This document shows, piece after piece, positions 1 to 64,000 of a stretch of DNA of 64,000 bases (its first letter is position 1; each line of letters starts with the position of its first letter). The notes under the pieces are model-generated. The model was not told where the DNA came from, ran no database searches, and saw nothing but the letters and a program-made list of their open reading frames with translations. The position numbers were made by a program, and so were the translations under genes. The DNA comes from Fabrea salina. Its lineage: Eukaryota > Ciliophora > Heterotrichea > Heterotrichida > Fabreidae. The DNA lies in contig JALIHJ010000004.1 of the NCBI GenBank assembly GCA_022984795.1, positions 248,001-312,000 on the forward strand, read 5' to 3'.

Positions 1-1154
1 ACACTAGTGTCATTGTTTCTGATTTCTTCTAGTTTGGCGAGACGTGCTCTGAGCCAAATCTCCAGTCCATACAGGTCCTGGACATCTTCCTTTTGGATGT
101 TATCGAGTTTGGCGTACCTAATGTTTAGAATCATTTTGGTGAATATAACTATGAAAGGCAGAATCAGCACTAACAACACAAAGCAAGTTAGTCCAGAGTC
201 CACGCTGTAGCCCACTATAAAAGCTAAACTCCCCCAAGCGTCTACTCCTGAAGACAAAGCAAACGCAAAGTTACCATGTTTGCTGTAAAAAGGCAGCTTT
301 TGGGTGTAGTAAATATACACACGAGCAAAAAAAGCTATGTTCCAAACTAAAAACCACACAGGGTTCACCTCCGCCATGACAAAGAAAATGAACACAGGCG
401 GTAAAGATGTCATGAGGTAGGTTTTGTTGGGGTCAGAACTAGGCATGGCAAAAAGGTCAGAGTGCCTTGCTTCAAAAGAGTTTTCGTAGAGGAAGAAAGA
501 AATTATGGTAGTTTCAATTAAGTACACTGGAAGTGTAACTAAAGAAATCAGAGCAAATGGCAAGTTGTTGAAATCAAACTCTCCGCCGTACACAAACCCA
601 GAAGAAGCCTCAGGAGAAACTAGTGTGAAATAGATGTACACCAGCTGTATAGTGAATATAGGGATGATCAGTAGTCTCCTCATGAGGATCAATGGGATGT
701 TGAAGAAGTACTTCATGAGGCATTCGCTAGCTTGGTTGGCTTTCTGGAGCAGAAGCATCTGGGTGAAGAGTGAAAGAAGGGGTAGGTACACTATAGCAAT
801 GGTCATGTAAAAAAAGACCTCTTTGAGCCCCAGGTGCACCATTATGGCGTCAAATCTTGTGTACATGAAAAGCTCAGCAATCCAGTTGAAGTCAGCATAG
901 CCCGTGATGTTGTTTATGTTTTGAACCGGGAATATGAAACTGAGGTTTATCATACACTGCAGGAAAGGACATAGCAAACCGACGTAAAGTAAAAGTGAGG
1001 AGTTCTTTTTGTTTTTCTTTTGCTTTACAATGAAGCGCAAGAAATTGTACTTGAAGTCTGCCAGGTACTGAGCAAACTTGCTTTTCTTGCCCATTATAAA
1101 AATATCTCCCCCTCCTCCTTCGCCTTCACAATCCAAGTCAAAAAACTGGCTCAT
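1..1154 (-). CDS. Multi-TM membrane protein, N-terminal part (TmcB-like?), 3' end outside window
   Basis: Open frame from the ATG at 1154 down to base 1 without a stop, so the gene continues off the left edge (about 384 codons visible). After a short acidic, Gly-rich start (MSQFFDLDCEGEGGGG) and a basic stretch come many hydrophobic helices (e.g. SSLLLYVGLLCPFLQ, VFFYMTIAIVYLPLLSLF, LPPVFIFFVMAEVNPVWFLV) with intervening charged loops; the visible end is charged and helical (LEIWLRARLAKLEEIRNN). This matches the shape of the multi-TM N-terminal half of large ciliate membrane proteins often named Tiny macrocysts B-like, which carry PAS domains further downstream, but that half is not in the window. 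The gene's existence is well supported; the family name is inference. Confidence 0.72.
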   Translation of the reverse strand, partial: MSQFFDLDCEGEGGGGDIFIMGKKSKFAQYLADFKYNFLRFIVKQKKNKKNSSLLLYVGLLCPFLQCMINLSFIFPVQNINNITGYADFNWIAELFMYTRFDAIMVHLGLKEVFFYMTIAIVYLPLLSLFTQMLLLQKANQASECLMKYFFNIPLILMRRLLIIPIFTIQLVYIYFTLVSPEASSGFVYGGEFDFNNLPFALISLVTLPVYLIETTIISFFLYENSFEARHSDLFAMPSSDPNKTYLMTSLPPVFIFFVMAEVNPVWFLVWNIAFFARVYIYYTQKLPFYSKHGNFAFALSSGVDAWGSLAFIVGYSVDSGLTCFVLLVLILPFIVIFTKMILNIRYAKLDNIQKEDVQDLYGLEIWLRARLAKLEEIRNNDTS

Positions 1155-1287
1155 ATTATTATTATAACCATTAAATCTTTTAAAGCCAAAATCTTTCTGA
1201 GTATATTAACATATTTTCAACTATTAAATAACTGATTATTGCTCAGAAATTATTTAACTTAAAAACAAGTTCCAGGGTTCGAACCAA
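1155..1287. other. AT-rich spacer
   Basis: About 130 bases between the start of the multi-TM gene and the stop of the 7TM gene. It is AT-rich with no open frame. The palindrome GGTTCGAACC near 1275-1284 resembles a tRNA B box, but no A box or cloverleaf accompanies it on either strand. Confidence 0.5.
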
Positions 1288-2202
1288 TTAAACGTTGGTA
1301 GAGTAGGAAGTTTCTTCGTCGATGAGGTTGTAAACATCACTCAAGTCGTTTGAATCCCTTGAACACTCAGAAGTTCCTCTTAAGAACTTGTAGCACAAGT
1401 AAACAGACTCTCTAAGCAAAAATATGGCCCAAATCTCTGAAATGTTGAAATCAAATATCAAAAACAAACTCCAAGCTAGATTCGAGTCCAACAGTCCCCA
1501 AAAATTAGTACTTTGGAACATAATAGCGTGCGAAATAGACCTGTAGCCGCAGACAACCAAAGCTGCAATTACCCACTTTATCAGTCTTTTAGGAGTTAAA
1601 CTAGAAAGCTTCATAAGTCTCCTCACCAAAGACACCCCAGAAACCACTAAGCAAACTATCAAGATAGAGATTGAAATCGACTGATAAAGACTCATAGACC
1701 TACTTATTCATTACTCCACAAAAACAAGGGACTCAATCTCATAACACAGCACCAATATCAAACCCCAAGTTAAGCTAGTTAGAGTGTTGTAAAGGATCCC
1801 TATAAGCTTAAGTAACCTGAAGCGTTTTTCTCGAAGGAGTATGTTGAGTTCCCACTTTGTGGAGTAGTATAGTTCTGTCCTGGTTAGACCTTACCAAGCT
1901 ATAATGATAACCGTGATGATAGCTAGGAATGGCAAAATGCCTGTAAAAAGCAAAACTGCGTACACACTGTCTTCACAACTCAATAAACCTCCAGCAAATA
2001 AAGCTACCCTCAAAAGGCAATTAATAGCTGAAAAAAAGTAAAATACCAAGAACTCCTTTGGAACAACCTTGAACTGCTTTCTAGACTTACTAAATGACAC
2101 TAGTAAAAACACTAGCAACAGGGTGTACTCTCCTAAAAGAATCCAATCAGCGATAGTTTCTTCTGTACTGTCAGTTCGTTTTAAATGTTCTCCTAGAGTC
2201 AT
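1288..2202 (-). CDS. Seven-TM protein (TOM1/TOM3/GPR137-like?), two 15-nt introns
   Basis: Three exons join into one 294-residue protein. Introns are at 1880-1894 (GTAAGGTCTAACCAG) and 1700-1714 (GTAATGAATAAGTAG); both are in phase 2 and introduce a TAA if retained. Without splicing the locus looks like two short unrelated frames. The product has about seven hydrophobic segments, including LLLVFLLVSF, LPFLAIITVIIIAW, SISILIVCLVVSGVSLV and the last, WSLFLIFDFNISEIWAIFLL, then a short polar tail. The block IIIAWTELYYSTKW after the third helix and the terminal helix recall the TOM1/TOM3/GPR137 family of 7TM vesicle-membrane proteins; this is a weak likeness. The ATG at 2202 was preferred to an in-frame GTG upstream. 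Confidence 0.8.
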
Positions 2203-2274
2203 TATTTTTATTCGAATTAACACTTTGTGCTATTTATTCACTCCAACTTTCTTCATACATATTTAATAATTTAA

Positions 2275-3747
2275 ATGCGCTTAGCCTTACAAATGATGGG
2301 CCTCTACAGAGGCTTCCGGTCCTCAGATGCCTTCAACGAGTTCCTAGAAACAGACCCTTCACTCGAAGACGTACTTGACCACGAAGCAACTTCTACTGAA
2401 ATTGCTGTCGGCAACCCCAACTTGGTTTCATTGTAACCCTTACTTAGTTTCACTCAAGAGCAACTTGCCAAACTGGTTGGTTACATAACACAAGAGCCCA
2501 CTGACGAAAACGACTACAAAACTGCCCACAAGTTCCCCTACGTGGCATCTGAGTTTTTCAACTCCGATTTCGGAAAGATGCTGGACCTGTTCTACGAAGA
2601 CACCGAACTCATCAGACAACTTTTTAAGATTTTTGAATGCGACGGAGGCATAAACATTCTTTTAACAGGGTACTTCGCTAAAGCTGTGAATGCTTTAATG
2701 CGGCACAATCCCTCGGGCTTCTTGACTTTTATGTACCAAGAGGGATTCCACCTGGAGTTCATCAACCACCTATACAGCTCTTCAATAAGCGATTTAGTTT
2801 ACAACTTCATCGCTAACTCGTTTTGCGAGTTCCTTCCGTACGTCACTCAAATGCTTGAGGGACTCATTGAGAAAATTGGTTGTGATTACAATTCAATGGT
2901 TTCCATTAATTCCCAAAACTTAGTTTCTTCAGTCCTCAAAAGCAGAGACTTCGTGAAGTGCCACTCCGAGATTGTAGACGAAATACTTAAACCAGACAAC
3001 ATTAACAAGATACTAAAATACTTTGCTAGTGAACTAGAGTGGACTGTTGTAGGGGCTGCCAAAGTCACAAAGCAACTTTTAGAGCTAGACACAAACAAAG
3101 CTAGCCTCACTCAAAGCCTAGAACCTTACTTAGAGGTCTTTTCTAACTTGCTGTCCTCCGAAGCTCCTATGCAGTCCTCCCAGTACGGAATGACCCAACC
3201 AAGAGTAGGCCAGGTAAAACTTTTGTTATGTGAAATCGCAGCACACTTAGTAGAAGTGCCTTCACTAGTAAGCAGCGGAATTCTGACTCAAGTCACTGAC
3301 ATGTTTTCAGTCTACAACTACCACACTCTTTTCCAAAACGCTTACTTGACCTTGGTAGAAGCAGTTATGGGTTCGCAAAACAAAGAACTCCAAGAAGCAC
3401 TTTTAGAACAAGCGGGACTAAAGGAGGCTCTTAAGAGCCTAGTAGTTAGTCCCTACGAGCAAATACAAGGACACATCGTAAGACGCGGAGTGATGGGTCA
3501 CGTCTACAACATAGGAGAAATGCTTATCAAAGAAGGAATTGACCTAGGAGAAGACTTTGGCTTCGAACTAAGCGAGCGCAGAAGACTAGAAAACTGGCAC
3601 TTAGGAGGAGAGACTTCTTTTAACTTCGAAAGTGATGAAGAAGCTGAACTAGAAGAAGAAGAAGCACTTCCTGAGGAAGTAAGTTACATGGCCAATAACT
3701 ACTGGAGAATCGAAGTAAACTTGGACGACCTCGAAGACCTAGAATAA
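2275..3747 (+). CDS. SAPS-domain protein phosphatase 6 regulatory subunit
   Basis: A 485-residue protein after removal of a 15-nt intron at 2433-2447 (GTAACCCTTACTTAG, phase 2). Splicing gives ...LVSF|FTQEQLAKLVGYITQEP followed by YKFP-type residues, the typical N-terminal pattern of the SAPS family (L..FLTQ..N...LV.YIT.EP....R...YP..A.EI). The rest has the family's helical repeats, including HNPSGFLTFMY and a glycine-rich GQVKLLLCEIAAHLVEVP. The acidic tail (DEEAELEEEEALPEE) is also usual. SAPS proteins (yeast Sap155/190, human PPP6R) bind the Sit4/PP6 catalytic subunit in the cytosol. The protein is shorter than animal PPP6R (about 800-900 aa). Its stop lies 8 bases from that of the convergent thioredoxin-fold gene. 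Confidence 0.85.
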
Positions 3748-3755
3748 GTAATTAG

Positions 3756-4142
3756 TTACTCGCACTCAATAAACATACCACTTGAGTTCCTAGCTGCTTC
3801 TAAAAGTCCTTCTAGTTGACTCTGGGAAGCACAGCCTACGTACTTAGTGTCTTCTTCCCAGCCGTACCGCCTGATCCTAATTGGATTGCCTTTGAAAAAC
3901 ACCAAAACAGCTGGAGTGGCCGTAACCCCTAGTTCGACTGCGATGTTATGTATTTTGTCAGCGTCCACCAAAAACATATCTGGTTGCTTCAGACTGCAAA
4001 AAATATTAGCTAGTGAAATAGAAAAGGGGTTCCATTTCTGTGCGAACAAAACTATGCGCGGCAGGTTGTCTTGGCATCTGTTTAGAAGTTACGATTTCAT
4101 AAGTTCTGAGTTCACTGCTTGCCATTCGTCCCAGTTCTGCAT
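3756..4142 (-). CDS. Thioredoxin-fold protein without CXXC, one 15-nt intron
   Basis: A 123-residue product starting MQNWDEWQAVNSEL. A 15-nt intron at 4078-4092 (GTAACTTCTAAACAG, phase 2) joins it to PRIVLFAQKWNPFSISLANIF. The order of elements is thioredoxin-like: the strand RIVLF, a WNPFS turn where thioredoxins have WCGPC, the DMFLVDADKIHNIAVELGVTATPAVLVFFKG block with the cis-proline (ATPAVLVF), and a C-terminal helix. Both active-site cysteines are missing (N-P-F-S), so redox catalysis is unlikely; a binding or scaffold role is inferred. It is convergent with the SAPS gene. Confidence 0.8.
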
Positions 4143-4168
4143 GTTCTGTATTCAAATATGGACTTAAG

Positions 4169-5515
4169 TTAGGAGTTACTTATGGAGTTTTTTATTTCAA
4201 AGATTTCGTTGTACTTGGAGATGTGCTGGAACTTAAAAGGCGGACTCACTTCTAGGTACTCAGCTGCAAAGCCCGTAGCAAGGTGTGCTAGGTAAGTGCT
4301 TTGTGTTTCAACTGGGTTCTCTCTGACAATGAGTCCCATACTGCTTTTAGTGGCAGCTTTTGCTAAGTCAACCATTTCAGTGAAAGTCTGCTGGTAGTGC
4401 ATGTTAACTAAGTTAGGAGCCCACCCTTCAGGGAGTTCTGTTACAGTTTGGGGGCTTGTGCACAGTCTTTGTGTTGCTACTGTTCTGTTGGGGTGTTTTT
4501 GAGTAAAGTCCTTCCACCCTTCTAAGTCTTTAGTAGCAAAGGGGTCTTGTATAAAAGCAATGTAAGGTCTTTCGTTCATCAGCTTTTCGTAATAGTCACC
4601 GAGTTGGTTGCTGTCTAGTGGACTTTTGAAGCCTTCCATTTCGTACTTTTCAGACTCAGAGTTGTAGTAGTCGTCAGCGTTGCAGTCTATTCCCAAACAA
4701 ACGTCTTCTCCAGTTCTAAGTCCCGCCTGGTTCACTGAGTCATCTAGTATTTTCAGGCACTCAGCAATAGTATCGCAATTAGGAATGAATGCTCCTCCTG
4801 ACATTCTGATTGATGCTTCTCCTCCTTTAGAAGACCCTAGTATTTTCTTGCAGCAGTCAAAAACCTTTCGGAAGTTTTCTAGTTTCTCCTGAGCACTCCA
4901 GTGGGAATGGCTTTCGCACACATAAAACTTAGTGAACTTGACTTTAGAACCCACTGTTTTGCCTGTGTGAAGTAAGGACATAAGTACTTTAGGAAAGTGG
5001 TTTCCTTCCCACTCTCTACGAGTGTACTTTTCAAACACGTGCAGGTAAAGAGGCACCTTTCTAAAGTAACCAGCTGCAACAACGCAAGCATGAGACAGAG
5101 TCACAGCAGCAGTGTAAGAGAGTCCACTAATTAAGCTGTCGATCTTTCTTTGGTTAGTAACTTCCTGGTCTCTGAGAGTTTCATTTAGTTGCAAAACTTC
5201 TTCAACTTGAATCTCTTCTTCGTGCTCTTCTCTTCCTAACATGAACCCAGGTCCTTTTAACTCAAGTCCTTTGCACTTGCACTCCACAGTTACTTCAAGA
5301 GTCCTTCCTGTTTCCAAGTGCACTTCTCTAGCGTGGATTTCTTTGATAGTAGGCGGTTCTTCACTGAGGTTGGCAAAGAACCCAGCAAGGAAGCTGTAGG
5401 GGTCAGCAGGCATGTTGCGAGCAACTTCGTTGATTCCTTGAGACACAAGTTCTTCAATCTTAAAGCCAGTGACATAGTCGCGTAACTCCTTAGTTATGTA
5501 GGGAGAGTCTACCAT
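4169..5515 (-). CDS. Enolase-like protein (ENO4-type), catalytic residues lost
   Basis: A 448-residue intronless frame. Residues about 20-50 (VSQGINEVARNMPADPYSFLAGFFANLS) resemble the Dpy-30-like dimerisation segment that precedes the enolase domain in ENO4. The rest follows the enolase fold: LSYTAAVTLSHACVVAA, a VCLGIDCNADDYYN block matching the D246 region, FIQDPFATKDLEGW matching the IEDPF motif, and a C-terminal HLATGFAAEYLEV. The metal ligand Glu of IEDPF is Gln, the VADDL motif is VATQRL, the catalytic Lys of LLLK is not conserved (VNMHYQQ), and SHRSGET is replaced by VRENPVET. It is therefore probably a pseudoenzyme; in animals ENO4 is linked to sperm flagella, so a ciliary role is possible. 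Confidence 0.8.
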   Translation of the reverse strand: MVDSPYITKELRDYVTGFKIEELVSQGINEVARNMPADPYSFLAGFFANLSEEPPTIKEIHAREVHLETGRTLEVTVECKCKGLELKGPGFMLGREEHEEEIQVEEVLQLNETLRDQEVTNQRKIDSLISGLSYTAAVTLSHACVVAAGYFRKVPLYLHVFEKYTRREWEGNHFPKVLMSLLHTGKTVGSKVKFTKFYVCESHSHWSAQEKLENFRKVFDCCKKILGSSKGGEASIRMSGGAFIPNCDTIAECLKILDDSVNQAGLRTGEDVCLGIDCNADDYYNSESEKYEMEGFKSPLDSNQLGDYYEKLMNERPYIAFIQDPFATKDLEGWKDFTQKHPNRTVATQRLCTSPQTVTELPEGWAPNLVNMHYQQTFTEMVDLAKAATKSSMGLIVRENPVETQSTYLAHLATGFAAEYLEVSPPFKFQHISKYNEIFEIKNSISNS

Positions 5516-5527
5516 ACTAAATGCTAA

Positions 5528-5917
5528 TTAAGGTTTAAAAGTTTCTGGGTTGTTTTGGAAAACCTGGGGTTTGCTGTGCAAGTTGTCAAAAAAAGAAGCA
5601 CTTTTTCTGTACACTGGCTCTGCTTGGGTTTGTGTTTTGGGAATCGCTTGGAACTGGAAGTCTTCTGCAAAGAGTTGCTTCAAAGAAGGGTTAGGGTTCT
5701 TTTGGAGTTTTCCTTTAGGCTTAAGTGTCCGAAAGTCTTCAATGTGGTTTGCACTCAGAGATACTGAGCTAAAGGTGCTTTTGGACTTGTCGAGGTTGAT
5801 CACTGTGACTTTAGTAAGACTTAGCACTTCTGAGTCAGAGCTCTGTACGTAACCTATGTACTTAAGTCCGTGCTTTGACTTCACGCATATCTTTTTACTC
5901 AAAAAACTAGATTCCAT
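5528..5917 (-). CDS. Small protein with Sm/LSm-like N-terminus
   Basis: A 129-residue frame starting MESSFLSKKICVKSKHG. Residues 8-60 have the layout of an LSm fold (strand KKICVKSKHGLKYIGYVQSSDSE, then VLSLTKVTVINLDKS), comparable with the LSm domain of Scd6/LSM14 or ataxin-2 proteins, followed by a low-complexity basic tail rich in Asn, Lys and Gln-Thr pairs. The start lies 50 bp from the tRNA gene. The family call rests only on the pattern of hydrophobic and glycine residues; it may be an unrelated beta-rich protein. Confidence 0.6.
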   Translation of the reverse strand: MESSFLSKKICVKSKHGLKYIGYVQSSDSEVLSLTKVTVINLDKSKSTFSSVSLSANHIEDFRTLKPKGKLQKNPNPSLKQLFAEDFQFQAIPKTQTQAEPVYRKSASFFDNLHSKPQVFQNNPETFKP

Positions 5918-5966
5918 TATTGAGGTTTTAGAGTATAAAAGCGAACAGTAGTCTATGCAAATAACC

Positions 5967-6039
5967 GGGAGTCTAGCTCAAATGGTAGAGCGCTTGCTTA
6001 GCATGCAAGAGGCACTGGGATCGATGCCCAGGTCTTCCA
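5967..6039 (+). tRNA. tRNA-Ala (anticodon AGC)
   Basis: A 73-base cloverleaf. The D arm is GCTC/GAGC, the anticodon arm CTTGC-TTAGCAT-GCAAG with anticodon AGC at 6000-6002, and the T arm CTGGG/CCCAG. The acceptor stem GGGAGTC pairs with GTCTTCC; position 3:70 is G:U, the universal alanine identity signal. Position 6:67 is a T:T mismatch. Both internal promoter boxes are present (TAGCTCAAATGG and GGATCGATGCC), and a run of five T starts two bases after the end, fitting RNA polymerase III termination. There is no intron and CCA is not encoded. Confidence 0.95.
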
Positions 6040-6040
6040 C

Positions 6041-6045
6041 TTTTT
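6041..6045 (+). terminator. Pol III T-run terminator
   Basis: TTTTT two bases downstream of the tRNA-Ala discriminator base. This is the usual polymerase III stop signal. Confidence 0.75.
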
Positions 6046-6051
6046 AGTTAG

Positions 6052-6345
6052 TTACTTATCGTACAGCTGATTCTTGAGATTGATGATTTTGAGAGTTAAG
6101 TTCTGGATACTTGTTTGAAGGTAGTCAGCTTTGCAGTGGTCAGCAGAGCTTCTGGCCCAGCCTAAGTGGAACTGCATTTCTTGTCTTCTGCGTTCATACT
6201 GTTTGAGTTTCTTCTGGAGTTCCTTCTTTTTGTTATACTCAGTCCAGTTTTTCTCTAGAATGGGAACCAACAACTTCTTAACAAGCAAGCACACTGAAAC
6301 AGCAAGTACACTGAGAATAAAAACCTCCACTCCAAAGCCTTTCAT
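6052..6345 (-). CDS. Small single-TM coiled-coil protein
   Basis: 97 residues. An N-terminal hydrophobic helix (VFILSVLAVSVCLLV, residues 8-22) is followed by a long, highly charged helix (KNWTEYNKKKELQKKLKQYERRRQEMQ) and a second amphipathic stretch. It is likely a tail-out membrane protein with a coiled coil. The arrangement recalls the start of Get1/WRB proteins, but the further TM helices are absent, so I do not assign it. Its start codon is only 5 bp from that of divergent RPF1. Confidence 0.7.
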   Translation of the reverse strand: MKGFGVEVFILSVLAVSVCLLVKKLLVPILEKNWTEYNKKKELQKKLKQYERRRQEMQFHLGWARSSADHCKADYLQTSIQNLTLKIINLKNQLYDK

Positions 6346-6350
6346 TTATA

Positions 6351-7277
6351 ATGGTTAAATCCAAAAAGCCTTTCACAGCTGAAAGAGCCAAACTGATCCT
6401 TCCAAAAGTCAAAAACAAAATCAGGAAAACTGCACTTATGCTGAGACTCAAGTTCGAAATGAAGAAACTCCAAAAAAAAGAAAAAGACAAAAGGAAAAAA
6501 ACCCGAGCTAAAACCGGCGAAGCTCCCCAAATGCCCAAAACTATTGAGTCCATGCGAGTTCCCGACGAAACTATAGTTGCTTCTGACAACGAAGAAGTTA
6601 AAAAAGACGAAGAAATCGACGAGTTTTCTAAGTACTTCAATGAATACTCCCCTCCCAAAGTACTACTCACTACCTGCAAACGGCCCTCCGAAAAACTTGA
6701 GTCCTTCACTCAAGAGATCCAAACAGTCATTCCTAACTCTGAGTACTACACACGCCGCAACTACACAATCCAAGAAATAGTTAAATACTCCACCAACAAA
6801 GACTACACAGATGTACTAATTTTCAGTCAAAGAAACAAAAAACCTGACAGTCTTGTATTCATTCACTTGCCAGAAGGGCCTACAGCTCACTTCAGAGTAA
6901 CTAGTGTAAAGCAGAGAAAAGAACTTTACTGGCGTGGAAACCCCACTAAGTACTACCCCGAACTGATACTTAAGAACTTCGACACAAGGCTTGGCCAACG
7001 ACTAGGCAGGATGTTCACAGCTATTTTCCCTCAGAACCCTGAATTCAGAGGAAGAAACGTAGTAACTTTCAAGAACCAAAGAGACTTCATATTCTTCAGG
7101 AGACACAGGTACATGTTTAAGGAAGAGGGCAGCAACGTAAGGCTGCAAGAAGTTGGTCCCCGGTTTACTTTGAAGCTCTTGAGTCTGCAAGAAGGAGCTT
7201 TTGAAGGAGACTCAGCTCAGTACGAGTTCATGTACCACCCCAAGATGCAAGTAAGCCGGAAGAAGTTTTACATTTAA
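6351..7277 (+). CDS. RPF1: Ribosome production factor 1 (Brix domain)
   Basis: 308 residues. A basic N-terminus (RKTALMLRLKFEMKKLQKKEKDKRKK) and the LLTTCKRPSE segment precede a Brix domain with the family marks PDSLVFIHLPEGPTAHFRVTSV, PELILKNFDTRLGQRLGRMF, GRNVVTFKNQRDFIFFRRHRYMF and RLQEVGPRFTLKLLSLQEG. RPF1 acts in the nucleolus in 60S subunit maturation. Length is close to yeast Rpf1 (295 aa). Its TAA stop overlaps by two bases the stop codon of the convergent gene at 7274-7705. Confidence 0.95.
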   Translation: MVKSKKPFTAERAKLILPKVKNKIRKTALMLRLKFEMKKLQKKEKDKRKKTRAKTGEAPQMPKTIESMRVPDETIVASDNEEVKKDEEIDEFSKYFNEYSPPKVLLTTCKRPSEKLESFTQEIQTVIPNSEYYTRRNYTIQEIVKYSTNKDYTDVLIFSQRNKKPDSLVFIHLPEGPTAHFRVTSVKQRKELYWRGNPTKYYPELILKNFDTRLGQRLGRMFTAIFPQNPEFRGRNVVTFKNQRDFIFFRRHRYMFKEEGSNVRLQEVGPRFTLKLLSLQEGAFEGDSAQYEFMYHPKMQVSRKKFYI

Positions 7278-7705
7278 TTTACACTTCTAGGAACAGAGTA
7301 GCTTTTGCACACAATAGGAGGTAAGGTGTTGGGGGGGTTTTTCTTGTACTTGTGAACGACAGGAGCTAGTTGTTTGAGCCTTGCACTTTTAGGGTGGGGT
7401 TTTAGTTTTTGGAAAACATTTTCTAACATGCACTCTGAACTTTTGCTTTTGGTGATTTTGTCTTTGCGTCTAGGCAGTCTTATGTTGTGTTGTGTAAGGG
7501 GTTTCTTGGAGAGTGCGGGGTTTAAGTTGAGGAGTAGTCTTTTTTTAAAGGCATCGTTCATGAGCACACTGCTGTGTCTAAGTTGTGGGTGGACAGGAGG
7601 TCTGGGGTTCCTAGGTTTCTCTTCAAAGTTTTCTTTGAGGTTTTCTTTTTGGTCCTTGAAGGAGTAAAAGGTGAATTTGAAGCCTTTGTACTGGGTTTCT
7701 TCCAT
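7274..7705 (-). CDS. Hypothetical basic protein
   Basis: 143 residues, rich in Lys, Pro and Arg (KKPLTQHNIRLPRRKDKITKS), with no hydrophobic segment; probably mostly disordered. I recognise no domain. It opens MEETQYKGFKFTFYSFKDQKEN. The stop codon shares a TTAA with the stop of convergent RPF1. Confidence 0.7.
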   Translation of the reverse strand: MEETQYKGFKFTFYSFKDQKENLKENFEEKPRNPRPPVHPQLRHSSVLMNDAFKKRLLLNLNPALSKKPLTQHNIRLPRRKDKITKSKSSECMLENVFQKLKPHPKSARLKQLAPVVHKYKKNPPNTLPPIVCKSYSVPRSVN

Positions 7706-7758
7706 ATCTTAGATTAACAATTTGAATAGCATTTCATTGAATTTGGTTTAAAACTAAC

Positions 7759-8523
7759 TTACTCTTCCTCGGTAGACTCAGTGATCTCAGTGCTTCCGTC
7801 GCCCATTTCCCAATACTTCTTAATTTTCTTTACGGTCTTTCCACCTTCCATTTCAGTTCTAACTTCACAAGTCATCTTTACAGCTCCTTCAAGCCAGTCT
7901 TCTACTTCTTTGACAACTTGAATGCCTCCTGAAGGCACTTCTACGTCTTTGGTTTCTTCCTTTTCAGTGAACTCACCAGCAAACACCACACATCCCACTG
8001 TTTTGTACTCAGTGTGGGGACCACAACCCACTCCTACTTTTTTGAACCTGGGGTTCAAGATAGCGTTTCTGTGGGGCCTAGAACTCAGTCCGTCGTCCAC
8101 CAAGAAAGAGCAAACTATTTCAAACCCATCGATTGACCCATAGTCTATTGCCTCAGCTATGCAGTCGTTCCACTTTCCAAATTCTTCCAGGCGATCCTGG
8201 AGAGTATTTTCCCGGGATCCAATATGGCCCACAATTCCAGTGGAACCTGTATCGTTGCAGTGGTCCTGTGCTGCTTTGCGTAAGCCGTCAGACCACTCTA
8301 AGCGAGTAAGCTCGTCTGTTTCCTGCAGTACTTGTATGGCTTCTTGGACAGCAGCAGGCCCTTCACGAGTCATGATAGGAACTGCTCCTTTTCTATGCTT
8401 GGCGTTGTTTGCCTTGTACTGGTTGAGGTAACTTTGCATTTTTCCAGCAAAGTCTTTGGGAGAGCTCCTTACTTCGTTGAGTTCGGAATAGACTGAGTCA
8501 ATGATCTCTGAGTAACTGGCCAT
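7759..8523 (-). CDS. CAP/SCP-domain protein, apparently cytosolic
   Basis: 254 residues. A CAP (cysteine-rich secretory/PR-1) domain runs from about residue 8 to 180: IIDSVYSELNEVRSSPKDFA, LEWSDGLRKAAQDHCNDTG, GHIGSRENTLQDRLEEFGKW, EAIDYG, RPHRNAILNPRFKKVGVGCGPH and CVVFAGEF. The putative cavity residues (His of DHC, Glu of AEAIDY, His of PHRN) are kept. No signal peptide is visible, unlike most CAP proteins. An acidic tail with EMEGGKTVKKIKKYWEMGDG follows. It is divergent from the Deltex gene with 14 bp between starts. Confidence 0.9.
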   Translation of the reverse strand: MASYSEIIDSVYSELNEVRSSPKDFAGKMQSYLNQYKANNAKHRKGAVPIMTREGPAAVQEAIQVLQETDELTRLEWSDGLRKAAQDHCNDTGSTGIVGHIGSRENTLQDRLEEFGKWNDCIAEAIDYGSIDGFEIVCSFLVDDGLSSRPHRNAILNPRFKKVGVGCGPHTEYKTVGCVVFAGEFTEKEETKDVEVPSGGIQVVKEVEDWLEGAVKMTCEVRTEMEGGKTVKKIKKYWEMGDGSTEITESTEEE

Positions 8524-8537
8524 TATCTAAATATTAA

Positions 8538-9311
8538 ATGGCGTTTTTGACTTACTTCCCTTTGGTGTTTCTGAGCACTCTAGTGTTCTGTTCTTTTCTA
8601 ATCTATAATATGGCAAGGCGACCTAAAGATCTTAGGCACAGACTGTCTACGCAAAGACTTACTGAGTGGACTGCTTTTTCTTACCAAGATATTCTTAAAA
8701 TAACCCAAAAAGAAAGGAGTCTAGGACACCTTAAACCCGATGAAAGTGAAAAATGCACTATTTGCTTGTGTGAGTTCGAACCTGAAGATGACCTTCAAAT
8801 AGTTAAGCTTGGCAAGTGCTCAGACCACTTTTACCATGCAGAGTGCATTGAAAGGTGCAGGGGAGAAACCAACTTTGTGAGGTGTCCTATTTGTGGAATA
8901 ATTTACGGAATCATGATTGGAGATATGCCCAATGGAACTATACAAGCTAACCGCTATTCTTCAAGAGAAATCCAACTAGAAGGGTACCAAGGAGTAGGAG
9001 CTATTGAAATAGTTTACAATTTCCCTAATGGGTCTCGGAACGGAGTTAGTTACAGAGGCACCTCGCGTGCTGCTTACTTGCCTGACAACGAAGAAGGCAG
9101 GGAAGTCCTTGAACTGCTGCTTAAGGCTTTTGAAAGAAAACTTACTTTTACTGTAGGAAGAAGCGTTACTACTGGAAGGGATAACTGCGTTGTGTGGAAC
9201 GGCATCCACCACAAAACCTCTCCAACTGGGGGACCTACTTGTTTTGGGTACCCCGATCCTGGGTACTTTGAACGCGTGAAACAAGAGCTTGCTGCTAAAG
9301 GGATTTACTGA
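8538..9311 (+). CDS. Membrane-anchored Deltex-family E3 ubiquitin ligase (RING + DTC)
   Basis: 257 residues. An N-terminal hydrophobic helix (LTYFPLVFLSTLVFCSFLIY, residues 3-22) is followed by a RING-type finger (CTICLCEFEPEDD...KCSDHFYHAECIERC...FVRCPICG) that runs directly into a Deltex C-terminal domain (GDMPNGTI, YFPNG-type VYNFPNGSRNGVSYRGTSRAAYLPDNEEGREVLELLLKAFERKLTFTVGRSVTTG, WNGIHHKTSPTGG, YPDPGYF). In animals the RING-DTC pair ubiquitinates ADP-ribose and ADP-ribosylated targets; the conserved WNGIHHKT with the catalytic His region is present. The anchor suggests action at an internal membrane. An internal Met (residue 25) could give a form without the anchor. Confidence 0.92.
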   Translation: MAFLTYFPLVFLSTLVFCSFLIYNMARRPKDLRHRLSTQRLTEWTAFSYQDILKITQKERSLGHLKPDESEKCTICLCEFEPEDDLQIVKLGKCSDHFYHAECIERCRGETNFVRCPICGIIYGIMIGDMPNGTIQANRYSSREIQLEGYQGVGAIEIVYNFPNGSRNGVSYRGTSRAAYLPDNEEGREVLELLLKAFERKLTFTVGRSVTTGRDNCVVWNGIHHKTSPTGGPTCFGYPDPGYFERVKQELAAKGIY

Positions 9312-9331
9312 TTTAATTTTAACTTAGTAAA

Positions 9332-10378
9332 ATGAACAATGAAACCTCTTTAACTACAGTAAAGCGCCCTCGGAAATCTAGGTGGGAGTCAGACTCCTTA
9401 GCAAAGCCACAAGTTTATAGGTGGAGCGTTGACAAAAGCTTTACCCCGCCACCCATGACACACATTCCTGATTTTTTAAGCAGAGAACAAGTAGAACTCA
9501 TTTTGAGACAGTACAGGATCGAAGACATTTCTCGCAGACTTACAGCTAACGACTTTGACATACAGGAACCAGAAGTAAGGTCCCCTTCTCCAGAACCTGT
9601 TTACGACTCACGCACTGGTGTGAGAATTAACACTCGGGAAGTTCGAGCTAAAGAAAAACTCCAAAAAGAAAGAAACAACTGCATTGAAGAATGCTTGCTA
9701 ATCGACCCACTCTACAAGCCGCCCCCTGACTACAAGCCACCTAAAGCTACTCGGAAGTTGTACATTCCCCAGTACGGAGAAACTCCTCCTCAAAGCTACG
9801 TGTCCTTAATCCTAGGACCTAAAGGACGCACTCAGAAAATATTAGAAAAAAGAACTAAGTGCAAAATTTACATCAGAGGCAAAGGAGCTACTAGGGGCAA
9901 AAACTACCAGTTTGAGTCAGAAGACGAACCTATGCACGTGCTGCTTGTAGCTGACAGAGAAGCTGACATTGAAAGAGCTTGTGAAGTCTTGGAACCCCTT
10001 CTTAACGGGAACTTAGACGACGAAGAAAACAAAAAACGCAGGTTCGAACTTATGCGTATAGGCGCGGAAAACAGGCTTTCAATAGGCTACAAGTCAGACT
10101 GGTGTTCTTACTGCGGAGAACAAGGCCACAAAAAGTTTGTGTGTCCAAACAAGCCTTTAGCACTTATGTGGGAAGACACAGAACCTAAGAAGAAAAAACC
10201 CAAAACTCTGGAAGAACAACTGGAAGAGTTCAACAGAGAAACAGGAACTGACCTCAGGTTGAGCAAAGCTGATGTGATGATGATCAAAGTAGACAAAGTA
10301 AGACGGACTGCTACCAAACAAAAGTCTGAGGAACCCCAAGAAGAAGAAGACGTACTGCCTCCTGGAGTGGACTTTTAA
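9332..10378 (+). CDS. SF1: Splicing factor 1 / branch-point binding protein
   Basis: 348 residues with the full SF1 order: a U2AF-ligand-like motif (KRPRKSRWES, residues 11-20), helix-hairpin region (IPDFLSREQVELILRQYRIEDISRRL), SPSPEPVYD motif with TGVRINTREVR, KH-QUA2 domain (KLYIPQY....SYVSLILGPKGRTQKILEKRTKCKIYIRGKGATRGK) and one CCHC zinc knuckle (CSYCGEQGHKKFVC). SF1/BBP recognises the intron branch point in the first assembly step. In this genome introns are 15 nt with an adenosine always at position 10, so this protein must work on a target that overlaps both splice sites. The tail is Glu-rich. Confidence 0.96.
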   Translation: MNNETSLTTVKRPRKSRWESDSLAKPQVYRWSVDKSFTPPPMTHIPDFLSREQVELILRQYRIEDISRRLTANDFDIQEPEVRSPSPEPVYDSRTGVRINTREVRAKEKLQKERNNCIEECLLIDPLYKPPPDYKPPKATRKLYIPQYGETPPQSYVSLILGPKGRTQKILEKRTKCKIYIRGKGATRGKNYQFESEDEPMHVLLVADREADIERACEVLEPLLNGNLDDEENKKRRFELMRIGAENRLSIGYKSDWCSYCGEQGHKKFVCPNKPLALMWEDTEPKKKKPKTLEEQLEEFNRETGTDLRLSKADVMMIKVDKVRRTATKQKSEEPQEEEDVLPPGVDF

Positions 10379-10430
10379 TCAGGGTTTGTGGTCTTCATCA
10401 AGAACAGAAGATCTGTTAGTCATCACTTTA
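10376..10430 (-). ncRNA. C/D box snoRNA (target unknown)
   Basis: On the minus strand: box C GTGATGA at 10426-10420, C' TTGATGA at 10401-10395, D CTGA at 10382-10379 and a weak D' (CTGT, 10407-10404). The flanks TTTTAA and TTAAAA can pair as a terminal stem. The guide next to box D is AGACCACAAACC; I cannot place its target. It is the second member of a tandem pair, about 10 bases behind the first, and its box D directly abuts the SF1 stop codon on the other strand. Confidence 0.65.
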
Positions 10431-10432
10431 AA

Positions 10433-10502
10433 AACTTAATTCAGTGTAATTCTAGAGCAAGGTGACATCAAGGTCAGAGTAAGTTTTTCATCAAATCTAG
10501 TT
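10433..10502 (-). ncRNA. C/D box snoRNA, predicted guide for 18S Am (SNORD45/U45 site)
   Basis: Minus-strand boxes: C TTGATGA (10494-10488), D' CTGA (10477-10474), C' TTGATGT (10471-10465), D CTGA (10444-10441), closed by a mostly paired terminal stem (AACTAGAT / ATTAAGTT). The 13 bases GCTCTAGAATTAC, one base before box D, are a perfect complement of the conserved 18S rRNA segment GTAATTCTAGAGC. By the D+5 rule the base paired with 10449 is the second A of GTAAT, the position equivalent to human Am159, which is guided by U45 in animals. A TATAAATATG motif lies just upstream (about 10506-10516), behind the SPEF1 stop on the same strand. Confidence 0.85.
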
Positions 10503-10526
10503 CACATATTTATAAATGAAAATTAG

Positions 10527-11141
10527 TTACTCGTACTGAGAAATCTTGTTTTGTAAGATGTTGATCTTGTTGTCCTTCAACTTAACTAACTGTTCTAGTT
10601 TAGAAATTTTATTTTCAAGGATCTCAATAGTGTCCCTTAAGTCTTGAATTACTTGGTCTTTTTCTTGCATCACAGCTTGGCTTACTTCTTTTTCGTTTCT
10701 TTCAGGGCTGCCTTTGGGCTTGGAAAGGTTCTGGACTCTTTCTTTGACTTTTGGAACGTTCAGGGGGTCTACTTTGCGCTCTTTGCAGACTTCGAGGGTG
10801 TCACGTATTCCTTTTAAAACTCTTTCTATTGCGTCAGGCACACAGTTAATGACGTTTTCAATGTCTTGTTTGGAAAGTAAGAATCCTAGTTTCTTAAAGA
10901 CTTTGGTGTTGAGGGTGTTCCAGTTCGAAAGCTTCTGGCTGTAAGAGTGGGCTTTGGGGTAGTTATGCAACTCAACCAAGCGAGGGAAGTAAGTCTTTAC
11001 TATCTCTGCCATCATACAGCCGTCTGCAAAGTCCCGCGTGATGTTGCGTTTGGGCCGTGAAAGTGGAATTTCGTCTACCCACTCGTAGATGTACTGGACT
11101 TCTTCTTCGTCAAGTGGAGGAGTGTCTATAACTTGAGCCAT
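10527..11141 (-). CDS. SPEF1/CLAMP-like calponin-homology protein
   Basis: 204 residues. An N-terminal CH domain of the SPEF1 type (YIYEWVDEIPLSRPKRNITRDFADGCMMAEIVKTYFPRLVELHNYPKAHSYSQKLSNWNTLNTKVFKKLGF) is followed by a linker and a C-terminal coiled coil (IQDLRDTIEILENKISKLEQLVKLKDNKINILQNKI). SPEF1/CLAMP binds and bundles microtubules in the ciliary central apparatus. The ATG at 11141 was chosen; it sits 3 bp from the divergent RABL3 start. Confidence 0.92.
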   Translation of the reverse strand: MAQVIDTPPLDEEEVQYIYEWVDEIPLSRPKRNITRDFADGCMMAEIVKTYFPRLVELHNYPKAHSYSQKLSNWNTLNTKVFKKLGFLLSKQDIENVINCVPDAIERVLKGIRDTLEVCKERKVDPLNVPKVKERVQNLSKPKGSPERNEKEVSQAVMQEKDQVIQDLRDTIEILENKISKLEQLVKLKDNKINILQNKISQYE

Positions 11142-11144
11142 ATT

Positions 11145-11729
11145 ATGCAAGAAACCTTTAGTGTTTGTTTGCTTGGGGACACTGGAGTGGGGAAAACTAC
11201 CCTTGTAAGTGCTTTGTCGAAGGACTCTCCTCTTTACAAGGCTCCTATTAACGTGTGTGTGAGTCTTTACAAAGACAGAACTATTGAGTGGTGGGACTTT
11301 TCAGGTGCTAAGAAGCATGAAAGTTTAAGGGGTATTTTTTACAAGTACTTTGACGGGTACGTGTTGGTGCACGACTTAAGTAACGCCAGGAGTTACAGGA
11401 ACTTACAGGACTGGGAAAAAGAAATAGCTCCTTGGCTGCACGACTCTTATGGGTGCTTGTCTAGTGTTGAGTTCCCTTTATTGCTTTTTGGGAACAAAAG
11501 TGACTTGGTTCCTGGAAAGGGCCCTTGTGGAAGTGCTTTCAGTGCAAGTGTGTCAGACGGTGTGTGGACAGACTTCTTAGACAAAGTAGTTTCTAACCCA
11601 GCAAAGCCAGAAATAAAAGCAGCTAACAGGAACTTAGAAAGTTTTTCTGAAGAAGACAGTCCAACCAGTCTCTTCAGCAGAATCAAATCTTGGTGGAGCC
11701 CTGAAAACTTACCGTTATTTAAAACTTGA
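11145..11729 (+). CDS. RABL3-like small GTPase
   Basis: 194 residues starting MQETFSVCLLGDTGVGKTTLV (P-loop GDTGVGKT). The switch II region is WWDFSGAKKHES instead of Rab WDTAGQE, followed by IFYKYFDGYVLVHDLSNARSYRNLQDWEKEI and the G4 motif GNKSDL. This pattern (FYN/K..G..LVHDL.N..S..NL..W) is that of RABL3. There is no C-terminal prenylation cysteine, as in RABL3. The ATG at 11145 is 3 bp from the SPEF1 start on the other strand. Confidence 0.85.
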   Translation: MQETFSVCLLGDTGVGKTTLVSALSKDSPLYKAPINVCVSLYKDRTIEWWDFSGAKKHESLRGIFYKYFDGYVLVHDLSNARSYRNLQDWEKEIAPWLHDSYGCLSSVEFPLLLFGNKSDLVPGKGPCGSAFSASVSDGVWTDFLDKVVSNPAKPEIKAANRNLESFSEEDSPTSLFSRIKSWWSPENLPLFKT

Positions 11730-11773
11730 ATTACATATAATAATTCGGACTTAATTAGGGATATATTTAAATA

Positions 11774-12367
11774 ATGGGCTGCAGTGAAAGTACTCATAAT
11801 GCTGATCACAGAATCAACAAGGAAGAAATAGACCAACTAAGGGACTTTAAAAACCTCACAACAAAGGCTATTGAGGAGTACTTCAACCTACTTCAGTCCA
11901 TATTACTCAGCACGCAGGTCTTAACAAACAAACTCACAAAGATTTCTGGGGAATCCCAAATAATAGTGAGCGCGCTAAACTTAAAGCACCAAACACTGAT
12001 GGAGCAAGCTTCGCAAGGCCTGCAAGAACAACTCTCCAAGATCAAGGAGTTTACCTTTTTGCTTGACGAGTACCAACAAGAAAACCTCAGAATCATCGAG
12101 AAGCCCAATTTCAATTTAAGTGAGCAGTTTGAGTTGCCCAAAGAACTATTTGGTGAGGACCACCCTAACATCGAAAAAGTTTCTTACTACGAAAACAGCG
12201 AAACTCTTGAGTCCTTGCTTAGAAAACTAGACCAACAAGAAGAAACGATTTCTTTGTCCTTTGGAGTCTCGCAAAAACTCTCAGTTAGGCATTCTAGACA
12301 AGTAGATAACTATAAGAAACTCAGTAACTCAGACGACTCTTTGTCGAATTTAATTGTACAACACTAA
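11774..12367 (+). CDS. Putative N-myristoylated coiled-coil protein
   Basis: 197 residues starting MGCSESTH, a Gly-2 with adjacent Cys suited to N-myristoylation plus palmitoylation. The body is helical (EEYFNLLQSILLSTQVLTNKLTKIS; EQLSKIKEFTFLLDEYQQENLRIIE) with a Ser-rich tail. I recognise no family. A general resemblance of size and heptads to BLOC-1/BORC subunits (BORCS5 is myristoylated) is a guess only. Confidence 0.7.
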   Translation: MGCSESTHNADHRINKEEIDQLRDFKNLTTKAIEEYFNLLQSILLSTQVLTNKLTKISGESQIIVSALNLKHQTLMEQASQGLQEQLSKIKEFTFLLDEYQQENLRIIEKPNFNLSEQFELPKELFGEDHPNIEKVSYYENSETLESLLRKLDQQEETISLSFGVSQKLSVRHSRQVDNYKKLSNSDDSLSNLIVQH

Positions 12368-12378
12368 TTAACATAAAA

Positions 12379-12639
12379 ATGCGTGTAAACTTAGAATCAG
12401 GCTCCAAAAACCTAGAATTTGAAACTTGTTCTTTAGAAGTAGAGCCTAACTCTACAGTAGAGCACTTGCTTTCTTTGTTGTCTTTTAGACACAACACCCT
12501 GGACCCAACTAAGCTATACTTAGTTTTAAAAGGAAAGCGCCTAGGAGAGGATGTTAGTATTTTAGACGCAGGAATCCAAGACGAAGACACCCTTACAGTG
12601 CACGAAACCGGTCAAGGTTCTTGCTGTGCTCTGCTCTAA
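12379..12639 (+). CDS. Membrane-anchored ubiquitin-fold (MUB/UBL3-like) protein
   Basis: 86 residues: a ubiquitin-like fold (VNLESGSKNLEFETCSLEVEPNSTVEHLLSLLSF...KLYLVLKGKRLGEDVSILDAGIQDEDTLTVHE) ending in GSCCALL. CALL is a CaaX box with X = Leu, predicting geranylgeranylation with an adjacent Cys for palmitoylation. MUB/UBL3 proteins recruit E2 enzymes to membranes. Length and C-terminus fit the family. It lies 11 bp downstream of the myristoylated-protein gene. Confidence 0.82.
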   Translation: MRVNLESGSKNLEFETCSLEVEPNSTVEHLLSLLSFRHNTLDPTKLYLVLKGKRLGEDVSILDAGIQDEDTLTVHETGQGSCCALL

Positions 12640-12642
12640 TAA

Positions 12643-14094
12643 ATGTCTAATTTAACATCTTCGCTTCTTTCAGAAGCCACAGCAATGCAAGTTTCTTTTT
12701 TAAACAAAAGACTCAGCAAAATCCTCAGGGGTTACTTGGACTTTTTCACAAAAGACTCTCAGTGCAAGGAGTGCCAGCAAGGAGTTTACTTTGGGGAACT
12801 CAAAGGAAAGGTTCCTCATGGGAAAGGAACTATGGTTTACTTAAGTGGCGAAATCTACACAGGAGAGTTTAAAAGTGGTTTAAGGAACGGCTACGGAAAA
12901 CACATAGACTTCCAAGGCAATGTTTACAAGGGCAAGTGGGAAAGTGACGACTTGGTTTTTGGAAAGATCAGTAAAGGCTACTTCATGGAGTACGAGGGTC
13001 AAGTTTGCAACTGGAGACCTCACGGGTTCGGAAAACACTTTTCTCCTGAAGGAGTTTACATTGGTTACTATAAAAGTGGCCAGAAACACGGATCCGGAAA
13101 GCTCTTCAAAACCAGCTGTTCAGTGCTGGCAGGTGAGTTCTTTCAAGACCAGTTTGTAAAGCACCTCCAAACCAAAGAGTTTCCCAGTGGCAACGAAAAA
13201 GTTCCCAAAGTAGAAGTTACTAAAGACCCCCAGCACTTCTTAACTATATTTAACCAGAGCTTTGGAGTTCAGCACCCAGAACTCTACGAAGAAACCGCAA
13301 CTCAGGCAACGGAAGACTTCAACAACTTAAAAGAGTTTCCTTTAAACTTCCCCAAGACACAACACTTTGAAGGAGCTAACAGCTTTGTGTTCAGACAAAC
13401 CTTAGACTCCAAGTCAGCTAAGTTGTACCCCAGCATAGAGATACTTCGGAGACTAACTTCAAAAGTAACTCCTAAAAAACTCAAAGAAGAGTTCAAACCA
13501 ATTTTCCACAAGTTTCTGGAAACAAGCAGTTTCGAGTACACAGGCACTACTCCTAACAAAACTCTTTACTTCACAGACTGGACTTTTTCTTGCAACTGTT
13601 ACTATAAAGGTGAAGTTTCCTCTTCAGGAAAAAGGTGGGGAAAGGGCATTGAAGTTTCCAAAGACCAAATTTATCAGGGCAACTGGCGCAACAACAAAAG
13701 GTCCGGACAAGGAAAGTTAGTTCACGCAAACGGAAGTGTTTACGAAGGAAACTGGGTCAAGGACTCCAGAGAAGGCTTTGGAAGCTTAACTGCAGCTGAG
13801 TACAAGTACTTCGGGAACTGGAAGCAAAATGCTCCAGAAGGACTTGGAACAGAAGTTTCCAAAACAGAAGTTTACACAGGCAACTTTTTAAAAGGCCAAA
13901 AACACGGAAGGGGCAAACTAGTTTCTGAGAGTTACCTTTATATAGGGGACTTCGAAGAGAATGCTATTCAGGGCAAAGGTGTGCTTGTGTGGAAAAACTC
14001 TAAAGTCTACGTAGGCAGGTTTTTGGGAGGCAGTGTCCACCCAACCTGCATGCAACTGAGCTTCAAAAGCTTACTTAACTATAATAAAGCTTAA
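12643..14094 (+). CDS. MORN-repeat protein
   Basis: 483 residues with two blocks of MORN repeats (Y.G....G..HG.G). The first is at about residues 46-165 (GVYFGELKGKVPHGKGTMVYLSGEIYTGEFKSGLRNGYGKHI...), the second at about 325-470 (CYYKGEVSSSGKRWGKGIEV, YQGNWRNNKRSGQGKLVHANGSVYEGNWVKDSREGFG, YTGNFLKGQKHGRGKL, YIGDFEENAIQGKG). A non-repeat region of about 150 residues separates them. MORN proteins of ciliates and flagellates are often cortical or axonemal. Confidence 0.92.
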   Translation: MSNLTSSLLSEATAMQVSFLNKRLSKILRGYLDFFTKDSQCKECQQGVYFGELKGKVPHGKGTMVYLSGEIYTGEFKSGLRNGYGKHIDFQGNVYKGKWESDDLVFGKISKGYFMEYEGQVCNWRPHGFGKHFSPEGVYIGYYKSGQKHGSGKLFKTSCSVLAGEFFQDQFVKHLQTKEFPSGNEKVPKVEVTKDPQHFLTIFNQSFGVQHPELYEETATQATEDFNNLKEFPLNFPKTQHFEGANSFVFRQTLDSKSAKLYPSIEILRRLTSKVTPKKLKEEFKPIFHKFLETSSFEYTGTTPNKTLYFTDWTFSCNCYYKGEVSSSGKRWGKGIEVSKDQIYQGNWRNNKRSGQGKLVHANGSVYEGNWVKDSREGFGSLTAAEYKYFGNWKQNAPEGLGTEVSKTEVYTGNFLKGQKHGRGKLVSESYLYIGDFEENAIQGKGVLVWKNSKVYVGRFLGGSVHPTCMQLSFKSLLNYNKA

Positions 14095-14118
14095 TTACCA
14101 CATTTCAATATAAGAATA

Positions 14119-15336
14119 ATGCAGGAATCACAGCGCTCTTTGAAACTCCAACAACTACGCGAAATCAAAAACCAAGCTAAGTCCAGAAGGCCTTTGACAT
14201 GCTACGACTCACAGTCTTTTGAAAGTTCTTCAATCAGAAGCGACCAAACAGCCTGGGAAGACGTCAGCAGCCTGAAGACCCAACTAGAATCCAAACAAAA
14301 AGCTGCTGAAGCTTCCAAACAAAAATGCGTTGCTGCAGAAACACAGCTGCAAAACGGTAACACCTAAGCAGAAAGACAAAAGTCCAGCATTATGGAAGAA
14401 GAAATTAGAAAACTCAGAGAAACCCTTAACAAAATGCCTTCTGAAGACACCCAAAGCCACCAACTCAAGGCTGAAATCAAACGCACTGACCAAGAAATCG
14501 AACTCAGGAAAAAAGAAATCCAAGAACTTCAGAAGGAAAACTCCGAACTTAAAGAATGCCTTTCTGGCGTCTGGGAAGAATACAACAAGTACAAAGCTTC
14601 TTCTGAACAAAGCTTAAACAAGCTACGCCAAGATATTTACAACCTCCAAAACACCCAGTCGGAAAACCCCACTCAAGAAAGTTCTAGCCACCATCAAGAG
14701 TTACACCTCAAACTAACAACCCTCACTGAGGAACTCTCTAAGTTAGAAGAATCAGTTGCTGCCAAAGAAGAAACCATTGCAATACTTGACTCACAACTAA
14801 ACTCACTGCAGCACCAAAACGAAGAACTCGAAGAAGCCCTAACTAGCTCAAACCTGTCCCAACCTGCAGAGCCCCCTCCAGACAACCCTATCATAGACAT
14901 CCACCGGTTTGCACCTGATGTTGGAAGCACAGGAACCTGGAAACCCGAAGAGTTCAAAAACCAAAACGCCTCACCAGACCCCTTTGAGAACCTGTTCCAC
15001 CAGTCAACAGGAGAAACTTCCCACCAGTTCCAGGAAGAACCCCCTACGCCTCCTAGAAGCTTCGAAGAAGAACAAAAAGAAGGCACTCCTAAACGAGACG
15101 AAGCATTAAGTGGCAGAGCTAGTCGCAGCAGCACTCCCCCAAGAGGGGCTTATGAGAGAGGTAGCCCTGCTCCTTTCCACGGAGGCCAAAGAGTGCACAA
15201 CCTCACCCAGCCCAGCAACCCTACTCACTACTCCATTCCTAACGAAGAAGACCCTGAAGACTTTTTTGCCTTGATGACGAGAGAAGTCTCCGAAAGACCT
15301 AGAAGAGGGAATCTTCCCAGGGGCTTATTTGAATAA
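14119..15336 (+). CDS. Coiled-coil protein, one 15-nt intron
   Basis: 400 residues after removing a 15-nt intron at 14357-14371 (GTAACACCTAAGCAG, phase 1, stop at the internal TAA). Splicing restores QLQN|ERQKSSIMEEEIRKLRE. Residues about 50-260 form a nearly continuous coiled coil; the C-terminal third is Pro/Ser/Glu-rich with GRASRSSTPPRGAYERGSPAPF and a final RPRRGNLPRGLFE. No domain recognised. Confidence 0.85.
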
Positions 15337-15405
15337 CTTATTGTATTAAAGATGGAAATACACTAGTTAACAGTCAGGCCTTAAGCAATAGTAATAAATC
15401 TCAAA

Positions 15406-17199
15406 ATGGACATTGAAGGTCGAATAGTCCTAAGCACAATTATACCTGACTCGGTAAACTTTGTGTTGTTTGGAGTTGAAGTATTTACTCCGTACTCGCG
15501 AACCATCCTCCGCAGACGCTATAGTGACTTTAAAAAGTTCCACTCAGAACTATGCTGCTTTGCTCACATGCGCTTTAAAGACAGAACTCTGTTAAGTTTA
15601 ATTCCCAAGTTCCCTCCCCAGCACCTGTTATCAATATCTACAGACCCAGCCTCCATAGAACAACGCAAGTCAGAACTCCACACTTACTTGCAAGGCATAC
15701 TTAAAATACTGAATTCACCCCAGTTCCACAAGTTCCTGCCTTGGATTAAGCTTATAAGGGATTTTTTGGAAATCGAAAGAATTCAGGCTCGGGAAGACGA
15801 GTATGCTAAAAAAATCCAAGAAGCCTACAGGGAGTGGCGCAAGTGGAAAAGGAACAGAATGCGTTTGGCCAAAGAGTTCCGCAGAAGGGGGTGGGTTGTG
15901 AACTTGGAAGAACTGCCTGACCAGTTGTTGCTGGAGTTGATGAGTTGGCTGCCACTTGAAGACTTAGTTATTGTAGCCAGAACCAACAAAAGGTGGTACG
16001 AGTTGTCCAAGCAGCCTATGCTTTGGACAACCCTGAACCTGTTTGAAGGCCAGTATTCCATACCAGACGAGTACTTTAAAAAAATCTGTGTGAGGTCTTG
16101 GCAGTTAAGTAGTTTAGACCTGCGTTTCTGCAGTCAAATCAACGCAAGCACTCTGTACGCAATAGCTCTGAACTGCAATCCTTTGACTTTGGAAGAACTT
16201 TACTTGGACGGTTGTGAAAACGTAGACGACTATGCTTTGAAAATGCTAGTGGAGAAGTTTCCCCAAGGAAAACCTAACAGCTTACTGAAACTAGAAGAAA
16301 ACGAAAACACAAACTACTACTCGTACATGAAAGACTTCGAACTGGATAAAGACTTAAAAGGCGGAGGCAGGGGGCTTAAGACCTTGAGCATTGCTGAGTG
16401 CAGGAAAATCACTGACACAGGGCTATCTTACTTGCGCAAACTCAAACGACTGAAATACTTGAACGTCTTAGGGTGCTTTTCTATTAACGATGAAGGAATT
16501 ACAATGCTAACTACTGAAACAAATAACTTGAAAGAACTGAATTTATCAGGAACAAGCATAACTAGGAACTCCCTTTACGCTATTAAAAACTGCTGTCCTA
16601 AGCTAAAATCTATTACCTTAAATGGCTGCAGACTCCTTAACCCTGAAGATGCTGAAATCTTTGGAAACATTCAGGTAGAACTCAACGATGATACTTTCAG
16701 GTTCCAGTTGTTTCCTTCTGAGTACACAAGTTTGCCCTCAGTGACTAGCAACATTTTAAGGACTCGGTCTTCTCTAGCTATTCAGCGAGTGTCTCAGTTT
16801 GTAATGCGCAAACTAAACCGAGAAGACATCGAAATAGACATACTGTACCACAAAGAAGTTCTAGGACCTTACTTGACTCTTGCAGACCTTATTCAAGACA
16901 ACGAGTTACTTACACTGCACTATCAACTCAAAGAAGAAACCAAAGCTATAGAAGAGCAACACGAAAAAGAAGGCTGGGTAGCATGGGTACCTGTGTGGGT
17001 CAACGACGCAGATGTAAATGCGTGCATGCGGTGTGCTCGGGAGTTTGGCTTGTGTTGGTGGAAGCACCACTGCAGGTACTGTGGCAAAGTAGTTTGTAGT
17101 GAATGTTCCAAAGCTAGAAGGTTCATTGAAAGTTTGGGGTTCATTAGCAAGAAAGTAAGGGTTTGCAGTCTGTGTGTCGCTATTCTTAAAGAAGAGTAA
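15406..17199 (+). CDS. PX - IQ - F-box - LRR - FYVE multidomain protein
   Basis: 597 residues, intronless. Domain order: PX (residues about 5-125; RRRYSDFKKFHSELC and HLLSISTDPASIEQRKSELHTYLQ), a basic IQ-like helix (IQEAYREWRKWKRNRMR), F-box (LEELPDQLLLELMSWLPLEDLVIVARTNKRWYELS), leucine-rich repeats of the F-box/AMN1 type (LSSLDLRFCSQINASTLYAIALNC, LKTLSIAECRKITDTGLSYL, LKELNLSGTSIT) and a C-terminal FYVE-type zinc finger (CMRCAREFGLCWWKHHCRYCGKVVCSECS...VRVCSLC; a WWKHHCRYCG variant of R+HHCR). PX and FYVE both bind phosphoinositides, notably PI3P, so this looks like an SCF receptor targeted to endosomal membranes. Confidence 0.9.
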   Translation: MDIEGRIVLSTIIPDSVNFVLFGVEVFTPYSRTILRRRYSDFKKFHSELCCFAHMRFKDRTLLSLIPKFPPQHLLSISTDPASIEQRKSELHTYLQGILKILNSPQFHKFLPWIKLIRDFLEIERIQAREDEYAKKIQEAYREWRKWKRNRMRLAKEFRRRGWVVNLEELPDQLLLELMSWLPLEDLVIVARTNKRWYELSKQPMLWTTLNLFEGQYSIPDEYFKKICVRSWQLSSLDLRFCSQINASTLYAIALNCNPLTLEELYLDGCENVDDYALKMLVEKFPQGKPNSLLKLEENENTNYYSYMKDFELDKDLKGGGRGLKTLSIAECRKITDTGLSYLRKLKRLKYLNVLGCFSINDEGITMLTTETNNLKELNLSGTSITRNSLYAIKNCCPKLKSITLNGCRLLNPEDAEIFGNIQVELNDDTFRFQLFPSEYTSLPSVTSNILRTRSSLAIQRVSQFVMRKLNREDIEIDILYHKEVLGPYLTLADLIQDNELLTLHYQLKEETKAIEEQHEKEGWVAWVPVWVNDADVNACMRCAREFGLCWWKHHCRYCGKVVCSECSKARRFIESLGFISKKVRVCSLCVAILKEE

Positions 17200-17214
17200 T
17201 GAGAAAATAATTAG

Positions 17215-17562
17215 TTATTCGGGTTCTAAGAAACCCTTTAAAGGAGTCTTTTCAACTACTTGGCTGGCATTTTCGTAGATAAGCTCAAAGGTTTTTTCTT
17301 CAATGAACTCAGCACCTTTGTAGTTACTGTGAGTCATCCACAAACAGAAAAGGGTTTTCAAAACAGTGTAAAACGAGAACCTACGTAAAAATTACTCAGC
17401 CAGCCACCAAAACAAACTCATTTCTAAGTAAGTAAGCAACCCCAACAACACCCAGTAACTCATCCAAAGTCTATCGAATTCTCTTTTTTGGATGCTTTCG
17501 AAAGTCTGAATTAAAGGGTAAACCCAGCACACCCCCAAACTTGCCAAGCAAACAAAGTTCAT
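17215..17562 (-). CDS. REEP/TB2/HVA22-like ER membrane-shaping protein, one 15-nt intron
   Basis: 110 residues after removing the intron at 17381-17395 (GTAATTTTTACGTAG, phase 2). Unspliced, the locus has no long frame. The product follows the TB2/DP1/HVA22 pattern: YPLIQTFESIQKREFDRLWMSYWVLLGLLTYLEMSLFWWLAEFSFYTVLKTLFCLWMTHSNYKGAEFIEEK. The hairpin hydrophobic segments and the WMxYWVLxGLLTxLE motif are typical. These proteins shape ER tubules. Convergent with the PX/FYVE gene (stops 15 bp apart). Confidence 0.85.
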
Positions 17563-17573
17563 TTATAACATAT

Positions 17574-18071
17574 TTAATTAACCAGTTTTTCAAAGACTTC
17601 TGGCACTCTATCCAAACCCTCTCTGCAGTAACTCCAAAGCATTATCGCCTGGTTACTCCAGAAATCTTTGTGAGTCTCTTTGTTTTCAATATTCAAAAAC
17701 ACCAAAAACCCCAAACCCATAAAAAGCAAAGCTTTGCCCCACCTCTTCAGTAAACCTACAAAGTACTTGAACACTGCAAAAGGCAAAATGCACAAGTAGT
17801 AAATACTTACAACCAAAAGCGAAAGGTCTCCTAAGTCACCTATAAGTGCTAAGACCCCTACATGCCTTGACAACTCTAAGTCTCTTAAAACTAAGTTTAA
17901 AGCAGCTTGCAAACTAGGAGTGCTCTTAAGTACACTTCGAAGAGGACTAAGTTGACTAAGCCAAAGCTTAGGACACTCTTCAGAGCCTTCACTGCACTCA
18001 AGCATAGCTAAGTGACTGGTCAGCACAATCAAAGCTAAGTGGACCCAGCTTAGAAGTTTCAAACACTCCAT
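17574..18071 (-). CDS. Hypothetical membrane protein with signal peptide
   Basis: 165 residues. An N-terminal hydrophobic segment (LLSWVHLALIVLTSHLAML) with a downstream Cys-rich stretch (ECSEGSEECPKLW) looks like a signal peptide and lumenal part; two more hydrophobic segments follow (LSLLVVSIYYLCILPFAVF and KALLFMGLGFLVFLNI). No family recognised. Same strand as the REEP-like gene and only 11 bp upstream of its start, so the two may be co-regulated. Confidence 0.65.
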   Translation of the reverse strand: MECLKLLSWVHLALIVLTSHLAMLECSEGSEECPKLWLSQLSPLRSVLKSTPSLQAALNLVLRDLELSRHVGVLALIGDLGDLSLLVVSIYYLCILPFAVFKYFVGLLKRWGKALLFMGLGFLVFLNIENKETHKDFWSNQAIMLWSYCREGLDRVPEVFEKLVN

Positions 18072-18073
18072 AT

Positions 18074-19846
18074 TTATATTAAAGAATTCTTTCTAAAGAA
18101 GCTACTCGGAATTTCTACGGTAACTTCTTCTTGTTGGTCACTTAGCCAGTCTTCATCCAGCAAGTCCATTAAAGAAATTCTGTTACTTGGGTTCCTAGTC
18201 AGCAAAGCCTTCAAAACCTTTTTGGCCTCACTTGACACGCCAGACCAAATCATTCCGTCAAAGTTAACGTTCCTTTTTAAGATTCCGTTGATCACGTCTT
18301 GCTCGTCCTTCCCATTAAAAGGCATTCGTCCACTAAGCAGAATGTGAGCTACCACTCCAAGTCCCCAAGCGTCCACTGACTCTCTATAAGGAATTTTCGA
18401 AAGGAGTTCTGGAGCTGCGTACTTAAGAGTCCCAACAGTATCCATAGAGGTTTGTCCTGGGCCTAGCATGCAAGACAAGCCAAAATCGATTATTTTAGCT
18501 TTAAGTCTGTTTTTGTGTGTGGCTACCAAAACATTTTCTAGTTTGATGTCTCTGTGAATTATTCCGTATGAGTGCAAGTAGTTAAGTCCAGCTGCAATGT
18601 CCCTTACTAAGTCGCATGCCGTAGCTTCAGGGATCTTAAAGTCCCTTTCTTGCATGTAGCTGAATAAAGTGCCTTCTGGAAGGTACTCTGTAACTAAGTA
18701 TATGGTAGAAGGGGTTTCGTAGAAGTCTATAAGGTTGAGTAGGCTTTCATGCTTGCATAGCTTAAGAATTGAGATTTCTTTGCGGATTCTAGTTTCAGAC
18801 CGGTCATCTAAAGGTTCTTTAGCTATGATTTTAACAGCAACCCGTTCTTTAGTTTTAAGGTTCTCTGCAAGTTTAACTTTGCCGTAAGCTCCTTTTCCAA
18901 TAGACTCGAGTAGTTTGTAGTCCTGAACTATGTCTTTGAACCCTATATTTTTTTTAATGAATCCAATCCACTCGTCTATGGTTTCTTCGTTGTCTGCTTT
19001 AAAGGAGTAACTCAACTTGGAGTTCCTGAGTTCAAAAGTGAATTCGTTCAGTTTAGCAACATACAGATCCTTAATTAGAATCATTCCGTAAGGACTCTGA
19101 CTTTCAGTTGGAAAGTAGTACAAAGCTTGGTTTTTCAGCACAAACTTGTAAGTTCTTTTCTTGAACCTCAGGATTCCTGAGTAAATGCTTTGTTTGCTGA
19201 GTTCTTTTTCAAAAAAGACTTCTTCTATAAAAGGAGGCAACGAGCTTAGAATGCTTTGCAAAATAACTCTGCCTATTTCAGGCTGGAACAAAAGCACCTC
19301 GGTGAAGTCTTCAAGCCTAATAAAGTCCCTTCCTCCTAGAAGGGAATTAGCTTTGGACTGAATGTCCCAGTCTTTCAGAAGAACTTCTCCACACCGAGGA
19401 CACTTTTCAGGCAAGTAAGCCAGGATGTACAGAATTTCTTCACTTGAGATGTAGCCGTTCTTCCCGAAGTCAAATATTTTAAAAAGCAGTTCTGACAAAG
19501 AATCAAGAGGCCCTTTGTAAAGGGTTACTATTCCATTCAAAAAGTCCCGAGCGTCCAATAGGTCATCGTCGTTCTCATCAAGTGCAGTGAACAGTTGTTC
19601 TCCAAAGAGCCCTGGCAATTCTGTGAACCTAAAGAATACGTCTCTAAGTATTCCTGGAGGAGTGCTTCCAGAGCGGCTTTCTAGTTCCTTAAAGACCTTT
19701 TTGAGTTTCCTCCTTTCTTGTATTGAGCTTTTAGCTGTCTCCTTTTTTAGTTTAGAACGAATTTTTAGGTTTGAAAGGGAGCTATGACACATATTTAGTT
19801 TCTGCCGAATTATTATTATGTTTGTGGCAAAGAACTTGGTAATCAT
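18074..19846 (-). CDS. EF-hand / PH / CAMK-type protein kinase
   Basis: 590 residues from the ATG at 19846; an ATG at 19792 (MCHSSLSNLK) preceded by an AT-rich leader is an equally good start and would give 572. An EF-hand pair (DENDDDLLDARDF and DFGKNGYISSEE) is followed by a PH domain (YSGILRFKKRTYKFVLKNQALYYFP...ADNEETIDEWIGFI) and a kinase domain with all motifs: GKGAYGKVKLA, VAVKII, HRDIKLENV, IDFG, APELL, and DAWGLGVVAHILLSGRMPF. The activation loop and kinase C-lobe are CAMK-like. The N-terminal EF-hands suggest calcium control and PH membrane recruitment. EF-hands before the kinase reverse the CDPK order. Confidence 0.88.
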   Translation of the reverse strand: MITKFFATNIIIIRQKLNMCHSSLSNLKIRSKLKKETAKSSIQERRKLKKVFKELESRSGSTPPGILRDVFFRFTELPGLFGEQLFTALDENDDDLLDARDFLNGIVTLYKGPLDSLSELLFKIFDFGKNGYISSEEILYILAYLPEKCPRCGEVLLKDWDIQSKANSLLGGRDFIRLEDFTEVLLFQPEIGRVILQSILSSLPPFIEEVFFEKELSKQSIYSGILRFKKRTYKFVLKNQALYYFPTESQSPYGMILIKDLYVAKLNEFTFELRNSKLSYSFKADNEETIDEWIGFIKKNIGFKDIVQDYKLLESIGKGAYGKVKLAENLKTKERVAVKIIAKEPLDDRSETRIRKEISILKLCKHESLLNLIDFYETPSTIYLVTEYLPEGTLFSYMQERDFKIPEATACDLVRDIAAGLNYLHSYGIIHRDIKLENVLVATHKNRLKAKIIDFGLSCMLGPGQTSMDTVGTLKYAAPELLSKIPYRESVDAWGLGVVAHILLSGRMPFNGKDEQDVINGILKRNVNFDGMIWSGVSSEAKKVLKALLTRNPSNRISLMDLLDEDWLSDQQEEVTVEIPSSFFRKNSLI

Positions 19847-19863
19847 AACGAATTCTAATAATT

Positions 19864-20574
19864 ATGTCCTTCGAGTGTAAAATTTCACCGGTAAATAACG
19901 ACCACTCTCCCGAAACCACTGTGTCGCAAGTACTGACTGGAGACATTCACTCCACTCTAGACACTGGCATGCCCGACACCTTTATAAAGGTAGAAACTGG
20001 GGAGTCTGAATTCCACCAACTCGTCTTTCCAAAAGCTGACTACTCCTCAGTACTCGCTTACACAAGCTTTTCTTGGAGAGAGACTTCTACTTTGTGCAAT
20101 TCCCAAAAAGTCCCCGTTCCAACTGAGTTTAACTACACACTAAGCAACTACCAAAACACCTTCCTCGAAGAAGCAATAAGCCAAACAGAAATCCAAGAAT
20201 TCTGCAGAAAACTCAGCAGGGCTTTGCAGACAGGTGTTTTGGAACCCATGAAGCCTATACTAGTTGTTTGGGAAGCCATCAAAAAACTTTCGGTGCTTTT
20301 GTTTTTGGCTTTTTGGGTTGTTGCAATTGTAAGTATGCTTAAAGGTTACCAAGTGCTGTTAGTGGTATTCTTGGTAGTTCCAGTTTTATGGGTAGTGTTT
20401 GTGTTTTTCTTTCTCGATCCACTTGTTTACAGGCGCTTCACAAGTAAGGCTTCTGGATACTTAGTAAACTTGGTTCACCAAGAAAAAGCCAAACTGTGGT
20501 CCAGGGGAATCCTAGTGAGACCAGGGAATTGTGCTTCCTTTTTGTTATTTAAAAAACTACAACCACCTCTGTAA
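19864..20574 (+). CDS. Hypothetical two-TM membrane protein
   Basis: 236 residues. A polar N-terminal half (residues 1-135) is followed by two close hydrophobic helices (LSVLLFLAFWVVAIVSML and VLLVVFLVVPVLWVVFVFFFL) forming a hairpin, then a basic tail (KAKLWSRGILVRPGN). The hairpin of about 50 residues near the C-terminus could be reticulon-like, but no family motif is evident. Confidence 0.65.
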   Translation: MSFECKISPVNNDHSPETTVSQVLTGDIHSTLDTGMPDTFIKVETGESEFHQLVFPKADYSSVLAYTSFSWRETSTLCNSQKVPVPTEFNYTLSNYQNTFLEEAISQTEIQEFCRKLSRALQTGVLEPMKPILVVWEAIKKLSVLLFLAFWVVAIVSMLKGYQVLLVVFLVVPVLWVVFVFFFLDPLVYRRFTSKASGYLVNLVHQEKAKLWSRGILVRPGNCASFLLFKKLQPPL

Positions 20575-20585
20575 TCATAGTGTAA

Positions 20586-21467
20586 ATGGAGTATCTTAAC
20601 TGTGGAGACGTTAACAACTATCAAATACTATCCCAAATAGGCAATGGAACATATGGAGAAGTGTATCTTGCCAAAGACACTCTGACTAACAGTTCTGTTG
20701 CTCTCAAAAAGTTCAAATGCGACCTTAGAAACGAAGGGTTTTCTCCAAGCATACTAAGAGAAATAAGCACAGTATCCGAACTTAACCACTTCAACATAGT
20801 CAACATGTCCAATGTTTGCTGGGACCAACAAAACGCCTTTCTGGCCCTAGAAAGCATGCCCCACGATCTGTCCGCTTACCTCCAAAAGCACTCACCACTT
20901 CCAGTCTACTTAGTTAAAAAGTTCATCAAACAAATCCTTTCAGGCCTGAATCACATGCACAACAACAGACTTATGCACAGAGACCTTAAACCCAACAACA
21001 TCCTAGTTACTTCCAACCTTGACATCAAAATAAGCGACTTTGGACTTGCACGGGAGTTTAAAAGCAAACCGAGTCCTTACACTCCTGTAGTCCAAACATT
21101 ATGGTACAGAGCCCCAGAAGTGCTGCTAGGTGCTTTTAAGTACTCAGAAAAGGTTGACATGTGGTCTGTTGGCTGTATCTTTGCTGAGTTACTTAGAGGC
21201 CAGCCAGTGTTTGCAGGTTGTTCTTGCATTGACCAGCTTTGGAAGATCTTCAGGGTCCTAGGCACTCCAAGCCCCGAAGAGTGGCCTCAAGTAGCTAGTT
21301 GCAGTTTTTACAGTCAGGATTTTCCTTTCTTCGAAAGAGTTAATTTGGAAGCGTTGTTTCCAGAGTTGGACTCTATAGGACTGGACCTTATGTGCAAGCT
21401 CTTAACATACAACCCAGCTTTGCGGATTGACTCAGCTTCAGCACTTAAGCATCCTTTCTTAATTTGA
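20586..21467 (+). CDS. Cyclin-dependent kinase
   Basis: 293 residues, the usual CDK length with no extensions. P-loop GNGTYGEVYLA, ALKKF lysine, a divergent PSTAIRE helix (FSPSILREIS), catalytic loop HRDLKPNNI, DFGLAREF, T-loop ending YTPVVQTLWYRAPEVLLG, and the SVGCIFAELLRGQPVF and GTPSPEEWP signatures. The PSTAIRE variant and NGDL differences suggest a non-cell-cycle or CDK10/11-like member; I do not assign a subtype. Ends in TGA. Confidence 0.92.
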   Translation: MEYLNCGDVNNYQILSQIGNGTYGEVYLAKDTLTNSSVALKKFKCDLRNEGFSPSILREISTVSELNHFNIVNMSNVCWDQQNAFLALESMPHDLSAYLQKHSPLPVYLVKKFIKQILSGLNHMHNNRLMHRDLKPNNILVTSNLDIKISDFGLAREFKSKPSPYTPVVQTLWYRAPEVLLGAFKYSEKVDMWSVGCIFAELLRGQPVFAGCSCIDQLWKIFRVLGTPSPEEWPQVASCSFYSQDFPFFERVNLEALFPELDSIGLDLMCKLLTYNPALRIDSASALKHPFLI

Positions 21468-21488
21468 ATAATCAGTTATAAAACTCAA

Positions 21489-22058
21489 ATGGACAAAAAA
21501 TCTCCTGACGAGCTTCTAGAAGAGGTCGAGATCTACCCAGCAGAACGAGAAGCCCTTGACAGAGTCTTCAGGACCTTTGTGAGCAAGTCAGACGACCCCC
21601 GGGCGATAGAGCGGTGTGAAAAGTTCGGCTGGCAAGAAGTGTACCGGATTCTGCGAGACTTGGGGTGTAATCAAAACAAACAAGAAGTGCAGTTAATGAT
21701 TTGGGAAGTAGACGAAGACCTAGACGGGTACGTGTCACGGGAGGAGTTCGAGATAATGTTCAAGAGGTGTGTCACAGACGTAACTGGCTTGGAACCTAGG
21801 AAGCTGTTTAACTTAGTGCGGTTTATGATGTTTGACAAAACAAACTCAGGAAAAGTGACTGAAGAAGACACCTTAGAACTTATTTTCGTAAGGTACGGAA
21901 GAGACACCTTAGAACAAGAAGTGCAGTCTTTGTTTGGCAACCAACAACATACTCCTGACGGCCAAGAAAAAAGCATTTCTTTTTCAGAGTACTTGGAACA
22001 AATCAACCAACGCGAAATCGGCAAAAGGAAGAAAAAGATCTCTAAAAAGGCCAGGTAA
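21489..22058 (+). CDS. EF-hand protein
   Basis: 189 residues with EF-hand-type helices. The best loop is DEDLDGYVSREE in the second hand; another is DKTNSGKVTEED. Arrangement and N-terminus (AEREALDRVFRTFVSKSDD...GWQEVYRILRDLGCNQNKQEVQLMIWEVDE) resemble four-hand calmodulin-like proteins with hand 1 degenerate. The C-terminus is strongly basic (GKRKKKISKKAR). Confidence 0.85.
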   Translation: MDKKSPDELLEEVEIYPAEREALDRVFRTFVSKSDDPRAIERCEKFGWQEVYRILRDLGCNQNKQEVQLMIWEVDEDLDGYVSREEFEIMFKRCVTDVTGLEPRKLFNLVRFMMFDKTNSGKVTEEDTLELIFVRYGRDTLEQEVQSLFGNQQHTPDGQEKSISFSEYLEQINQREIGKRKKKISKKAR

Positions 22059-22091
22059 GCCTACTAACATAATTGGATTTATTTACTAATG

Positions 22092-22634
22092 CTATGATAA
22101 AGGTGAATAGTTATATTCAGCTTTGTTATGCATGATGAGTTCTCCGTCCACGAAGTAAAAGCTGTCAGACTTGGTTTCCCAAGGGTTGGCAATCATCTGC
22201 CTCTCTAGGTCTTCGTCGAGTTCTGGTATTTCGTAAATGATCTCCCAAGTGTTTTTGGTGTTGGGCATACAAAATTCCAAGTTGAAGTCGAAGTTCTTTA
22301 GAAGAGTGTTCCGGAAGTAGTGCCTTTCAATCATGCGGAAGTTCTTCAAGGGCTGACTGCCTACTTTGAACTCTATTGTTGAGCCCACTGCTCTTAGTTT
22401 AAGGAAGTCAGGGCCTAGGTGGTACCTAATGGTTCTTACAGAGTCGTCTTCAGGCACTTCGTCTGTGCTTTCAGATTCATCTGCTGCTACTTCAAACAGC
22501 ACAGTGCCGCTCTCGAGGTCCCTTACTTTAAAGTACACGAACTCCACTCCGTACTTGTTTGCGGAAAGCGGGCAAAGAAATTCCTGCGTAGCTTCTGTGA
22601 GGCTTTGCACGTATTCTGGAGTTATCTCTTCCAT
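22092..22634 (-). CDS. UNC119-like lipid-cargo solubilising factor
   Basis: 180 residues with the UNC119/PDE6D (GMP-PDE delta) beta-sandwich pattern: ITPEYVQSLTEATQEFLCPLSANKYGVEFVYFKVRDLESGTVLFEV, VRTIRYHLGPDFLKLRAVGSTIEFKVGSQPLKNFRMIERHYFRN, LLKNFDFNLEFCMPNTKNTWEIIYEIP and NPWETKSDSFYFVDGELIMHNKAEY. UNC119 extracts N-myristoylated proteins from membranes and delivers them to cilia under ARL3 control. Full length for the family. Confidence 0.93.
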   Translation of the reverse strand: MEEITPEYVQSLTEATQEFLCPLSANKYGVEFVYFKVRDLESGTVLFEVAADESESTDEVPEDDSVRTIRYHLGPDFLKLRAVGSTIEFKVGSQPLKNFRMIERHYFRNTLLKNFDFNLEFCMPNTKNTWEIIYEIPELDEDLERQMIANPWETKSDSFYFVDGELIMHNKAEYNYSPLS

Positions 22635-22660
22635 TTAGTTTATTAATGGAATACAATGAA

Positions 22661-23971
22661 CTAAACTCTTCTTTTGAGTGTGGGCGAAGGAACTCGAGGT
22701 TTAACTTCTCTTTTGATAGGCGTTTTGTTGGAGTCCCTGAGGAGCTTGAGTGAGTTTTCGATGTTGGTGTCTAGTTTTTTGCTGGGTGAGACTACAGAAG
22801 ACTTTTTTCTGTGGTTGACTTTAGCTGGGGAGGATTTTTCGTTTTTCAAGTTAGACTTTAAAAAACTCTCTAACTTAACGTTGCCTAAGTGAGTTTGCAC
22901 TAGAATCTCGTCTTTGCTTTTGACTAGGCGTATGTACTTTTGGTTGAACTGGTAAATGTTTTCCTTGACTTTTTTCAAGTAGTTTTGTAGGCCTTTTTTG
23001 TTCAGGAATGCTTTCACTTCTTGGTCTAAAGAGTCTTCTTTGTTTAGTTTGTTGAACATGTTTTGCAGGTCTTCGAACTCGCGTTTAAGGGCTTCTAGAG
23101 AAGACCTTAAGTACAGGTTTTCTGAAACGAGGGTGCTTTCTGCTTTAGGAGGACTGCTTTCAAGCTCAGTTAGCACTGAGGATTTGCTCATATTCTGGCG
23201 TTGTTGTTGGAGTTTCTGGATTCTTGAGTCGTAAAAACTAGAGTCTATGCTGCCGTTTGGTACAGAGGAAAGTTCTTTTTGGAGTTGGTTGACTTTAGTT
23301 TCTAAAGCTTCCTTAGCTTTAGTAGCGGTTTGGAGGGTTTCTTTGGTTTCTTGTAATTCTGAAGCTAACCTGGAGTTTTCTTCTTGGGACTCCTTAAGTT
23401 TCTTTTCAAGGACTTCAAAGCTGTTTTCGACCCTTGTGCTTTCTTCTTGGAGGTAAGTTTCGGGTTCTTCAGGTTCTTCGAACTCTTGAACTTCTTGAAG
23501 CTCTCTGTCTGTGATCCAGGTTTCTTGTGGAGTTTCTTCGAGTTTTTTTGAAAAAAGCTTGATTTCAGGCATGAACCTCATGGTTTCTGGAGACTCAGTT
23601 TCCATAAGTATTTCTTCAGAGTCTGAGTTGTGTTGTTTTGCTTTGTTGAGGAAAACCAAAACTCTAAACCCGTGGACTTCTTTTAGTTGGTGAAGGAAAT
23701 CCGCTTCGTATTCTTTGTACAGAGGAAGCCACTGGAAGCCTTCTCTAGGAAGTATTTGGGTGTTCAAGGAGACACTTCCTTTAATTTCTTCGTTTTTCTT
23801 AACAACAATTTTGAGTTTGCGCCCTTTCACAGTTAAGCGATTTTCTTCTTTATTGGGACTCAAAGAGTTGATTACTTTTTTCAAGCAGTAGTCTTCCCAG
23901 ATGTAGTAACTCAGTTCCTGGGACTCTTCACTGACTTCACTTTTGACCACTGTGAGTTCTAAAGGGTTCAT
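22661..23971 (-). CDS. Long coiled-coil protein with beta-rich N-terminus
   Basis: 436 residues. The first 130 residues (LTVKGRKLKIVVKKNEEIKGSVSLNTQILP) look like a compact beta domain, possibly C2-like. From about residue 165 it is coiled coil (SFEVLEKKLKESQEENSRLASELQETKETLQTATKAKEALETKVNQLQKEL), ending in a basic Ser/Pro-rich tail (REVKPRVPSPTLKRRV). No specific family recognised. Confidence 0.78.
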   Translation of the reverse strand: MNPLELTVVKSEVSEESQELSYYIWEDYCLKKVINSLSPNKEENRLTVKGRKLKIVVKKNEEIKGSVSLNTQILPREGFQWLPLYKEYEADFLHQLKEVHGFRVLVFLNKAKQHNSDSEEILMETESPETMRFMPEIKLFSKKLEETPQETWITDRELQEVQEFEEPEEPETYLQEESTRVENSFEVLEKKLKESQEENSRLASELQETKETLQTATKAKEALETKVNQLQKELSSVPNGSIDSSFYDSRIQKLQQQRQNMSKSSVLTELESSPPKAESTLVSENLYLRSSLEALKREFEDLQNMFNKLNKEDSLDQEVKAFLNKKGLQNYLKKVKENIYQFNQKYIRLVKSKDEILVQTHLGNVKLESFLKSNLKNEKSSPAKVNHRKKSSVVSPSKKLDTNIENSLKLLRDSNKTPIKREVKPRVPSPTLKRRV

Positions 23972-23992
23972 TTAATTTAAATCAATATGAAG

Positions 23993-24436
23993 TTAAAGCA
24001 TAGTGTTTATTTGTTTTATTGCTTTTTCCACGTCTTCTACTCTTTGTGAGATTTCAGCTACTTCGGAGTGTAAGCTGTTGAGGACTTTGAGTAACTCTGG
24101 GTTCCTGCCTTGCTTCAGGTGGTTTAGTTCTTCTTGCAGTTGAGTTATTAAGTCTTCGTAGTAAACTCTTTGTTTCACGTTTTTATTGAGTAGTTCTTTG
24201 TACTTGGCTCTTAGTTTTCGGGACTTTTGGTACTCGTAAAGGTCTACTTTGGGTCGTTGGACTTCAGGAGTAAGTGCAACTTGGGTGTTTCTCAGGTTCA
24301 GTTCTGAATTCCCATTATTAAGGTCTAGACTCCTTCTATTGGTGGACTTTTGCACTCTCAAATTGCTTCGGCTCTTGGGAGGCGATACTTTGCATCTAGG
24401 GACCTTTTTAGTATGATTCATAATTGCTGATTGCAT
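23993..24436 (-). CDS. Small coiled-coil protein
   Basis: 147 residues from ATG 24436 (a second ATG at 24421 gives MNHTKKVPRC). A basic N-terminal third (PPKSRSNLRVQKSTNRRS) is followed by helices (YEYQKSRKLRAKYKELLNKNVKQRVYYEDLITQLQEELNHL and a C-terminal heptad segment SLHSEVAEISQRVEDVEKAIKQI). No family assigned. Confidence 0.65.
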   Translation of the reverse strand: MQSAIMNHTKKVPRCKVSPPKSRSNLRVQKSTNRRSLDLNNGNSELNLRNTQVALTPEVQRPKVDLYEYQKSRKLRAKYKELLNKNVKQRVYYEDLITQLQEELNHLKQGRNPELLKVLNSLHSEVAEISQRVEDVEKAIKQINTML

Positions 24437-24510
24437 AAGCTCTATTAATTTCTTAGAACAACTAATTGCAGCTAGAGTAATTGCCAGCCAGTAGTAGTTA
24501 ATAAAATTAA

Positions 24511-24912
24511 ATGGAAAGCGCAGGATTTGTGTGCGAGTACCCAACATGCGGACGTATTCTAAGCTCTAAGTACAATCTGAAGCGCCATATAGAGTCTTGC
24601 CACTTAGGCGTGCGGCCATACGAGTGCAACATATGTTTTAAAAGGTTTTCATCCAAACAAAACAAGCGAGAGCACATACGCTTGCAACATTCTTACTCAG
24701 AAACTACGCCAATCCCAACAATCAAAATAGAAACCCACGAAGACATTCCTATACCTAAACTCACTAATCTAGTAATGCAATCCCAAGACCCTGAACTAAG
24801 GCCACTATCGAAGGTAGTAAGAATCTACATGTATTCTGAAGGTTTTTTGAACTCCTCACTGCCTCCTGTGTCCACTGACAGACAAGCTAATTCTTCGCTA
24901 CCTTCTATGTAA
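24511..24912 (+). CDS. Two-finger C2H2 zinc-finger protein
   Basis: 133 residues. Two adjacent C2H2 fingers at residues 8-60: CEYPTCGRILSSKYNLKRHIESCH and CNICFKRFSSKQNKREHIRLQH, joined by a LGVRPYE linker close to the canonical TGEKPY type. The remainder is polar with no other domain. Likely a nucleic-acid-binding regulator. C2H2 proteins of this short type are not numerous in ciliates. Confidence 0.88.
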   Translation: MESAGFVCEYPTCGRILSSKYNLKRHIESCHLGVRPYECNICFKRFSSKQNKREHIRLQHSYSETTPIPTIKIETHEDIPIPKLTNLVMQSQDPELRPLSKVVRIYMYSEGFLNSSLPPVSTDRQANSSLPSM

Positions 24913-24935
24913 ACTAAATTCAGTATTTCTTAACA

Positions 24936-25721
24936 TTAACTAACCAACTCGTCAAAGTAGCACTCGTAGTGGTAGTACTTCTTCCTTATAACAACTAAAG
25001 GAACCATTGGAACTCCAGTTCTGAAACTTAAGTGCAAACAGCACAAGTCGCACTTAGTCTTGAACATCTCTTGTCTTTCATCGACAAACTTAATGATGCT
25101 CAAGATAACCCTGATCATTCTTCTGCCCTCGCTTTCTATAAGTTCTTTCCACTTGGATTCTACAAGTGACTTGAGTTTAGCCAAAATAAGACTTTCGTTG
25201 GTTAGTTTGAACCCTGACTTTCTGATTAGTCCGTCCTGGACTTCTGCATAAGCTTTAATTCCAAACTTAAGTGAAAGGTGGAGTTGGATAGTGTGGTCGT
25301 CTTTGTGTTTGATTTCTGCTTGCACGCGCTTTTCAAGGAACTCAAGAGCTTCTTCTGTAGAGGAGCGAATTGGGGAGAGTTTGCCTAAGTTCTTGTGAGT
25401 CCATAAGTACCTGAAGGCCTGGTCTATGCGTCCAGTTACTTGTCTGAGTAGTTTGGTGTTGGCGCTTTGTTCCAAGAGTTCTGCTGACTTTGGAGTGTGG
25501 GGTACTTTGGCCCTGGAAAGTTCAGTTTCTCTTTTTTTGATGAACTGGATGTTTTTGAATATTTCTTCTTCTATTCTGGCAGCTTCTTCGTTAATTTCAG
25601 ATAAGAATTCAGGGTCTTTGTCAATGTTGGTTTCGATGCTTTTCACAAAGGCCTTAAGTCTGTAGGTTTTTTTAATAGTCACTGAGACAAGTTCTCTTAA
25701 GTCTTCTAAGCTAGAACTCAT
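24936..25721 (-). CDS. Mediator subunit 27-like protein (tentative)
   Basis: 261 residues. The helical N-terminal two thirds contain coiled coil (LSEINEEAARIEEEIFKNIQFIKKRETELS). The C-terminal 35 residues form a probable zinc site: CDLCCLHLSFRTGVPMVPLVVIRKKYYHYEC, i.e. CxxC near 20 residues before a HxxC pair, the pattern and position found in Med27 (C..C...L.P....W....YH..C). The assignment rests on that C-terminal pattern and overall shape only. Confidence 0.55.
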   Translation of the reverse strand: MSSSLEDLRELVSVTIKKTYRLKAFVKSIETNIDKDPEFLSEINEEAARIEEEIFKNIQFIKKRETELSRAKVPHTPKSAELLEQSANTKLLRQVTGRIDQAFRYLWTHKNLGKLSPIRSSTEEALEFLEKRVQAEIKHKDDHTIQLHLSLKFGIKAYAEVQDGLIRKSGFKLTNESLILAKLKSLVESKWKELIESEGRRMIRVILSIIKFVDERQEMFKTKCDLCCLHLSFRTGVPMVPLVVIRKKYYHYECYFDELVS

Positions 25722-25732
25722 TATTATTGTAC

Positions 25733-25927
25733 TTAGTTAGTTTTTTTATATTTTACTCTAACTGAGTCATTGTTTGTACAGCTTAGTAAGAAATCACTTT
25801 GATGGTTGGTCCTTTTAGCTTCTTCAGGTTTATTAGAGTTAACTCTTTCTTGGTAGCTGTTTATCTGTTCTTGTATGTTTTCGTCTAAGTTTATCCCTGG
25901 AGACCTTCTAATTCCTCTTCCCTCCAT
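25733..25927 (-). CDS. Tiny basic protein, family member A
   Basis: 64 residues from ATG 25927. The N-terminal box RGIRRSPGINLDENIQEQ and C-terminal box NDSVRVKYKKTN are shared with two other small genes at 26610-26822 and 26844-27035. No hydrophobic segment; probably disordered apart from the boxes. I do not recognise the family. Its start is 13 bp from the divergent TLS1-like gene. Confidence 0.7.
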   Translation of the reverse strand: MEGRGIRRSPGINLDENIQEQINSYQERVNSNKPEEAKRTNHQSDFLLSCTNNDSVRVKYKKTN

Positions 25928-25940
25928 GTTAGTAATTTCT

Positions 25941-26534
25941 ATGTTTAAGAAACTCACCAAAAGACCCAAACTCAAACTAGACGAAGCAAAAGAAGACATC
26001 ACCAACTCTGTGCAAAAACTCCCCAAAAAAAGACAAAGAGGCATACAAGGAACCGAACCCAAAGTCTATCAAACAGAAGAAGAACTTCCTTGCTTAAGCA
26101 AAAACTTTGTAAAGCCCAACTCACAACCTAAAGAAAAGCCTAAGTCTTCTCCTCAAAGAGAAGAAAGCGAACTCTACACAGTGCCTGAACAATACAAAAT
26201 AGACAACTCAAGGATTCGAGATGGACACGAACGCACACCTTGGCTTTCAAAGCTGGCAGAAGTGCCTTTGTCGCTTGAACACAAACTAGACAACATCGAA
26301 AGCACAGAAGCTGCTATGAGAAGTGTGTTTGGTGAAAACCCTAGCACCAGCAGATTTTCACACTTGCACTCTGAACACTATGAAACCCACAAAATGAACC
26401 ACGAGCATACCCGAACTGCGGAGAAACTTGAAAACAAAATAGTCAAGCAGTTCTCACTCAAAAAACTCAGAAAAGAAAAACAAAAAAAAGCTTACAAAAA
26501 TAAACTTATTGAACAGCTTTTAAATCAGAACTGA
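25941..26534 (+). CDS. TLS1/C9orf78-like spliceosome-associated protein
   Basis: 197 residues from ATG 25941 (MFKKLTKRPKLK). Lys-rich ends, a central LYTVPEQYKIDN segment, and the LAEVPLSLEHKLDNIESTEAAMRSVFGE block, close in pattern to the conserved core of C9orf78/TLS1 (GI.EVDLGI..K..NIE.TE). In yeast and human, TLS1/C9orf78 binds the Brr2 helicase and influences 3' splice-site use. Moderate certainty. Other splicing genes (SF1, Dim1, LSm6) lie within the same window. Confidence 0.65.
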   Translation: MFKKLTKRPKLKLDEAKEDITNSVQKLPKKRQRGIQGTEPKVYQTEEELPCLSKNFVKPNSQPKEKPKSSPQREESELYTVPEQYKIDNSRIRDGHERTPWLSKLAEVPLSLEHKLDNIESTEAAMRSVFGENPSTSRFSHLHSEHYETHKMNHEHTRTAEKLENKIVKQFSLKKLRKEKQKKAYKNKLIEQLLNQN

Positions 26535-26609
26535 TTTGAAAATAAATAAATGGACTTAGTTAAATCTAAAAGTATTACCTTAAAGTTAAGTGTAGTCAGT
26601 ACTGTACTA

Positions 26610-26822
26610 TTAGACTTGTCTTCTCTTGAAGTATTTTCTTCTAATATAGTTGTTGTCAAACGAAACTAAAATTGAAGAATTTTGTGTGTTGTTTTGATGG
26701 ACCGGGGAAGTTTCCAGACTATTAGAATTTAACTTGAGTTGAAACTGTGTAAGCTGTTCGTCTATGTCTTCGTCTAAGTTAATGCCTGGTGTTCTTCTTA
26801 TCCTTCTGTTGTTGAATTCCAT
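26610..26822 (-). CDS. Tiny basic protein, family member B
   Basis: 70 residues. The same two boxes as member A: RRIRRTPGINLDEDIDEQ near the N-terminus and DNNYIRRKYFKRRQV at the C-terminus, with an Asn/Ser/Gln-rich middle. It is tandem and in the same orientation as member C. Confidence 0.7.
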   Translation of the reverse strand: MEFNNRRIRRTPGINLDEDIDEQLTQFQLKLNSNSLETSPVHQNNTQNSSILVSFDNNYIRRKYFKRRQV

Positions 26823-26843
26823 TTTATTATTATCAAAGGTCTT

Positions 26844-27035
26844 CTAAGCGCCTAACTTTAGCACTAAATCATTAGGTCTCCTTCTTGTATACTTGACTCT
26901 TACAAAGTCGTTGTAGGGTGTAGGTAATAGCTTGTTATTTCTAGGTGAGTTACGGGTTACTTCTATTTGGTCATTTCTAGAGTTCTGGTAAATAACTTCA
27001 TCTGAGTTGATAGAACCAGTATTTTGGTTGTTCAT
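26844..27035 (-). CDS. Tiny basic protein, family member C
   Basis: 63 residues. A more divergent N-terminal box (TGSINSDEVIYQN) and the same C-terminal box (YNDFVRVKYTRRRPND). The gene starts 21 bp upstream of member B. Function unknown. Confidence 0.65.
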   Translation of the reverse strand: MNNQNTGSINSDEVIYQNSRNDQIEVTRNSPRNNKLLPTPYNDFVRVKYTRRRPNDLVLKLGA

Positions 27036-27137
27036 ATTTAATACTAAAACAAGTGTTAATATTCAAGTTTAAACATGACTACAACTATTTGAAACAAACC
27101 TCCAAACGGCTCACTAATATCAATAAGTTTTTATAAA

Positions 27138-27731
27138 ATGGCCCTTGCAGTTTGGAAAATATACTGTCACCTACTAGATAAGAACCCTTTAATAACCCAG
27201 TAAGTACTATTCAGAATGGCAAGTGGAGCTATACTTACAACTGTAGCAGATTTTATATGCCAGATGTTTTTAGAAGAGCACAAAAAATACAACAAAAAAA
27301 GAGGAGCAGTGCTTGCAACCTACGGAGGTGCTGAAATGGGTGTTGAAAGTCGGTTATGGTTTCCACTGCTCGATAGAGTCCTGGGGTCAAGCATGACCTT
27401 TGCTTCGGCTATTAAAAAACTCATTCTTGACCAGTTTTTGTATTCGCCAATTGAAACAGCCTCTATGATGAAGTGGACCAACTTTTTCGAGAGAAGAACA
27501 GAAAAGTTTGAGGACAAAATATCTGATGACTACTTTTTGGCTTTGTTGGGAGTTTACCTTATTTGGATTCCTTCGTCTTTTTTGTCGTTTTATATGATTC
27601 CTTTGAAGTTTAGAGGACTGTTTGTGGGTATGGTTGATTTGGTTTCTGATACTTTCATGGCCTATGCTTCACACAACAACCTCAATCAAAGATTTAAAGC
27701 TTATTTTAGCATAAGTAATGACTCTTCCTAA
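27138..27731 (+). CDS. Mpv17/PMP22-family membrane protein, one 15-nt intron
   Basis: 192 residues. Exon 1 (MALAVWKIYCHLLDKNPLITQ) joins through a 15-nt intron at 27200-27214 (GTAAGTACTATTCAG, phase 2) to MASGAILTTVADFICQ, recreating the family N-terminus (W..Y...L..HP..T......G.L...GD...Q). Further marks: WFPLLDRVLG, KLILDQFLYSPIE, W...F and IWIPSSFLSFYMIPLKFRGLFVG. Mpv17 proteins are four-helix proteins of mitochondrial inner or peroxisomal membranes. Confidence 0.93.
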
Positions 27732-27738
27732 TAAATTC

Positions 27739-28512
27739 ATGCGAGTAATTCCAATTAAGTTCTTTGCTGACAACTACTGCTACGCAGTCTTCAACAAAGC
27801 CAAACCAGTTCTTTCTTTGGTCGACCCTGCAGACTTCCAAGCTGTGTCTTCTTTTTTGGACTCCCAACTTCCAAACTTAACTTTGTCTTACGTGTTCTCC
27901 ACTCACAAGCACTACGACCACTCCAGAGACAACCTCAAGATCAAAGAACTTCACCCCCAAGTAGAAATATTTGGAGGAGAAAATGACAGCATCCCAGGAG
28001 TCACTACTCAAGTAAAAGACAACCAAAAACTCAGTTTGAGCAACGGACTAGAAGTTAGGGTTCTCTACACGCCCTGCCACACCCAAGGCCACGTTATGTT
28101 TTACTTTGAAGGCGAGCCCTCTGTGCTGTTCACTGGAGACACTCTTTTTGTAGGCGGCTGTGGAAAGTTCTTTGAAGGAAATGCAGAGGACATGTACAAC
28201 TCACTTGAAAAGGTAAAACAACTCAGAGGGGATACACAGATATACTGTGGGCACGAGTATACTCTCAGCAACTTAGAGTGGGCTGCAAAGGTAGACACTG
28301 ACAACGAATACTTAATGGAAAAACTAAAGTGGGTCAGGCAAAGACGCAGCAAAGAACTTGAAACAGTGCCTTCTACAGTAGAAGAAGAAATGAAAACTAA
28401 CCCTTTCATGAGAGCTGAGAAACTAGCCCCTGCTTTAGGAGTTGACGGGCCCATTGAAGCCATAGCTAAACTCAGATACATGAAAAACAACGCTCAAACC
28501 TTAATTCCTTAA
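27739..28512 (+). CDS. HAGH: Hydroxyacylglutathione hydrolase (glyoxalase II)
   Basis: 257 residues from ATG 27739 (MRVIPIKFFADNYCYAV, the normal glyoxalase II start). An upstream in-frame ATG at 27718 overlaps the Mpv17 stop and is less likely. The metallo-beta-lactamase metal motif is modified: THKHYDHSRDN (T.HH.DH usual), so the first His is Lys while the other ligands remain. Other marks: GHVMFYFEG, FTGDTLFVGGCGKFFEG, IYCGHEYTLSNLEWA. It hydrolyses S-D-lactoylglutathione. Only 8 bp separate it from the Mpv17 gene. Confidence 0.93.
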   Translation: MRVIPIKFFADNYCYAVFNKAKPVLSLVDPADFQAVSSFLDSQLPNLTLSYVFSTHKHYDHSRDNLKIKELHPQVEIFGGENDSIPGVTTQVKDNQKLSLSNGLEVRVLYTPCHTQGHVMFYFEGEPSVLFTGDTLFVGGCGKFFEGNAEDMYNSLEKVKQLRGDTQIYCGHEYTLSNLEWAAKVDTDNEYLMEKLKWVRQRRSKELETVPSTVEEEMKTNPFMRAEKLAPALGVDGPIEAIAKLRYMKNNAQTLIP

Positions 28513-28521
28513 TTACAGTTA

Positions 28522-29397
28522 TCACAGAGTTTGGTACCTCTCTCGCTCTAATGGAACCACTTCAACGGAAACAATGTCCCAGTCTTTAGGCACTTGGAAT
28601 TCCTGGTAAGTTTTGCAGTGCTTCACAAAGCTAGTTTGGTTTTGTGTGGTTTTACAGTTGAATATAACTCTGCACCTAAGCCCAGCAAGCGCCGTAAGCT
28701 TCCTAAGAGCTGTTTTGCACAGAGGACAACTGTGCCTTGAAGGTTGGTTTTCTAGGTCTAAGTCAAAGATTCCCATTCCTTTGCTAACGTTAACTCTCTG
28801 TTTGTAAGCTTCGCAGCTAGGGTTGAAGCAAACCCCCTCCACCACAAACCCTGCTCTTTTGTGTTTCCATAAAGGCACAAGGCACCTTACCTGTGCTTGG
28901 CTGAGCATAACAGTGATTTGGGATGAGTTTTCTATATTATAATCCGACAAAGTGTGTTGGTCTTCGAGTTCCAAGTCGTCAATGAGGAGTTTGCTTGGGT
29001 TTTGGAAGTTTTCTTTGAGTTGGTGGATAGAAGTGGACCTGTGGTAGATTTCTTTGGACTTGGTGACTTGGTCGTTATTCAGGATCAAAAAGGAAATCTT
29101 GACTTTGTCGGAGCAATCTTGTTTGACCTTTACTTTGAGTAAAGTGCCTGACTTTATGTTGTGTTCTCTAATTGACAAGTTGCTAGTTGATCGGATTCTG
29201 GCTTGCTTGGTAGTGTAAGTCATCTTTAGCGAACTTGAGTCGTAATGGCTTTTGAGGTACTCAAGGACGGACTTGGTAAGTTGTTTAAAAGTGGTGCTTC
29301 CAGGCTTCTTTAAGGATAACTTTGACACTTTGAAATAAGTGAGATCGAGTTTGAAGTGCAGAGTTACCTCTGAATTAAGGGACTGTTCGCATCCCAT
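28522..29397 (-). CDS. Putative myristoylated protein with ubiquitin-like domains and zinc-binding C-terminus
   Basis: 291 residues starting MGCEQSLN (Gly-2, Cys-3: N-myristoylation/palmitoylation). Two stretches look ubiquitin-like (VTLHFKLDLTYFKVSKLSL...TLLKVKVK and KISFLILNNDQVTKSK...SSQITVML). The C-terminal part has a Cys pattern for zinc binding (GVCFNPSCEAYKQRV...SCPLCKTALRKL), as seen in a ubiquitin-like/zinc family in ciliates that I know only by pattern. Function unknown. Confidence 0.75.
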   Translation of the reverse strand: MGCEQSLNSEVTLHFKLDLTYFKVSKLSLKKPGSTTFKQLTKSVLEYLKSHYDSSSLKMTYTTKQARIRSTSNLSIREHNIKSGTLLKVKVKQDCSDKVKISFLILNNDQVTKSKEIYHRSTSIHQLKENFQNPSKLLIDDLELEDQHTLSDYNIENSSQITVMLSQAQVRCLVPLWKHKRAGFVVEGVCFNPSCEAYKQRVNVSKGMGIFDLDLENQPSRHSCPLCKTALRKLTALAGLRCRVIFNCKTTQNQTSFVKHCKTYQEFQVPKDWDIVSVEVVPLERERYQTL

Positions 29398-29416
29398 ATT
29401 TAAATATTAAGAAAGC

Positions 29417-30241
29417 CTAACCAGTTTCCAAAAACTTCTGGAGTCTTTCTACTTCAGAGTTGTCTCCGAGCTTCTTAAAGGTTTCTTGGTGCATGTTTTT
29501 GGTTTCGCTTAGCTTGTTGATTAAGTCAGTTTCGAGGTCTTCTAGTTTCTTGAGTTTGCTGGTAGCTTTTTCGAGTTTCTTTTTTTCTTTGTCGACTCGT
29601 AAGCTGTAGTCAGACTTAAGGTTGTTGAGGTACTCGAGTTGGGTAAAAGCTCTTTTTTTTAAAGCACTTTCTTGATAGTTCTTGATTTCTCGGGCCCTGA
29701 CCGCTTTTTCTTCCCTGTCTTTGACTTTGGCTTCTTTTTGGAGTTTGTCGTGGACTTTGGACTGTTCCCTGGTTTCTTTATTAATTTCAATTTTCTTTTT
29801 GTGGATTTCTTCTTGGAGTTGTTTTAGGTTTTGTCTGTGTTGCTTCCTGACTTCTGCGAACTGTTGTCTTTTTTTCCTTTCTTCAACTGCGCTTTGCTTA
29901 ACTATGCTGAGTTTTTCTTCCTTTTTTTTGGCGTTTCTTTGTTTCTTCTTTTCTTGTTCTTCTTGTTTTTTAAGCATTTCGTCTATTTTAGTTCTGAACT
30001 TCGTGTCGTTTTTGTAGAGTTTGTTAATTCTGTTCTGCAGAATCACTATTTGGTTTTCAGCGTTCTTCCTTTCCGTTGCAGTCAAAAGTTTGTTAACTCC
30101 TGTGGAATCACCTGTTCTTTGGGGAGATGTTGTTGAGGAGGTCAGTGTGCGTCCTACAGATTTAAAGTCTAGTCTTGGAGAGTTCTTCACTGACTTTTTT
30201 ATTCTTCTGAAAGATGGGCTGATTACTTGGTCTCCGTCCAT
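29417..30241 (-). CDS. Coiled-coil protein
   Basis: 274 residues. A basic, Ser-rich N-terminus (MDGDQVISPSFRRIKKS) is followed by about 210 residues of highly charged single helix or coiled coil rich in Lys, Glu and Arg (QEEQEKKKQRNAKKKEEKL; LQEEIHKKKIEINKETREQ). No other domain. Confidence 0.8.
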   Translation of the reverse strand: MDGDQVISPSFRRIKKSVKNSPRLDFKSVGRTLTSSTTSPQRTGDSTGVNKLLTATERKNAENQIVILQNRINKLYKNDTKFRTKIDEMLKKQEEQEKKKQRNAKKKEEKLSIVKQSAVEERKKRQQFAEVRKQHRQNLKQLQEEIHKKKIEINKETREQSKVHDKLQKEAKVKDREEKAVRAREIKNYQESALKKRAFTQLEYLNNLKSDYSLRVDKEKKKLEKATSKLKKLEDLETDLINKLSETKNMHQETFKKLGDNSEVERLQKFLETG

Positions 30242-30253
30242 ATTAAACCTTAA

Positions 30254-31306
30254 TTAGCTTTTATCAACTTTGTAAACTTGAAACAGTGCTTCCAGCTGGG
30301 TCTTTTTTTGGGTTTCCCAAAGTTCTTTTAACTCAAGGGTTTCTAGAAGGGCCTTTTTGTCTGAGTCTTTTAAAGCAGGAAGGGGGTGTTCTGGTTTGTC
30401 CTCGCTGTGCTCCTCTTCAGACTCCATGATGATCTGTGGAGGAACTTCTTCTTCTGACTCTTCGCTTGAAGAAGCAATAACTGCCCCTGTTTCGTCTACA
30501 GGCTTTCCTTTGGGGTTCCAGGGACCTATGTTTTGGTTGAGACACCCCCTTGGGCAGTTGCACTTTCCGCCCAAAAACTCAGGAATGCTTTCGGGGTCTG
30601 CAAGTTTAAAGAGTTCTTCTGAGTAGTTTTTGTTGTAAATGCCTATTTTAGAACGGGTTTGGGGATCAATGAAGCCTTTAACGGTACTCCAAACCATTGT
30701 GAACAAAGAAGGAGCGTTCACAATAAACATATTCCCCAGGATTTCTGGGTAATAGTCCTGTGACACTGAAGAAGCTATTTTAATGAAGTTGTAGACTTGC
30801 TTGTTCATTAACTTAGTAGAAATTCCTGATAGGTCCAGAATAGTTAAACTGGTTTCAATGTGTTTCCCAGCAGCACTTGAGCACGCTGGGAACTTTGCAA
30901 GCATTAGTCTTTCGTATTCCCTGACGTAGTACTTAAGTAGTCTGTCTTCGTTAGTGATTTGGAACAAGTCTTGGATTTTGAGTTGCCCAAGACGCTCTAT
31001 GTAAATGGGCCTTCCTGACTTGTCAGTTTTGTGGTGCCCGTGTGGGTAAAACTTCCGCATTTCAACTACTTCTGGAAAACTGAACTCAAGTATGTGGTCT
31101 GTGCCGAACTCTTGGCGCCACTGCATGTACTTGTTGAACATGTCTAGGGCTTTAGACACATCGAATTTCCTTGCACGCAAGAACCTCAGAAAAGCATGGT
31201 CGTCGTAGCGCACAGGGTCCAAGTTAAAGTGAGCTACGTTTTTTTTAAACTCTTCAAGGGCTTGTTCTTGTACCTGCGTTAAGTTGCCCAAACAACCTGG
31301 TTTCAT
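30254..31306 (-). CDS. Sec14-like CRAL-TRIO lipid-transfer protein
   Basis: 350 residues. CRAL-TRIO-N (YDDHAFLRFLRARKFDVSKALDMFNKYMQWRQEFG) and CRAL-TRIO domain (DKSGRPIYIERLG, TILDLSGIS, DYYPEILGNMFIVNAPSLFTMVWSTVKGFIDPQTRSKIGIY, IPEFLGGKCNCP), then an acidic tail (SSSEESEEEVPP) and a final helix. Sec14 proteins exchange phosphatidylinositol and phosphatidylcholine between membranes. Plain family member. Confidence 0.95.
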   Translation of the reverse strand: MKPGCLGNLTQVQEQALEEFKKNVAHFNLDPVRYDDHAFLRFLRARKFDVSKALDMFNKYMQWRQEFGTDHILEFSFPEVVEMRKFYPHGHHKTDKSGRPIYIERLGQLKIQDLFQITNEDRLLKYYVREYERLMLAKFPACSSAAGKHIETSLTILDLSGISTKLMNKQVYNFIKIASSVSQDYYPEILGNMFIVNAPSLFTMVWSTVKGFIDPQTRSKIGIYNKNYSEELFKLADPESIPEFLGGKCNCPRGCLNQNIGPWNPKGKPVDETGAVIASSSEESEEEVPPQIIMESEEEHSEDKPEHPLPALKDSDKKALLETLELKELWETQKKTQLEALFQVYKVDKS

Positions 31307-31315
31307 TTATAAAAA

Positions 31316-31456
31316 ATGTTGTGAGGAGGATTTTGTTTTGTGTTCCTGGGCGGGTTCATACTGCAGCTACTGATTGACTTTTTAAACAAGTTAATTAAGA
31401 AAGAACCCCTCCAAGAGCCTAGACCTGTCGAAGAACCCTGTCAGAAATCTAAATGA
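31316..31456 (+). CDS. Possible mini membrane protein with in-frame TGA at codon 3
   Basis: A frame starting ATG 31316 behind TTTATAAAAA, divergent from the Sec14 gene. Codon 3 is TGA; after it the frame stays open as GGFCFVFLGGFILQLL, a TM helix, then IDFLNKLIKKEP and a short Pro/Glu tail to a TGA at 31454-31456. No 15-nt intron removes the TGA and no other ATG lies in the frame. It could be a relic, a read-through product or chance. TGA is a normal terminator elsewhere in the window. Confidence 0.3.
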
Positions 31457-31535
31457 CAGTAACTGCTGGGTTTCTGACAAGTGTAACAAGTGAAGACTGA
31501 CTTTAAAGTTTGGGTTAGTCAGAGTTACTTAATAA
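31457..31535. other. Spacer with inverted repeats
   Basis: No gene seen. A perfect 9-bp inverted repeat, TGTCAGAAA (31439-31447) and TTTCTGACA (31471-31479), flanks the mini-ORF stop, and a weaker hairpin (GACTGAC / GTTAGTC) follows. No box motifs identify it as a known RNA class. Confidence 0.4.
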
Positions 31536-31964
31536 CTAATACTCGTGCTTAGAAGAGTAGTCTCTAGGACTTACAACTAGTCCTTTTCCCTTAGCAGCTC
31601 CTCTGTACACGCACTCAACGATGTCAATGAGTTCTTGTTTCTCGCTAAGTGTGAAGTTGAGTTTGTAGTTGTTGCCAGTGCCAAAGTCCACCATGATGAG
31701 TTTGTTTCGGAAAAAGAACATTATAGTACAGGGGTCGTAAAGCTCGTACATAGAGTTGAAGTCAGGCACTTCTGTGATGTCTACTAAGTAAAACACAGCG
31801 AAGTTCTGAAGGTCGTAAGCTACTGAGTAGATCAGTTCATCCATGTGCATGCAAGTGGAGTTGTAGTCGTGTCCAAACCTGATGACAACAACTTTGTCGT
31901 TTTCTCTGAGTATAGCTTGGTCTACCTCCCAGCCATTGTCCAAGTGAGGAAGCATGTAAGACAT
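31536..31964 (-). CDS. TXNL4A: U5 snRNP 15-kDa protein Dim1/TXNL4A
   Basis: 142 residues, exactly the family length. Highly conserved: MSYMLPHLDNGWEVDQAIL, VVVIRFGHDYNSTCMHMDELIYS, FAVFYLVDITEVPDFNSMYELYDPCTIMFFFRNK, MVDFGTGNNYKLN, EYRGA-like VYRGAAKGKGLVVSPRDYS. A thioredoxin fold without redox function; component of the U5 and tri-snRNP, essential for splicing. Confidence 0.97.
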   Translation of the reverse strand: MSYMLPHLDNGWEVDQAILRENDKVVVIRFGHDYNSTCMHMDELIYSVAYDLQNFAVFYLVDITEVPDFNSMYELYDPCTIMFFFRNKLIMVDFGTGNNYKLNFTLSEKQELIDIVECVYRGAAKGKGLVVSPRDYSSKHEY

Positions 31965-31965
31965 T

Positions 31966-32802
31966 TTAGTATAATTTTCTTTTACTTAAAAAGACTTTAC
32001 TAACTCCTTCACTTTTGTTTCTCTTTTTTTTAGTTTTAGGCAAGTCAAGTGAGTTTATGTCTGGGTCAAAATAAAACTCTTGGGAGAACTTGGACTGTGA
32101 TGGAAACTCTAAGTGGAGTTTTTCGAACTTAGAACTGGTGGAGTGGTAAGCTTTTTCCAGAGTTTCTAGAATGAGTGTGTTTCTTTTAAGGTTTTCTTGG
32201 AAGTCAGTTCTAACCGACTTAGTAGTTGGCAGCTTAGTGGGCGGGCTAGTTTTGTTTTCAAGTTTGCTTAGTTGTTGTTTTAGTTGTAAGTTTTCTTGTT
32301 GGAGAGTTCTGATTTCTTTGTTTTCAGAAGACAGTTTTTTGTTTTTTTGTTTGAGTTTGCTGATTTCAGTCTTTAGTTGTTCAAAGTGGGTTTTGTATTC
32401 ATTTTGGAGGTTAATCATTTCTTGGCGGATTTCGTGGTCTGAGTCTTGACTTTTTTCTTTGGAGGCTTCACTGACTTGGGACTCTTCTTCAGAAATTAAC
32501 TTTTCAGTGATGTCCCTAACTTTGTCTTTGTACTTTTGTTGTTCGTAAAAAGTCCCGCTTGTGTTGCAGCTGTTGATCTGCACACTAGAAGTGTGGACTG
32601 AAAAGGGTTTTTCAGGTATTTCTGTGAGGGGCATGTCTGGTCTTTGTTGGGAGTTCCAGTCTTTAAGGCGTTTGTCAAGTTCGAGTTTCTTTATTTGGTT
32701 CTTTTGGTTGAGTTGGTGGCTTTGCTGTACGAGTTGGCGGCTTTTGGCAAGGGCTTCGTCGAGGTTAGGAATCTTTGTGTTTTCTGTATTTAAAGGTTTC
32801 AT
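31966..32802 (-). CDS. Coiled-coil protein
   Basis: 278 residues from ATG 32802 (MKPLNTENTKIPN). The central region is coiled coil (LQNEYKTHFEQLKTEISKLKQKNKKLSSENKEI). A basic tail (PKTKKKRNKSEGVSKVFLSKRKLY). The stop is 1 base from the Dim1 start on the same strand. The other side is divergent from the Cys-rich gene (12 bp). Confidence 0.75.
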   Translation of the reverse strand: MKPLNTENTKIPNLDEALAKSRQLVQQSHQLNQKNQIKKLELDKRLKDWNSQQRPDMPLTEIPEKPFSVHTSSVQINSCNTSGTFYEQQKYKDKVRDITEKLISEEESQVSEASKEKSQDSDHEIRQEMINLQNEYKTHFEQLKTEISKLKQKNKKLSSENKEIRTLQQENLQLKQQLSKLENKTSPPTKLPTTKSVRTDFQENLKRNTLILETLEKAYHSTSSKFEKLHLEFPSQSKFSQEFYFDPDINSLDLPKTKKKRNKSEGVSKVFLSKRKLY

Positions 32803-32814
32803 GCCAAGTATTAA

Positions 32815-33381
32815 ATGGATACCTTTTGCGCCAATCCTCACTGCAAAGGAGCTGAGTACTTATGCCCCTGCAAGAAGTCTCTTTTCTACATCTGTGACTG
32901 CAAGAAAGTACGCTCCAAACATATGGAACACGGGCCTAAAACCATTCCTTACAAACAAGTAATAAACTATCTGTCAGCACTAGAACAGAAGTGTTTTGAA
33001 CAGAAACAAAGCTTAATCAAGAAAACAAACGACTACATCAAAAGTGTTTTGCAGACTTCTCAAACAATCCAAAGGAACTTAAAAAACATCCGAAAGTTCT
33101 GTACAGACTTAAAGCAACAACTCACTTGCATTTCTACTAGGGCTCAATGCTTCAACTCTAAGTTCGGCGACTTCCGCAAGAAAAAACTTAAGTTAGAAAC
33201 TGAAAAAGCTGTTTGTTTCCAAGTACACTACTTCAACCCTTTGTTTGGAATTGAAAAACTGTACCCAAAAGACTTCGAAAGACTCAAAGTTACTTGGGGT
33301 GGAACTTCAACACTCCAAGTTCCTTCAAAGTTTACAGCCAGAAAAACCCTTCCAAACTTCATCGAAAGATTTCTCATTTAA
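32815..33381 (+). CDS. Cysteine-rich (B-box-like) protein
   Basis: 188 residues. The N-terminal 45 residues carry a Cys/His cluster (CANPHCKGAEYLCPCKKSLFYICDC...HMEHGPKT) resembling a B-box or related zinc site, then coiled coil (LEQKCFEQKQSLIKKTNDYIKSVLQTSQTIQRNLKNIRKF) and a C-terminal part without known domain. The finger plus coiled coil recalls ciliate B-box proteins, but the family call is tentative. Confidence 0.75.
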   Translation: MDTFCANPHCKGAEYLCPCKKSLFYICDCKKVRSKHMEHGPKTIPYKQVINYLSALEQKCFEQKQSLIKKTNDYIKSVLQTSQTIQRNLKNIRKFCTDLKQQLTCISTRAQCFNSKFGDFRKKKLKLETEKAVCFQVHYFNPLFGIEKLYPKDFERLKVTWGGTSTLQVPSKFTARKTLPNFIERFLI

Positions 33382-33445
33382 GTTGAGTCAATTCTCAGAT
33401 GATAATAATTAGTATTACTTAAAAGTTCTTCATGCTAAGTAAATC

Positions 33446-33970
33446 TTACATTTGTTCAAAGTCTTCGTAACTAATCTGGCCGTTGGTGTCTATATTAGCT
33501 AACTCAAACATTTCGTTGACTTCGTTTTCGTTAACAGTGACTTCAAGTTTGCTTTGCAAAGCACTTTTGATCTCACTTACAGTGGTTTGTCCCTTTTCTC
33601 TTTTGTCAAAGATTTTAAAAGTGTCTTTGATTTCCTGTTCTCGGCCTCCAGAGTGGTACCTTCTAGTGACTATCCCCAAGAGTTCGTTCCACTCCAAAAA
33701 GTTGCGTCGGGGGTCAATGTTGTTGTTGAGCAGCTCTTGCTCAAACTCTTTGCTAGTCATCCGCCAGAACCCGAAGTTCCATAGAATCCCTCTGACGTAG
33801 TTCATCTGGATAACTCCTGGTTGGTCCTCTGTTTCGTACAACTTAACTGCTGTGCTCAAGTCATCTACCTACTTAGGAGTTACTAAGTACTCTGGCAACT
33901 TAGGTGCTTGCTTCGTAGTGCTTTTTGAGCTTTGGTTAGTGTTTTTGCTCCTAATGAAGTTGCGGGCCAT
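33446..33970 (-). CDS. EF-hand protein (calmodulin-like), one 15-nt intron
   Basis: 169 residues. Exon 1 encodes MARNFIRSKNTNQSSK...PEYL and joins through a phase-0 intron at 33869-33883 (GTAACTCCTAAGTAG, ends in an in-frame TAG) to VDDLSTAVKLYETED. Four EF-hand-like units; the only canonical loop is the last (DTNGQISYEDFEQM, ending at the C-terminus), with DKREKGQTTVSE less regular. It may be a centrin-like or DRC-type axonemal protein. Confidence 0.85.
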
Positions 33971-33998
33971 TGCAGTTATTTTAATTTAAGTTAAGAAA

Positions 33999-34640
33999 TT
34001 AATATTTACACACCAAGTAACCAAAGCAAGACTTTTTTCGGAGCTGCTTAACCAGTCTAGCTACACAGGGGTTAAGTTGTGCGCACCTTTCAATGACTTG
34101 GGGTTCCCACTCTAAGTTGAGAACTAGGAACCTAAAAACGTCCACATAGCCCCACCTAGCTGCTACTTCCAAAGCAGTTTCTGTTTCGTCTTCCAGCACA
34201 GAGCTTACTCTGTGGTCAGCTCCTTTTTGAACTAAAAACTTAACTACTTGCAAGAGTCCGTGCTTAGCTGCTACGTAAAGCAAGGTTTGTCCTTGGAAGT
34301 TGCGTCTGTTGAGTAAACTCAAAGGATGGGTGTTAGAAATATACTTAGCGTAAACATCTTCTTCAAGGTCTTCTTGGAGTTGTTTGAGGTCGTGGGGAGT
34401 TCCACGACAGGCACACTCAAATACCCTAAACTCGCGTCTTGAGTCAAGCAAAGCCAGTGCAAACTCAGAAAAAGGCTTTGGTGAAGAGTCTTTAGGGAAC
34501 TGGTGGATCTCTGAAAGCAGTGAGTTTAAGTCAGAGTGAAGAGTCACTTCGTGGGTTCTAAACAAGTAAATTGCTTTGATAACATTCCTAAGCAAAACCC
34601 ATCTGTTCTTTCTAGGCTTTTGAACAGTGCACTCAGACAT
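33999..34640 (-). CDS. Ankyrin-repeat protein
   Basis: 213 residues. The C-terminal half has two to three ankyrin repeats (NFQGQTLLYVAAKHGLLQVVKFLVQKGADHRV and ETALEVAARWGYVDVFRFLVLNLEW). The N-terminal half (VLLRNVIKAIYLFRTHEVTLHSDLNSLL) is of unknown type. Ends in a Cys- and Lys-containing tail (KKSCFGYLVCKY). Probably a scaffold. Confidence 0.85.
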   Translation of the reverse strand: MSECTVQKPRKNRWVLLRNVIKAIYLFRTHEVTLHSDLNSLLSEIHQFPKDSSPKPFSEFALALLDSRREFRVFECACRGTPHDLKQLQEDLEEDVYAKYISNTHPLSLLNRRNFQGQTLLYVAAKHGLLQVVKFLVQKGADHRVSSVLEDETETALEVAARWGYVDVFRFLVLNLEWEPQVIERCAQLNPCVARLVKQLRKKSCFGYLVCKY

Positions 34641-34695
34641 CTATAAATAGGAGAAAATTTAAGCAACCATCCCTACCAACTTTATAATTAAGCAT

Positions 34696-35142
34696 CTAAA
34701 CAGCTTGAGACATAGTTCCTTCTTTTTTGACTTGTCCGAGTAAACTCTTGTGGATGTGAGGAATCACTCCTCCTCCTGCAATCGTGGCTTTAATCAGTGA
34801 GTCAAGTTCTTCGTCGCCCCGGATAGCCAACTGCAAGTGCCTAGGAGTGATTCTTTTCACCTTCATGTCTTTGCTGGCGTTGCCTGCGAGTTCCAGCACT
34901 TCGGCAGTCAAGTACTCCATCACGGCAGCTGCGTACACAGCCGCAGTTCCTCCTACTCTCTGAGCCGCACTCATTCTTTCTTTTAAAAAGCGGTGGAGTC
35001 TCCCCACTGGAAACTGCAGACCTGCCCTTATGGAGCGTGACTTTGGAGTAGTTTTAGTTTTGACTGGCACTGCTTTGCCTCCTTTGCCGCCTTTGCCACC
35101 TTTCCCGCCTTTTGTTTTTGCAACCTATTTAGCACTTACCAT
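34696..35142 (-). CDS. Histone H2A.Z, intron directly after the start codon
   Basis: 143 residues. The ATG (35142-35140) is followed at once by a phase-0 15-nt intron at 35125-35139 (GTAAGTGCTAAATAG); exon 2 begins [25 protein letters not shown]. The body is H2[98 protein letters not shown]. The extended acidic patch and [10 protein letters not shown] distinguish it from the canonical H2A at 42.3 kb. The N-tail of GGK repeats, five lysines with GGK spacing, is suited to multiple acetylation. Confidence 0.96.
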
Positions 35143-35175
35143 TTTTAAATTACAAAGCTAGTCTGAAGTTTTAGG

Positions 35176-36171
35176 TTAAATCCTTATAGTGCTGTTGAGG
35201 TAACCAGTAGAAGGCACCATAACTGTTGTATATACTGAAGTGGGGTTCAGCACTGGGAAAGTTGACAGTACCTTAAAAAGGTCTTCAGGCTCCAAGTTTT
35301 CTTGCCCGATTGACTCCAGCATGTCAATAGCAGTTTGCCTGCGTTTGTTGTCTCTCGCAGGTTCTTCTTCCCAGTGGTCGTAGTTAGTCTGAACTAAGTA
35401 CCATTTGTCTTCTGTAAGAGGCCAGTAGTCTTCATAAATAAACCTGCCTCTTGTAATCACACTCCCGTGGGTCTCTACGTCTCCTAAAATGTAGTAAGAA
35501 GGAGCTGTGACTTGGGTGTGCTCCAAAAAGTCCACTACTTCTTCGTAGGTGTTTAGGTTTGTCAAAGCTTTCCGGATCTGCCAAAGGTCCCCTTTGAACC
35601 CCATCATGAGAGCTAAGTTGTTCAGCCACCTTTCGTCGTTGTTTCTTTGGTTGAGACTCACACTGAACACTCCTGGCTTCATTCCAGTGCAAACTCCTAA
35701 GTACCAAGCAAACCCTGTGATCTTGAACAGCAGCTTTCCTTGTTGGTAAACGTCAATGTTCACTGTGGTCCTCCGCAAAAAGTCCTCAATGTCGTAGTCA
35801 AGGTTTCTGGCGTGCACAATAGTTCCGTTCTTCATTCGGGCAACAATTGAAGTGCAGTAAGCATTGTACTCGTACATGTAGTTGAGGAACACTGCTTCGT
35901 TGTAAGTGATGTTAGCAGCCTGCGCCAAACCCCTGAGTTCTAGCTTGAACTCTTCGTCTAAGTAGCCCAAGTCCAGCAACTTAGGGAGTGAGTCTAACTT
36001 TTCAGGAGAACCGTAGTGCTCCACGTAGTAGTCAGAGAGCTGTTTTATAGTGCTTGCAAAAGGCTTTTGGATGTGGACCCAGCGAGTTTCAGGAGGGTCA
36101 TCTAAGTTGAGGTTAAAAGTTTGGGGAATTTTGTCTGCGAAAGCAAAAGCCAAAAACACTAGCCACCACAT
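35176..36171 (-). CDS. Acid ceramidase / NAAA-like N-terminal nucleophile hydrolase
   Basis: 331 residues with signal peptide (MWWLVFLAFAFADK). The putative nucleophile Cys is in NAYCTSIVARMKNGTIVHARNLDYD, matching the CTSIVA...IHGRNMDF site of acid ceramidase and N-acylethanolamine acid amidase. Further marks: RTTVNIDVYQQGKLLFKITGFAWYLGVCTGMKPGVFSVSLNQR, GDLWQIRKAL, APSYYILGD, LVQTNYDHWEE, RRQTAIDML, and NPTSVYTTVM. These enzymes are cleaved autocatalytically before the Cys in the lysosome. Some N-glycosylation sites are visible. Confidence 0.92.
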   Translation of the reverse strand: MWWLVFLAFAFADKIPQTFNLNLDDPPETRWVHIQKPFASTIKQLSDYYVEHYGSPEKLDSLPKLLDLGYLDEEFKLELRGLAQAANITYNEAVFLNYMYEYNAYCTSIVARMKNGTIVHARNLDYDIEDFLRRTTVNIDVYQQGKLLFKITGFAWYLGVCTGMKPGVFSVSLNQRNNDERWLNNLALMMGFKGDLWQIRKALTNLNTYEEVVDFLEHTQVTAPSYYILGDVETHGSVITRGRFIYEDYWPLTEDKWYLVQTNYDHWEEEPARDNKRRQTAIDMLESIGQENLEPEDLFKVLSTFPVLNPTSVYTTVMVPSTGYLNSTIRI

Positions 36172-36195
36172 TTACCGAACTGGTACAATAAAAGC

Positions 36196-37692
36196 ATGGT
36201 TTTTTCGAAGCTCAGAAGAATAATTCAAGAATGGGGCATTAAAGCCCAACTTGAAGGATTTTTGATTTTGACGGTAACGTTGAGCACATTGATCTTTCTT
36301 TTAATGACGATGGGAGAAGTTCAATGGTACAAATCCCAGATTGAAGCTGAAACAAAGGACATAATTGAGTCAAGGATCAAAAGCACGACAAAAACTCTAC
36401 TGCAAGTAAGAGAACTCAATGTAAAGAACTTTTTTGAAAGTAAAGTAAACTTTTTAAACACTTACAAGCAACTGTTCAATGGCACATGAATCGTGTGAAG
36501 AAGAACCTACATGGCATGAAGATTATGAAAAAGCCGAATGTGGAGTCTTCTACATCAGCAGTCTAGTTGACGAAAGTACAAATGCCACAGACCAAGCAAA
36601 AAATTTCCACTGAAGCATGCGATGCTATTCAAAAAGGACTGACTCCACAAGTTGATAAGTTTTTTGTTGGCTTTGAAAATGGGCTACTGTATCTTTACCC
36701 TGGAGATGAGGATAGAAGGAGATGAATTGATTCCAATAGAAAGGGAATGGTACTACGGATCCATAAACGAAAAAAACGACACTTACAATATAACTGAACC
36801 CTACGGAACTTATGAAGACGAAGAAAAACTTGTAATTACCCTTTCTAGTAGAATAGATCAAGATAAAGTTGCTGGAATAGACATTAAACTAAAAGAACTC
36901 GAAGATTTCTTAAGTGTAGAGCCTTACTGGTTTCCCAGGTCACTTAAAGAAGAACTAAAAGAAATCCAAACTTTTGAAGATGAAAACTGGGTATTTGAAA
37001 TGCTTGTAAGTGAAAGAGGCCTTATAGTTACCAACCCTTCCAAAGTCAGCAACGCAACCTCAGTTGACGAACTCAATGAAAGATTCAATTCAACTAACTT
37101 CAACAAAAACTGCACTGACATGGATGATTACCAATATGGCCAGAAGAACGTGGCTTACGAAGAAAAAGACTACAAGGTCATTTGCAAGGAAGTTAAGTTC
37201 CCTAACTACACCTACTACTACTTACTACTAGTTAACCAAACAAAAATAGAAGAAAAGTACAACAAGATCATAGAAGGCAACAACTACCTAAACACAAGTT
37301 TCTACTCAGTACTGGCAGTTATAGTCTTCTTGTTGCTTTTAATGGTGCTCCTAATATACTGGATAGTGGGAAACATCGTTAGGGAACTTGAAATAGTGCA
37401 GAAAATCCTTGAAAAAATGATTAAAGGAGGACTGTTTGGGAAACTTACAAGTGACTTACGCGGAGATGAATTCGAAGAACTGAAAAACGGAGTCCCTGAC
37501 TTAGTTGAGTCAATTAAGTACAAAATAACCCAAATCAACCAACAAGAAGACGCCTTCCAAAGGTTTCGCTGGAGAGTGACTAGACCAAGTGATGAAATGT
37601 TATACGACAACTGGGAAACCACCATCTACTCCCGCAACGAGCTACGACTGGACTACCGTTCTATCCGCAAAGTTATCCAAGAAATTAACTAA
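36196..37692 (+). pseudogene. Sensor-like two-TM protein (double-Cache/HAMP type) with three frame breaks
   Basis: Coding-like DNA in four segments, with changes of frame at about 36487, 36611 and 36723, all of the +1 kind. The N-terminus has a TM helix (FLILTVTLSTLIFLLMTMG); the middle resembles a Cache sensor (FENGLLYLYPGDEDRR then IPIEREWYYGSI, several N-glycosylation sites); a second TM (VLAVIVFLLLLMVLLIYWIV) leads to a HAMP-like helix (NIVRELEIVQKILEKMIKGGL) and a cytosolic tail. The sequence between the breaks remains protein-like. Either a recently decaying gene, assembly errors or unusual recoding. 15-nt introns cannot account for it, since they preserve frame. Confidence 0.65.
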
Positions 37693-39234
37693 CTACTGTT
37701 TAAGCAATTTATAAATTAAGAAGTTGCACCTTGCCAGAACAAATTCTTCAGACTGGACTCCGGGTTTGGTGAACTCTAGAGTCTTTTTGGTTTTTATGTT
37801 TGTGAGTGCTTCTAAAAGGGCCAAGTCATCTGTGAGTTTCCAGTTACTAGTTTCTTGGACCTTGAGTTTCTTTAGTTTACTGAGTTTTTGTGACTTAGTT
37901 AATTGACCAAACTTAGCAAGAGCTCTGGTGATACTTGCAAGTGTTTTGAGTTTCTGGAAGTCCAAAGTAGCTTCTCCAAGCATTATATCTGTTGCGTTTA
38001 ACTTGGAAGCTTCAGTTAAAGCAGTGAAGAGTTCTAAGTAATGTTTTTGTTTAGACAGGAGTTTTTGGAAGTTTTGGCCAAGAGTGCAGGAAACCTCCAC
38101 AATTAACGCAAAGAAACTGCTGTAGTTATGCATTGCTTCTTTGGAAATAAGGTCTTTCTTTCTAGTAATCAAATGCTCAGGCTCGTAAAAAAGGTGCAGT
38201 AAAAGTTCGTTTTTCTTTTCAAAAGGAACTTTGAGCTCCCTGTGTCTTTTAGCTGCTTTTTTAGGAGGAGAACTTTGAGTTGTGTTAGGTCTTTTAAGCG
38301 GAAGGTTTAGTTTCTGGTGGAACTTTTCTAAGCTTTTGAAGGAGAAGTGCTTAAGGAAGTACTTAGTTTCTACTGAGTGTTCTTTTTCCCACCTTACTAA
38401 GTAAAAGTCTTTGTTAAATACTTGCTTGTAGGAAATTATTTCTTTGAGTTGGGGTTCAGCCAAGGTAGACTTGGGGAACTTAGCAAACTGCTCTTCTTCT
38501 ACCCACAAAGTGTAGTGGGGCGAAAACCCAAGGTACCTTACAAGGCAGCTTCGGTTGGGCTTGACACTGTAAACATTAGCTACTTGGAGGCACTCGTTTC
38601 TGCATAAACAACAAAACCCGAAGTAGGGCCTCTTAGCTAGTTCAGGTTCACAGGAAACGTGGAACTTGGACAAGCACCTACTGCATTTGGTGCTTTGACT
38701 GCTTAGTTGGCTAAAACACTTCTAAGTAAGAGTTACCATGCAGTTCTTAGTGCACACAAAGCACCTTTGGTTATTAGGTAGACAGGAACTGTGGTAAGCT
38801 CTTTTGCAGTAGTTGCAAGTTAAGTTTGGAGATTCCAGTCTGCACAAGAAGCAGTTTGTGAAAAAAGAACCCTTGAAGTAGTTTACAGTTGGAAACACAG
38901 AAGGCAGCTTGTAAAGCGACTTTATGGGAGGCAGAATTATTTTTCTTTCAGATTGGAAGAGTTCTTTGCAGTCTATTTGGAGAGGAAAGTTAAGTTCTGG
39001 GCTTATTCTGGGAGTTTGTGAGCTTTCAAAGTAACTTACGGAACTTGGAGTGTTAAGGGCTAATATGTCCAAGGGGGGCTTTTCTAAAGGGGAGTCTTTA
39101 ATGGAGTAGGCCAAAGGAAGTAGAGGTTTCAGAGTCACTTCAAAGTGGTGCAAGTCATTAGGATTCAGAACTTTTTCCAGAATAGAAAAGTCAACTATTT
39201 GGAACCAGCTGTCAATAGATATACTTTTGCCCAT
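37693..39234 (-). CDS. PHD-type zinc finger / chromodomain-like protein, one 15-nt intron
   Basis: 508 residues. An intron at 38722-38736 (GTAACTCTTACTTAG, phase 0 with terminal TAG) joins NQRCFVCTKNCM to KCFSQLSSQSTKCSRC. The joined centre holds two PHD-like fingers (CFLCRLESPNLTCNYCKRAYHSSC...CFVC; CSRCLSKFHVSC...CCLC), then a chromo-like segment (SCLVRYLGFSPHYTLWVEEEQF) and a second similar one (DFYLVRWEKEHSVETKYF), as at the start of CHD remodellers. No helicase follows; the C-terminal 250 residues are helical. Stop adjoins the stop of the sensor gene. Confidence 0.82.
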
Positions 39235-39261
39235 TTATATAGTGATTAATCATTTATAGTA

Positions 39262-40035
39262 ATGGCTTACGAAACTAACTTTGAGAAGTTCTTGATGCTA
39301 ATTATAACGGGAATAACTAACTTTGCTTCGCTCCCGGGACTCTACATACTGTACCACAAAGGGATGTTTCTTCACTTCCATATAGGAATGTTCACTATGG
39401 CAACTTCGTTTCTTTACCACTCACTTGAAGCGGTGCAGTGGGAGCAACTCTACCTGAACCAAGGAGGCTGGCACAAACTAGACAATATAGGGTCGATCTT
39501 GTGCTTCATACTGTTGATGGTTTACTGGATGGATAACTTACAAAAGAAAAAGGGGAACATTTATCACTCCAAAAACACCTGCACTACTGATATCCACCTT
39601 ATCATGGGAGGGACTGCTTTAACTTTGACCATGCAGGCCAAGCACCCCTGGCTTATCGAAAACACGGTAGTTCCTATCCTGGTGTTTTTGGTTTTACTTC
39701 TGATTAAGCTGGCTGTAGTAGGAACCAGTCGGCTCAATAAAAGGTTCTTCTTCAAAGGAATGCTTTTCATGGGGTTTGGAGTGATGTGCTTTGTAAGGGG
39801 CTTAGACGACCAAACTGATTACTTAAGGTTCTGGCACGGGTGCTGGCACTGTGGAGTTGGACTCAGCAGTTTCTATTTGTGGCAAAGCATCGACAAAGAC
39901 AGGGAACTCAAGGGGTTCAAAGTAGCTAAGTACAAAAAGCAGAAGCGCTATAAGTTCTTGCCGGTGCTGAAGAACTTAGTGACTTTCAGGTTCTTCACCG
40001 ATGTGCCTGAAAAGCCTGAAATAAACAAAGTTTAA
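39262..40035 (+). CDS. Seven-TM protein of the Myomaker/TMEM8 (CREST) type (tentative)
   Basis: 257 residues with about seven hydrophobic helices. Polar residues inside helices match the CREST hydrolase pattern: LYHSLE after helix 2 (S..H type), KLDNIGSILC (D), and FWHGCWHCGVGLSS (H..H) in the last pair. TMEM8/Myomaker, PAQR receptors and alkaline ceramidases share this zinc-site pattern. A basic cytosolic tail (KYKKQKRYKF). Assignment by pattern only. Confidence 0.72.
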   Translation: MAYETNFEKFLMLIITGITNFASLPGLYILYHKGMFLHFHIGMFTMATSFLYHSLEAVQWEQLYLNQGGWHKLDNIGSILCFILLMVYWMDNLQKKKGNIYHSKNTCTTDIHLIMGGTALTLTMQAKHPWLIENTVVPILVFLVLLLIKLAVVGTSRLNKRFFFKGMLFMGFGVMCFVRGLDDQTDYLRFWHGCWHCGVGLSSFYLWQSIDKDRELKGFKVAKYKKQKRYKFLPVLKNLVTFRFFTDVPEKPEINKV

Positions 40036-40038
40036 TGA

Positions 40039-40308
40039 TTAAACACGCCACTCTAGAGCTTTGTCGTTTTTAGAGTACTTTTCAGCTTCTTCAAGTTTCT
40101 TTTTTTTGATTTGGGTTTCTGCGTAGCTCTTTTTGGAGAGTCCTTTCATTTGGTTCTCTTGCTGGCGGTTTTCAGCGGCTTCAAGGGCTTTTTGGCGCCT
40201 TTCTTCTCGTTGGGCGTCAGTCATCTTTTTGTTGTGGTACACTGGAGCCAAGTCTTTGTTGTTGTTGCCTTTGCTTGACTTTTTGGACTTAATGCAGCAA
40301 GATCCCAT
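40039..40308 (-). CDS. SVIP-like myristoylated VCP-interacting protein
   Basis: 89 residues starting MGSCCIKSKKSS (Gly-2 with double Cys: myristoylation and palmitoylation). It contains a perfect VCP-interacting motif R-x5-AA-xx-R (RQKALEAAENR) in the amphipathic helix DAQREERRQKALEAAENRQ, followed by Lys-rich helix. Size, lipid N-terminus and VIM match small VCP/p97-interacting protein, an ERAD inhibitor in animals. Stop is three bases from that of the convergent 7TM gene. Confidence 0.72.
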   Translation of the reverse strand: MGSCCIKSKKSSKGNNNKDLAPVYHNKKMTDAQREERRQKALEAAENRQQENQMKGLSKKSYAETQIKKKKLEEAEKYSKNDKALEWRV

Positions 40309-40320
40309 TTATAATTATAA

Positions 40321-41107
40321 TCACTGATTCATAGGAACTAAACTTAAAAGTTCTTGGTAGAACTTGGCAATCCACTGTTTGGCTTTTTTAGCTTCGTTTT
40401 TGATGTCTAGAATCTGGGTGTCTTGCATCACCATTTCAATAAGGGTGTTGTTTGAGTTTTGCCACACAAAGAACCCTAGCACTGACTTAGACCCTTTCAC
40501 CCAGTCTTCTTCTTCTGGGTTTAAGTCTGAGAAGTTCATAACTACTAAGGCCCCTTTGTAGAGTCTTACTACACGAGTTACCTCAGTAGGGGTTTTGGCT
40601 CCCTTTTTGGTTGTTTGTAACTTAGCGTCTAACAAGGAAGACCCCCCAAGTAACTTGATTTCGGTGTAACTTGTATCCCAGAGCAGCCTGTGTTCGGGTT
40701 CGTTCAGGACCTTCAGAATCAATTCTGAAGGAAGTGTTTCTTTAAAGTTGAGTTGTATATAAATAGCAGAGTCAACCTGCGAAAAGTACTTAAGTTGGAA
40801 CCAGTCCTTCTGCACTTCGTGAGTCCACTCGTAGTGGATAAGTAAGTGCTCCAAGTGCTTGATGCTTTTTAGACTTTGAGAGCCCTCTTCCAACTCAGGG
40901 ATGCTTTTAGATATTGATAAAGGAAGTTCTCCTGTGAGTTCTGGCAAGAAGAAACTGACTTGTCTAGGTTCTGAGTTAGGAGTTTTTGGACCTTTGGTTT
41001 TTAAGCACCTGAACAGGGTGCAGCTTCCTGATGCCTTTCTGTTCAGGAATATACGGGTTAGGTGTTCCCTAAGTGAAGTTTACGTCTCTAAGTTCGCAGC
41101 AGCCCAT
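40321..41107 (-). CDS. START-domain lipid-transfer protein, 5' part uncertain
   Basis: The main frame (40321 to about 40975) encodes a START domain (LEHLLIHYEWTHEVQKDWFQLKYF...KETLPSELILKVLNEPEHRLLWDTSYTEIKLLGG...EVTRVVRLYKGALVVMNFSD..KSVLGFFVWQNSNNTLIEMVMQ). It has no ATG of its own. Upstream an exon MGCCELRD (start 41107, myristoylation-type) with a 15-nt intron at 41069-41083 (GTAAACTTCACTTAG, phase 0) leads into GTPNPYIPEQKGIRKLHPVQVL in a frame that must shift by +1 near the run CCAAAAACTCC (about 40977-40987) to enter the START frame. An assembly error or real indel is possible. Confidence 0.68.
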
Positions 41108-41127
41108 TTATGCGTTTTTTACTATAA

Positions 41128-41331
41128 ATGAACGAGCCTAGTGAGTTCCTTAAAAAATTAATAGGCAGCCAAGTCAAGGTGAAACTTTTGGACGGAGAAG
41201 AACTAGAAGGAGTCTTGGAATCCCTGGACGCGCACCTGAACACTGCTTTGCGGGACGAAGAGGGCCTTGCAGTCATCAGAGGTAACAACGTGCTGTTCAT
41301 TACTCCACTTGCACAAAAAAGGAAACCCTAA
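41128..41331 (+). CDS. LSM6: U6 snRNA-associated Sm-like protein LSm6
   Basis: 67 residues, one Sm fold: NEPSEFLKKLIGSQVKVKLLDGEELEGVLESLDAHLNTALRDEEG (Sm1) and VIRGNNVLFI (Sm2; IRGNNV is typical of LSm6, as against IRCNNV in SmF). LSm6 is part of the LSm1-7 and LSm2-8 rings for mRNA decay and U6 stability. Short but complete. Divergent from the START gene. Confidence 0.9.
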   Translation: MNEPSEFLKKLIGSQVKVKLLDGEELEGVLESLDAHLNTALRDEEGLAVIRGNNVLFITPLAQKRKP

Positions 41332-41381
41332 GTACTTGTAAGGCTAAGTTATTAAAACACCTAATTGGCTTCACAGAAAAT

Positions 41382-42215
41382 ATGGACAAAGTATCAGAAG
41401 TGATAGTTCATCCCTTAGTGCTGCTCAGTGTAGTGGACCACTTCAACCGTGTTGCCAAAGACACCAACAAAAGAGTAGTTGGGTTGCTTCTGGGAGAAGC
41501 TTGGAAAGGACGCTTGGACATTTCTAACTCGTTTGCTTTGCCCTTTGAAGAAGACCCTCAGGACTCCAAAGTGTGGTTTATCGACCACGGGTACCTAGAG
41601 AGGATGTTCCACATGTTCAAGCGAATCAATGCCCGCGAAAAAATAGTAGGCTGGTACTCCACAGGCCCAGGAGTGAAAGCTCCCGACATCCAAATCAACG
41701 AAACTATGCGCAAGTACACTTCCAACCCTATTTTAGTGGTGATTGACGTAAGTTCAGCTGAAAGTCTCGAACTGCCCGCACAAGCCTACTACGCTAAAGA
41801 AGACGTCAACGAAGAAGGCAGCATCGTCAAAAACTTTGCACACCTACCTACTATTTTGGGTGCCTCTGAAGCCGAAGAAGTGGGGGTGGAGCACCTCCTC
41901 AGAGACGTGAGGGACGTAGCTGCTACTAACTTAGCCACTCAAACTCAAAACAAGATTGCAGCTCTTAAGGCAATGCTTTCTAGACTGCAGGTGATCCAAG
42001 ACTACATACAGGAAGTTCTAAACGGAGCCAAACCCAACCACGAGATCCTTTTCAAACTCCAGGAAGTCTTCAACCTAATTCCGAATACCAGTGTGCTGAA
42101 CCAAGCCTTTGCAGTGGACCAAAACGACAGTTACTTAACGCTGTACTTGGCTTCAGTAACTAGGAGTGTGCTAGCTCTTCACTCCTTGATAAATAACAAG
42201 ACTCAGTCAGCCTAA
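41382..42215 (+). CDS. RPN8: 26S proteasome regulatory subunit RPN8/PSMD7
   Basis: 277 residues. MPN domain (VIVHPLVLLSVVDHFNRVAKDTNKRVVGLLLGE, SFALPFEEDPQDSKVWFIDHGYLERMFHMFKRINAREKIVGWYSTGP, NPILVVIDV) without the JAMM metal motif, as in RPN8, followed by the VEHLLRDVRD and YLASVTRSVLALHSLINNK helices. It partners RPN11 in the lid. Near full family length but lacks the long KEKE tail of animal PSMD7. Confidence 0.96.
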   Translation: MDKVSEVIVHPLVLLSVVDHFNRVAKDTNKRVVGLLLGEAWKGRLDISNSFALPFEEDPQDSKVWFIDHGYLERMFHMFKRINAREKIVGWYSTGPGVKAPDIQINETMRKYTSNPILVVIDVSSAESLELPAQAYYAKEDVNEEGSIVKNFAHLPTILGASEAEEVGVEHLLRDVRDVAATNLATQTQNKIAALKAMLSRLQVIQDYIQEVLNGAKPNHEILFKLQEVFNLIPNTSVLNQAFAVDQNDSYLTLYLASVTRSVLALHSLINNKTQSA

Positions 42216-42327
42216 CTAACTATTTTTCTAGTATCCTTTTTGGGTCCAATCTTGAATTTGATTGGCTGATAAGTATCCATATCTAAGGAGCCAAAATTTA
42301 AATGAGGAGTTGAGTTATAAAAATATA
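42216..42327 (+). promoter_or_regulatory. Histone H2A upstream region with inverted CCAAT pair
   Basis: A spacer of 112 bp, long for this window. It holds CCAATC (42246-42251) and GATTGG (42260-42265) as an inverted repeat with 8 bp between, then an AT-rich TTATAAAAATATA next to the H2A start. CCAAT boxes are known in histone promoters of many eukaryotes; function here is inferred. Confidence 0.45.
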
Positions 42328-42726
42328 ATGTCAAGCGTTGGAAAAGGAAAAGGAAGTCGCGGGAAAGCCGCTACTATTGCTAAAACTTCAAGATCACAGA
42401 AAGCTGGACTTCAGTTCCCAGTAGGACGTATTTCGAGATTTATGAAACAGGGCAAGTACGGGGAAAGAGTAGGAGCAGGCTCCCCTGTGTACTTAGCTGC
42501 AGTCCTTGAGTACCTTGCTGCTGAGGTACTCGAACTCGCTGGAAACGCAGCTAAAGACAACAAAAAAACTAGGATAGTCCCTAGACACATCCAACTAGCA
42601 ATCAGAAACGACGAAGAACTAAACAAGTTGATGTCTAATACCACCATTGCAAACGGAGGAGTCATGCCTTACATCCACCAAGCTTTGCTTCCTGGGAAAG
42701 CCAAGGAAAAGGAAGCTGAATTCTAA
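42328..42726 (+). CDS. Histone H2A (canonical)
   Basis: 132 residues from ATG 42328 ([101 protein letters not shown]). NKKTRI and RNDEELNKL define canonical H2A, unlike the H2A.Z at 34.7-35.1 kb. The C-terminus (KAKEKEAEF) lacks the SQ(E/D) damage-phosphorylation motif of H2A.X-type proteins. Intronless. Confidence 0.96.
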
Positions 42727-42772
42727 ATCAATGCTAATTTGAAATTTATTTTACTTGTGTTTGTTAATAAAT

Positions 42773-43096
42773 ATGTCAGAACAGAAACCCAAAACCAAGT
42801 TGCCTGAAGGAGTTGAGTGGGACCAAGGAAAGCCCAAACAAAAAGTCAGTCAACACAAAGGACACTACCAAAACATGCCCATCAAATCAGGTTCCTACCA
42901 AGCACAAACCATTATAAAAGGAGACTCCCAAAGAGAACTAGCCCCTGACCCCCGCACTAAGTTCACTCCCCCAAACCACCCTGACAAGTGTCTTGAGGAA
43001 GCTGGGAACTACCTCAACTGCACCAAGACTCACAGCAAAACTGAATGCCAGCAGTCTGCTGAAGAACTCGAAAGGTGCAAACACAGATATGAATAA
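42773..43096 (+). CDS. Twin-CX9C mitochondrial intermembrane-space protein (first of pair)
   Basis: 107 residues from ATG 42773 (MSEQKPKTKLPEG). The C-terminal CHCH motif is CLEEAGNYLNC...CQQSAEELERC, two exact CX9C pairs. The N-terminal 70 residues are polar. Proteins of this type are imported by MIA40 and serve in respiratory-chain assembly. An adjacent gene encodes another of the type. Confidence 0.82.
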   Translation: MSEQKPKTKLPEGVEWDQGKPKQKVSQHKGHYQNMPIKSGSYQAQTIIKGDSQRELAPDPRTKFTPPNHPDKCLEEAGNYLNCTKTHSKTECQQSAEELERCKHRYE

Positions 43097-43111
43097 TGTA
43101 AATAAATAGAA

Positions 43112-43321
43112 ATGTCTACAGAGAGTTCTGATGCAAAGATCACCTTCAAAGAAAAACCCAATAACTGGAAAGGACCCCAGCACTCCAAACACTCCAAAGT
43201 GCCTTGTGAAGAGTACGCACTAGAGTACTTAAGTTGCTTGAAAAGCAAACACGAGGAGCCTAGTTCCTGTCAAGAAATCATTCAAGACTACAAAAACTGC
43301 AAACAGAAGCATAAAATGTAA
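43112..43321 (+). CDS. Twin-CX9C mitochondrial intermembrane-space protein (second of pair)
   Basis: 69 residues. CEEYALEYLSC and CQEIIQDYKNC give two CX9C motifs; a preceding basic segment with NNWKGPQHSKHSK. Pattern like COX23/CMC-type assembly factors (yeast Cox23 has CHCH late in the chain). Starts 15 bp after the first gene, same strand. Confidence 0.82.
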   Translation: MSTESSDAKITFKEKPNNWKGPQHSKHSKVPCEEYALEYLSCLKSKHEEPSSCQEIIQDYKNCKQKHKM

Positions 43322-43344
43322 ATAAGTTGGTTGAAGAATTATAA

Positions 43345-43890
43345 ATGTGGAAAACTTCTAAAAGGAGAATATTGTTTTTGCCCGACTTCGAAAAAGGAGG
43401 CATCTTGCCTTACCTAGAAGTAGGCCTTGCAGCGTTAGTGACACTGTAAGTCTCACTTAGAGTTGTAACAGTTTATGTCATTAAATGCTTACGAAAAAAA
43501 CACAAAAGAACTAAAGTTTCTAAAGCCAAGCCACAAAACCCCTCGAATGAAACTACTTTTGAAGAAACTCAGCAGTGCGCTCTTCCAGAAGACATACTCA
43601 AAATCAAAGTTACTGATGGACTTTTTGAGTCTGAAGAAACTTACTACATTAGGTCCCAAGCTGTGGAGCGAATCCCTGACAGGTTCACAGTGCTCCAGGT
43701 GCAGGGTGCAGTATCTATTCTCTGCAGTATTTGCTCCCAAAGGTAAGTTTTAGACAGACTTGCATTGCAGGACTGTGTTCTGAGGTGTAGTTGTCTCAAA
43801 GTAATGCACTTGAGTTGCTGGAGTGAAGACAAAAAACAGTGCTCTGAGTAAGCTTTACTTAGATGTTTGAGAGTGCTGAACCTTTGTTGA
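43345..43890 (+). CDS. Single-TM RING-like protein with three 15-nt introns
   Basis: 166 residues in four exons. Introns: 43446-43460 (GTAAGTCTCACTTAG), 43743-43757 (GTAAGTTTTAGACAG), 43848-43862 (GTAAGCTTTACTTAG), all phase 2. The product starts MWKTSKRRILFLPDFEKGG, has a TM helix (VGLAALVTLVVTVYVI), a Lys-rich linker and a C-terminal zinc finger (CSICSQRLALQDCVLRCSCLKVMHLSCWSEDKKQCSEC) of the pattern CxxC...CxC...HxxC...CxxC, similar to a RING variant. Probably a membrane E3. The locus shows no long uninterrupted frame. Confidence 0.82.
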
Positions 43891-43900
43891 TAATTAATTA

Positions 43901-44506
43901 CTACTTACAACACTTCTTCTTTTTAGTTTTGGGGTCTTTTACTCCTAGTTTGACTCCATAGTTCTCGATTTTGGGGTCTACTCTTAAGCTCTCTACCTTG
44001 TCAATGATTTGTTCTCCTACTGCCAAAAAGGCTTCTTGAACGTTGTGTCCAGTCAGTGCAGAAGTTTCTAAGTAAACAAGCCCATTAGCTTTGGCAAAGG
44101 CTTCAGCTTCAGAGTACTCTACTTGCCTTTCTTCTTCTAAGTCCAGTTTATTGCCTACTAAGACTATCACCATGTGGGGGTTTCCGTTTTCCAAAGTTTC
44201 CTGGAGCCAGTCACTGAGTTTATCGAAGCTGTCGCGTCTAGTTAAGTCAAACATGAGCAGTGCCCCTGCAGCACTTCTGTAGTAAGCCCTTGTTATGCTT
44301 CTGAAGTTTTCTTGCCCAGCAGTGTCCCAAATTTGCAGGTGGATCTTTTTCTCTTTGATATCTATGAGCTTTGCGCCAAATTCAACTCCTATGGTGAGGT
44401 CGTGGTCTTTGCGGAACCGGTTGTCAGTGAACTGCAGGAGGATGCAGGACTTACCCACCCCTGAATCGCCAATTATGATTAGCTTGAATAAATAATTGTA
44501 TGACAT
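43901..44506 (-). CDS. RAB2-like GTPase
   Basis: 201 residues. NYLFKLIIIGDSGVGKSCILLQFTDNRFRKDHDLTIGVEFGAKLI is the RAB2 signature (HDLTIGVEFG). WDTAGQENFRSITRAYYRSAAGALLMFDLTRRDSF, GNKLDLEEERQV, ETSAL follow. The C-terminus KKKKCCK keeps a dicysteine but with one residue after it. RAB2 acts in ER-Golgi and lysosomal/dense-core traffic. Confidence 0.95.
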   Translation of the reverse strand: MSYNYLFKLIIIGDSGVGKSCILLQFTDNRFRKDHDLTIGVEFGAKLIDIKEKKIHLQIWDTAGQENFRSITRAYYRSAAGALLMFDLTRRDSFDKLSDWLQETLENGNPHMVIVLVGNKLDLEEERQVEYSEAEAFAKANGLVYLETSALTGHNVQEAFLAVGEQIIDKVESLRVDPKIENYGVKLGVKDPKTKKKKCCK

Positions 44507-44529
44507 TGTTTAGCGAACAATTTCTAAAA

Positions 44530-45735
44530 ATGTCTAAGCCACCAAACCCAAGAGTGAGTTCCCAACAAGTAGTGCGCAAGCTCTTTTCGCTGGCAGAAGA
44601 AGAAGACGTGCTTGACGACTTCAGTTGTGCACTGCTGAAGAAAGTACTTATCCACGGGAGGCTCTTTTGCACTGACAACTACATATGTTTCTACGCAAAC
44701 ATCATGGGCTTCAAAACCAAACAAGTGATTCCTTTCAGAGAAGTCACTGCTATCAAGCGCCACAAAGGCTCCATCTCTAACTACATCGAAGTTGAGTGCA
44801 CCAACAAGAAGTGTTACTACTTTGGGTCCTTTTTGCGCAGAAACGAAGCCTTTTCTTTCATCTACAACTTGTGGCGGAACTCTGGGTACTGCGACGAAGA
44901 CCAAGACACAGGCTACTGGAGCGACAACGAAGACCCTCCTCAAATGGAGGAAGAGAAGGAAGGAATCACTATGCTCCCAGTGGACGACACCGGCGATACT
45001 TATGAAACCTTGAAAGTAATCATTCCAATATCCCCCCAGAAGTTTTTTGAGTTTTTCATTGCAGACGGAGCTGTGTTCTCCTTCGAAGACCACTGCCGAC
45101 TTAGAGGAGACACTGAAATCGAAACTACTCCTTGGGCCGAAAACGAAGACCTAGGAGGCCACTCTAGAGAAATCAAGTTCCGCACCAAAATAAACGGCCC
45201 TTCCATAGGCCCCAAAACCACCAGGTGCCACAGAGCCCAGGTCTACAAGTGGGAAGACTCAACTCTAATTCTGAAGTCTTCAAACAAGGCCTTAGACGTT
45301 CCTTACTCGTCTTACTTTGTTGTGGAAGACGAGTGGAACATTTCTGAAGTAGGTCCTGATAAGTCTATTTTGAAGTGCACCTGCACAGTCAACTTCTTGA
45401 AAGCCACCATGTTCAAAGGCACCATTGAGTCCCGCACCAAAACTGACGTAACTCGAGATGTCGAGGGTTGGTTGCGCGCGGCCCGAAGTAAGTGCTTGGG
45501 AGAAGCCCAGTCTTCCCAAGAAGAAGAAAAGCAAGTCCACCAACTCGCTAAGTACGAAGAAGTAGACCTAAAAGCTTACCGGGACAAGGTCCAAAAAACA
45601 GCTCCTGCTTCAAAAGGACTTAACTCTTTGATGCTGCTTAACTTCTTATGCATAGTGCTGCTTATTTTTTACCTGAGGCACCTACACTCAAGAATCAACG
45701 ACACTCTTACTTTAGCTGAGAACCCTAAATGTTAA
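44530..45735 (+). CDS. GRAM/VASt (Aster/Lam-type) sterol-transfer protein
   Basis: 401 residues from ATG 44530 (MSKPPNPRVSS). N-terminal GRAM (KLFSLAEEEDVLDDFSCALLKKVLIHGRLFCTDNYICFYANIMGFKTKQVIPFREVTAIKRHK...YYFGSFLRRNEAFSFIYNLW), central VASt (PQKFFEFFIADGAVFSFEDHCRLRGDTEIETTPW...REIKFRTKINGPSIGPKTTRCHRAQVYKW...WNISEVGPDKSILKCTCTVNFLKATMFKGTIESRTKTDV) and a C-terminal TM (SLMLLNFLCIVLLIFYL). The order equals GRAMD1/Lam proteins that move sterol between ER and plasma membrane at contacts. Confidence 0.94.
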   Translation: MSKPPNPRVSSQQVVRKLFSLAEEEDVLDDFSCALLKKVLIHGRLFCTDNYICFYANIMGFKTKQVIPFREVTAIKRHKGSISNYIEVECTNKKCYYFGSFLRRNEAFSFIYNLWRNSGYCDEDQDTGYWSDNEDPPQMEEEKEGITMLPVDDTGDTYETLKVIIPISPQKFFEFFIADGAVFSFEDHCRLRGDTEIETTPWAENEDLGGHSREIKFRTKINGPSIGPKTTRCHRAQVYKWEDSTLILKSSNKALDVPYSSYFVVEDEWNISEVGPDKSILKCTCTVNFLKATMFKGTIESRTKTDVTRDVEGWLRAARSKCLGEAQSSQEEEKQVHQLAKYEEVDLKAYRDKVQKTAPASKGLNSLMLLNFLCIVLLIFYLRHLHSRINDTLTLAENPKC

Positions 45736-45740
45736 TTAAC

Positions 45741-47762
45741 TTACTCCTTTTCTACCAGTATTTCAGGCTGGCTTGTAGGGAACTCGTAAAGGTTTTCTTG
45801 TTCCAAAAAGTTCTCCATAAGACTTGTGCTGAGATGCTTGTGTATTATTCTGTTCAGCATGTTTCTGGAAACCAAATACAGTACAACAGAAGCCACTAAA
45901 AACAAGAACCCGTAGACTACGTAAAAGGTAATAGAAGTCAGAGCAAAGATCACTCCTGTGACTATCTGGAACATCAGAACTCCTAAAATCATAGACTTGA
46001 AAATCAAAGGCGCAGAGTTACTCCCTACTTGTGGAGTGAAGTAAAGGCACAAAAAGTCATACTTAAGCACAAAGTACCTTATTCCAAAAAACATCACAGC
46101 AAAGGGCAGTATAAGCGGAAAGATCACACTGAAAGTCAAAGCAATGATGTAGCCTGTAAGTCCTATAGAGTACTCAAGCGGGAAAGGAAACAAGTCTGCT
46201 TCGTACGCCAGGATCTTTTCTTTGTCCGTCACAGCGTTGCTTTGTTTCAACTTGACTGAAACTATTCTGCCTATTGCTAGCAAAAGCGACCCGTTGGACA
46301 AAAAGGCAAAACCTATCACAAGCACAGTGAAAAAGATACCTGAGTTGGTCAGTCTGGTCATCATGAACTCAGCAAAGTCCTCCGTGTCTCCTTCTGCAGC
46401 TTTAGAAACTATTTCAATAGCCTGCATGCCTATAGCTGGAACCAACAGCATGTGAATCACGTTGAAAACCAAAAACAGCTCCATAGCCCTTATAGTTACT
46501 ACGCTTTCTGAAAGGTGCTTCTCAGTGTCTACAATGTAACTGATCACCAAAGGAAGAAACACAGACTGGTAAACTATAAGCAGGATTGTCGGAAGGTACT
46601 GACCTAGAAGTCCGACAACTAAATCGGCTATTCCAAGTTCTTCAAGCACTGCTTCTGCGTAGTTCAGAAAAGCTGTTGGAGTCACCAAAAAGGCAAACAC
46701 CACTATGAAACTAGCTGACAAGCAGACCCTTACAGACTTCATTTTGCGCTGGTTCACGTTTAGGTTCTTCCAAATGATGTTCTGCGGAGTGTCTGCTGGA
46801 AAAAGTTCCCACAAAAAACTGTTGACTTCGTCCCTGTGTCCTTTGAAGTTCTTAAGAGCAAAAGCGACGTCAGTCGAGGACTTAAAGATCACAAAAGCCA
46901 CTCCTGCATTAGGCAATTCGCTTTTTTCCAACAAAGCGTCTCTCTTTTGAGTGAGTTCTGGAAGCTTGTGTTCGTAGAACTCAATGGCGTCTACTTTGTT
47001 GCAGCACATCATTTTAGTGGCTACTTTGGCCCGTTTGCCTTTGTAGGTTTGGTAGTTCTTGAAGTGTTCAAGTCTTTCTTGACAAGCTTCGATTTCTCTT
47101 TCTAAAGAGTAAACTTCACACATGTCCTTCGGCACATAGCACCTTAGGACTTCTCCGTACTTCTGCATGGTCTGGGTTACTTGTTCACTTAAACTCTGAG
47201 AATCGAAGTTCCTGGGAACTCCGTCTATGCACAAAGTGTATTGGCTAAGGCTCTTTTTGGCTTCTCCGCTGATTTGCAAACTCTTCTTCAAAAACCAAAA
47301 AGCCATGTAGTACCCCAAGCCACTGAAAACTAAACTCATTATCAAAGGACACACCAGCAAAGCAGAGTCCTCTCCAATGTGGTTGAAACTTATCACTCCA
47401 ATGTCTGAGTCTGCTTGGCCTTCTCCTGAAGCATAAGTCGGAACCAGTACTGCAAAAGCCAAACCACTCAGAATCAAAGTCAGCCAAAACAAAGACTTGT
47501 GCAGGAGAAGCATTACCTTAGCTTCTGACCCGCAGTAATTGTCAAGTTCTCCAAGAGGCATCTTAAACACCTTAGACAACAAGTCTCCTAAGTCTGCGTC
47601 GGACTCAGAAAAAGGAGGTACTTTTGGTTTTTCACCTGGCAACTCAGCTCCGATGTTCCTGGAACGGTACTTTCTGTAAAAAGTAAACAGCAAAATAAAC
47701 ACTAAAAACACCACTAAGTTTATGACTACTGAAGAAACTAGTCCCGATGTTTCGTCGTCCAT
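45741..47762 (-). CDS. OSCA/TMEM63 family mechanosensitive channel
   Basis: 673 residues with about ten TM helices. N-terminal TM, RRM-like cytosolic domain containing a Cys-rich MMCCNKVDAIEFYEHKLPELTQKRDALLE and GVAFVIFKSSTDVAFALKNF, ELFPADTPQNIIWKNLN (a block conserved in OSCA: AP.P.DI.W.NL), then the channel core (LLGQYLPTILLIVYQSVFLPLVISYI; YSIGLTGYIIALTFSVIFPLILPFAVMFFGIRYFVLKYDFL, the signature region). A 10-TM homologue of the TMC/TMEM16 fold. Cell-surface or internal mechanosensitive cation channel. Confidence 0.94.
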   Translation of the reverse strand: MDDETSGLVSSVVINLVVFLVFILLFTFYRKYRSRNIGAELPGEKPKVPPFSESDADLGDLLSKVFKMPLGELDNYCGSEAKVMLLLHKSLFWLTLILSGLAFAVLVPTYASGEGQADSDIGVISFNHIGEDSALLVCPLIMSLVFSGLGYYMAFWFLKKSLQISGEAKKSLSQYTLCIDGVPRNFDSQSLSEQVTQTMQKYGEVLRCYVPKDMCEVYSLEREIEACQERLEHFKNYQTYKGKRAKVATKMMCCNKVDAIEFYEHKLPELTQKRDALLEKSELPNAGVAFVIFKSSTDVAFALKNFKGHRDEVNSFLWELFPADTPQNIIWKNLNVNQRKMKSVRVCLSASFIVVFAFLVTPTAFLNYAEAVLEELGIADLVVGLLGQYLPTILLIVYQSVFLPLVISYIVDTEKHLSESVVTIRAMELFLVFNVIHMLLVPAIGMQAIEIVSKAAEGDTEDFAEFMMTRLTNSGIFFTVLVIGFAFLSNGSLLLAIGRIVSVKLKQSNAVTDKEKILAYEADLFPFPLEYSIGLTGYIIALTFSVIFPLILPFAVMFFGIRYFVLKYDFLCLYFTPQVGSNSAPLIFKSMILGVLMFQIVTGVIFALTSITFYVVYGFLFLVASVVLYLVSRNMLNRIIHKHLSTSLMENFLEQENLYEFPTSQPEILVEKE

Positions 47763-47794
47763 TTTGTATACAAGAATTAAGTCCGAATGGTTAC

Positions 47795-48979
47795 TTAAAG
47801 TTCGTGAGAAAGATCCTTAGGGATTTCCCAGGTGAAGTCAGTGGAATCTTCCCTTCCGAAATGACTGTAGGCTGCAGTAGGCCTGTAGATGGGTCTGAGT
47901 AAGTTCAAGTCTCTAATTATGCAGCCGGGTCTCAAGTCGAAGTTCCTAAGGACAATTTGCAACAAGTCTTTGTCCTGCTTGCCGTTCTTGACAGTTCCGT
48001 AGGAGTCAACGTGCACTGACAAGGGCTGGGCAACACCAATGGCGTAGCTGAGTTGGACAAGCACTCTGTCGCAGAGACCTGCTTTGACCAAGGATTTAGC
48101 TACCCACCTTGCAGCGTAAGCAGCAGATCTGTCTACCTTGGAGGGGTCTTTCCCTGAGAAAGCTCCACCTCCATGTGCTCCCCATCCTCCGTAAGTGTCG
48201 ATGATGATTTTCCTGCCTGTAAGTCCAGCATCTCCGTGGGGACCTCCAATGATAAAGCGTCCTGAAGGGTTTAAGTGATAAATAGTTTTGTCGTCCAAAA
48301 ACTCAGCAGGGATGATTGGCTTGATGATGTGCTCTTTAAGTTGGGCTTGGATCTCTTCGTTGGAGATGTCGGGGTTGTGCTGGGTGGAAATGACTACAGT
48401 GTGGACTCTGACAGGGATTGTTCTGCCAGCTTCTCTCTTGTACTCCACACTGACTTGGGTTTTGCCGTCAGGCCTCAACCAGGGAAGAGTTCCGTTCTTC
48501 CTGCATTCTGTGAGTCTTTTGCCCAACTTAGTGGCCAAAGAGTGTGAAAGGGGCATTAAGTCAGGTGTTTCGTTGGAAGCGTAACCAAACATGTGGCCTT
48601 GGTCTCCAGCTCCGATGTCTTCGGGGGCTTTGTTTTCATGCACAGCTTGTGCAATATCAGGAGACTGAGTTTCAATGGCAACCATCACGTTGCAGTTGTT
48701 GGCGTCAAGTCCAATATCGGGGGAAATGTACCCAACTTCGCGAGCGGTGTCACGGATGATTTGTTCGTAGTTAATAGTGGCCTTGGTAGTGATCTCTCCA
48801 AGTATCATGAGCATGTTGGTTTTGGTGACGGTCTCACAAGCAACTTTGGAGTTAGGATCTTGAGCTAAGCAAGCATCCAGAATAGCGTCTGAGATGCAGT
48901 CGCACAGTTTGTCAGGGTGTCCTTCGTTTACACTTTCGGAAGTGAACAAGAAGTGTCCAGCAGGGAGTTGTTGCGCCAT
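47795..48979 (-). CDS. MAT: S-adenosylmethionine synthetase
   Basis: 394 residues, standard length. [102 protein letters not shown], and a C-terminal HFGRE. All known active-site motifs are present. It makes SAM from methionine and ATP, the donor for methyltransferases including the MT-A70 protein of this window. Confidence 0.98.
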
Positions 48980-49119
48980 TAAATTTGTTTATTATTTCGT
49001 TCCCCAAATGCCCATTTAACTTAGTATGAGGTTTTAGGGAAAACTCAGTGCAGCATTATGGCTGAGTCTTTAAAGCTTTTATTATTACTAAAAGTCCTAT
49101 TGCAGCCCCCATGTAATTC
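48980..49119. other. Spacer without a clear gene
   Basis: 140 bases between the SAM synthetase start and the next plus-strand gene. It contains tiny frames: minus 49056-49121 (21 residues, MNYMGAAIGLLVIIKALKTQP, TM-like) and a 6-bp inverted repeat ACTCAG/CTGAGT (49043-49067). Nothing is convincing; the core promoters of both flanking genes should be here. Confidence 0.4.
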
Positions 49120-49527
49120 ATGAATCCAAGAACTCCAACCAACTCCCCAGCTAGTTGCAACTTGACTGTCCAACTTTTTAACCCAAAGCCCTTAGTCATC
49201 GTAGAAGTCCAAACCACTCTTAACTCTCAAAAAAAACCTTCTTTACTCCCCAAAACTCCTAAGTTTGCCAAAGTTTTTGTCGAACTAACCAAGTCCTTAC
49301 TTCCTCTCAAAAGAAAACCCAAGAACCCAGCAGTTCTTGTAAGCTCTCAAAAAAGACAATTAGTTAACCAGTACTCTAAGAGCAACTTAATAAACCAGTT
49401 CGAACTCCTCAAAAGTATCTGCAGTCTTAGAAGCACTAAAGCCTTGACCTCCAAAGAAGTTCTAGACCAACTCCAAAAAAACACCGGAAACGCACTTAAA
49501 ACAATAAAGGACTTCTCTAGTAATTAA
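49120..49527 (+). CDS. Hypothetical basic protein
   Basis: 135 residues, Lys/Pro/Ser-rich (PKTPKFAKVFVELTKSLLPLKRKPKNPAVLV), with a short Leu-rich C-terminal helix (LINQFELLKSICSLRSTKALTSKEVLDQLQKN). No family recognised. Stop adjoins the stop of the convergent enoyl-CoA hydratase gene. Confidence 0.65.
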   Translation: MNPRTPTNSPASCNLTVQLFNPKPLVIVEVQTTLNSQKKPSLLPKTPKFAKVFVELTKSLLPLKRKPKNPAVLVSSQKRQLVNQYSKSNLINQFELLKSICSLRSTKALTSKEVLDQLQKNTGNALKTIKDFSSN

Positions 49528-50232
49528 TCATAACTTAGGTTGAAAGTTCTTCCTCACCACCTTTTTTTCAGCTTCGTCAAACACAAAGTTCCTGCACCGG
49601 TGAATAAGGCCGCCGTACATGTTTTGCTTGAACACCTTCATAAGGGAAACGTCTTTGCCCAGCCAACTAAGTTCCTTGCCCAGTTCTTTGGCTCGCTTCA
49701 AGCAGTCCTCAGTTACTTCATCCAAAACTCCCCTTCTCAAAGCTTCTTGGGCGTCCATGCGCTTTCCCCTGATTAAGAAGTCCCTTTTGGCGTCTTCAGT
49801 TACTTTGCACCCCAGCAAGTCGCAGGCTTCTTTAGGAAGAGTCATTCCTATTTCGATTTCAGACATTCCAACAATACAACTAGGCGAAGCAATTCTGTAG
49901 TCAAAAGCACACGCAATAAGTAGTCCTGCAGCTATAGCTGGGCCGTGCATAGCAGCAATCGTGGGGATTCCAAGTGCAAGTACTCTTCCTAGGAGTTTAG
50001 TCACTAAGGTGAACAAGTCAAAGCCTGAGTCGATCCCTTTGGACTGGAGTAGTTTAAGGTTCATTCCTCCGTTGAAGACTCTTGGGTGGGAAGAGGTCAG
50101 AATTAAGGCTTTGGGACCTTCTTGGTTCTCTACTTCGTCTAGTTTCTGGGAAATCGTTCCGATTATCTCTGGAGTGAACACGTGGGGGATCTTCAGGATG
50201 TAAAGGTCTTCTTCCTTAACTAGTTCTACCAT
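49528..50232 (-). CDS. Enoyl-CoA hydratase/isomerase family protein
   Basis: 234 residues with the crotonase fold: ILKIPHVFTPEIIGTISQKLDEVENQEGPKALILTSSHPRVFNGGMNLKLL (oxyanion-hole segment FNGGMNL) and IPTIAAMHGPAIAAGLLIACAFDYRIAS (second oxyanion-hole Gly-containing motif), MSEIEIGMTLP. It is closest in layout to the Delta3,Delta2-enoyl-CoA isomerase (ECI) type, e.g. the plant/peroxisomal proteins of about 240 aa; substrate not determinable from sequence. No N-terminal targeting peptide visible. Confidence 0.9.
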   Translation of the reverse strand: MVELVKEEDLYILKIPHVFTPEIIGTISQKLDEVENQEGPKALILTSSHPRVFNGGMNLKLLQSKGIDSGFDLFTLVTKLLGRVLALGIPTIAAMHGPAIAAGLLIACAFDYRIASPSCIVGMSEIEIGMTLPKEACDLLGCKVTEDAKRDFLIRGKRMDAQEALRRGVLDEVTEDCLKRAKELGKELSWLGKDVSLMKVFKQNMYGGLIHRCRNFVFDEAEKKVVRKNFQPKL

Positions 50233-50273
50233 TTATACGTAATGAGTTCATTTAGCCGTTAAGAAGGTCCAGC

Positions 50274-51419
50274 CTAGTAGTAAGATTGGTAAAAGTGCTT
50301 TTGGCTGTAAGGAGAGACTTTTGGCTTAAGTATAGGGTTCCCTTTGGCCATGATGGACTTTTGGTCGTAAGTGATGCTTTTTTTCTGCTTGTTTGCCAAG
50401 TGCTTTGGCTTAATTATGTGCGGAAGTTTAGTAATGTTAGGCATGATCCCAGCTGCCCGGTCAGCTGTGGGTGCAGGCAGTGTCGGAGTAGGCAGATTGC
50501 TTGTAACCTTTTCGTTTTCCCGAATGTCTCTGAAGTAGGGGTGCTGAAGTGCTTGTCTAGCAGTGATTCTGTCTTCTTCGATGTAAGTCAGCATCTTAGA
50601 CATCAGGTCTTTGGCTTCAGCTGACACGTGGGGTATCAGTTGGGTGAACCCACTTCCTTCTTGCTTTGGGAAGTTAAAGTCCATGTGAGAAGCCCTTTTC
50701 TGGAACTTCTGCAAAATATCGGGCGGAGGCGTGCCTAGGATGTTGTGGATTTTGTGGACCTGGTCCAACTCATTCTTGCCTGGAAACAAAGGACACAAGG
50801 CCAAAACTTCGAAAAACACACAACCTACACCCCAAATGTCCATTTTGTAGCTGTAGTAACCGTCTGTGAGCAGACACTCTGGAGGACGGTACCAGCGAGT
50901 GGAAATGTACTCTGTGAAAGGCTGTCTGGAGTAAATGCCTCGGCAGGACCCGAAGTCAGCAAGTTTAAGTGAGTCTGTGGAAAGCAGCACGTTTTCAGGC
51001 TTGATGTCTCTGTGGAAGATTCCGTTTCTGTGCATGTGGTCGATGGACTTGAGGAGTTGGTGCATGTAGTACTTAACTTTGTTTTCAGGGGTGTTGCTGC
51101 GTCTTCCACGAATCCACTCATAAAGGTTGAGTTCCATAAGTTCAAAGACCAAAGCCAAACGCCCTGTAGGTTCGTCACTAGATAACTTTTACTATAGGAT
51201 TTCAATGAGTTTGACGATGTGCGGGTGTGGGGAAAGCCGCCGGAGGGCTTGGATTTCACGGAGTTTATTGACTTGTTCGAGGTTCTTAAAGTGGTTCTTC
51301 ATACATTTGATTGCAACGTATTTCCCGGTTTTGATGCTTTGTGCCTTTAAGACCTCCGAAAAAGTGCCTTCACCTTTTTTGGAAATCAATCGATATTCTG
51401 CTTAGAACTTACTGTGCAT
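50274..51419 (-). CDS. MOK: MOK-type ciliary MAP-kinase-like kinase, two 15-nt introns
   Basis: 371 residues. The first intron (51398-51412, GTAAGTTCTAAGCAG, phase 1) lies in codon 3; the second (51178-51192, GTAAAAGTTATCTAG, phase 2) splits LY in KLIEILYDEPTGRLALVFELMELNLYEWIRGR. Spliced protein: MHKYRLISKKGEGTFSEVLKAQ, VAIKCMK, LREIQALRRLSPHPHIVKL, DHMHRNGIFHRDIKPENVLL, DFGSCRGIYSRQPFTEYISTRWYRPPECLLTDG (TEY activation loop), and KKMD-like YKMDIWGVGCVFFEVL. The ALRRLSPHPHI and TEYISTRWYR regions match MOK/RAGE. MAK/ICK/MOK kinases set cilium length. Confidence 0.95.
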
Positions 51420-51582
51420 AGTTAAGTATTTATAATATCATTTAAATTGCCCAGAGTTAAGAAACTTTCTGCACAGCGGTTAATCTCTCCAAGAATTCAA
51501 ATTCAAAGCACCAAACAACAACTAAGCACCAACTAGTAACGCCAAGACTTAACTTAATACGCAAAGTTTAAAACAACAATAA
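51420..51582. other. Spacer, long 5' leader of FYVE gene
   Basis: 163 bp between divergent starts of the MOK and FYVE genes. A/C-rich near the FYVE start, with TATA-like sequence near MOK (TATTTATAATAT). No open frame or recognised RNA motif (no C/D or tRNA boxes). Confidence 0.4.
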
Positions 51583-52431
51583 ATGGAGAGTCAAGAACTA
51601 GATGACTCTGTTAACTTCTACGAGAGTCAACAACAACTTGAGGAGTACTACGACCAAAGAGACATTAAGGCTTGGCAAGACGACTCCAACTGCATCATTT
51701 GCAGCTTAAACTTCGAAGAAGACGGAGTCCCTCTAATTCCTAAGAATTGCTGCAAGTTCTGCTTCCGAGGAGTCTGTGACGCGTGCTCCCAAAAAAGACT
51801 CCCCCACCCTGTTTTAGAAGGCCTCCAAAGAGTCTGCAACGACTGCTTTCCTCTCCAGGAGTCTCGAAAGCGCAGCTTAAACAACTCCAAAACTTCCAGT
51901 GACTTCTCAGAAGAAGACCCTAGACAAAGAAGCATCTCTGTAGTTCAAAAACCAAGTGCTTACCAGTTCCCCAGCAGTCCTAACAAGAACCTAAACGAAC
52001 CCAACAAGTTCCCAGGAGCCATTAGAGTTGACGGCAACTACGGCCAAGAGTCACCTTTTTCTCCCACAAACCACGAGCAAATCAGAGCTATCATCAGGGA
52101 AAACGAGTCACTCAAACAAGAACTCTCAGAACTGGACGATACCCACAAACAACAGATCAAAGAACTCCTGGAAGCCCTTGAAATACTTAAGCACCAGTTG
52201 TCCCACGAAGAAAGAACCTACTCTGTGAACTCAGTAACTGAGGGAGTAGACATTCCTACTTTACTCAAAGAAAAAGAACAACAAGCCAAGCGCATTAAGG
52301 AACTCCAGGATGAACTCCAAGTTAAAGAACAGCAACTACAAAGACTCAAGTACTCTGCTGCTGAAAAAAGCATGGACGAACTCTCTATGGACCCTGTTTC
52401 TCAAGACAAATGCAAGTGTTCTATTTTTTAA
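51583..52431 (+). CDS. FYVE-like finger / coiled-coil protein with CaaX end
   Basis: 282 residues. An incomplete FYVE-like finger at residues 33-95 (CIICSLNFEEDGVPLIPKNCCKFCFRGVCDACSQKRLPHPVLEGLQRVCNDCF), where the R+HHCR core is changed to NCCKFCF; then a linker, coiled coil (RENESLKQELSELDDTHKQQIKELLEALEILKHQL...LKEKEQQAKRIKELQDELQVKEQQLQRLK) and the C-terminus KCKCSIF. CSIF is a CaaX box (aliphatic I, X = Phe) predicting prenylation. Possibly an endosomal tether. Confidence 0.85.
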   Translation: MESQELDDSVNFYESQQQLEEYYDQRDIKAWQDDSNCIICSLNFEEDGVPLIPKNCCKFCFRGVCDACSQKRLPHPVLEGLQRVCNDCFPLQESRKRSLNNSKTSSDFSEEDPRQRSISVVQKPSAYQFPSSPNKNLNEPNKFPGAIRVDGNYGQESPFSPTNHEQIRAIIRENESLKQELSELDDTHKQQIKELLEALEILKHQLSHEERTYSVNSVTEGVDIPTLLKEKEQQAKRIKELQDELQVKEQQLQRLKYSAAEKSMDELSMDPVSQDKCKCSIF

Positions 52432-52473
52432 TTAACTTAAATACCAATTTTGAATGGACGTTAGAATACTTAA

Positions 52474-52993
52474 ATGAAAGCCTACTTTCTGATATCCTTA
52501 ATTCTGAGCTCAGCTTTTAGTTTACCAGAGTCTGGCAAGCCAACTGATGAAGACTCTGAAAGCACAGGGTGGAAAACTTATGCATGTGGAGCTTTAGCGG
52601 GGGTTGGAGCTGTGGGAGCTGGAGCAATAGCACTTGGATTTGCTCCTGCAGGAATAGTTGCAGGGTCTGTGGCTGCAGGTGTGCAGGGGTCTATAGGAAA
52701 TGCAGCAGCTGGTTCATTATTTTCCTTGGCCCAGTCCGCAGGGGCTAGTGGTACGTTTACATGGCTTTCAGGTACTGGATTTGGAGGTTGTGCAGCCTTA
52801 CTTACTCCTGATATGTACAATCTGGTTTTCTGGTGAAGAAGATAGCAAAGAATCTGACCAAAGCACTTCTGACTCCGAAGATAGCAAAGAACCCCCAACA
52901 ACAGAAAAGAAAGTTGTTACTGAACCAAAAACCGACAAAGAACCCCCAAAAGCAGAAAAGAAAATCGCTGCTGAGTCAAAATTTAATAAATAA
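52474..52993 (+). CDS. ISG12/IFI6-like membrane protein 1 with signal peptide; C-terminal frame break
   Basis: Reads MKAYFLISLILSSAFSLPES (signal peptide) then GWKTYACGALAGVGAVGAGAIALGFAPAGIVAGSVAAGVQGSIGNAAAGSLFSLAQSAGASGTFTWLSG, an ISG12 (IFI6/IFI27) pattern of small-residue hydrophobic repeats (GF.P.GI.AGS.AA..Q...GN..AGS.F...QS.GA.G). The first frame stops at 52834-52836, but a frame shifted +1 continues through 52993 with a charged tail (EEDSKESDQSTSD...EPPTTEKK). The close paralogue at 53448 has one T fewer in the run before CTGG, which suggests a 1-base insertion here. Function of the family in protists is unknown; in animals they sit in mitochondria or ER. Confidence 0.78.
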
Positions 52994-53017
52994 AAAAGCT
53001 ATATAGAAGACGAAGAT

Positions 53018-53365
53018 ATGCCCAAAAGCTATTCTTCCCAAGAAAATCACCAAGAAGCCCCCGAAGATTATGACTTTGACGAAAGTAAATGGGGAGACTA
53101 TGAATGTATGGGTTTAGCAGGAGTACTGGCAGCTGCATATCTTGCTGGATTTACCATTCCAGGTGCAGGGACCCAAATACCGCCTTCTTTACTTAAGTTT
53201 GTCTTCCCAGGTTTAAGCATAGGAATGCAGCATTTAGCTGGTGGTGTTTTGATGCATTGTTTGGGCTTTCCTGGAATTAGATCTTCTGTTTTTGAGTCTC
53301 CTAGAGATAGTATACTTAAGGGCTCATGTTTAAGTTCACATTCAGTCTTTATTTGCAATTCGTGA
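53018..53365 (+). CDS. ISG12-related protein 2 (divergent)
   Basis: 115 residues. The start is polar (MPKSYSSQENHQEAPEDYDFD); then SKWGDYECMGLAGVLAAAYLAGFTIPGAGTQ aligns with WKTYACGALAGV...LGFAPAG of neighbours 1 and 3. A second hydrophobic stretch (FVFPGLSIGMQHLAGGVLMHCLGFPG) replaces the AGS repeats. No signal peptide. The similarity is limited to the first helix and spacing, so paralogy is inferred from position and pattern. Confidence 0.6.
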   Translation: MPKSYSSQENHQEAPEDYDFDESKWGDYECMGLAGVLAAAYLAGFTIPGAGTQIPPSLLKFVFPGLSIGMQHLAGGVLMHCLGFPGIRSSVFESPRDSILKGSCLSSHSVFICNS

Positions 53366-53447
53366 TTTGAAGTCACCCTAACTTAGAATTAACTAAATAG
53401 AAAAACTAAATTCAAATATAACCATGAATTAGAAATCTATTTCTGAT

Positions 53448-53849
53448 ATGGCTGATTCTGCATCAAATTCTAGCTTGTCAGAGTCCAAGAAGCCAAATGA
53501 TAAAGATTCTAGAAACGCAAGGGGATGGAGAACTTATGCATACGGGACTGCTTTAGTAGTCGGAGCTTTGGGAGGTGGAGCGATAGCACTTGGATTTGCT
53601 CCTGCAGGAATAGCTGGAGGGTCTCTGGCTGCAGCTTGGCAGGCATCTATAGGAAATGCAGCAGCTGGTTCAGTATTCGCTACACTCCAGTCTGCGGGAG
53701 CTACTGGTACGTTTACATGGCTTTCGGGTACTGGATTTGGAACTTGCGGAGCCTTAGGTGCTGCTGATATCTACAATTCACTTTCTGGGAAAAAATCCAA
53801 GACAACAGAAGGGGAAAGTAATGCAGAGTCTGAATCTAAGGATCTTTAA
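53448..53849 (+). CDS. ISG12/IFI6-like membrane protein 3
   Basis: 133 residues. MADSASNSSLSESKKPNDKDSRNARGWRTYAYGTALVVGALGGGAIALGFAPAGIAGGSLAAAWQASIGNAAAGSVFATLQSAGATGTFTWLSGTGFGTC is highly like paralogue 1 over the whole ISG12 part. The signal-peptide-like leader of paralogue 1 is missing: the DNA upstream (from 53424, ATGAATTAG) still resembles it but is out of frame. A polar tail follows (GKKSKTTEGESNAESESKDL). A recent duplicate by the closeness of the DNA. Confidence 0.78.
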   Translation: MADSASNSSLSESKKPNDKDSRNARGWRTYAYGTALVVGALGGGAIALGFAPAGIAGGSLAAAWQASIGNAAAGSVFATLQSAGATGTFTWLSGTGFGTCGALGAADIYNSLSGKKSKTTEGESNAESESKDL

Positions 53850-53910
53850 TCTAATTCAAGAATGAGAGATTTGAAGTTGTGTTAAGTCGAAGATTATTGT
53901 AACCACGTGT

Positions 53911-54270
53911 TTAGTCATTGTTTCTGATGAACTCAAGAACTTCTTCGTGGCTGTCGATTCTCTGGATTTCTTGTCCCTTTTCCTTCATGAGGTCTTCTAC
54001 TGTGGTGGAGTTGTCTCTGAACCAGCCGAGGTTGTCTGCAACCAAGTGTAGGCTTTCGCACCCGTCGCACCTAATTAGAACTACTCCAGAGTGGTAAGAG
54101 TCTTTAGAAAAGGTTTTGCTGCCTCTAGTGTTGCATTTGTTGCAGGTGAAAAACATTGCGTAGAGTCCTTGGGTGTTGTTTTTGACTCCCTTGATCTTAG
54201 AAAGTGCCTGCCAATCTTCTGGCTTCAACTGGGCAAAGTTCCGGAAAAGCCTTGTGAACCTCGACAACAT
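53911..54270 (-). CDS. DNLZ: Mitochondrial DNL-type zinc-finger protein (Zim17/Hep1/DNLZ)
   Basis: 119 residues. A mitochondrial presequence-like start (MLSRFTRLFRNFAQL) precedes the DNL domain: YAMFFTCNKCNTRGSKTFSKDSYHSGVVLIRCDGCESLHLVADNLGWF, with the four zinc Cys and the DNLGWF motif. Hep1/Zim17 keeps mitochondrial Hsp70 soluble. Placed within the ISG12-like cluster but unrelated to it. Confidence 0.95.
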   Translation of the reverse strand: MLSRFTRLFRNFAQLKPEDWQALSKIKGVKNNTQGLYAMFFTCNKCNTRGSKTFSKDSYHSGVVLIRCDGCESLHLVADNLGWFRDNSTTVEDLMKEKGQEIQRIDSHEEVLEFIRNND

Positions 54271-54281
54271 TTATTAACTAA

Positions 54282-54539
54282 TTACCTTTTTCCCCCTTTG
54301 GAGCTGTGCCCTTTAGAAGAGCCTCCTTTGGCAGAAGTGTGCCCTTTAGAAGAGCCTCCTTTGGCAGAAGTGTGTCCTTTAGAAGGGGTGCTTCCTTTGG
54401 CCGCGTTGGATTGGAGTGTGGAAAAGGCCGACCCAGCCGGCACATTCCCAAGTGATGACTGTACAGACGCAGCAACAGAACCCTTGGCTACTCCGGATTC
54501 TTTGAATCCCATCGAGTTTGATGCTTTCTGATGATCCAT
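54282..54539 (-). CDS. Short ISG12-like protein 4 with Gly/Ser/His/Lys repeat tail
   Basis: 85 residues from ATG 54539 (MDHQKASNSMGFKESGVAKGSVAASVQSSLGNVPAGSAFSTLQSNAAKG). The ISG12 repeat (G..GS.AAS.QS..GN..AGS.FS.LQS) is present but less hydrophobic. The tail is made of 11-residue units (GHTSAKGGSSK) from a 33-bp DNA repeat. An upstream start at 54575 (MNYYSIPTAIVK) is possible. Member of the same cluster, opposite strand. Confidence 0.65.
   Translation of the reverse strand: MDHQKASNSMGFKESGVAKGSVAASVQSSLGNVPAGSAFSTLQSNAAKGSTPSKGHTSAKGGSSKGHTSAKGGSSKGHSSKGGKR
54305..54386. repeat. 33-bp tandem repeat, about 2.5 copies
   Basis: Copies begin near 54305, 54338 and 54371 (TGTGCCCTTTAGAAGAGCC...). 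Period 33 equals 11 codons of the ISG12-like protein 4, so copy number can change without a frame shift. The third copy carries a few substitutions and is incomplete. Confidence 0.85.
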
Positions 54540-54573
54540 TTTTACTATGGCAGTTGGAATACTATAATAATTC

Positions 54574-55968
54574 ATGGAATTTCAAAACGAAGTAGATAAA
54601 ATTCAGCTAGCATGTCGCTTGGGCGACATAAAACTGCTGAAAGCCGCCTTGAGCTCAAGTCCTTCAAGCGTTAACGAAACTGATTCTAAACTAGGGTGGA
54701 CTCCTGTGTACAGAGCTGTGATCTGCGGCCACCTAGACACTGTGAGGTTCTTACTTGAAGAAGGAGCCGACCCAAACATTCCTAATAAACTTGGAGAAAC
54801 TGCTTTGCACCAAGCAGCTGACAACAACCAAGTGCGAATTGCGCAATTACTTCTTTCGCACAACGCTGACCCTAACCTTCAGCAAAGCGACGGAGACACT
54901 CCACTCCACCACGCTGCTTACAAAGGGAACTACCAAATGGCTAGTCTCCTACTGAACTACAACGCTGACCCCAACATTTTAAATTCTGTGTTCGGAAGAA
55001 GTCCTTTGCACTACGCAGTGGAGCACTCCACCGGAAAGCTAGCCAGGCTTATGGTGAAACACGGAGCAGACCCCTACCTTAAAGACTTAGCTGGCAAGTC
55101 CTCAGTGGACCTAGCTACTTCTGAAGAAGTCCTTAACTCTCTGAAGGAACCCTACAAAAGCCCTAAGTCGGTCTCTGAGAACTCAACTACTAATTCGCCC
55201 TGTGTAAAGCCAGAACCCCTGCAAGAAATTCCTCCCATTCCCCAAATATCCTTTGAAAAGGTGTCTTTAAGTCCCCACTCTGCCAAAAGTGAGTCTAAAA
55301 AAGAAGAGTCCAAAAGCTTCTTTTCAGCCACTGAACCTGAAGCAGAAAAAAGCGAAATCAACAACTCTTACCTTCTGCGGAAAGAAACCTTTTCCTTCGG
55401 AGGCGACCAGTCAGCACTGTACAACTGGCTGAGTTCTCACAAACTAGAGGAACTCTTTGAGTGCTTAGCAGCTTCAGGCTGCGACTTAGAAAGCATACAC
55501 TCGATCACCCTAGAAGGACTAGAGTCCCTAGGCATCTACAAACCCGGACACAGAAAACGCCTCATTGCTGCTCTGAAGGAAGAAAAACAACCTAATAAAC
55601 CAACAAACACCCTTGCGTGCTGTGCCAAACCTGTTTCAGGAAACCACACACTAAATCAACTGCCTAGTTTGGAAATGTGGCTCAAAAACATCAGTTTGGA
55701 GTACTTGTACGGGAACTTTGCAGAGTCAGGCTACGAAGACCTAGAGCACATGCTTGCACTTATGCACACCAACCTAAGCATTGACGAGTGGGTGCTTGAA
55801 AAAGAAGTAGGCATTGCCAAACAAGGCCACAGGCACAGAATCCTTTCCAAACTCAAAGAGGACTGTTCCCAAGTCACTTCCTTCAAAAAGCCACCCTCTT
55901 TGCGCCCTGAGTTAAGAATTGAGTCTGCTGGCAATGTCACTCCCTGTAGAATGTGCACCTTAATGTGA
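54574..55968 (+). CDS. Ankyrin-SAM-SAM protein with CaaX end
   Basis: 464 residues. Five or six ankyrin repeats (residues about 5-185: LGWTPVYRAVICGHLDTVRFLLEEGADPN, GETALHQAADNNQVRIAQLLLSHNADPN, GDTPLHHAAYKGNYQMASLLLNYNADPN, GRSPLHYAVEHSTGKLARLMVKHGADP), a disordered linker, and two SAM domains (LYNWLSSHKLEELFECLAASGCDLESIHSITLEGLESLGIYKPGHRKRLIAAL; LEMWLKNISLEYLYGNFAESGYEDLEHM...EVGIAKQGHRHRILSKL). The end CRMCTLM gives a CaaX box CTLM, predicting farnesylation. ANKS/Caskin-like architecture without SH3. Confidence 0.9.
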   Translation: MEFQNEVDKIQLACRLGDIKLLKAALSSSPSSVNETDSKLGWTPVYRAVICGHLDTVRFLLEEGADPNIPNKLGETALHQAADNNQVRIAQLLLSHNADPNLQQSDGDTPLHHAAYKGNYQMASLLLNYNADPNILNSVFGRSPLHYAVEHSTGKLARLMVKHGADPYLKDLAGKSSVDLATSEEVLNSLKEPYKSPKSVSENSTTNSPCVKPEPLQEIPPIPQISFEKVSLSPHSAKSESKKEESKSFFSATEPEAEKSEINNSYLLRKETFSFGGDQSALYNWLSSHKLEELFECLAASGCDLESIHSITLEGLESLGIYKPGHRKRLIAALKEEKQPNKPTNTLACCAKPVSGNHTLNQLPSLEMWLKNISLEYLYGNFAESGYEDLEHMLALMHTNLSIDEWVLEKEVGIAKQGHRHRILSKLKEDCSQVTSFKKPPSLRPELRIESAGNVTPCRMCTLM

Positions 55969-55979
55969 TGTTATAAATA

Positions 55980-56870
55980 TTACTCGCTGTGGACTACGTG
56001 TATCCAGTCTTGTCTTGTTTCGCCGTCAGCCCACAACTCCAACTTAATTCCAGCTTCCGGCAGAAGAGTTTCGATCATATGGTACACATACTTTTTGGGC
56101 TTCTCAAAGTCAAAAACCACGTCGCAGGTTCTTTGGTGGCGGAGTTCTAGTCTGCCAGGACTGACTTTCCTAAACATCAGCAAAGTGAGATGCGAATTAG
56201 AAAAAGGCCAACTCTTTTCCTTTTTAAGCAAGTTGGGAGTGAAGTCTGTGAGGGAGTCCAGCCCCCCGGCTTGGTCAACTTGGGTTTTATCTACCTTGAC
56301 CCAAGCTAAGTTCTCCACGTACTGGAACTTCATTTTGTCAAAGCAGTCAATCCACTCCTTAATTTCTTGTTTGGGACTCCAGAGAAAAACAAGTCCTTGG
56401 TCCATACAGTGCTTCAAAAACTTAAGTCTTGCTTTGTTTCTGGGAGTCATCTCAGCAGGGGGATTCACCAGCACTGCTTGGAACTTTTCTGAAAACTTAG
56501 CAGTGAATATGTTCGTTTGGATAGTTTGGCCTGGGCCTGCACCTACCTGCACCTGCAGGTAACTCTGTGTGACGGGGTCTATGTACTTGACTGTGCGGTT
56601 GGGCGACTCGGAGTCCGAAGAAGACTCTGGAGGAGTTTCTGCAATCAGTCCGTAACTGGGTTTGAAGACATTGCTGATGTTTCCAATCTCAGTAGTGGAA
56701 AACAGTTCGCGGCAATCCTCAGATGTTAAGTTTTCCCTACCTACCTTGGACTGGTAGTCCTCTAGTTGTTTAAATTTCTTCATGATCTTTTCGACTGGCT
56801 CGTCGTCTTCCACGTAACCGAGTAGGTACTCGGGTTCGGGGAGCCTTTTTCTAAGAGACCTCCTCGCCAT
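55980..56870 (-). CDS. MT-A70-family protein without catalytic DPPW (MTA9-like)
   Basis: 296 residues from ATG 56870 (MARRSLRKRLPEPEYLLGY). The C-terminal 170 residues have MT-A70 features: FQAVLVNPPAEMTPRN at the DPPW position (degenerate, N-P-P-A), FLKHCMDQGLVFLWSPKQEIKEWIDCFDKMKFQYVENLAWVKV, SWPFSNSHLTLLMFRK, LELRHQRTCDVVFDF, IETLLPEAGIKLELWADGETRQDWIHV (the usual R.GW..WGNE is altered). In Tetrahymena the 6mA DNA methyltransferase complex pairs catalytic MTA1 with non-catalytic MTA9; the DPPW loss points to an MTA9-type partner. METTL14-type RNA-methylase partner cannot be excluded. Confidence 0.8.
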   Translation of the reverse strand: MARRSLRKRLPEPEYLLGYVEDDEPVEKIMKKFKQLEDYQSKVGRENLTSEDCRELFSTTEIGNISNVFKPSYGLIAETPPESSSDSESPNRTVKYIDPVTQSYLQVQVGAGPGQTIQTNIFTAKFSEKFQAVLVNPPAEMTPRNKARLKFLKHCMDQGLVFLWSPKQEIKEWIDCFDKMKFQYVENLAWVKVDKTQVDQAGGLDSLTDFTPNLLKKEKSWPFSNSHLTLLMFRKVSPGRLELRHQRTCDVVFDFEKPKKYVYHMIETLLPEAGIKLELWADGETRQDWIHVVHSE

Positions 56871-56956
56871 TATAAGTCCCGCCTTTGGCAAATCAAGCAC
56901 AGACCCCAGAATTAAGCATATGAATAATAAGCTGTTCTTAAACAATAAAATCTAAA

Positions 56957-58213
56957 ATGTTTGAGTTCCAGTCCCACAAAAGATCCTACTCCAACAGTTT
57001 GCTCCACTCCAAAAAACCTTTTCAAACTAGCAAAAGCCCCTCTAAACTTTCAATAGGACGGAGCATAAGACACTCCAAAAACCGGAAAAGTGTAGCTTGG
57101 CGTGCCCCCATGAGCCCCAAACAAAGCCTTGATGAAAACCAGCGCCTTGTGCCCACAACAGCTTCTGAAAAAGCAAGTAGTCCTCGGAACGTTAACTTGA
57201 GACTCCCCCGACTGCACTCTCCCGAAGCAGAACTTAAGTCGCCCCTTTCTCCCAAAATCAACAACAGAATTGTGTCAGCAAACCGAAGAACTAACTCCTT
57301 TGTCCCTAGCTTTGCCCCCCAACCAAAAACTTCAGTGCAGAACGCAGTCACTCGCTGTGCTTACAAAACCCGCGGAGGAAGCATAATGGGCAGACCCAAA
57401 AAGTTCAACCAGGACTCTTTTATCATCCAGCCTTTCTTGCAGGGAGTCAAGGGCCAGTACTTGTTTGCAGTCTGCGATGGACACGGAGTGCACGGCCACC
57501 AAGTCTCTAGTCTCATCAAAGAAAAACTCCCCAAAGCTGTAGAAATGCTTATGCAGGAAAACTCCACCCAAGACGAACTAGTTAGAGCTCTGAAGTTCGG
57601 CATTTACGAAGTCGACAGACAAATACACAGAAGCAATGTAGATATTTCTTTTTCAGGGTCTACTTTAGTGGCTCTTTTGGTAAGGGGAAACACAGTAGTT
57701 TGTGCCAACATAGGCGACTCGCGAGTTGTGCTTGGCAGGAAAACCGAAAACTGGCAAGCTCTGGACCTTTCGAATGACCACAAACCTGAACTTCCTGCTG
57801 AAAGGTCCAGAATTCTAGACTCGAACGGAAGAGTTGAGCCTTACTACGACGATGAAGGAGAAGCCATGGGGCCCTGCCGAGTGTGGTTGAAAGACCACAA
57901 CATTCCAGGACTAGCTATGTCGCGCTCTCTGGGGGATTCTGTTGCTGCAATGGCTGGAGTTGTTTCTGAGCCAGAAGTAAGTACCTTTACTCTTTCAGTT
58001 TGTGACAAGTTTTTGATTCTGGCTTCTGACGGAATTTGGGAGTTCATCAGCAGCCAAACTGCAGTGGAAATAGTACAGAGTGCTTGGGAGAGCGGACGCA
58101 CAGAAGTTTGTTGCGAAGTGCTGGTGAAGGAAGCCCTTCAAAGGTGGAAGCAACTAGACGATACTGTAGATGACATAACAGTGATTGTTATTTTCTTAAA
58201 TGTTAATAATTGA
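56957..58213 (+). CDS. PP2C-type Ser/Thr phosphatase
   Basis: 418 residues. A basic disordered N-terminus (residues 1-130) then PP2C domain: GRPKKFNQDSFI, VCDGHGVHGHQVSSLIKEKL, SGSTLVALLV, CANIGDSRVVLG, LSNDHKPELPAERSRILDSNGRV, PGLAMSRSLGDSVAAMAGVVSEPEV, FLILASDGIWEFISSQTAVEIV, and DDTVDDITVIVIFL. Metal-binding aspartates (DGHG, ASDG, DDIT) are all present. Common in ciliates. Confidence 0.96.
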   Translation: MFEFQSHKRSYSNSLLHSKKPFQTSKSPSKLSIGRSIRHSKNRKSVAWRAPMSPKQSLDENQRLVPTTASEKASSPRNVNLRLPRLHSPEAELKSPLSPKINNRIVSANRRTNSFVPSFAPQPKTSVQNAVTRCAYKTRGGSIMGRPKKFNQDSFIIQPFLQGVKGQYLFAVCDGHGVHGHQVSSLIKEKLPKAVEMLMQENSTQDELVRALKFGIYEVDRQIHRSNVDISFSGSTLVALLVRGNTVVCANIGDSRVVLGRKTENWQALDLSNDHKPELPAERSRILDSNGRVEPYYDDEGEAMGPCRVWLKDHNIPGLAMSRSLGDSVAAMAGVVSEPEVSTFTLSVCDKFLILASDGIWEFISSQTAVEIVQSAWESGRTEVCCEVLVKEALQRWKQLDDTVDDITVIVIFLNVNN

Positions 58214-58235
58214 TAGTTGTATATTTAATAGTAAA

Positions 58236-59729
58236 ATGGAACTAAGACACCCCGAAGAAGAATGCCTGGAAAACAAAGCTTGGTGCTGGAGTAACGTGCC
58301 TGTGCAGTCAGCCCCTCCTTGCCAAAGGTCGTTGCACACTGGGGTTGTTTTGGAGTCTAACCTTTACGTTTTCGGGGGATACGACGGAGTCCAACGTACT
58401 AATGACTTCTTTAAGTTCTGCTTCAAAACCATGAAGTGGAGTCAAATCCGGGCAAACGGAGTAGTTCCTTCTCCCAGAGACAGGCACGTCGCAGTAGTTA
58501 ACAAAAGGTGTGTTTACATCTATGGAGGGTACGACGGAAACAACCGCGTGAACGACTTCTACGAGTACAATGTTGACTCAAACACCTGGAGAGAACTGCA
58601 TAACTCTGGAACTTCGCCCTCAGCAAGGCACTCGCACGCAGGAGTGGTTTACGAAGGCAGTATGTACATTTTTGCAGGCTACGACGGACTTTACAGAAAT
58701 GACTTCCACAAGTACGACTTTGCAACCAAAACTTGGTCAGTAGTAAACGACTCCTTAGGAGTAAACGAGCACTGGCCAAAGCCTAGGTACAGAACCACTG
58801 TCACTGTAGTAGGCAACCAAATGGTAGTTTTTGGAGGACATGACGGAGCTAGGCAGCTCAACGACTTCTACGCCTGGAGCTTTGGAAACGAGTCCTGGAC
58901 AGAAATAGAAATGATTGGCAGTCCTCCAAGTCCTAGGGACTCCCATGTAGCTGTAGCTTACAAAAACTCCCTTTTTATATTTGGAGGCTCCACAGGAAAT
59001 GCCAGAAGTGACTTTTACGAGTACAAGTTCGAGGAACAAAGGTGGATTCCAGTGGTACCTACAGGAGGGACTCCTCCTACTTCTAGGTTCTGCCACATAG
59101 GAGTGACTCACTCTAAGTGCTTTTACGTGTTTGGTGGCTACGACGGGGCTTCGCGACTGAACGACTTCAAGCAGTTCAGGTTCGAAACAGAGGTTTCAGA
59201 TGTCCCTGAAAGCACCCTTACTTCAGAACTTGAAGTCTACGTAAACAGTGACAAGTTCAGTGACATTTCTTTAGTAGTGGAAGGAAAAGCAATTCCAGCA
59301 CACAAAGTTTTCCTTTGCAGGTCGAAGTACTTTTCAGCGATGTTTTCCCACAACATGAAAGAAAGTGCTTCGACTGAAGTGAGACTTAGCAACATTTCTT
59401 ACAACTCAATGCTGATTGTACTGAAGTACCTGTACACTGACCAAGTAGAGGTAACTCTGGACAACGCACAGGAACTTTTGTTTGCTGCTGACATGTTTTG
59501 TATAGAGCGGCTCAAAAAACTGTGCGAACAAAAAATCCTGGACTCCATTGACGTAGAAAACGCTGCCAGCATCCTCGAGGCTTCTGACGCACACGGAGCT
59601 TCCAATCTCCGAGAAGCTTCACTCCGGTTTATTTTAACAAACTTCGACAGAGTGAGTAAAACTCATTCTTTTAATGAAATGGCCCGGGCTAACATAGAAC
59701 TAGTGCTAGAAATCTTGGCCCTGAGGTAA
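58236..59729 (+). CDS. Kelch-repeat BTB protein (LZTR1-like order)
   Basis: 497 residues from ATG 58236 (MELRHPEEECLENKAW). Six kelch repeats (about residues 25-325; e.g. RSLHTGVVLESNLYVFGGYDG, RDRHVAVVNKRCVYIYGGYDGNNRVNDFYEYNVDSNTW, RDSHVAVAYKNSLFIFGGSTGNARSDFYEYKF) precede a BTB domain (SDISLVVEGKAIPAHKVFLCRSKYFSAMFSHNMKESA...YLYTDQVEVTLDNAQELLFAADMFCIERLKKLCEQKI) and a short BACK-like end. Kelch before BTB is the LZTR1 arrangement; such proteins are CUL3 adaptors. An upstream ATG at 58200 overlaps the PP2C stop and is less likely. Confidence 0.93.
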   Translation: MELRHPEEECLENKAWCWSNVPVQSAPPCQRSLHTGVVLESNLYVFGGYDGVQRTNDFFKFCFKTMKWSQIRANGVVPSPRDRHVAVVNKRCVYIYGGYDGNNRVNDFYEYNVDSNTWRELHNSGTSPSARHSHAGVVYEGSMYIFAGYDGLYRNDFHKYDFATKTWSVVNDSLGVNEHWPKPRYRTTVTVVGNQMVVFGGHDGARQLNDFYAWSFGNESWTEIEMIGSPPSPRDSHVAVAYKNSLFIFGGSTGNARSDFYEYKFEEQRWIPVVPTGGTPPTSRFCHIGVTHSKCFYVFGGYDGASRLNDFKQFRFETEVSDVPESTLTSELEVYVNSDKFSDISLVVEGKAIPAHKVFLCRSKYFSAMFSHNMKESASTEVRLSNISYNSMLIVLKYLYTDQVEVTLDNAQELLFAADMFCIERLKKLCEQKILDSIDVENAASILEASDAHGASNLREASLRFILTNFDRVSKTHSFNEMARANIELVLEILALR

Positions 59730-59760
59730 TGCTAATAATGTGAAATAAGTAATTTAAGAA

Positions 59761-60954
59761 ATGCAGAATAGGTTTGCTGAACCCTTAACAGCTAGGAAAA
59801 ACGCCAGACTCAACTTCCTCCAAAAACAGACACTTAACTTGCGCACTTACAAAAGCGACCTTGAGTACTGTGTACTTAACTCCAAACAAACACTCCAACA
59901 ACTACTCTCTAGCAAACTAGTGTCCTCAACCAGGAACTTAGATCTTTCTGCAGAAACAGACCACTCCTCGCACGTGCCTCTGCGAGTATTCGAAGCTGCT
60001 TTGGCAAAAAACAAAGAACTCTACAATGAACTCAAAAACATCTGGGAACAAAACGAGCACCAAGAAGCACAGTGCTTGATCACTGAACAACTTACTAACG
60101 AAAACCTCAACAAAGAAGAAGAACAACTAGAGGAACTCCAAGAAGCCGTTGATGACCTTAAGTACCTCCTCGAAAAAAAGCAAGAACGCATCAAACTCCT
60201 GAATAGGAAAAATTGGGACTTGAAAGAACGTATGGCCCTCCTCAAAGAAAAAAGAATCATAATTCTCCCTCTTTCAGAAGACTACCTTTCAAAGCACAAC
60301 ACCCTTCAAACAATCAAGTCCAACTTAGCTAGTCTCTCCAAAAAACTCCAAATTACTGAAATGCAAAAAGACCAACTTGTGGAGTACCGCGAGTTCTTAG
60401 CCTCAAAACTCAAACCCTACAAAACTTTCTTCAGAAACTCAAAAAGCCTCAAAACTAACTTCAGTTACCAGCTGGAGTTCCCTAATGACAGCTATAGTTT
60501 AGAGGAGCTTTCAGAAAACTTCCAGTCTAGTCCTGCAAAAAGTCCCTCTTTGCCCAAGTTGGACTTTTCTAAAATCACTTCTGAAGAACAGGACTCTTCC
60601 AACCAAGCCTTTGCTACTATCCAACACCTCGAAAGGGTCTGCCAAGAAAAGTCCCAGTACCTCGAAACTCTGCGTTCCCAAGCTATTGAATTGCTGAACC
60701 AAAAAAAGCAACTCTCCAAAAAATCCCCTTACACAGAGACTCCCTTCAAGCCTCTCAAAAAGACCAAACCCAAAAGTAACACCCGGGACTACTTTTGCAA
60801 GTCAAAGTCTTCCAGAAAACTTAGTTTGGCTTCTGAAGAGTCTTCAGAAAAGAACCCCAACGACATTTCGAGCCTCATGGAAAGTTATGTAATGAGTTTC
60901 GAGGACCTTGAGCCTGACAGTGTACTTGTGGACTACTTAGACCAAATCATTTAG
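59761..60954 (+). CDS. Coiled-coil protein
   Basis: 397 residues, mostly helical: residues 10-80 and 95-230 (LTNENLNKEEEQLEELQEAVDDLKYLLEKKQERIKLLNRK...), then a Ser/Pro-rich segment, another helix (FATIQHLERVCQEKSQYLETLRSQAIELLNQKKQL) and a charged C-terminus. No signature seen; the coiled-coil plus C-terminal acidic motif (EDLEPDSVLVDYLDQII) would fit a scaffold. Confidence 0.78.
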   Translation: MQNRFAEPLTARKNARLNFLQKQTLNLRTYKSDLEYCVLNSKQTLQQLLSSKLVSSTRNLDLSAETDHSSHVPLRVFEAALAKNKELYNELKNIWEQNEHQEAQCLITEQLTNENLNKEEEQLEELQEAVDDLKYLLEKKQERIKLLNRKNWDLKERMALLKEKRIIILPLSEDYLSKHNTLQTIKSNLASLSKKLQITEMQKDQLVEYREFLASKLKPYKTFFRNSKSLKTNFSYQLEFPNDSYSLEELSENFQSSPAKSPSLPKLDFSKITSEEQDSSNQAFATIQHLERVCQEKSQYLETLRSQAIELLNQKKQLSKKSPYTETPFKPLKKTKPKSNTRDYFCKSKSSRKLSLASEESSEKNPNDISSLMESYVMSFEDLEPDSVLVDYLDQII

Positions 60955-60980
60955 CTACAGATAATTTAATTAACTTGTAA

Positions 60981-62000
60981 ATGGACGATTCCCTTCGGTT
61001 CAAAATCATCAGCAACGACGGCAGCCGTGAGAACATGGTTAGTCTCATTAAACTCAAAAACATCTTCAGAAAGCAACTTCCCAAGATGCCAGGGGAATAC
61101 ATTGTGCGTTTGGTGCTGGACAGGAAACACAGTTCGATGGTTGCTACTAGGGACGAAGCTATCATTGGCGGGGTTTGTTTCCGGACTTTCGAAGGCAAGA
61201 ACTTTGCTGAAATAGCTTTTTTGGCAATAACTTACTTAGAACAAGTAAAGGGGTTTGGAACTCAACTCATGAACGCTTTCAAAAACTACATAATGAACCA
61301 AGGAATCAGGTACTTCTTGACTTACGCAGACAACTTTGCTTTGGGGTACTTCAAAAAGCAAGGCTTCACAGCTGACGTGCAGAGTGTCCTGCCTGAGGCT
61401 GTTTGGAAAGGCTACATCAAAGACTACGACGGAGGCACTCTTATGGTGTGCAAACTCGACGACTCAGTTGACTACACTATTATTTACGACACAGTCAAGC
61501 AGCAATTGGGCTTTGTAAGGACAGTAGTTGACAAAGTATCCCCTCACAAAATACTTCGCAGGCCCAACTCCAAGTTACTTGAAGAGGGCAGCTGCAACTA
61601 CACAGAAGTGGAAGGCCTAGCACAAGTAGCTTACGAGCCCTCTTTAGAAGTCTCTATGGAAGAAGAAGAAAAGGACGCGAAAACTGCGTGCTTCCACTTC
61701 ATTCTGGACCAAATGACGGCTGACAACTCTTCCTGGCCCTTTAGAGAACCTGTAAGTAACGAAGTAGCTCCGGACTACTACGAAATCATCAAAGACCCAA
61801 TTGACCTCAAAACAATGCGGGGAAAAGTCAACGTTGGTTACTACGACAACATAAAGAAGTTCGTAGAGGATATTGAAAAAATGTTCAGTAACTGCAGGAT
61901 TTACAACAAGAAGGACACTGTTTACTACAAAATGGCAGATAAGCTTGAGGAGTCCATCAAACCCTTCATTGAGCAACTCAAAGAATTTACCCAGTGCTAA
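60981..62000 (+). CDS. GCN5: GCN5-family histone acetyltransferase with bromodomain
   Basis: 339 residues. GNAT domain (SLIKLKNIFRKQLPKMPGEYIVRLVLDRKHSSMVATRD, IGGVCFRTFEGKNFAEIAFLAITYLEQVKGFGTQLMNAFKNYI with the catalytic Glu of FAEIAF and the acetyl-CoA loop QVKGFG; YFLTYADNFALGYFKKQGF; GYIKDYDGGTLMVCKL) and C-terminal bromodomain (WPFREPVSNEVAPDYYEIIKDPIDLKTMRGKVNVGYYDNIKKFVEDIEKMFSNCRIYNKKDTVYYKMADKLE). The animal-type PCAF N-terminus is absent; size is like ciliate/yeast GCN5. Part of SAGA/ADA in most eukaryotes. Confidence 0.97.
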   Translation: MDDSLRFKIISNDGSRENMVSLIKLKNIFRKQLPKMPGEYIVRLVLDRKHSSMVATRDEAIIGGVCFRTFEGKNFAEIAFLAITYLEQVKGFGTQLMNAFKNYIMNQGIRYFLTYADNFALGYFKKQGFTADVQSVLPEAVWKGYIKDYDGGTLMVCKLDDSVDYTIIYDTVKQQLGFVRTVVDKVSPHKILRRPNSKLLEEGSCNYTEVEGLAQVAYEPSLEVSMEEEEKDAKTACFHFILDQMTADNSSWPFREPVSNEVAPDYYEIIKDPIDLKTMRGKVNVGYYDNIKKFVEDIEKMFSNCRIYNKKDTVYYKMADKLEESIKPFIEQLKEFTQC

Positions 62001-62015
62001 TAAGAATATAATAAA

Positions 62016-62567
62016 ATGTCGTTACTTTACACTAACGAGCACCTGGCTTGGAAACAACGAGTCCAGAAAGAAGTGTTCGCCAACTCTAACTTTTACACGT
62101 AAGAACTACTCAGCACCTACTCTTCTTTCCCCAAAACCACCCAAAATTTCTACAAGGCTCCTCGGTCCAAAAGCAGTTCCCGGAGGAAAGTGTCTCCTAG
62201 AAGGAGTGTTCCTGACCTCCAGAACTATTCTGTTTATGCAGAGTGCAGAGGCAAGTACGCCAGACCTCCTCCCATAGCCCGTCCTCAAAACGTTGAAGTT
62301 GACCCTGAAATTCGGTTGTCCCGGAGAAGCAGCCTTCCTCCTGGATCAAAAGCCTCAAGTCGGAAGTCTGAACTTCCACAGAAGTCATTGGTTAACGAAC
62401 CCAACAACCCAGAGGAGCAAGAAGTCAACCAGGATGACTCGGCCTCCCAAAAATCCTTTGTCACTACTAGTTCTCAGAAAAAGTACATTGAAGAACTTGA
62501 AGGACTTCTCAAGGAAGAAAGGATGAAAAGGATCCAGGCCGAAAACTCCATTAAGCAGAATGCTTGA
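62016..62567 (+). CDS. Hypothetical basic protein, one 15-nt intron
   Basis: 178 residues after removing the intron at 62099-62113 (GTAAGAACTACTCAG, phase 2). Exon 1 (MSLLYTNEHLAWKQRVQKEVFANSNFY) joins TTYSSFPKTTQNFYKAPRSK. Mid part basic and Ser-rich (SSSRRKVSPRRSVPD), C-terminus short coiled coil (KKYIEELEGLLKEERMKRIQAENSI). The aromatic/Tyr-rich N-terminus recalls microtubule inner proteins, but no family is recognised. Confidence 0.75.
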
Positions 62568-62636
62568 ATATTTAACTCCATTAGTTTAAGCTAAGAATTC
62601 TTGAATTCAAACAAATCATTAATTCCATATTCAGTT

Positions 62637-64000
62637 ATGCTGCAAGCAGAAAAAGAACGAGTTTACATTGAGTTCTGTGTAAATTGCAACTCCCACCAGT
62701 ACTGCACTAAACACGATGAGTCCAAGTACAAATCTTACTACGACGCTTGCTTTTCTAAAATCATGCTTACATGTCCTGAAGTCCAGGTCGTCCCCAATCA
62801 AATACCTGTTGCTTTCCGGAAGAACTTCACTACTTCTGAAGGAAAACCCAAACCCTGGGCAGGCAAAATGACCTTTCCTCGACTGGGGGCTTTTGAAGTC
62901 TTTTACAAGGACAAACTGATTTTCTCGAAACTCGAAAGTGGCAAATGGCCCCAGGCTGCCAAAGTCGCAGAACGCATTCGGGAAATCCTAGACAAGCCCA
63001 AACAAGAACCCCCTAAGTCCGTAACGTCCCAGTCTAAACCTAGACGCAAAAAGCTCAGAAAAAGGAAGCTTCGCAAAACCAACAGGTCCACCAAACCCAA
63101 CTCCAAGAGAAGGGCCAAAAAGACTGCCTCCGATCAAGAAGACATTGTAGTCACTTCCAACCCTAAGTTCCAAGTATTTAACAGACAACCTGAAGAAAAG
63201 TCCTCTGAACTAGAGTCCCCTGCTTTTCCTGAAAGCTTCAAAGAAGAAACCTACCCTCCTCAATACCTAGAAAAGCAAAAACCTAACAAAGGACAGTTTG
63301 TTTTTGACAAAAGTTCTAGTGGCAGTTCTGGCGAGGAAACAGACCCAAAAGAAGCAACTGCAAAGTCCCAAGAAAGTGGACAACCCAACCACTCTAACTT
63401 TGACCTTAGTCTAGGCAACCAAGAGTTTAACTCTGACAAAGTCCAGAAACTCATCCAAGACTCCTTAAAACCTGACGAAAGCAGTGGCTACTCTTCTTAC
63501 GAAGAAGACTTTCCCGAAACAAATCTAGAAAAAGTTCTGGACCAGCAAAGTTCGCAGTCAGAACCAAGCAACTACGAAAACGAATTTGAAGAGTCAGAAA
63601 AAGAAGAGGAACCTAAAGACTCCCAAAACTCAGAAGAACCCCCAAAACCCCTAACACCCCAAAAACCTCAGGAACCTCAAGAACCCCCTCAAGAAAAACA
63701 ATCAGAAGAAAGCTACAAAAGCGAACCATTTGATGCAGAAAACGAGTCTGACTACTCTTCTTCTGAAGAGAGTACTGAAGAAAAACCCAAAAGGGAAGTT
63801 ACTAAGAGTTACGACCTTACCTTGCCAGTTAACCAAGTCTCTAACAAGAAAATAACCTACCAAAACAAAACTTCAGAAACTTCAGAGTTCTTTTTGTGGT
63901 CAAGTGAACCCAAAAAAATGGGACTTAAGGACAACATTGTAGTGATCCAGCCTGAACAAAAGGGGAAGTTCCAACTTAGGTTCAACGAAGTGGGCTTCCC
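62637..64000 (+). CDS. SelW/Rdx-fold protein with long charged tail, 3' end outside window
   Basis: 454 codons visible, open to the right edge. The first 125 residues look like an Rdx (selenoprotein W/T/H) thioredoxin-fold domain: RVYIEFCVNCNSHQYCTKHDE (CxxC, CVNC), SKIMLTCPEVQVVPNQI, FPRLGAFEVFYKDKLIFSKLESGKWPQAAKVAERIREIL (the G.FEV...G..I.SK....+P motif). The usual Sec/Cys position is Cys. After that a KR-rich segment (PRRKKLRKRKLRKTNRS) and a very long acidic, Pro/Ser/Glu-rich disordered stretch, ending in a new ordered block (LWSSEPKKMGLKDNIVVIQPEQKGKFQLRF). Confidence 0.8.
   Translation, partial: MLQAEKERVYIEFCVNCNSHQYCTKHDESKYKSYYDACFSKIMLTCPEVQVVPNQIPVAFRKNFTTSEGKPKPWAGKMTFPRLGAFEVFYKDKLIFSKLESGKWPQAAKVAERIREILDKPKQEPPKSVTSQSKPRRKKLRKRKLRKTNRSTKPNSKRRAKKTASDQEDIVVTSNPKFQVFNRQPEEKSSELESPAFPESFKEETYPPQYLEKQKPNKGQFVFDKSSSGSSGEETDPKEATAKSQESGQPNHSNFDLSLGNQEFNSDKVQKLIQDSLKPDESSGYSSYEEDFPETNLEKVLDQQSSQSEPSNYENEFEESEKEEEPKDSQNSEEPPKPLTPQKPQEPQEPPQEKQSEESYKSEPFDAENESDYSSSEESTEEKPKREVTKSYDLTLPVNQVSNKKITYQNKTSETSEFFLWSSEPKKMGLKDNIVVIQPEQKGKFQLRFNEVGF

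What the first reader, a model, noticed from the sequence alone, without database searches (positions are those of the whole stretch)
1700..62113. Seventeen introns, all exactly 15 nt, with an invariant A at position 10
Reconstructed introns are at 1700-1714, 1880-1894, 2433-2447, 4078-4092, 14357-14371, 17381-17395, 27200-27214, 33869-33883, 35125-35139, 38722-38736, 41069-41083, 43446-43460, 43743-43757, 43848-43862, 51178-51192, 51398-51412 and 62099-62113. All start GTAA, all end YAG, all have A at position 10 (preceded by T in 15 and C in 2), and no other length was found. The A is the obvious branch-point candidate, only five bases from the end, so 5' site, branch point and 3' site overlap one 15-nt unit. 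15-nt introns are established for heterotrichs; the position-10 pattern here is read directly.
Basis: partly seen in the sequence, partly recalled or inferred. Interest (0 to 1): 0.75.

Follow-up and report, generated by a model that had tools for sequence, protein, structure and literature searches.

The report
Known 15-base introns in a ciliate
These are the tiny 15-base introns of heterotrich ciliates, with a nearly unchanging A five bases before the end that is very probably the branch point; the pattern is real but was already in print for this group.

Summary
All 17 stretches read as stated. Tests that did not ask for A at position 10 recover it: removing GTAA..YAG stretches rescues reading frames at length 15 (13, all with A10) but hardly at lengths 11-14 and 16-30 (0-4 each). 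A gene model requiring only GTA..AG introns of 15 nt in 314 kb, 22 with A10. Genome-wide, 15-mers with A10 are about twice as frequent as controls of length 14 and 16; those without A10 are not in excess over length 16. One intron was missed (33435-33449). Outside the window GTAA and YAG are preferences; A10 stays. The pattern is known: in Stentor coeruleus 8,005 of 8,173 15-nt introns carry the branch-point A at position 10, and one is cited for Fabrea salina, which this genome probably is. U1, U2 and U6 look conventional. A modest new detail: the introns are multiples of three, and each splice signal can supply the stop codon of one phase; 38 of 41 modelled introns carry an in-frame stop. 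No RNA data were available. Real, ordinary for the group, already published.

The parts
1700..1714 (-). 15-nt intron GTAATGAATAAGTAG, phase 2, gene modelled at 1288-2202
1880..1894 (-). 15-nt intron GTAAGGTCTAACCAG, phase 2, same gene
2433..2447 (+). 15-nt intron GTAACCCTTACTTAG, phase 2, SAPS-domain gene 2275-3747
   Evidence: the spliced protein aligns over the junction (residue 53) to a 24%-identical SAPS homologue without a five-residue gap
4078..4092 (-). 15-nt intron GTAACTTCTAAACAG, phase 2, gene 3756-4142
14357..14371 (+). 15-nt intron GTAACACCTAAGCAG, phase 1 (in-frame stop TAA at 9-11), gene 14119-15336
17381..17395 (-). 15-nt intron GTAATTTTTACGTAG, phase 2, gene 17215-17562 (TB2/DP1/HVA22 family)
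   Evidence: Pfam match 16-84 of the spliced protein spans the junction at residue 56
27200..27214 (+). 15-nt intron GTAAGTACTATTCAG, phase 2, Mpv17/PMP22-family gene 27138-27731
   Evidence: family (their matches lie after the junction)
   Evidence: complete EF-hand_7 match 106-171 of the spliced protein, junction at residue 169
33869..33883 (-). 15-nt intron GTAACTCCTAAGTAG, phase 0 (in-frame stop is the TAG acceptor), EF-hand gene 33419-33970
35125..35139 (-). 15-nt intron GTAAGTGCTAAATAG directly after the ATG of a histone H2A gene 34696-35142, phase 0
   Evidence: an H2A paralogue has a 15-mer at the same site sharing only GTAA, A10 and AG
38722..38736 (-). 15-nt intron GTAACTCTTACTTAG, phase 0, gene 37693-39234
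41069..41083 (-). 15-nt intron GTAAACTTCACTTAG; gene model incomplete, the downstream frame needs a second event
43446..43460 (+). 15-nt intron GTAAGTCTCACTTAG, phase 2, gene 43345-43890
43743..43757 (+). 15-nt intron GTAAGTTTTAGACAG, phase 2, same gene
43848..43862 (+). 15-nt intron GTAAGCTTTACTTAG, phase 2, same gene
51178..51192 (-). 15-nt intron GTAAAAGTTATCTAG, phase 2, in a protein kinase gene 50274-51419 (closest named relative LF4_2 of Blepharisma)
   Evidence: seven of the eight homologues aligned cover this junction, none has an insert there
51398..51412 (-). 15-nt intron GTAAGTTCTAAGCAG, phase 1 (TAA at 9-11), third codon of the same kinase gene
   Evidence: six of the eight homologues aligned cover this junction, none has an insert there
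62099..62113 (+). 15-nt intron GTAAGAACTACTCAG, phase 2, gene 62016-62567

Best explanation
These are ordinary heterotrich spliceosomal introns of fixed 15-nt length. The major spliceosome removes them: U1 and then U6 read the GTAA donor, U2 reads the pyrimidine-T-A around position 10, A10 attacks the donor to give a 10-nt lariat loop with a 5-nt tail, and the AG five bases on is the acceptor. Shown here: sequence, length, A10 constancy, restored reading frames, homologues without an insert at two junctions, conventional U1, U2 and U6 genes. Inferred: that A10 is the nucleophile, and that splicing happens at these sites in this cell.
For: Length and A10 signal found without an A10 condition and against shuffles; 22 of 22 GTA..AG calls at 15 nt have A10, 14 of 14 in held-out DNA, against 7 of 33 calls at lengths 12-14 and 16-19 with A at L-5; genome counts 2,873 with A10 against 1,424 (L=16) and 1,383 (L=14), while 15-mers without A10 (2,901) do not exceed those at L=16 (3,484); of the first 100 listed of 496 GTAAGTNNTNNNYAG matches, 29 lack A10, about what background predicts (26-30); kinase homologues from Stentor, Blepharisma and an MMETSP transcript read straight through both junctions; U2 keeps GUAGUA, U6 ACAGAGA, U1 ACUUACCUG; same pattern published for Stentor.
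Against: No RNA or lariat data. In the 200-kb held-out stretch the raw count of GTAA..YAG 15-mers is not above other lengths (55 against 37-74); only the A10 subset (27 against 8-23) and the frame-rescue test (17, 16 with A10, against 0-9) show the signal. There, with a bonus for GTAA..YAG, 3 of 22 calls at L=15 lacked A10, and other lengths gave 1-12 calls. With no intron penalty the GTA..AG calls are noisy: A10 in 12 of 18, 28 of 54 and 4 of 15; with only GT..AG required and a penalty, 8 of 8, 14 of 16 and 2 of 2. The tool's own control (pattern read backwards) gives for L=14 with A9 1,383 against 610, a higher ratio than for L=16 with A11 (1,424 against 922); I did not count L=14 without A. 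Some introns have A at 11 as well, so the nucleophile is not fixed by sequence alone.
Confidence: 0.86

Rival explanations
1. Introns, but the branch nucleophile is not always A10. Introns reading CTAA at positions 8-11 could use A11 in the classical CUAA register with U2, while TTAC or TCAC introns use A10; A10 would be constant partly because it pairs with U2.
For: In 113 T9-A10 15-mers from contigs other than the window's, purine at 11 follows C8 in 23 of 44 and T8 in 9 of 46 (Fisher p=0.0019); I had noticed this first in the 17 window introns. U2 GUAGUA is intact. The CUAA register is recalled from yeast.
Against: 30 of the 44 with C8 have no A at 11, so A10 must serve there. The set is not cleaned of chance matches and repeated sequences.
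Confidence: 0.1
2. The 15-mers are not introns but 5-codon insertions, or DNA-level insertions left in the assembly.
For: 15 is a multiple of three; no transcript reads were examined.
Against: All 17 carry an in-frame stop in the modelled frame, have donor, branch and acceptor letters that fit U1, U2 and U6, and homologues lack the two in the kinase.
Confidence: 0.02
3. The A10 constancy is a selection effect of the first reader, who may have picked 15-mers by eye.
Against: Searches did not ask for A10; held-out DNA gives 14 of 14 at the penalty used.
Confidence: 0.01

Closest known systems
15-16 nt introns of Stentor coeruleus (Nuadthaisong et al. 2022, PMC9505925: abstract, sections 1, 2.1, 2.5, 3.1 and part 1 of 2 of figures and tables read; Slabodnick et al. 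2017 cited there, not held)
   Same: 15 nt, GT..AG, A at position 10 in 8,005 of 8,173, intron genes a minority (18.14% there; 14 of 71 modelled genes in the window), U1, U2 and U6 present
   Different: 7.19% of Stentor introns are 16 nt, none convincing here; Stentor introns 75.63% A+U, the 17 here 64%; the paper finds no strong branch consensus besides U-richness, here T9 in 15 of 17 and C or T at 8 in 16 of 17
Tiny introns of Fabrea salina (Zhang et al. 2022, Mol Biol Evol msac062; not held; known here through a citing sentence in PMC13344042, passages seen)
   Different: nothing known to differ; probably the same species, not proven
Introns of Blepharisma stoltei (PMC9942806, passages)
   Same: predominantly 15 and 16 bp
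   Different: UGA read as tryptophan there, while the standard code scores better here; PMC10946202 (passages) names four ciliates with a conserved A, Stentor among them, and says it was not detected in the others it examined
Introns of Loxodes magnus (PMC11441545, passages)
   Same: very short
   Different: mode 17 bp, under 16 bp negligible, multiples of three depleted

Membership tests
Heterotrich 15-nt spliceosomal introns | length 15 (sometimes 16) nt | tested here: met
   the A-at-L-5 excess and the frame rescue stand out at L=15 only (in the 200 kb less sharply)
Heterotrich 15-nt spliceosomal introns | GT..AG ends | tested here: met
   17 of 17 in the window; GCAA..YAG and ATAA..YAC show 2 and 0 frame rescues at L=15 in the 200 kb, within the range of other lengths
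Heterotrich 15-nt spliceosomal introns | A at position 10 | tested here: met
   22 of 22 calls made without asking for it; 3 exceptions of 22 with a bonus in the 200 kb
Heterotrich 15-nt spliceosomal introns | a 16-nt minority class with A at position 11 | tested here: inconclusive
   1,424 L=16 matches with A11 against 1,383 at L=14 with A9; A share at L=16 29%
Heterotrich 15-nt spliceosomal introns | major-spliceosome snRNAs present | tested here: met
   U1, U2 and U6 found once each over cut-off; U4 and U5 not sought in the genome
Heterotrich 15-nt spliceosomal introns | spliced in vivo | not testable with these tools
   no RNA reads of this organism
Fabrea salina genome | species identity | tested here: inconclusive

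The most novel reading that the evidence does not exclude
In this genome introns are locked at one length that is a multiple of three, and the splice signals double as stop codons, one for each phase: the donor's TAA (2-4) in phase 2, the branch site's TAR (9-11) in phase 1, the acceptor's TAG (13-15) in phase 0. Spliceosome and translation surveillance would jointly fix nearly the whole intron, and the phase would predict which letters may vary.
Probability: 0.35. Interest if true: 0.5.

Novelty: already known. Interest (0 to 1): 0.22.

Why it matters
It confirms from raw sequence, with held-out controls, that the fixed donor-branch-acceptor spacing reported for Stentor holds in a heterotrich-like genome whose window has 42% G+C, where branch-site letters are easier to read. 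Introns this short are a hard test of how a spliceosome fits a 10-nt lariat, and a genome with both CTAA and TTAC branch sites would let lariat sequencing decide which A is used.

Tried and rejected
14-nt introns: the first 100 listed L=14 matches held several ending TACTTAG; six were fetched. Removing 14 nt opens no frame of 30 codons on both sides in any of the six; the two best (18/55 and 30/20 codons) score poorly as coding, and the first lies beyond the end of an ORF. Introns outside coding frames are not excluded. 16-nt introns: 41039-41054(-), GTATATTCCTGAACAG, would restore the frame after intron 41069. But in 314 kb L=16 gave 6 calls against 6, 1, 2, 4 and 2 at L=13, 14, 17, 19 and 20 (penalty 2), and 4 against 3, 1, 2, 2 and 2 (penalty 4), so it is at most level with noise, and the resulting protein has no Pfam match. 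I had taken that protein for a START domain by eye; this was not borne out. Left open. A gene model allowing any GT..AG of 10-60 nt gave mainly long introns bridging neighbouring ORFs, which I judged spurious. TGA as tryptophan scored lower than the standard code in all three regions (2547.5 against 2589.6, 7686.2 against 7701.7, 1820.9 against 1823.0); a rough test with a fixed score for TGA, and the last difference is small. 24909-24923 was not accepted: it adds two residues and lacks T9. Papers: Slabodnick 2017 and Zhang 2022 are not held; searches for Fabrea with its genome size or with branch point and introns found no paper. (Stentor, introns, in-frame stop, nonsense-mediated) was seen only as a listing of 10 of 180, so I cannot say that the stop-in-each-phase reading is not in print.
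Full report
Check. The 17 stretches are exactly as described. GTAA..YAG stretches whose removal joins two open frames of at least 30 codons while the unspliced frame stops inside number 13 at length 15 and 0-4 at each other length from 11 to 30; all 13 have A10. A dynamic-programming gene model trained on the window's codon use, given a bonus for GTAA..YAG of one length at a time, called 19 introns at length 15 (19 with A10) and 0-5 at each other length from 11 to 30; the 19 include all 17. Under a penalty instead of a bonus it called 8 of the 17 and nothing new.

Held-out DNA. The window is contig 37, 248001-312000, of an 18,328,466-base genome in 103 contigs. I fetched 200 kb next to it and 50 kb of another contig. 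Requiring only GTA..AG and charging a penalty, the model called 15-nt introns 8 times in the window, 13 in the 200 kb and once in the 50 kb; all 22 have A10. Lengths 12-14 and 16-19 gave 0-4 calls each per region, 33 in all, 7 with A at L-5. Of the 22, 19 start GTAA, 19 end YAG and 18 have T9; of the 14 held-out, 11, 11 and 11. So A10 is the constant; GTAA and YAG are strong preferences. Results against: in the 200 kb the raw count of GTAA..YAG 15-mers is not above other lengths, 3 of 22 bonus-driven calls lack A10, with only GT..AG required 14 of 16 calls in the 200 kb have A10, and with no penalty the calls are noisy: 12 of 18, 28 of 54 and 4 of 15. Introns are denser in the window (19 modelled in 64 kb) than in the 200 kb (19) or the 50 kb (3).

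Whole genome. GTAA-N5-A-NN-YAG occurs 2,873 times; the matching controls are 1,424 (length 16) and 1,383 (length 14). Without A10 the 15-mers number 2,901, fewer than the 3,484 at length 16; length 14 without A was not counted. The excess with A10 is about 1,470-1,690, by two ways of setting the background. The tool's backward-pattern controls are 819, 1,806, 922, 610 and 2,356; by these, length 15 with A stands out most (3.5 times) and length 14 with A is also somewhat high (2.3 times against 1.5-1.6 for the rest). Of 496 GTAAGTNNTNNNYAG matches (27 for the backward pattern), the first 100 listed contain 29 without A10; background measured at other lengths in 314 kb (179-206 per genome), with A at about 29%, predicts about 26-30.

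Genes. The kinase at 50274-51419 is the clearest case. I aligned 8 homologues out of the 120 listed of 5,844, among them ones from Blepharisma (named LF4_2), Stentor and an MMETSP transcript; 6 cover the first junction and 7 the second, and none has an insert. The spliced TB2/DP1/HVA22 protein matches its Pfam family across its junction. The histone H2A gene has its intron directly after ATG; a paralogue on contig 16 has a 15-mer at the same place, identical only at positions 1-4, 10, 14 and 15. That 15-mer has no in-frame stop, so it could also be translated; I take it as a probable intron only. Of the 14 intron-bearing models I scanned ten against Pfam; four of the ten had no match.

Machinery. 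U1, U2 and U6 genes were found once each. U2 keeps GUAGUA, U6 ACAGAGA, U1 ACUUACCUG, so recognition is expected to be conventional. In 113 T9-A10 15-mers from contigs 1-14, positions 8 and 11 are not independent: purine at 11 in 23 of 44 with C8 and 9 of 46 with T8 (p=0.0019). I had noticed this in the window first. It may mean two pairing registers with U2; the set contains chance matches and repeated sequences, so this is a lead.

Length and phase. These introns are multiples of three, so retention would not shift the frame. Of 41 introns modelled with A10 required in 314 kb, 38 carry an in-frame stop: phase 2 in 22 of 22 through the donor's TAA, phase 1 in 3 of 5 through TAA at 9-11, phase 0 in 13 of 14 through the acceptor TAG. 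Phase 0 introns end TAG in 13 of 14, phase 2 in 12 of 22 (p=0.025). Stops help detection; but in-frame stop-less 15-mers within modelled genes number only 3, no more than stop-less matches at lengths 12, 18, 21 and 24 (7, 4, 8, 2; those lengths were given no bonus), so the near-absence of stop-less introns looks real. The H2A paralogue may be an exception. Phase 2 is over-represented (22 of 41, p=0.008). Three matches to the UPF1 zinc-binding domain exceed its cut-off, so nonsense-mediated decay is plausible. Selection for stops or non-multiple-of-three lengths in ciliate introns is known from Paramecium and Nyctotherus (PMC2633312 passages).

What is known. PMC9505925 reports for Stentor coeruleus 8,806 introns, 92.81% of 15 nt, with the branch-point A at position 10 in 8,005, and states the resulting 10-11 nt lariat with a 5-nt tail. 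PMC13344042 (passages) cites the conserved branch-point A for Stentor coeruleus and Fabrea salina. The finding is therefore correct and already known in kind.

Noticed in passing
   Followed up: yes
41039-41054 (-): A possible 16-nt intron GTATATTCCTGAACAG that would restore the frame after intron 41069; level with noise statistically.
   Followed up: partly
window and held-out DNA, intron phases: Each splice signal can supply a stop codon in one phase; 38 of 41 modelled introns have an in-frame stop.
   Followed up: partly
35125-35139 (-) and L002: H2A paralogues share a 15-mer directly after ATG; only GTAA, A10 and AG are the same.
   Followed up: yes
15-mers on contigs 1-14, positions 8 and 11: C8 goes with purine 11, T8 with pyrimidine 11.
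   Followed up: partly
window against C37 48-248 kb and C16 60-110 kb: Intron density differs between regions: 19 modelled in 64 kb, 19 in 200 kb, 3 in 50 kb.
   Followed up: no
genome-wide L=14 matches: GTAA..A..YAG 14-mers are somewhat high against the backward-pattern control (1,383 against 610), and several of the first 100 end TACTTAG; six checked gave no support for introns.
   Followed up: partly
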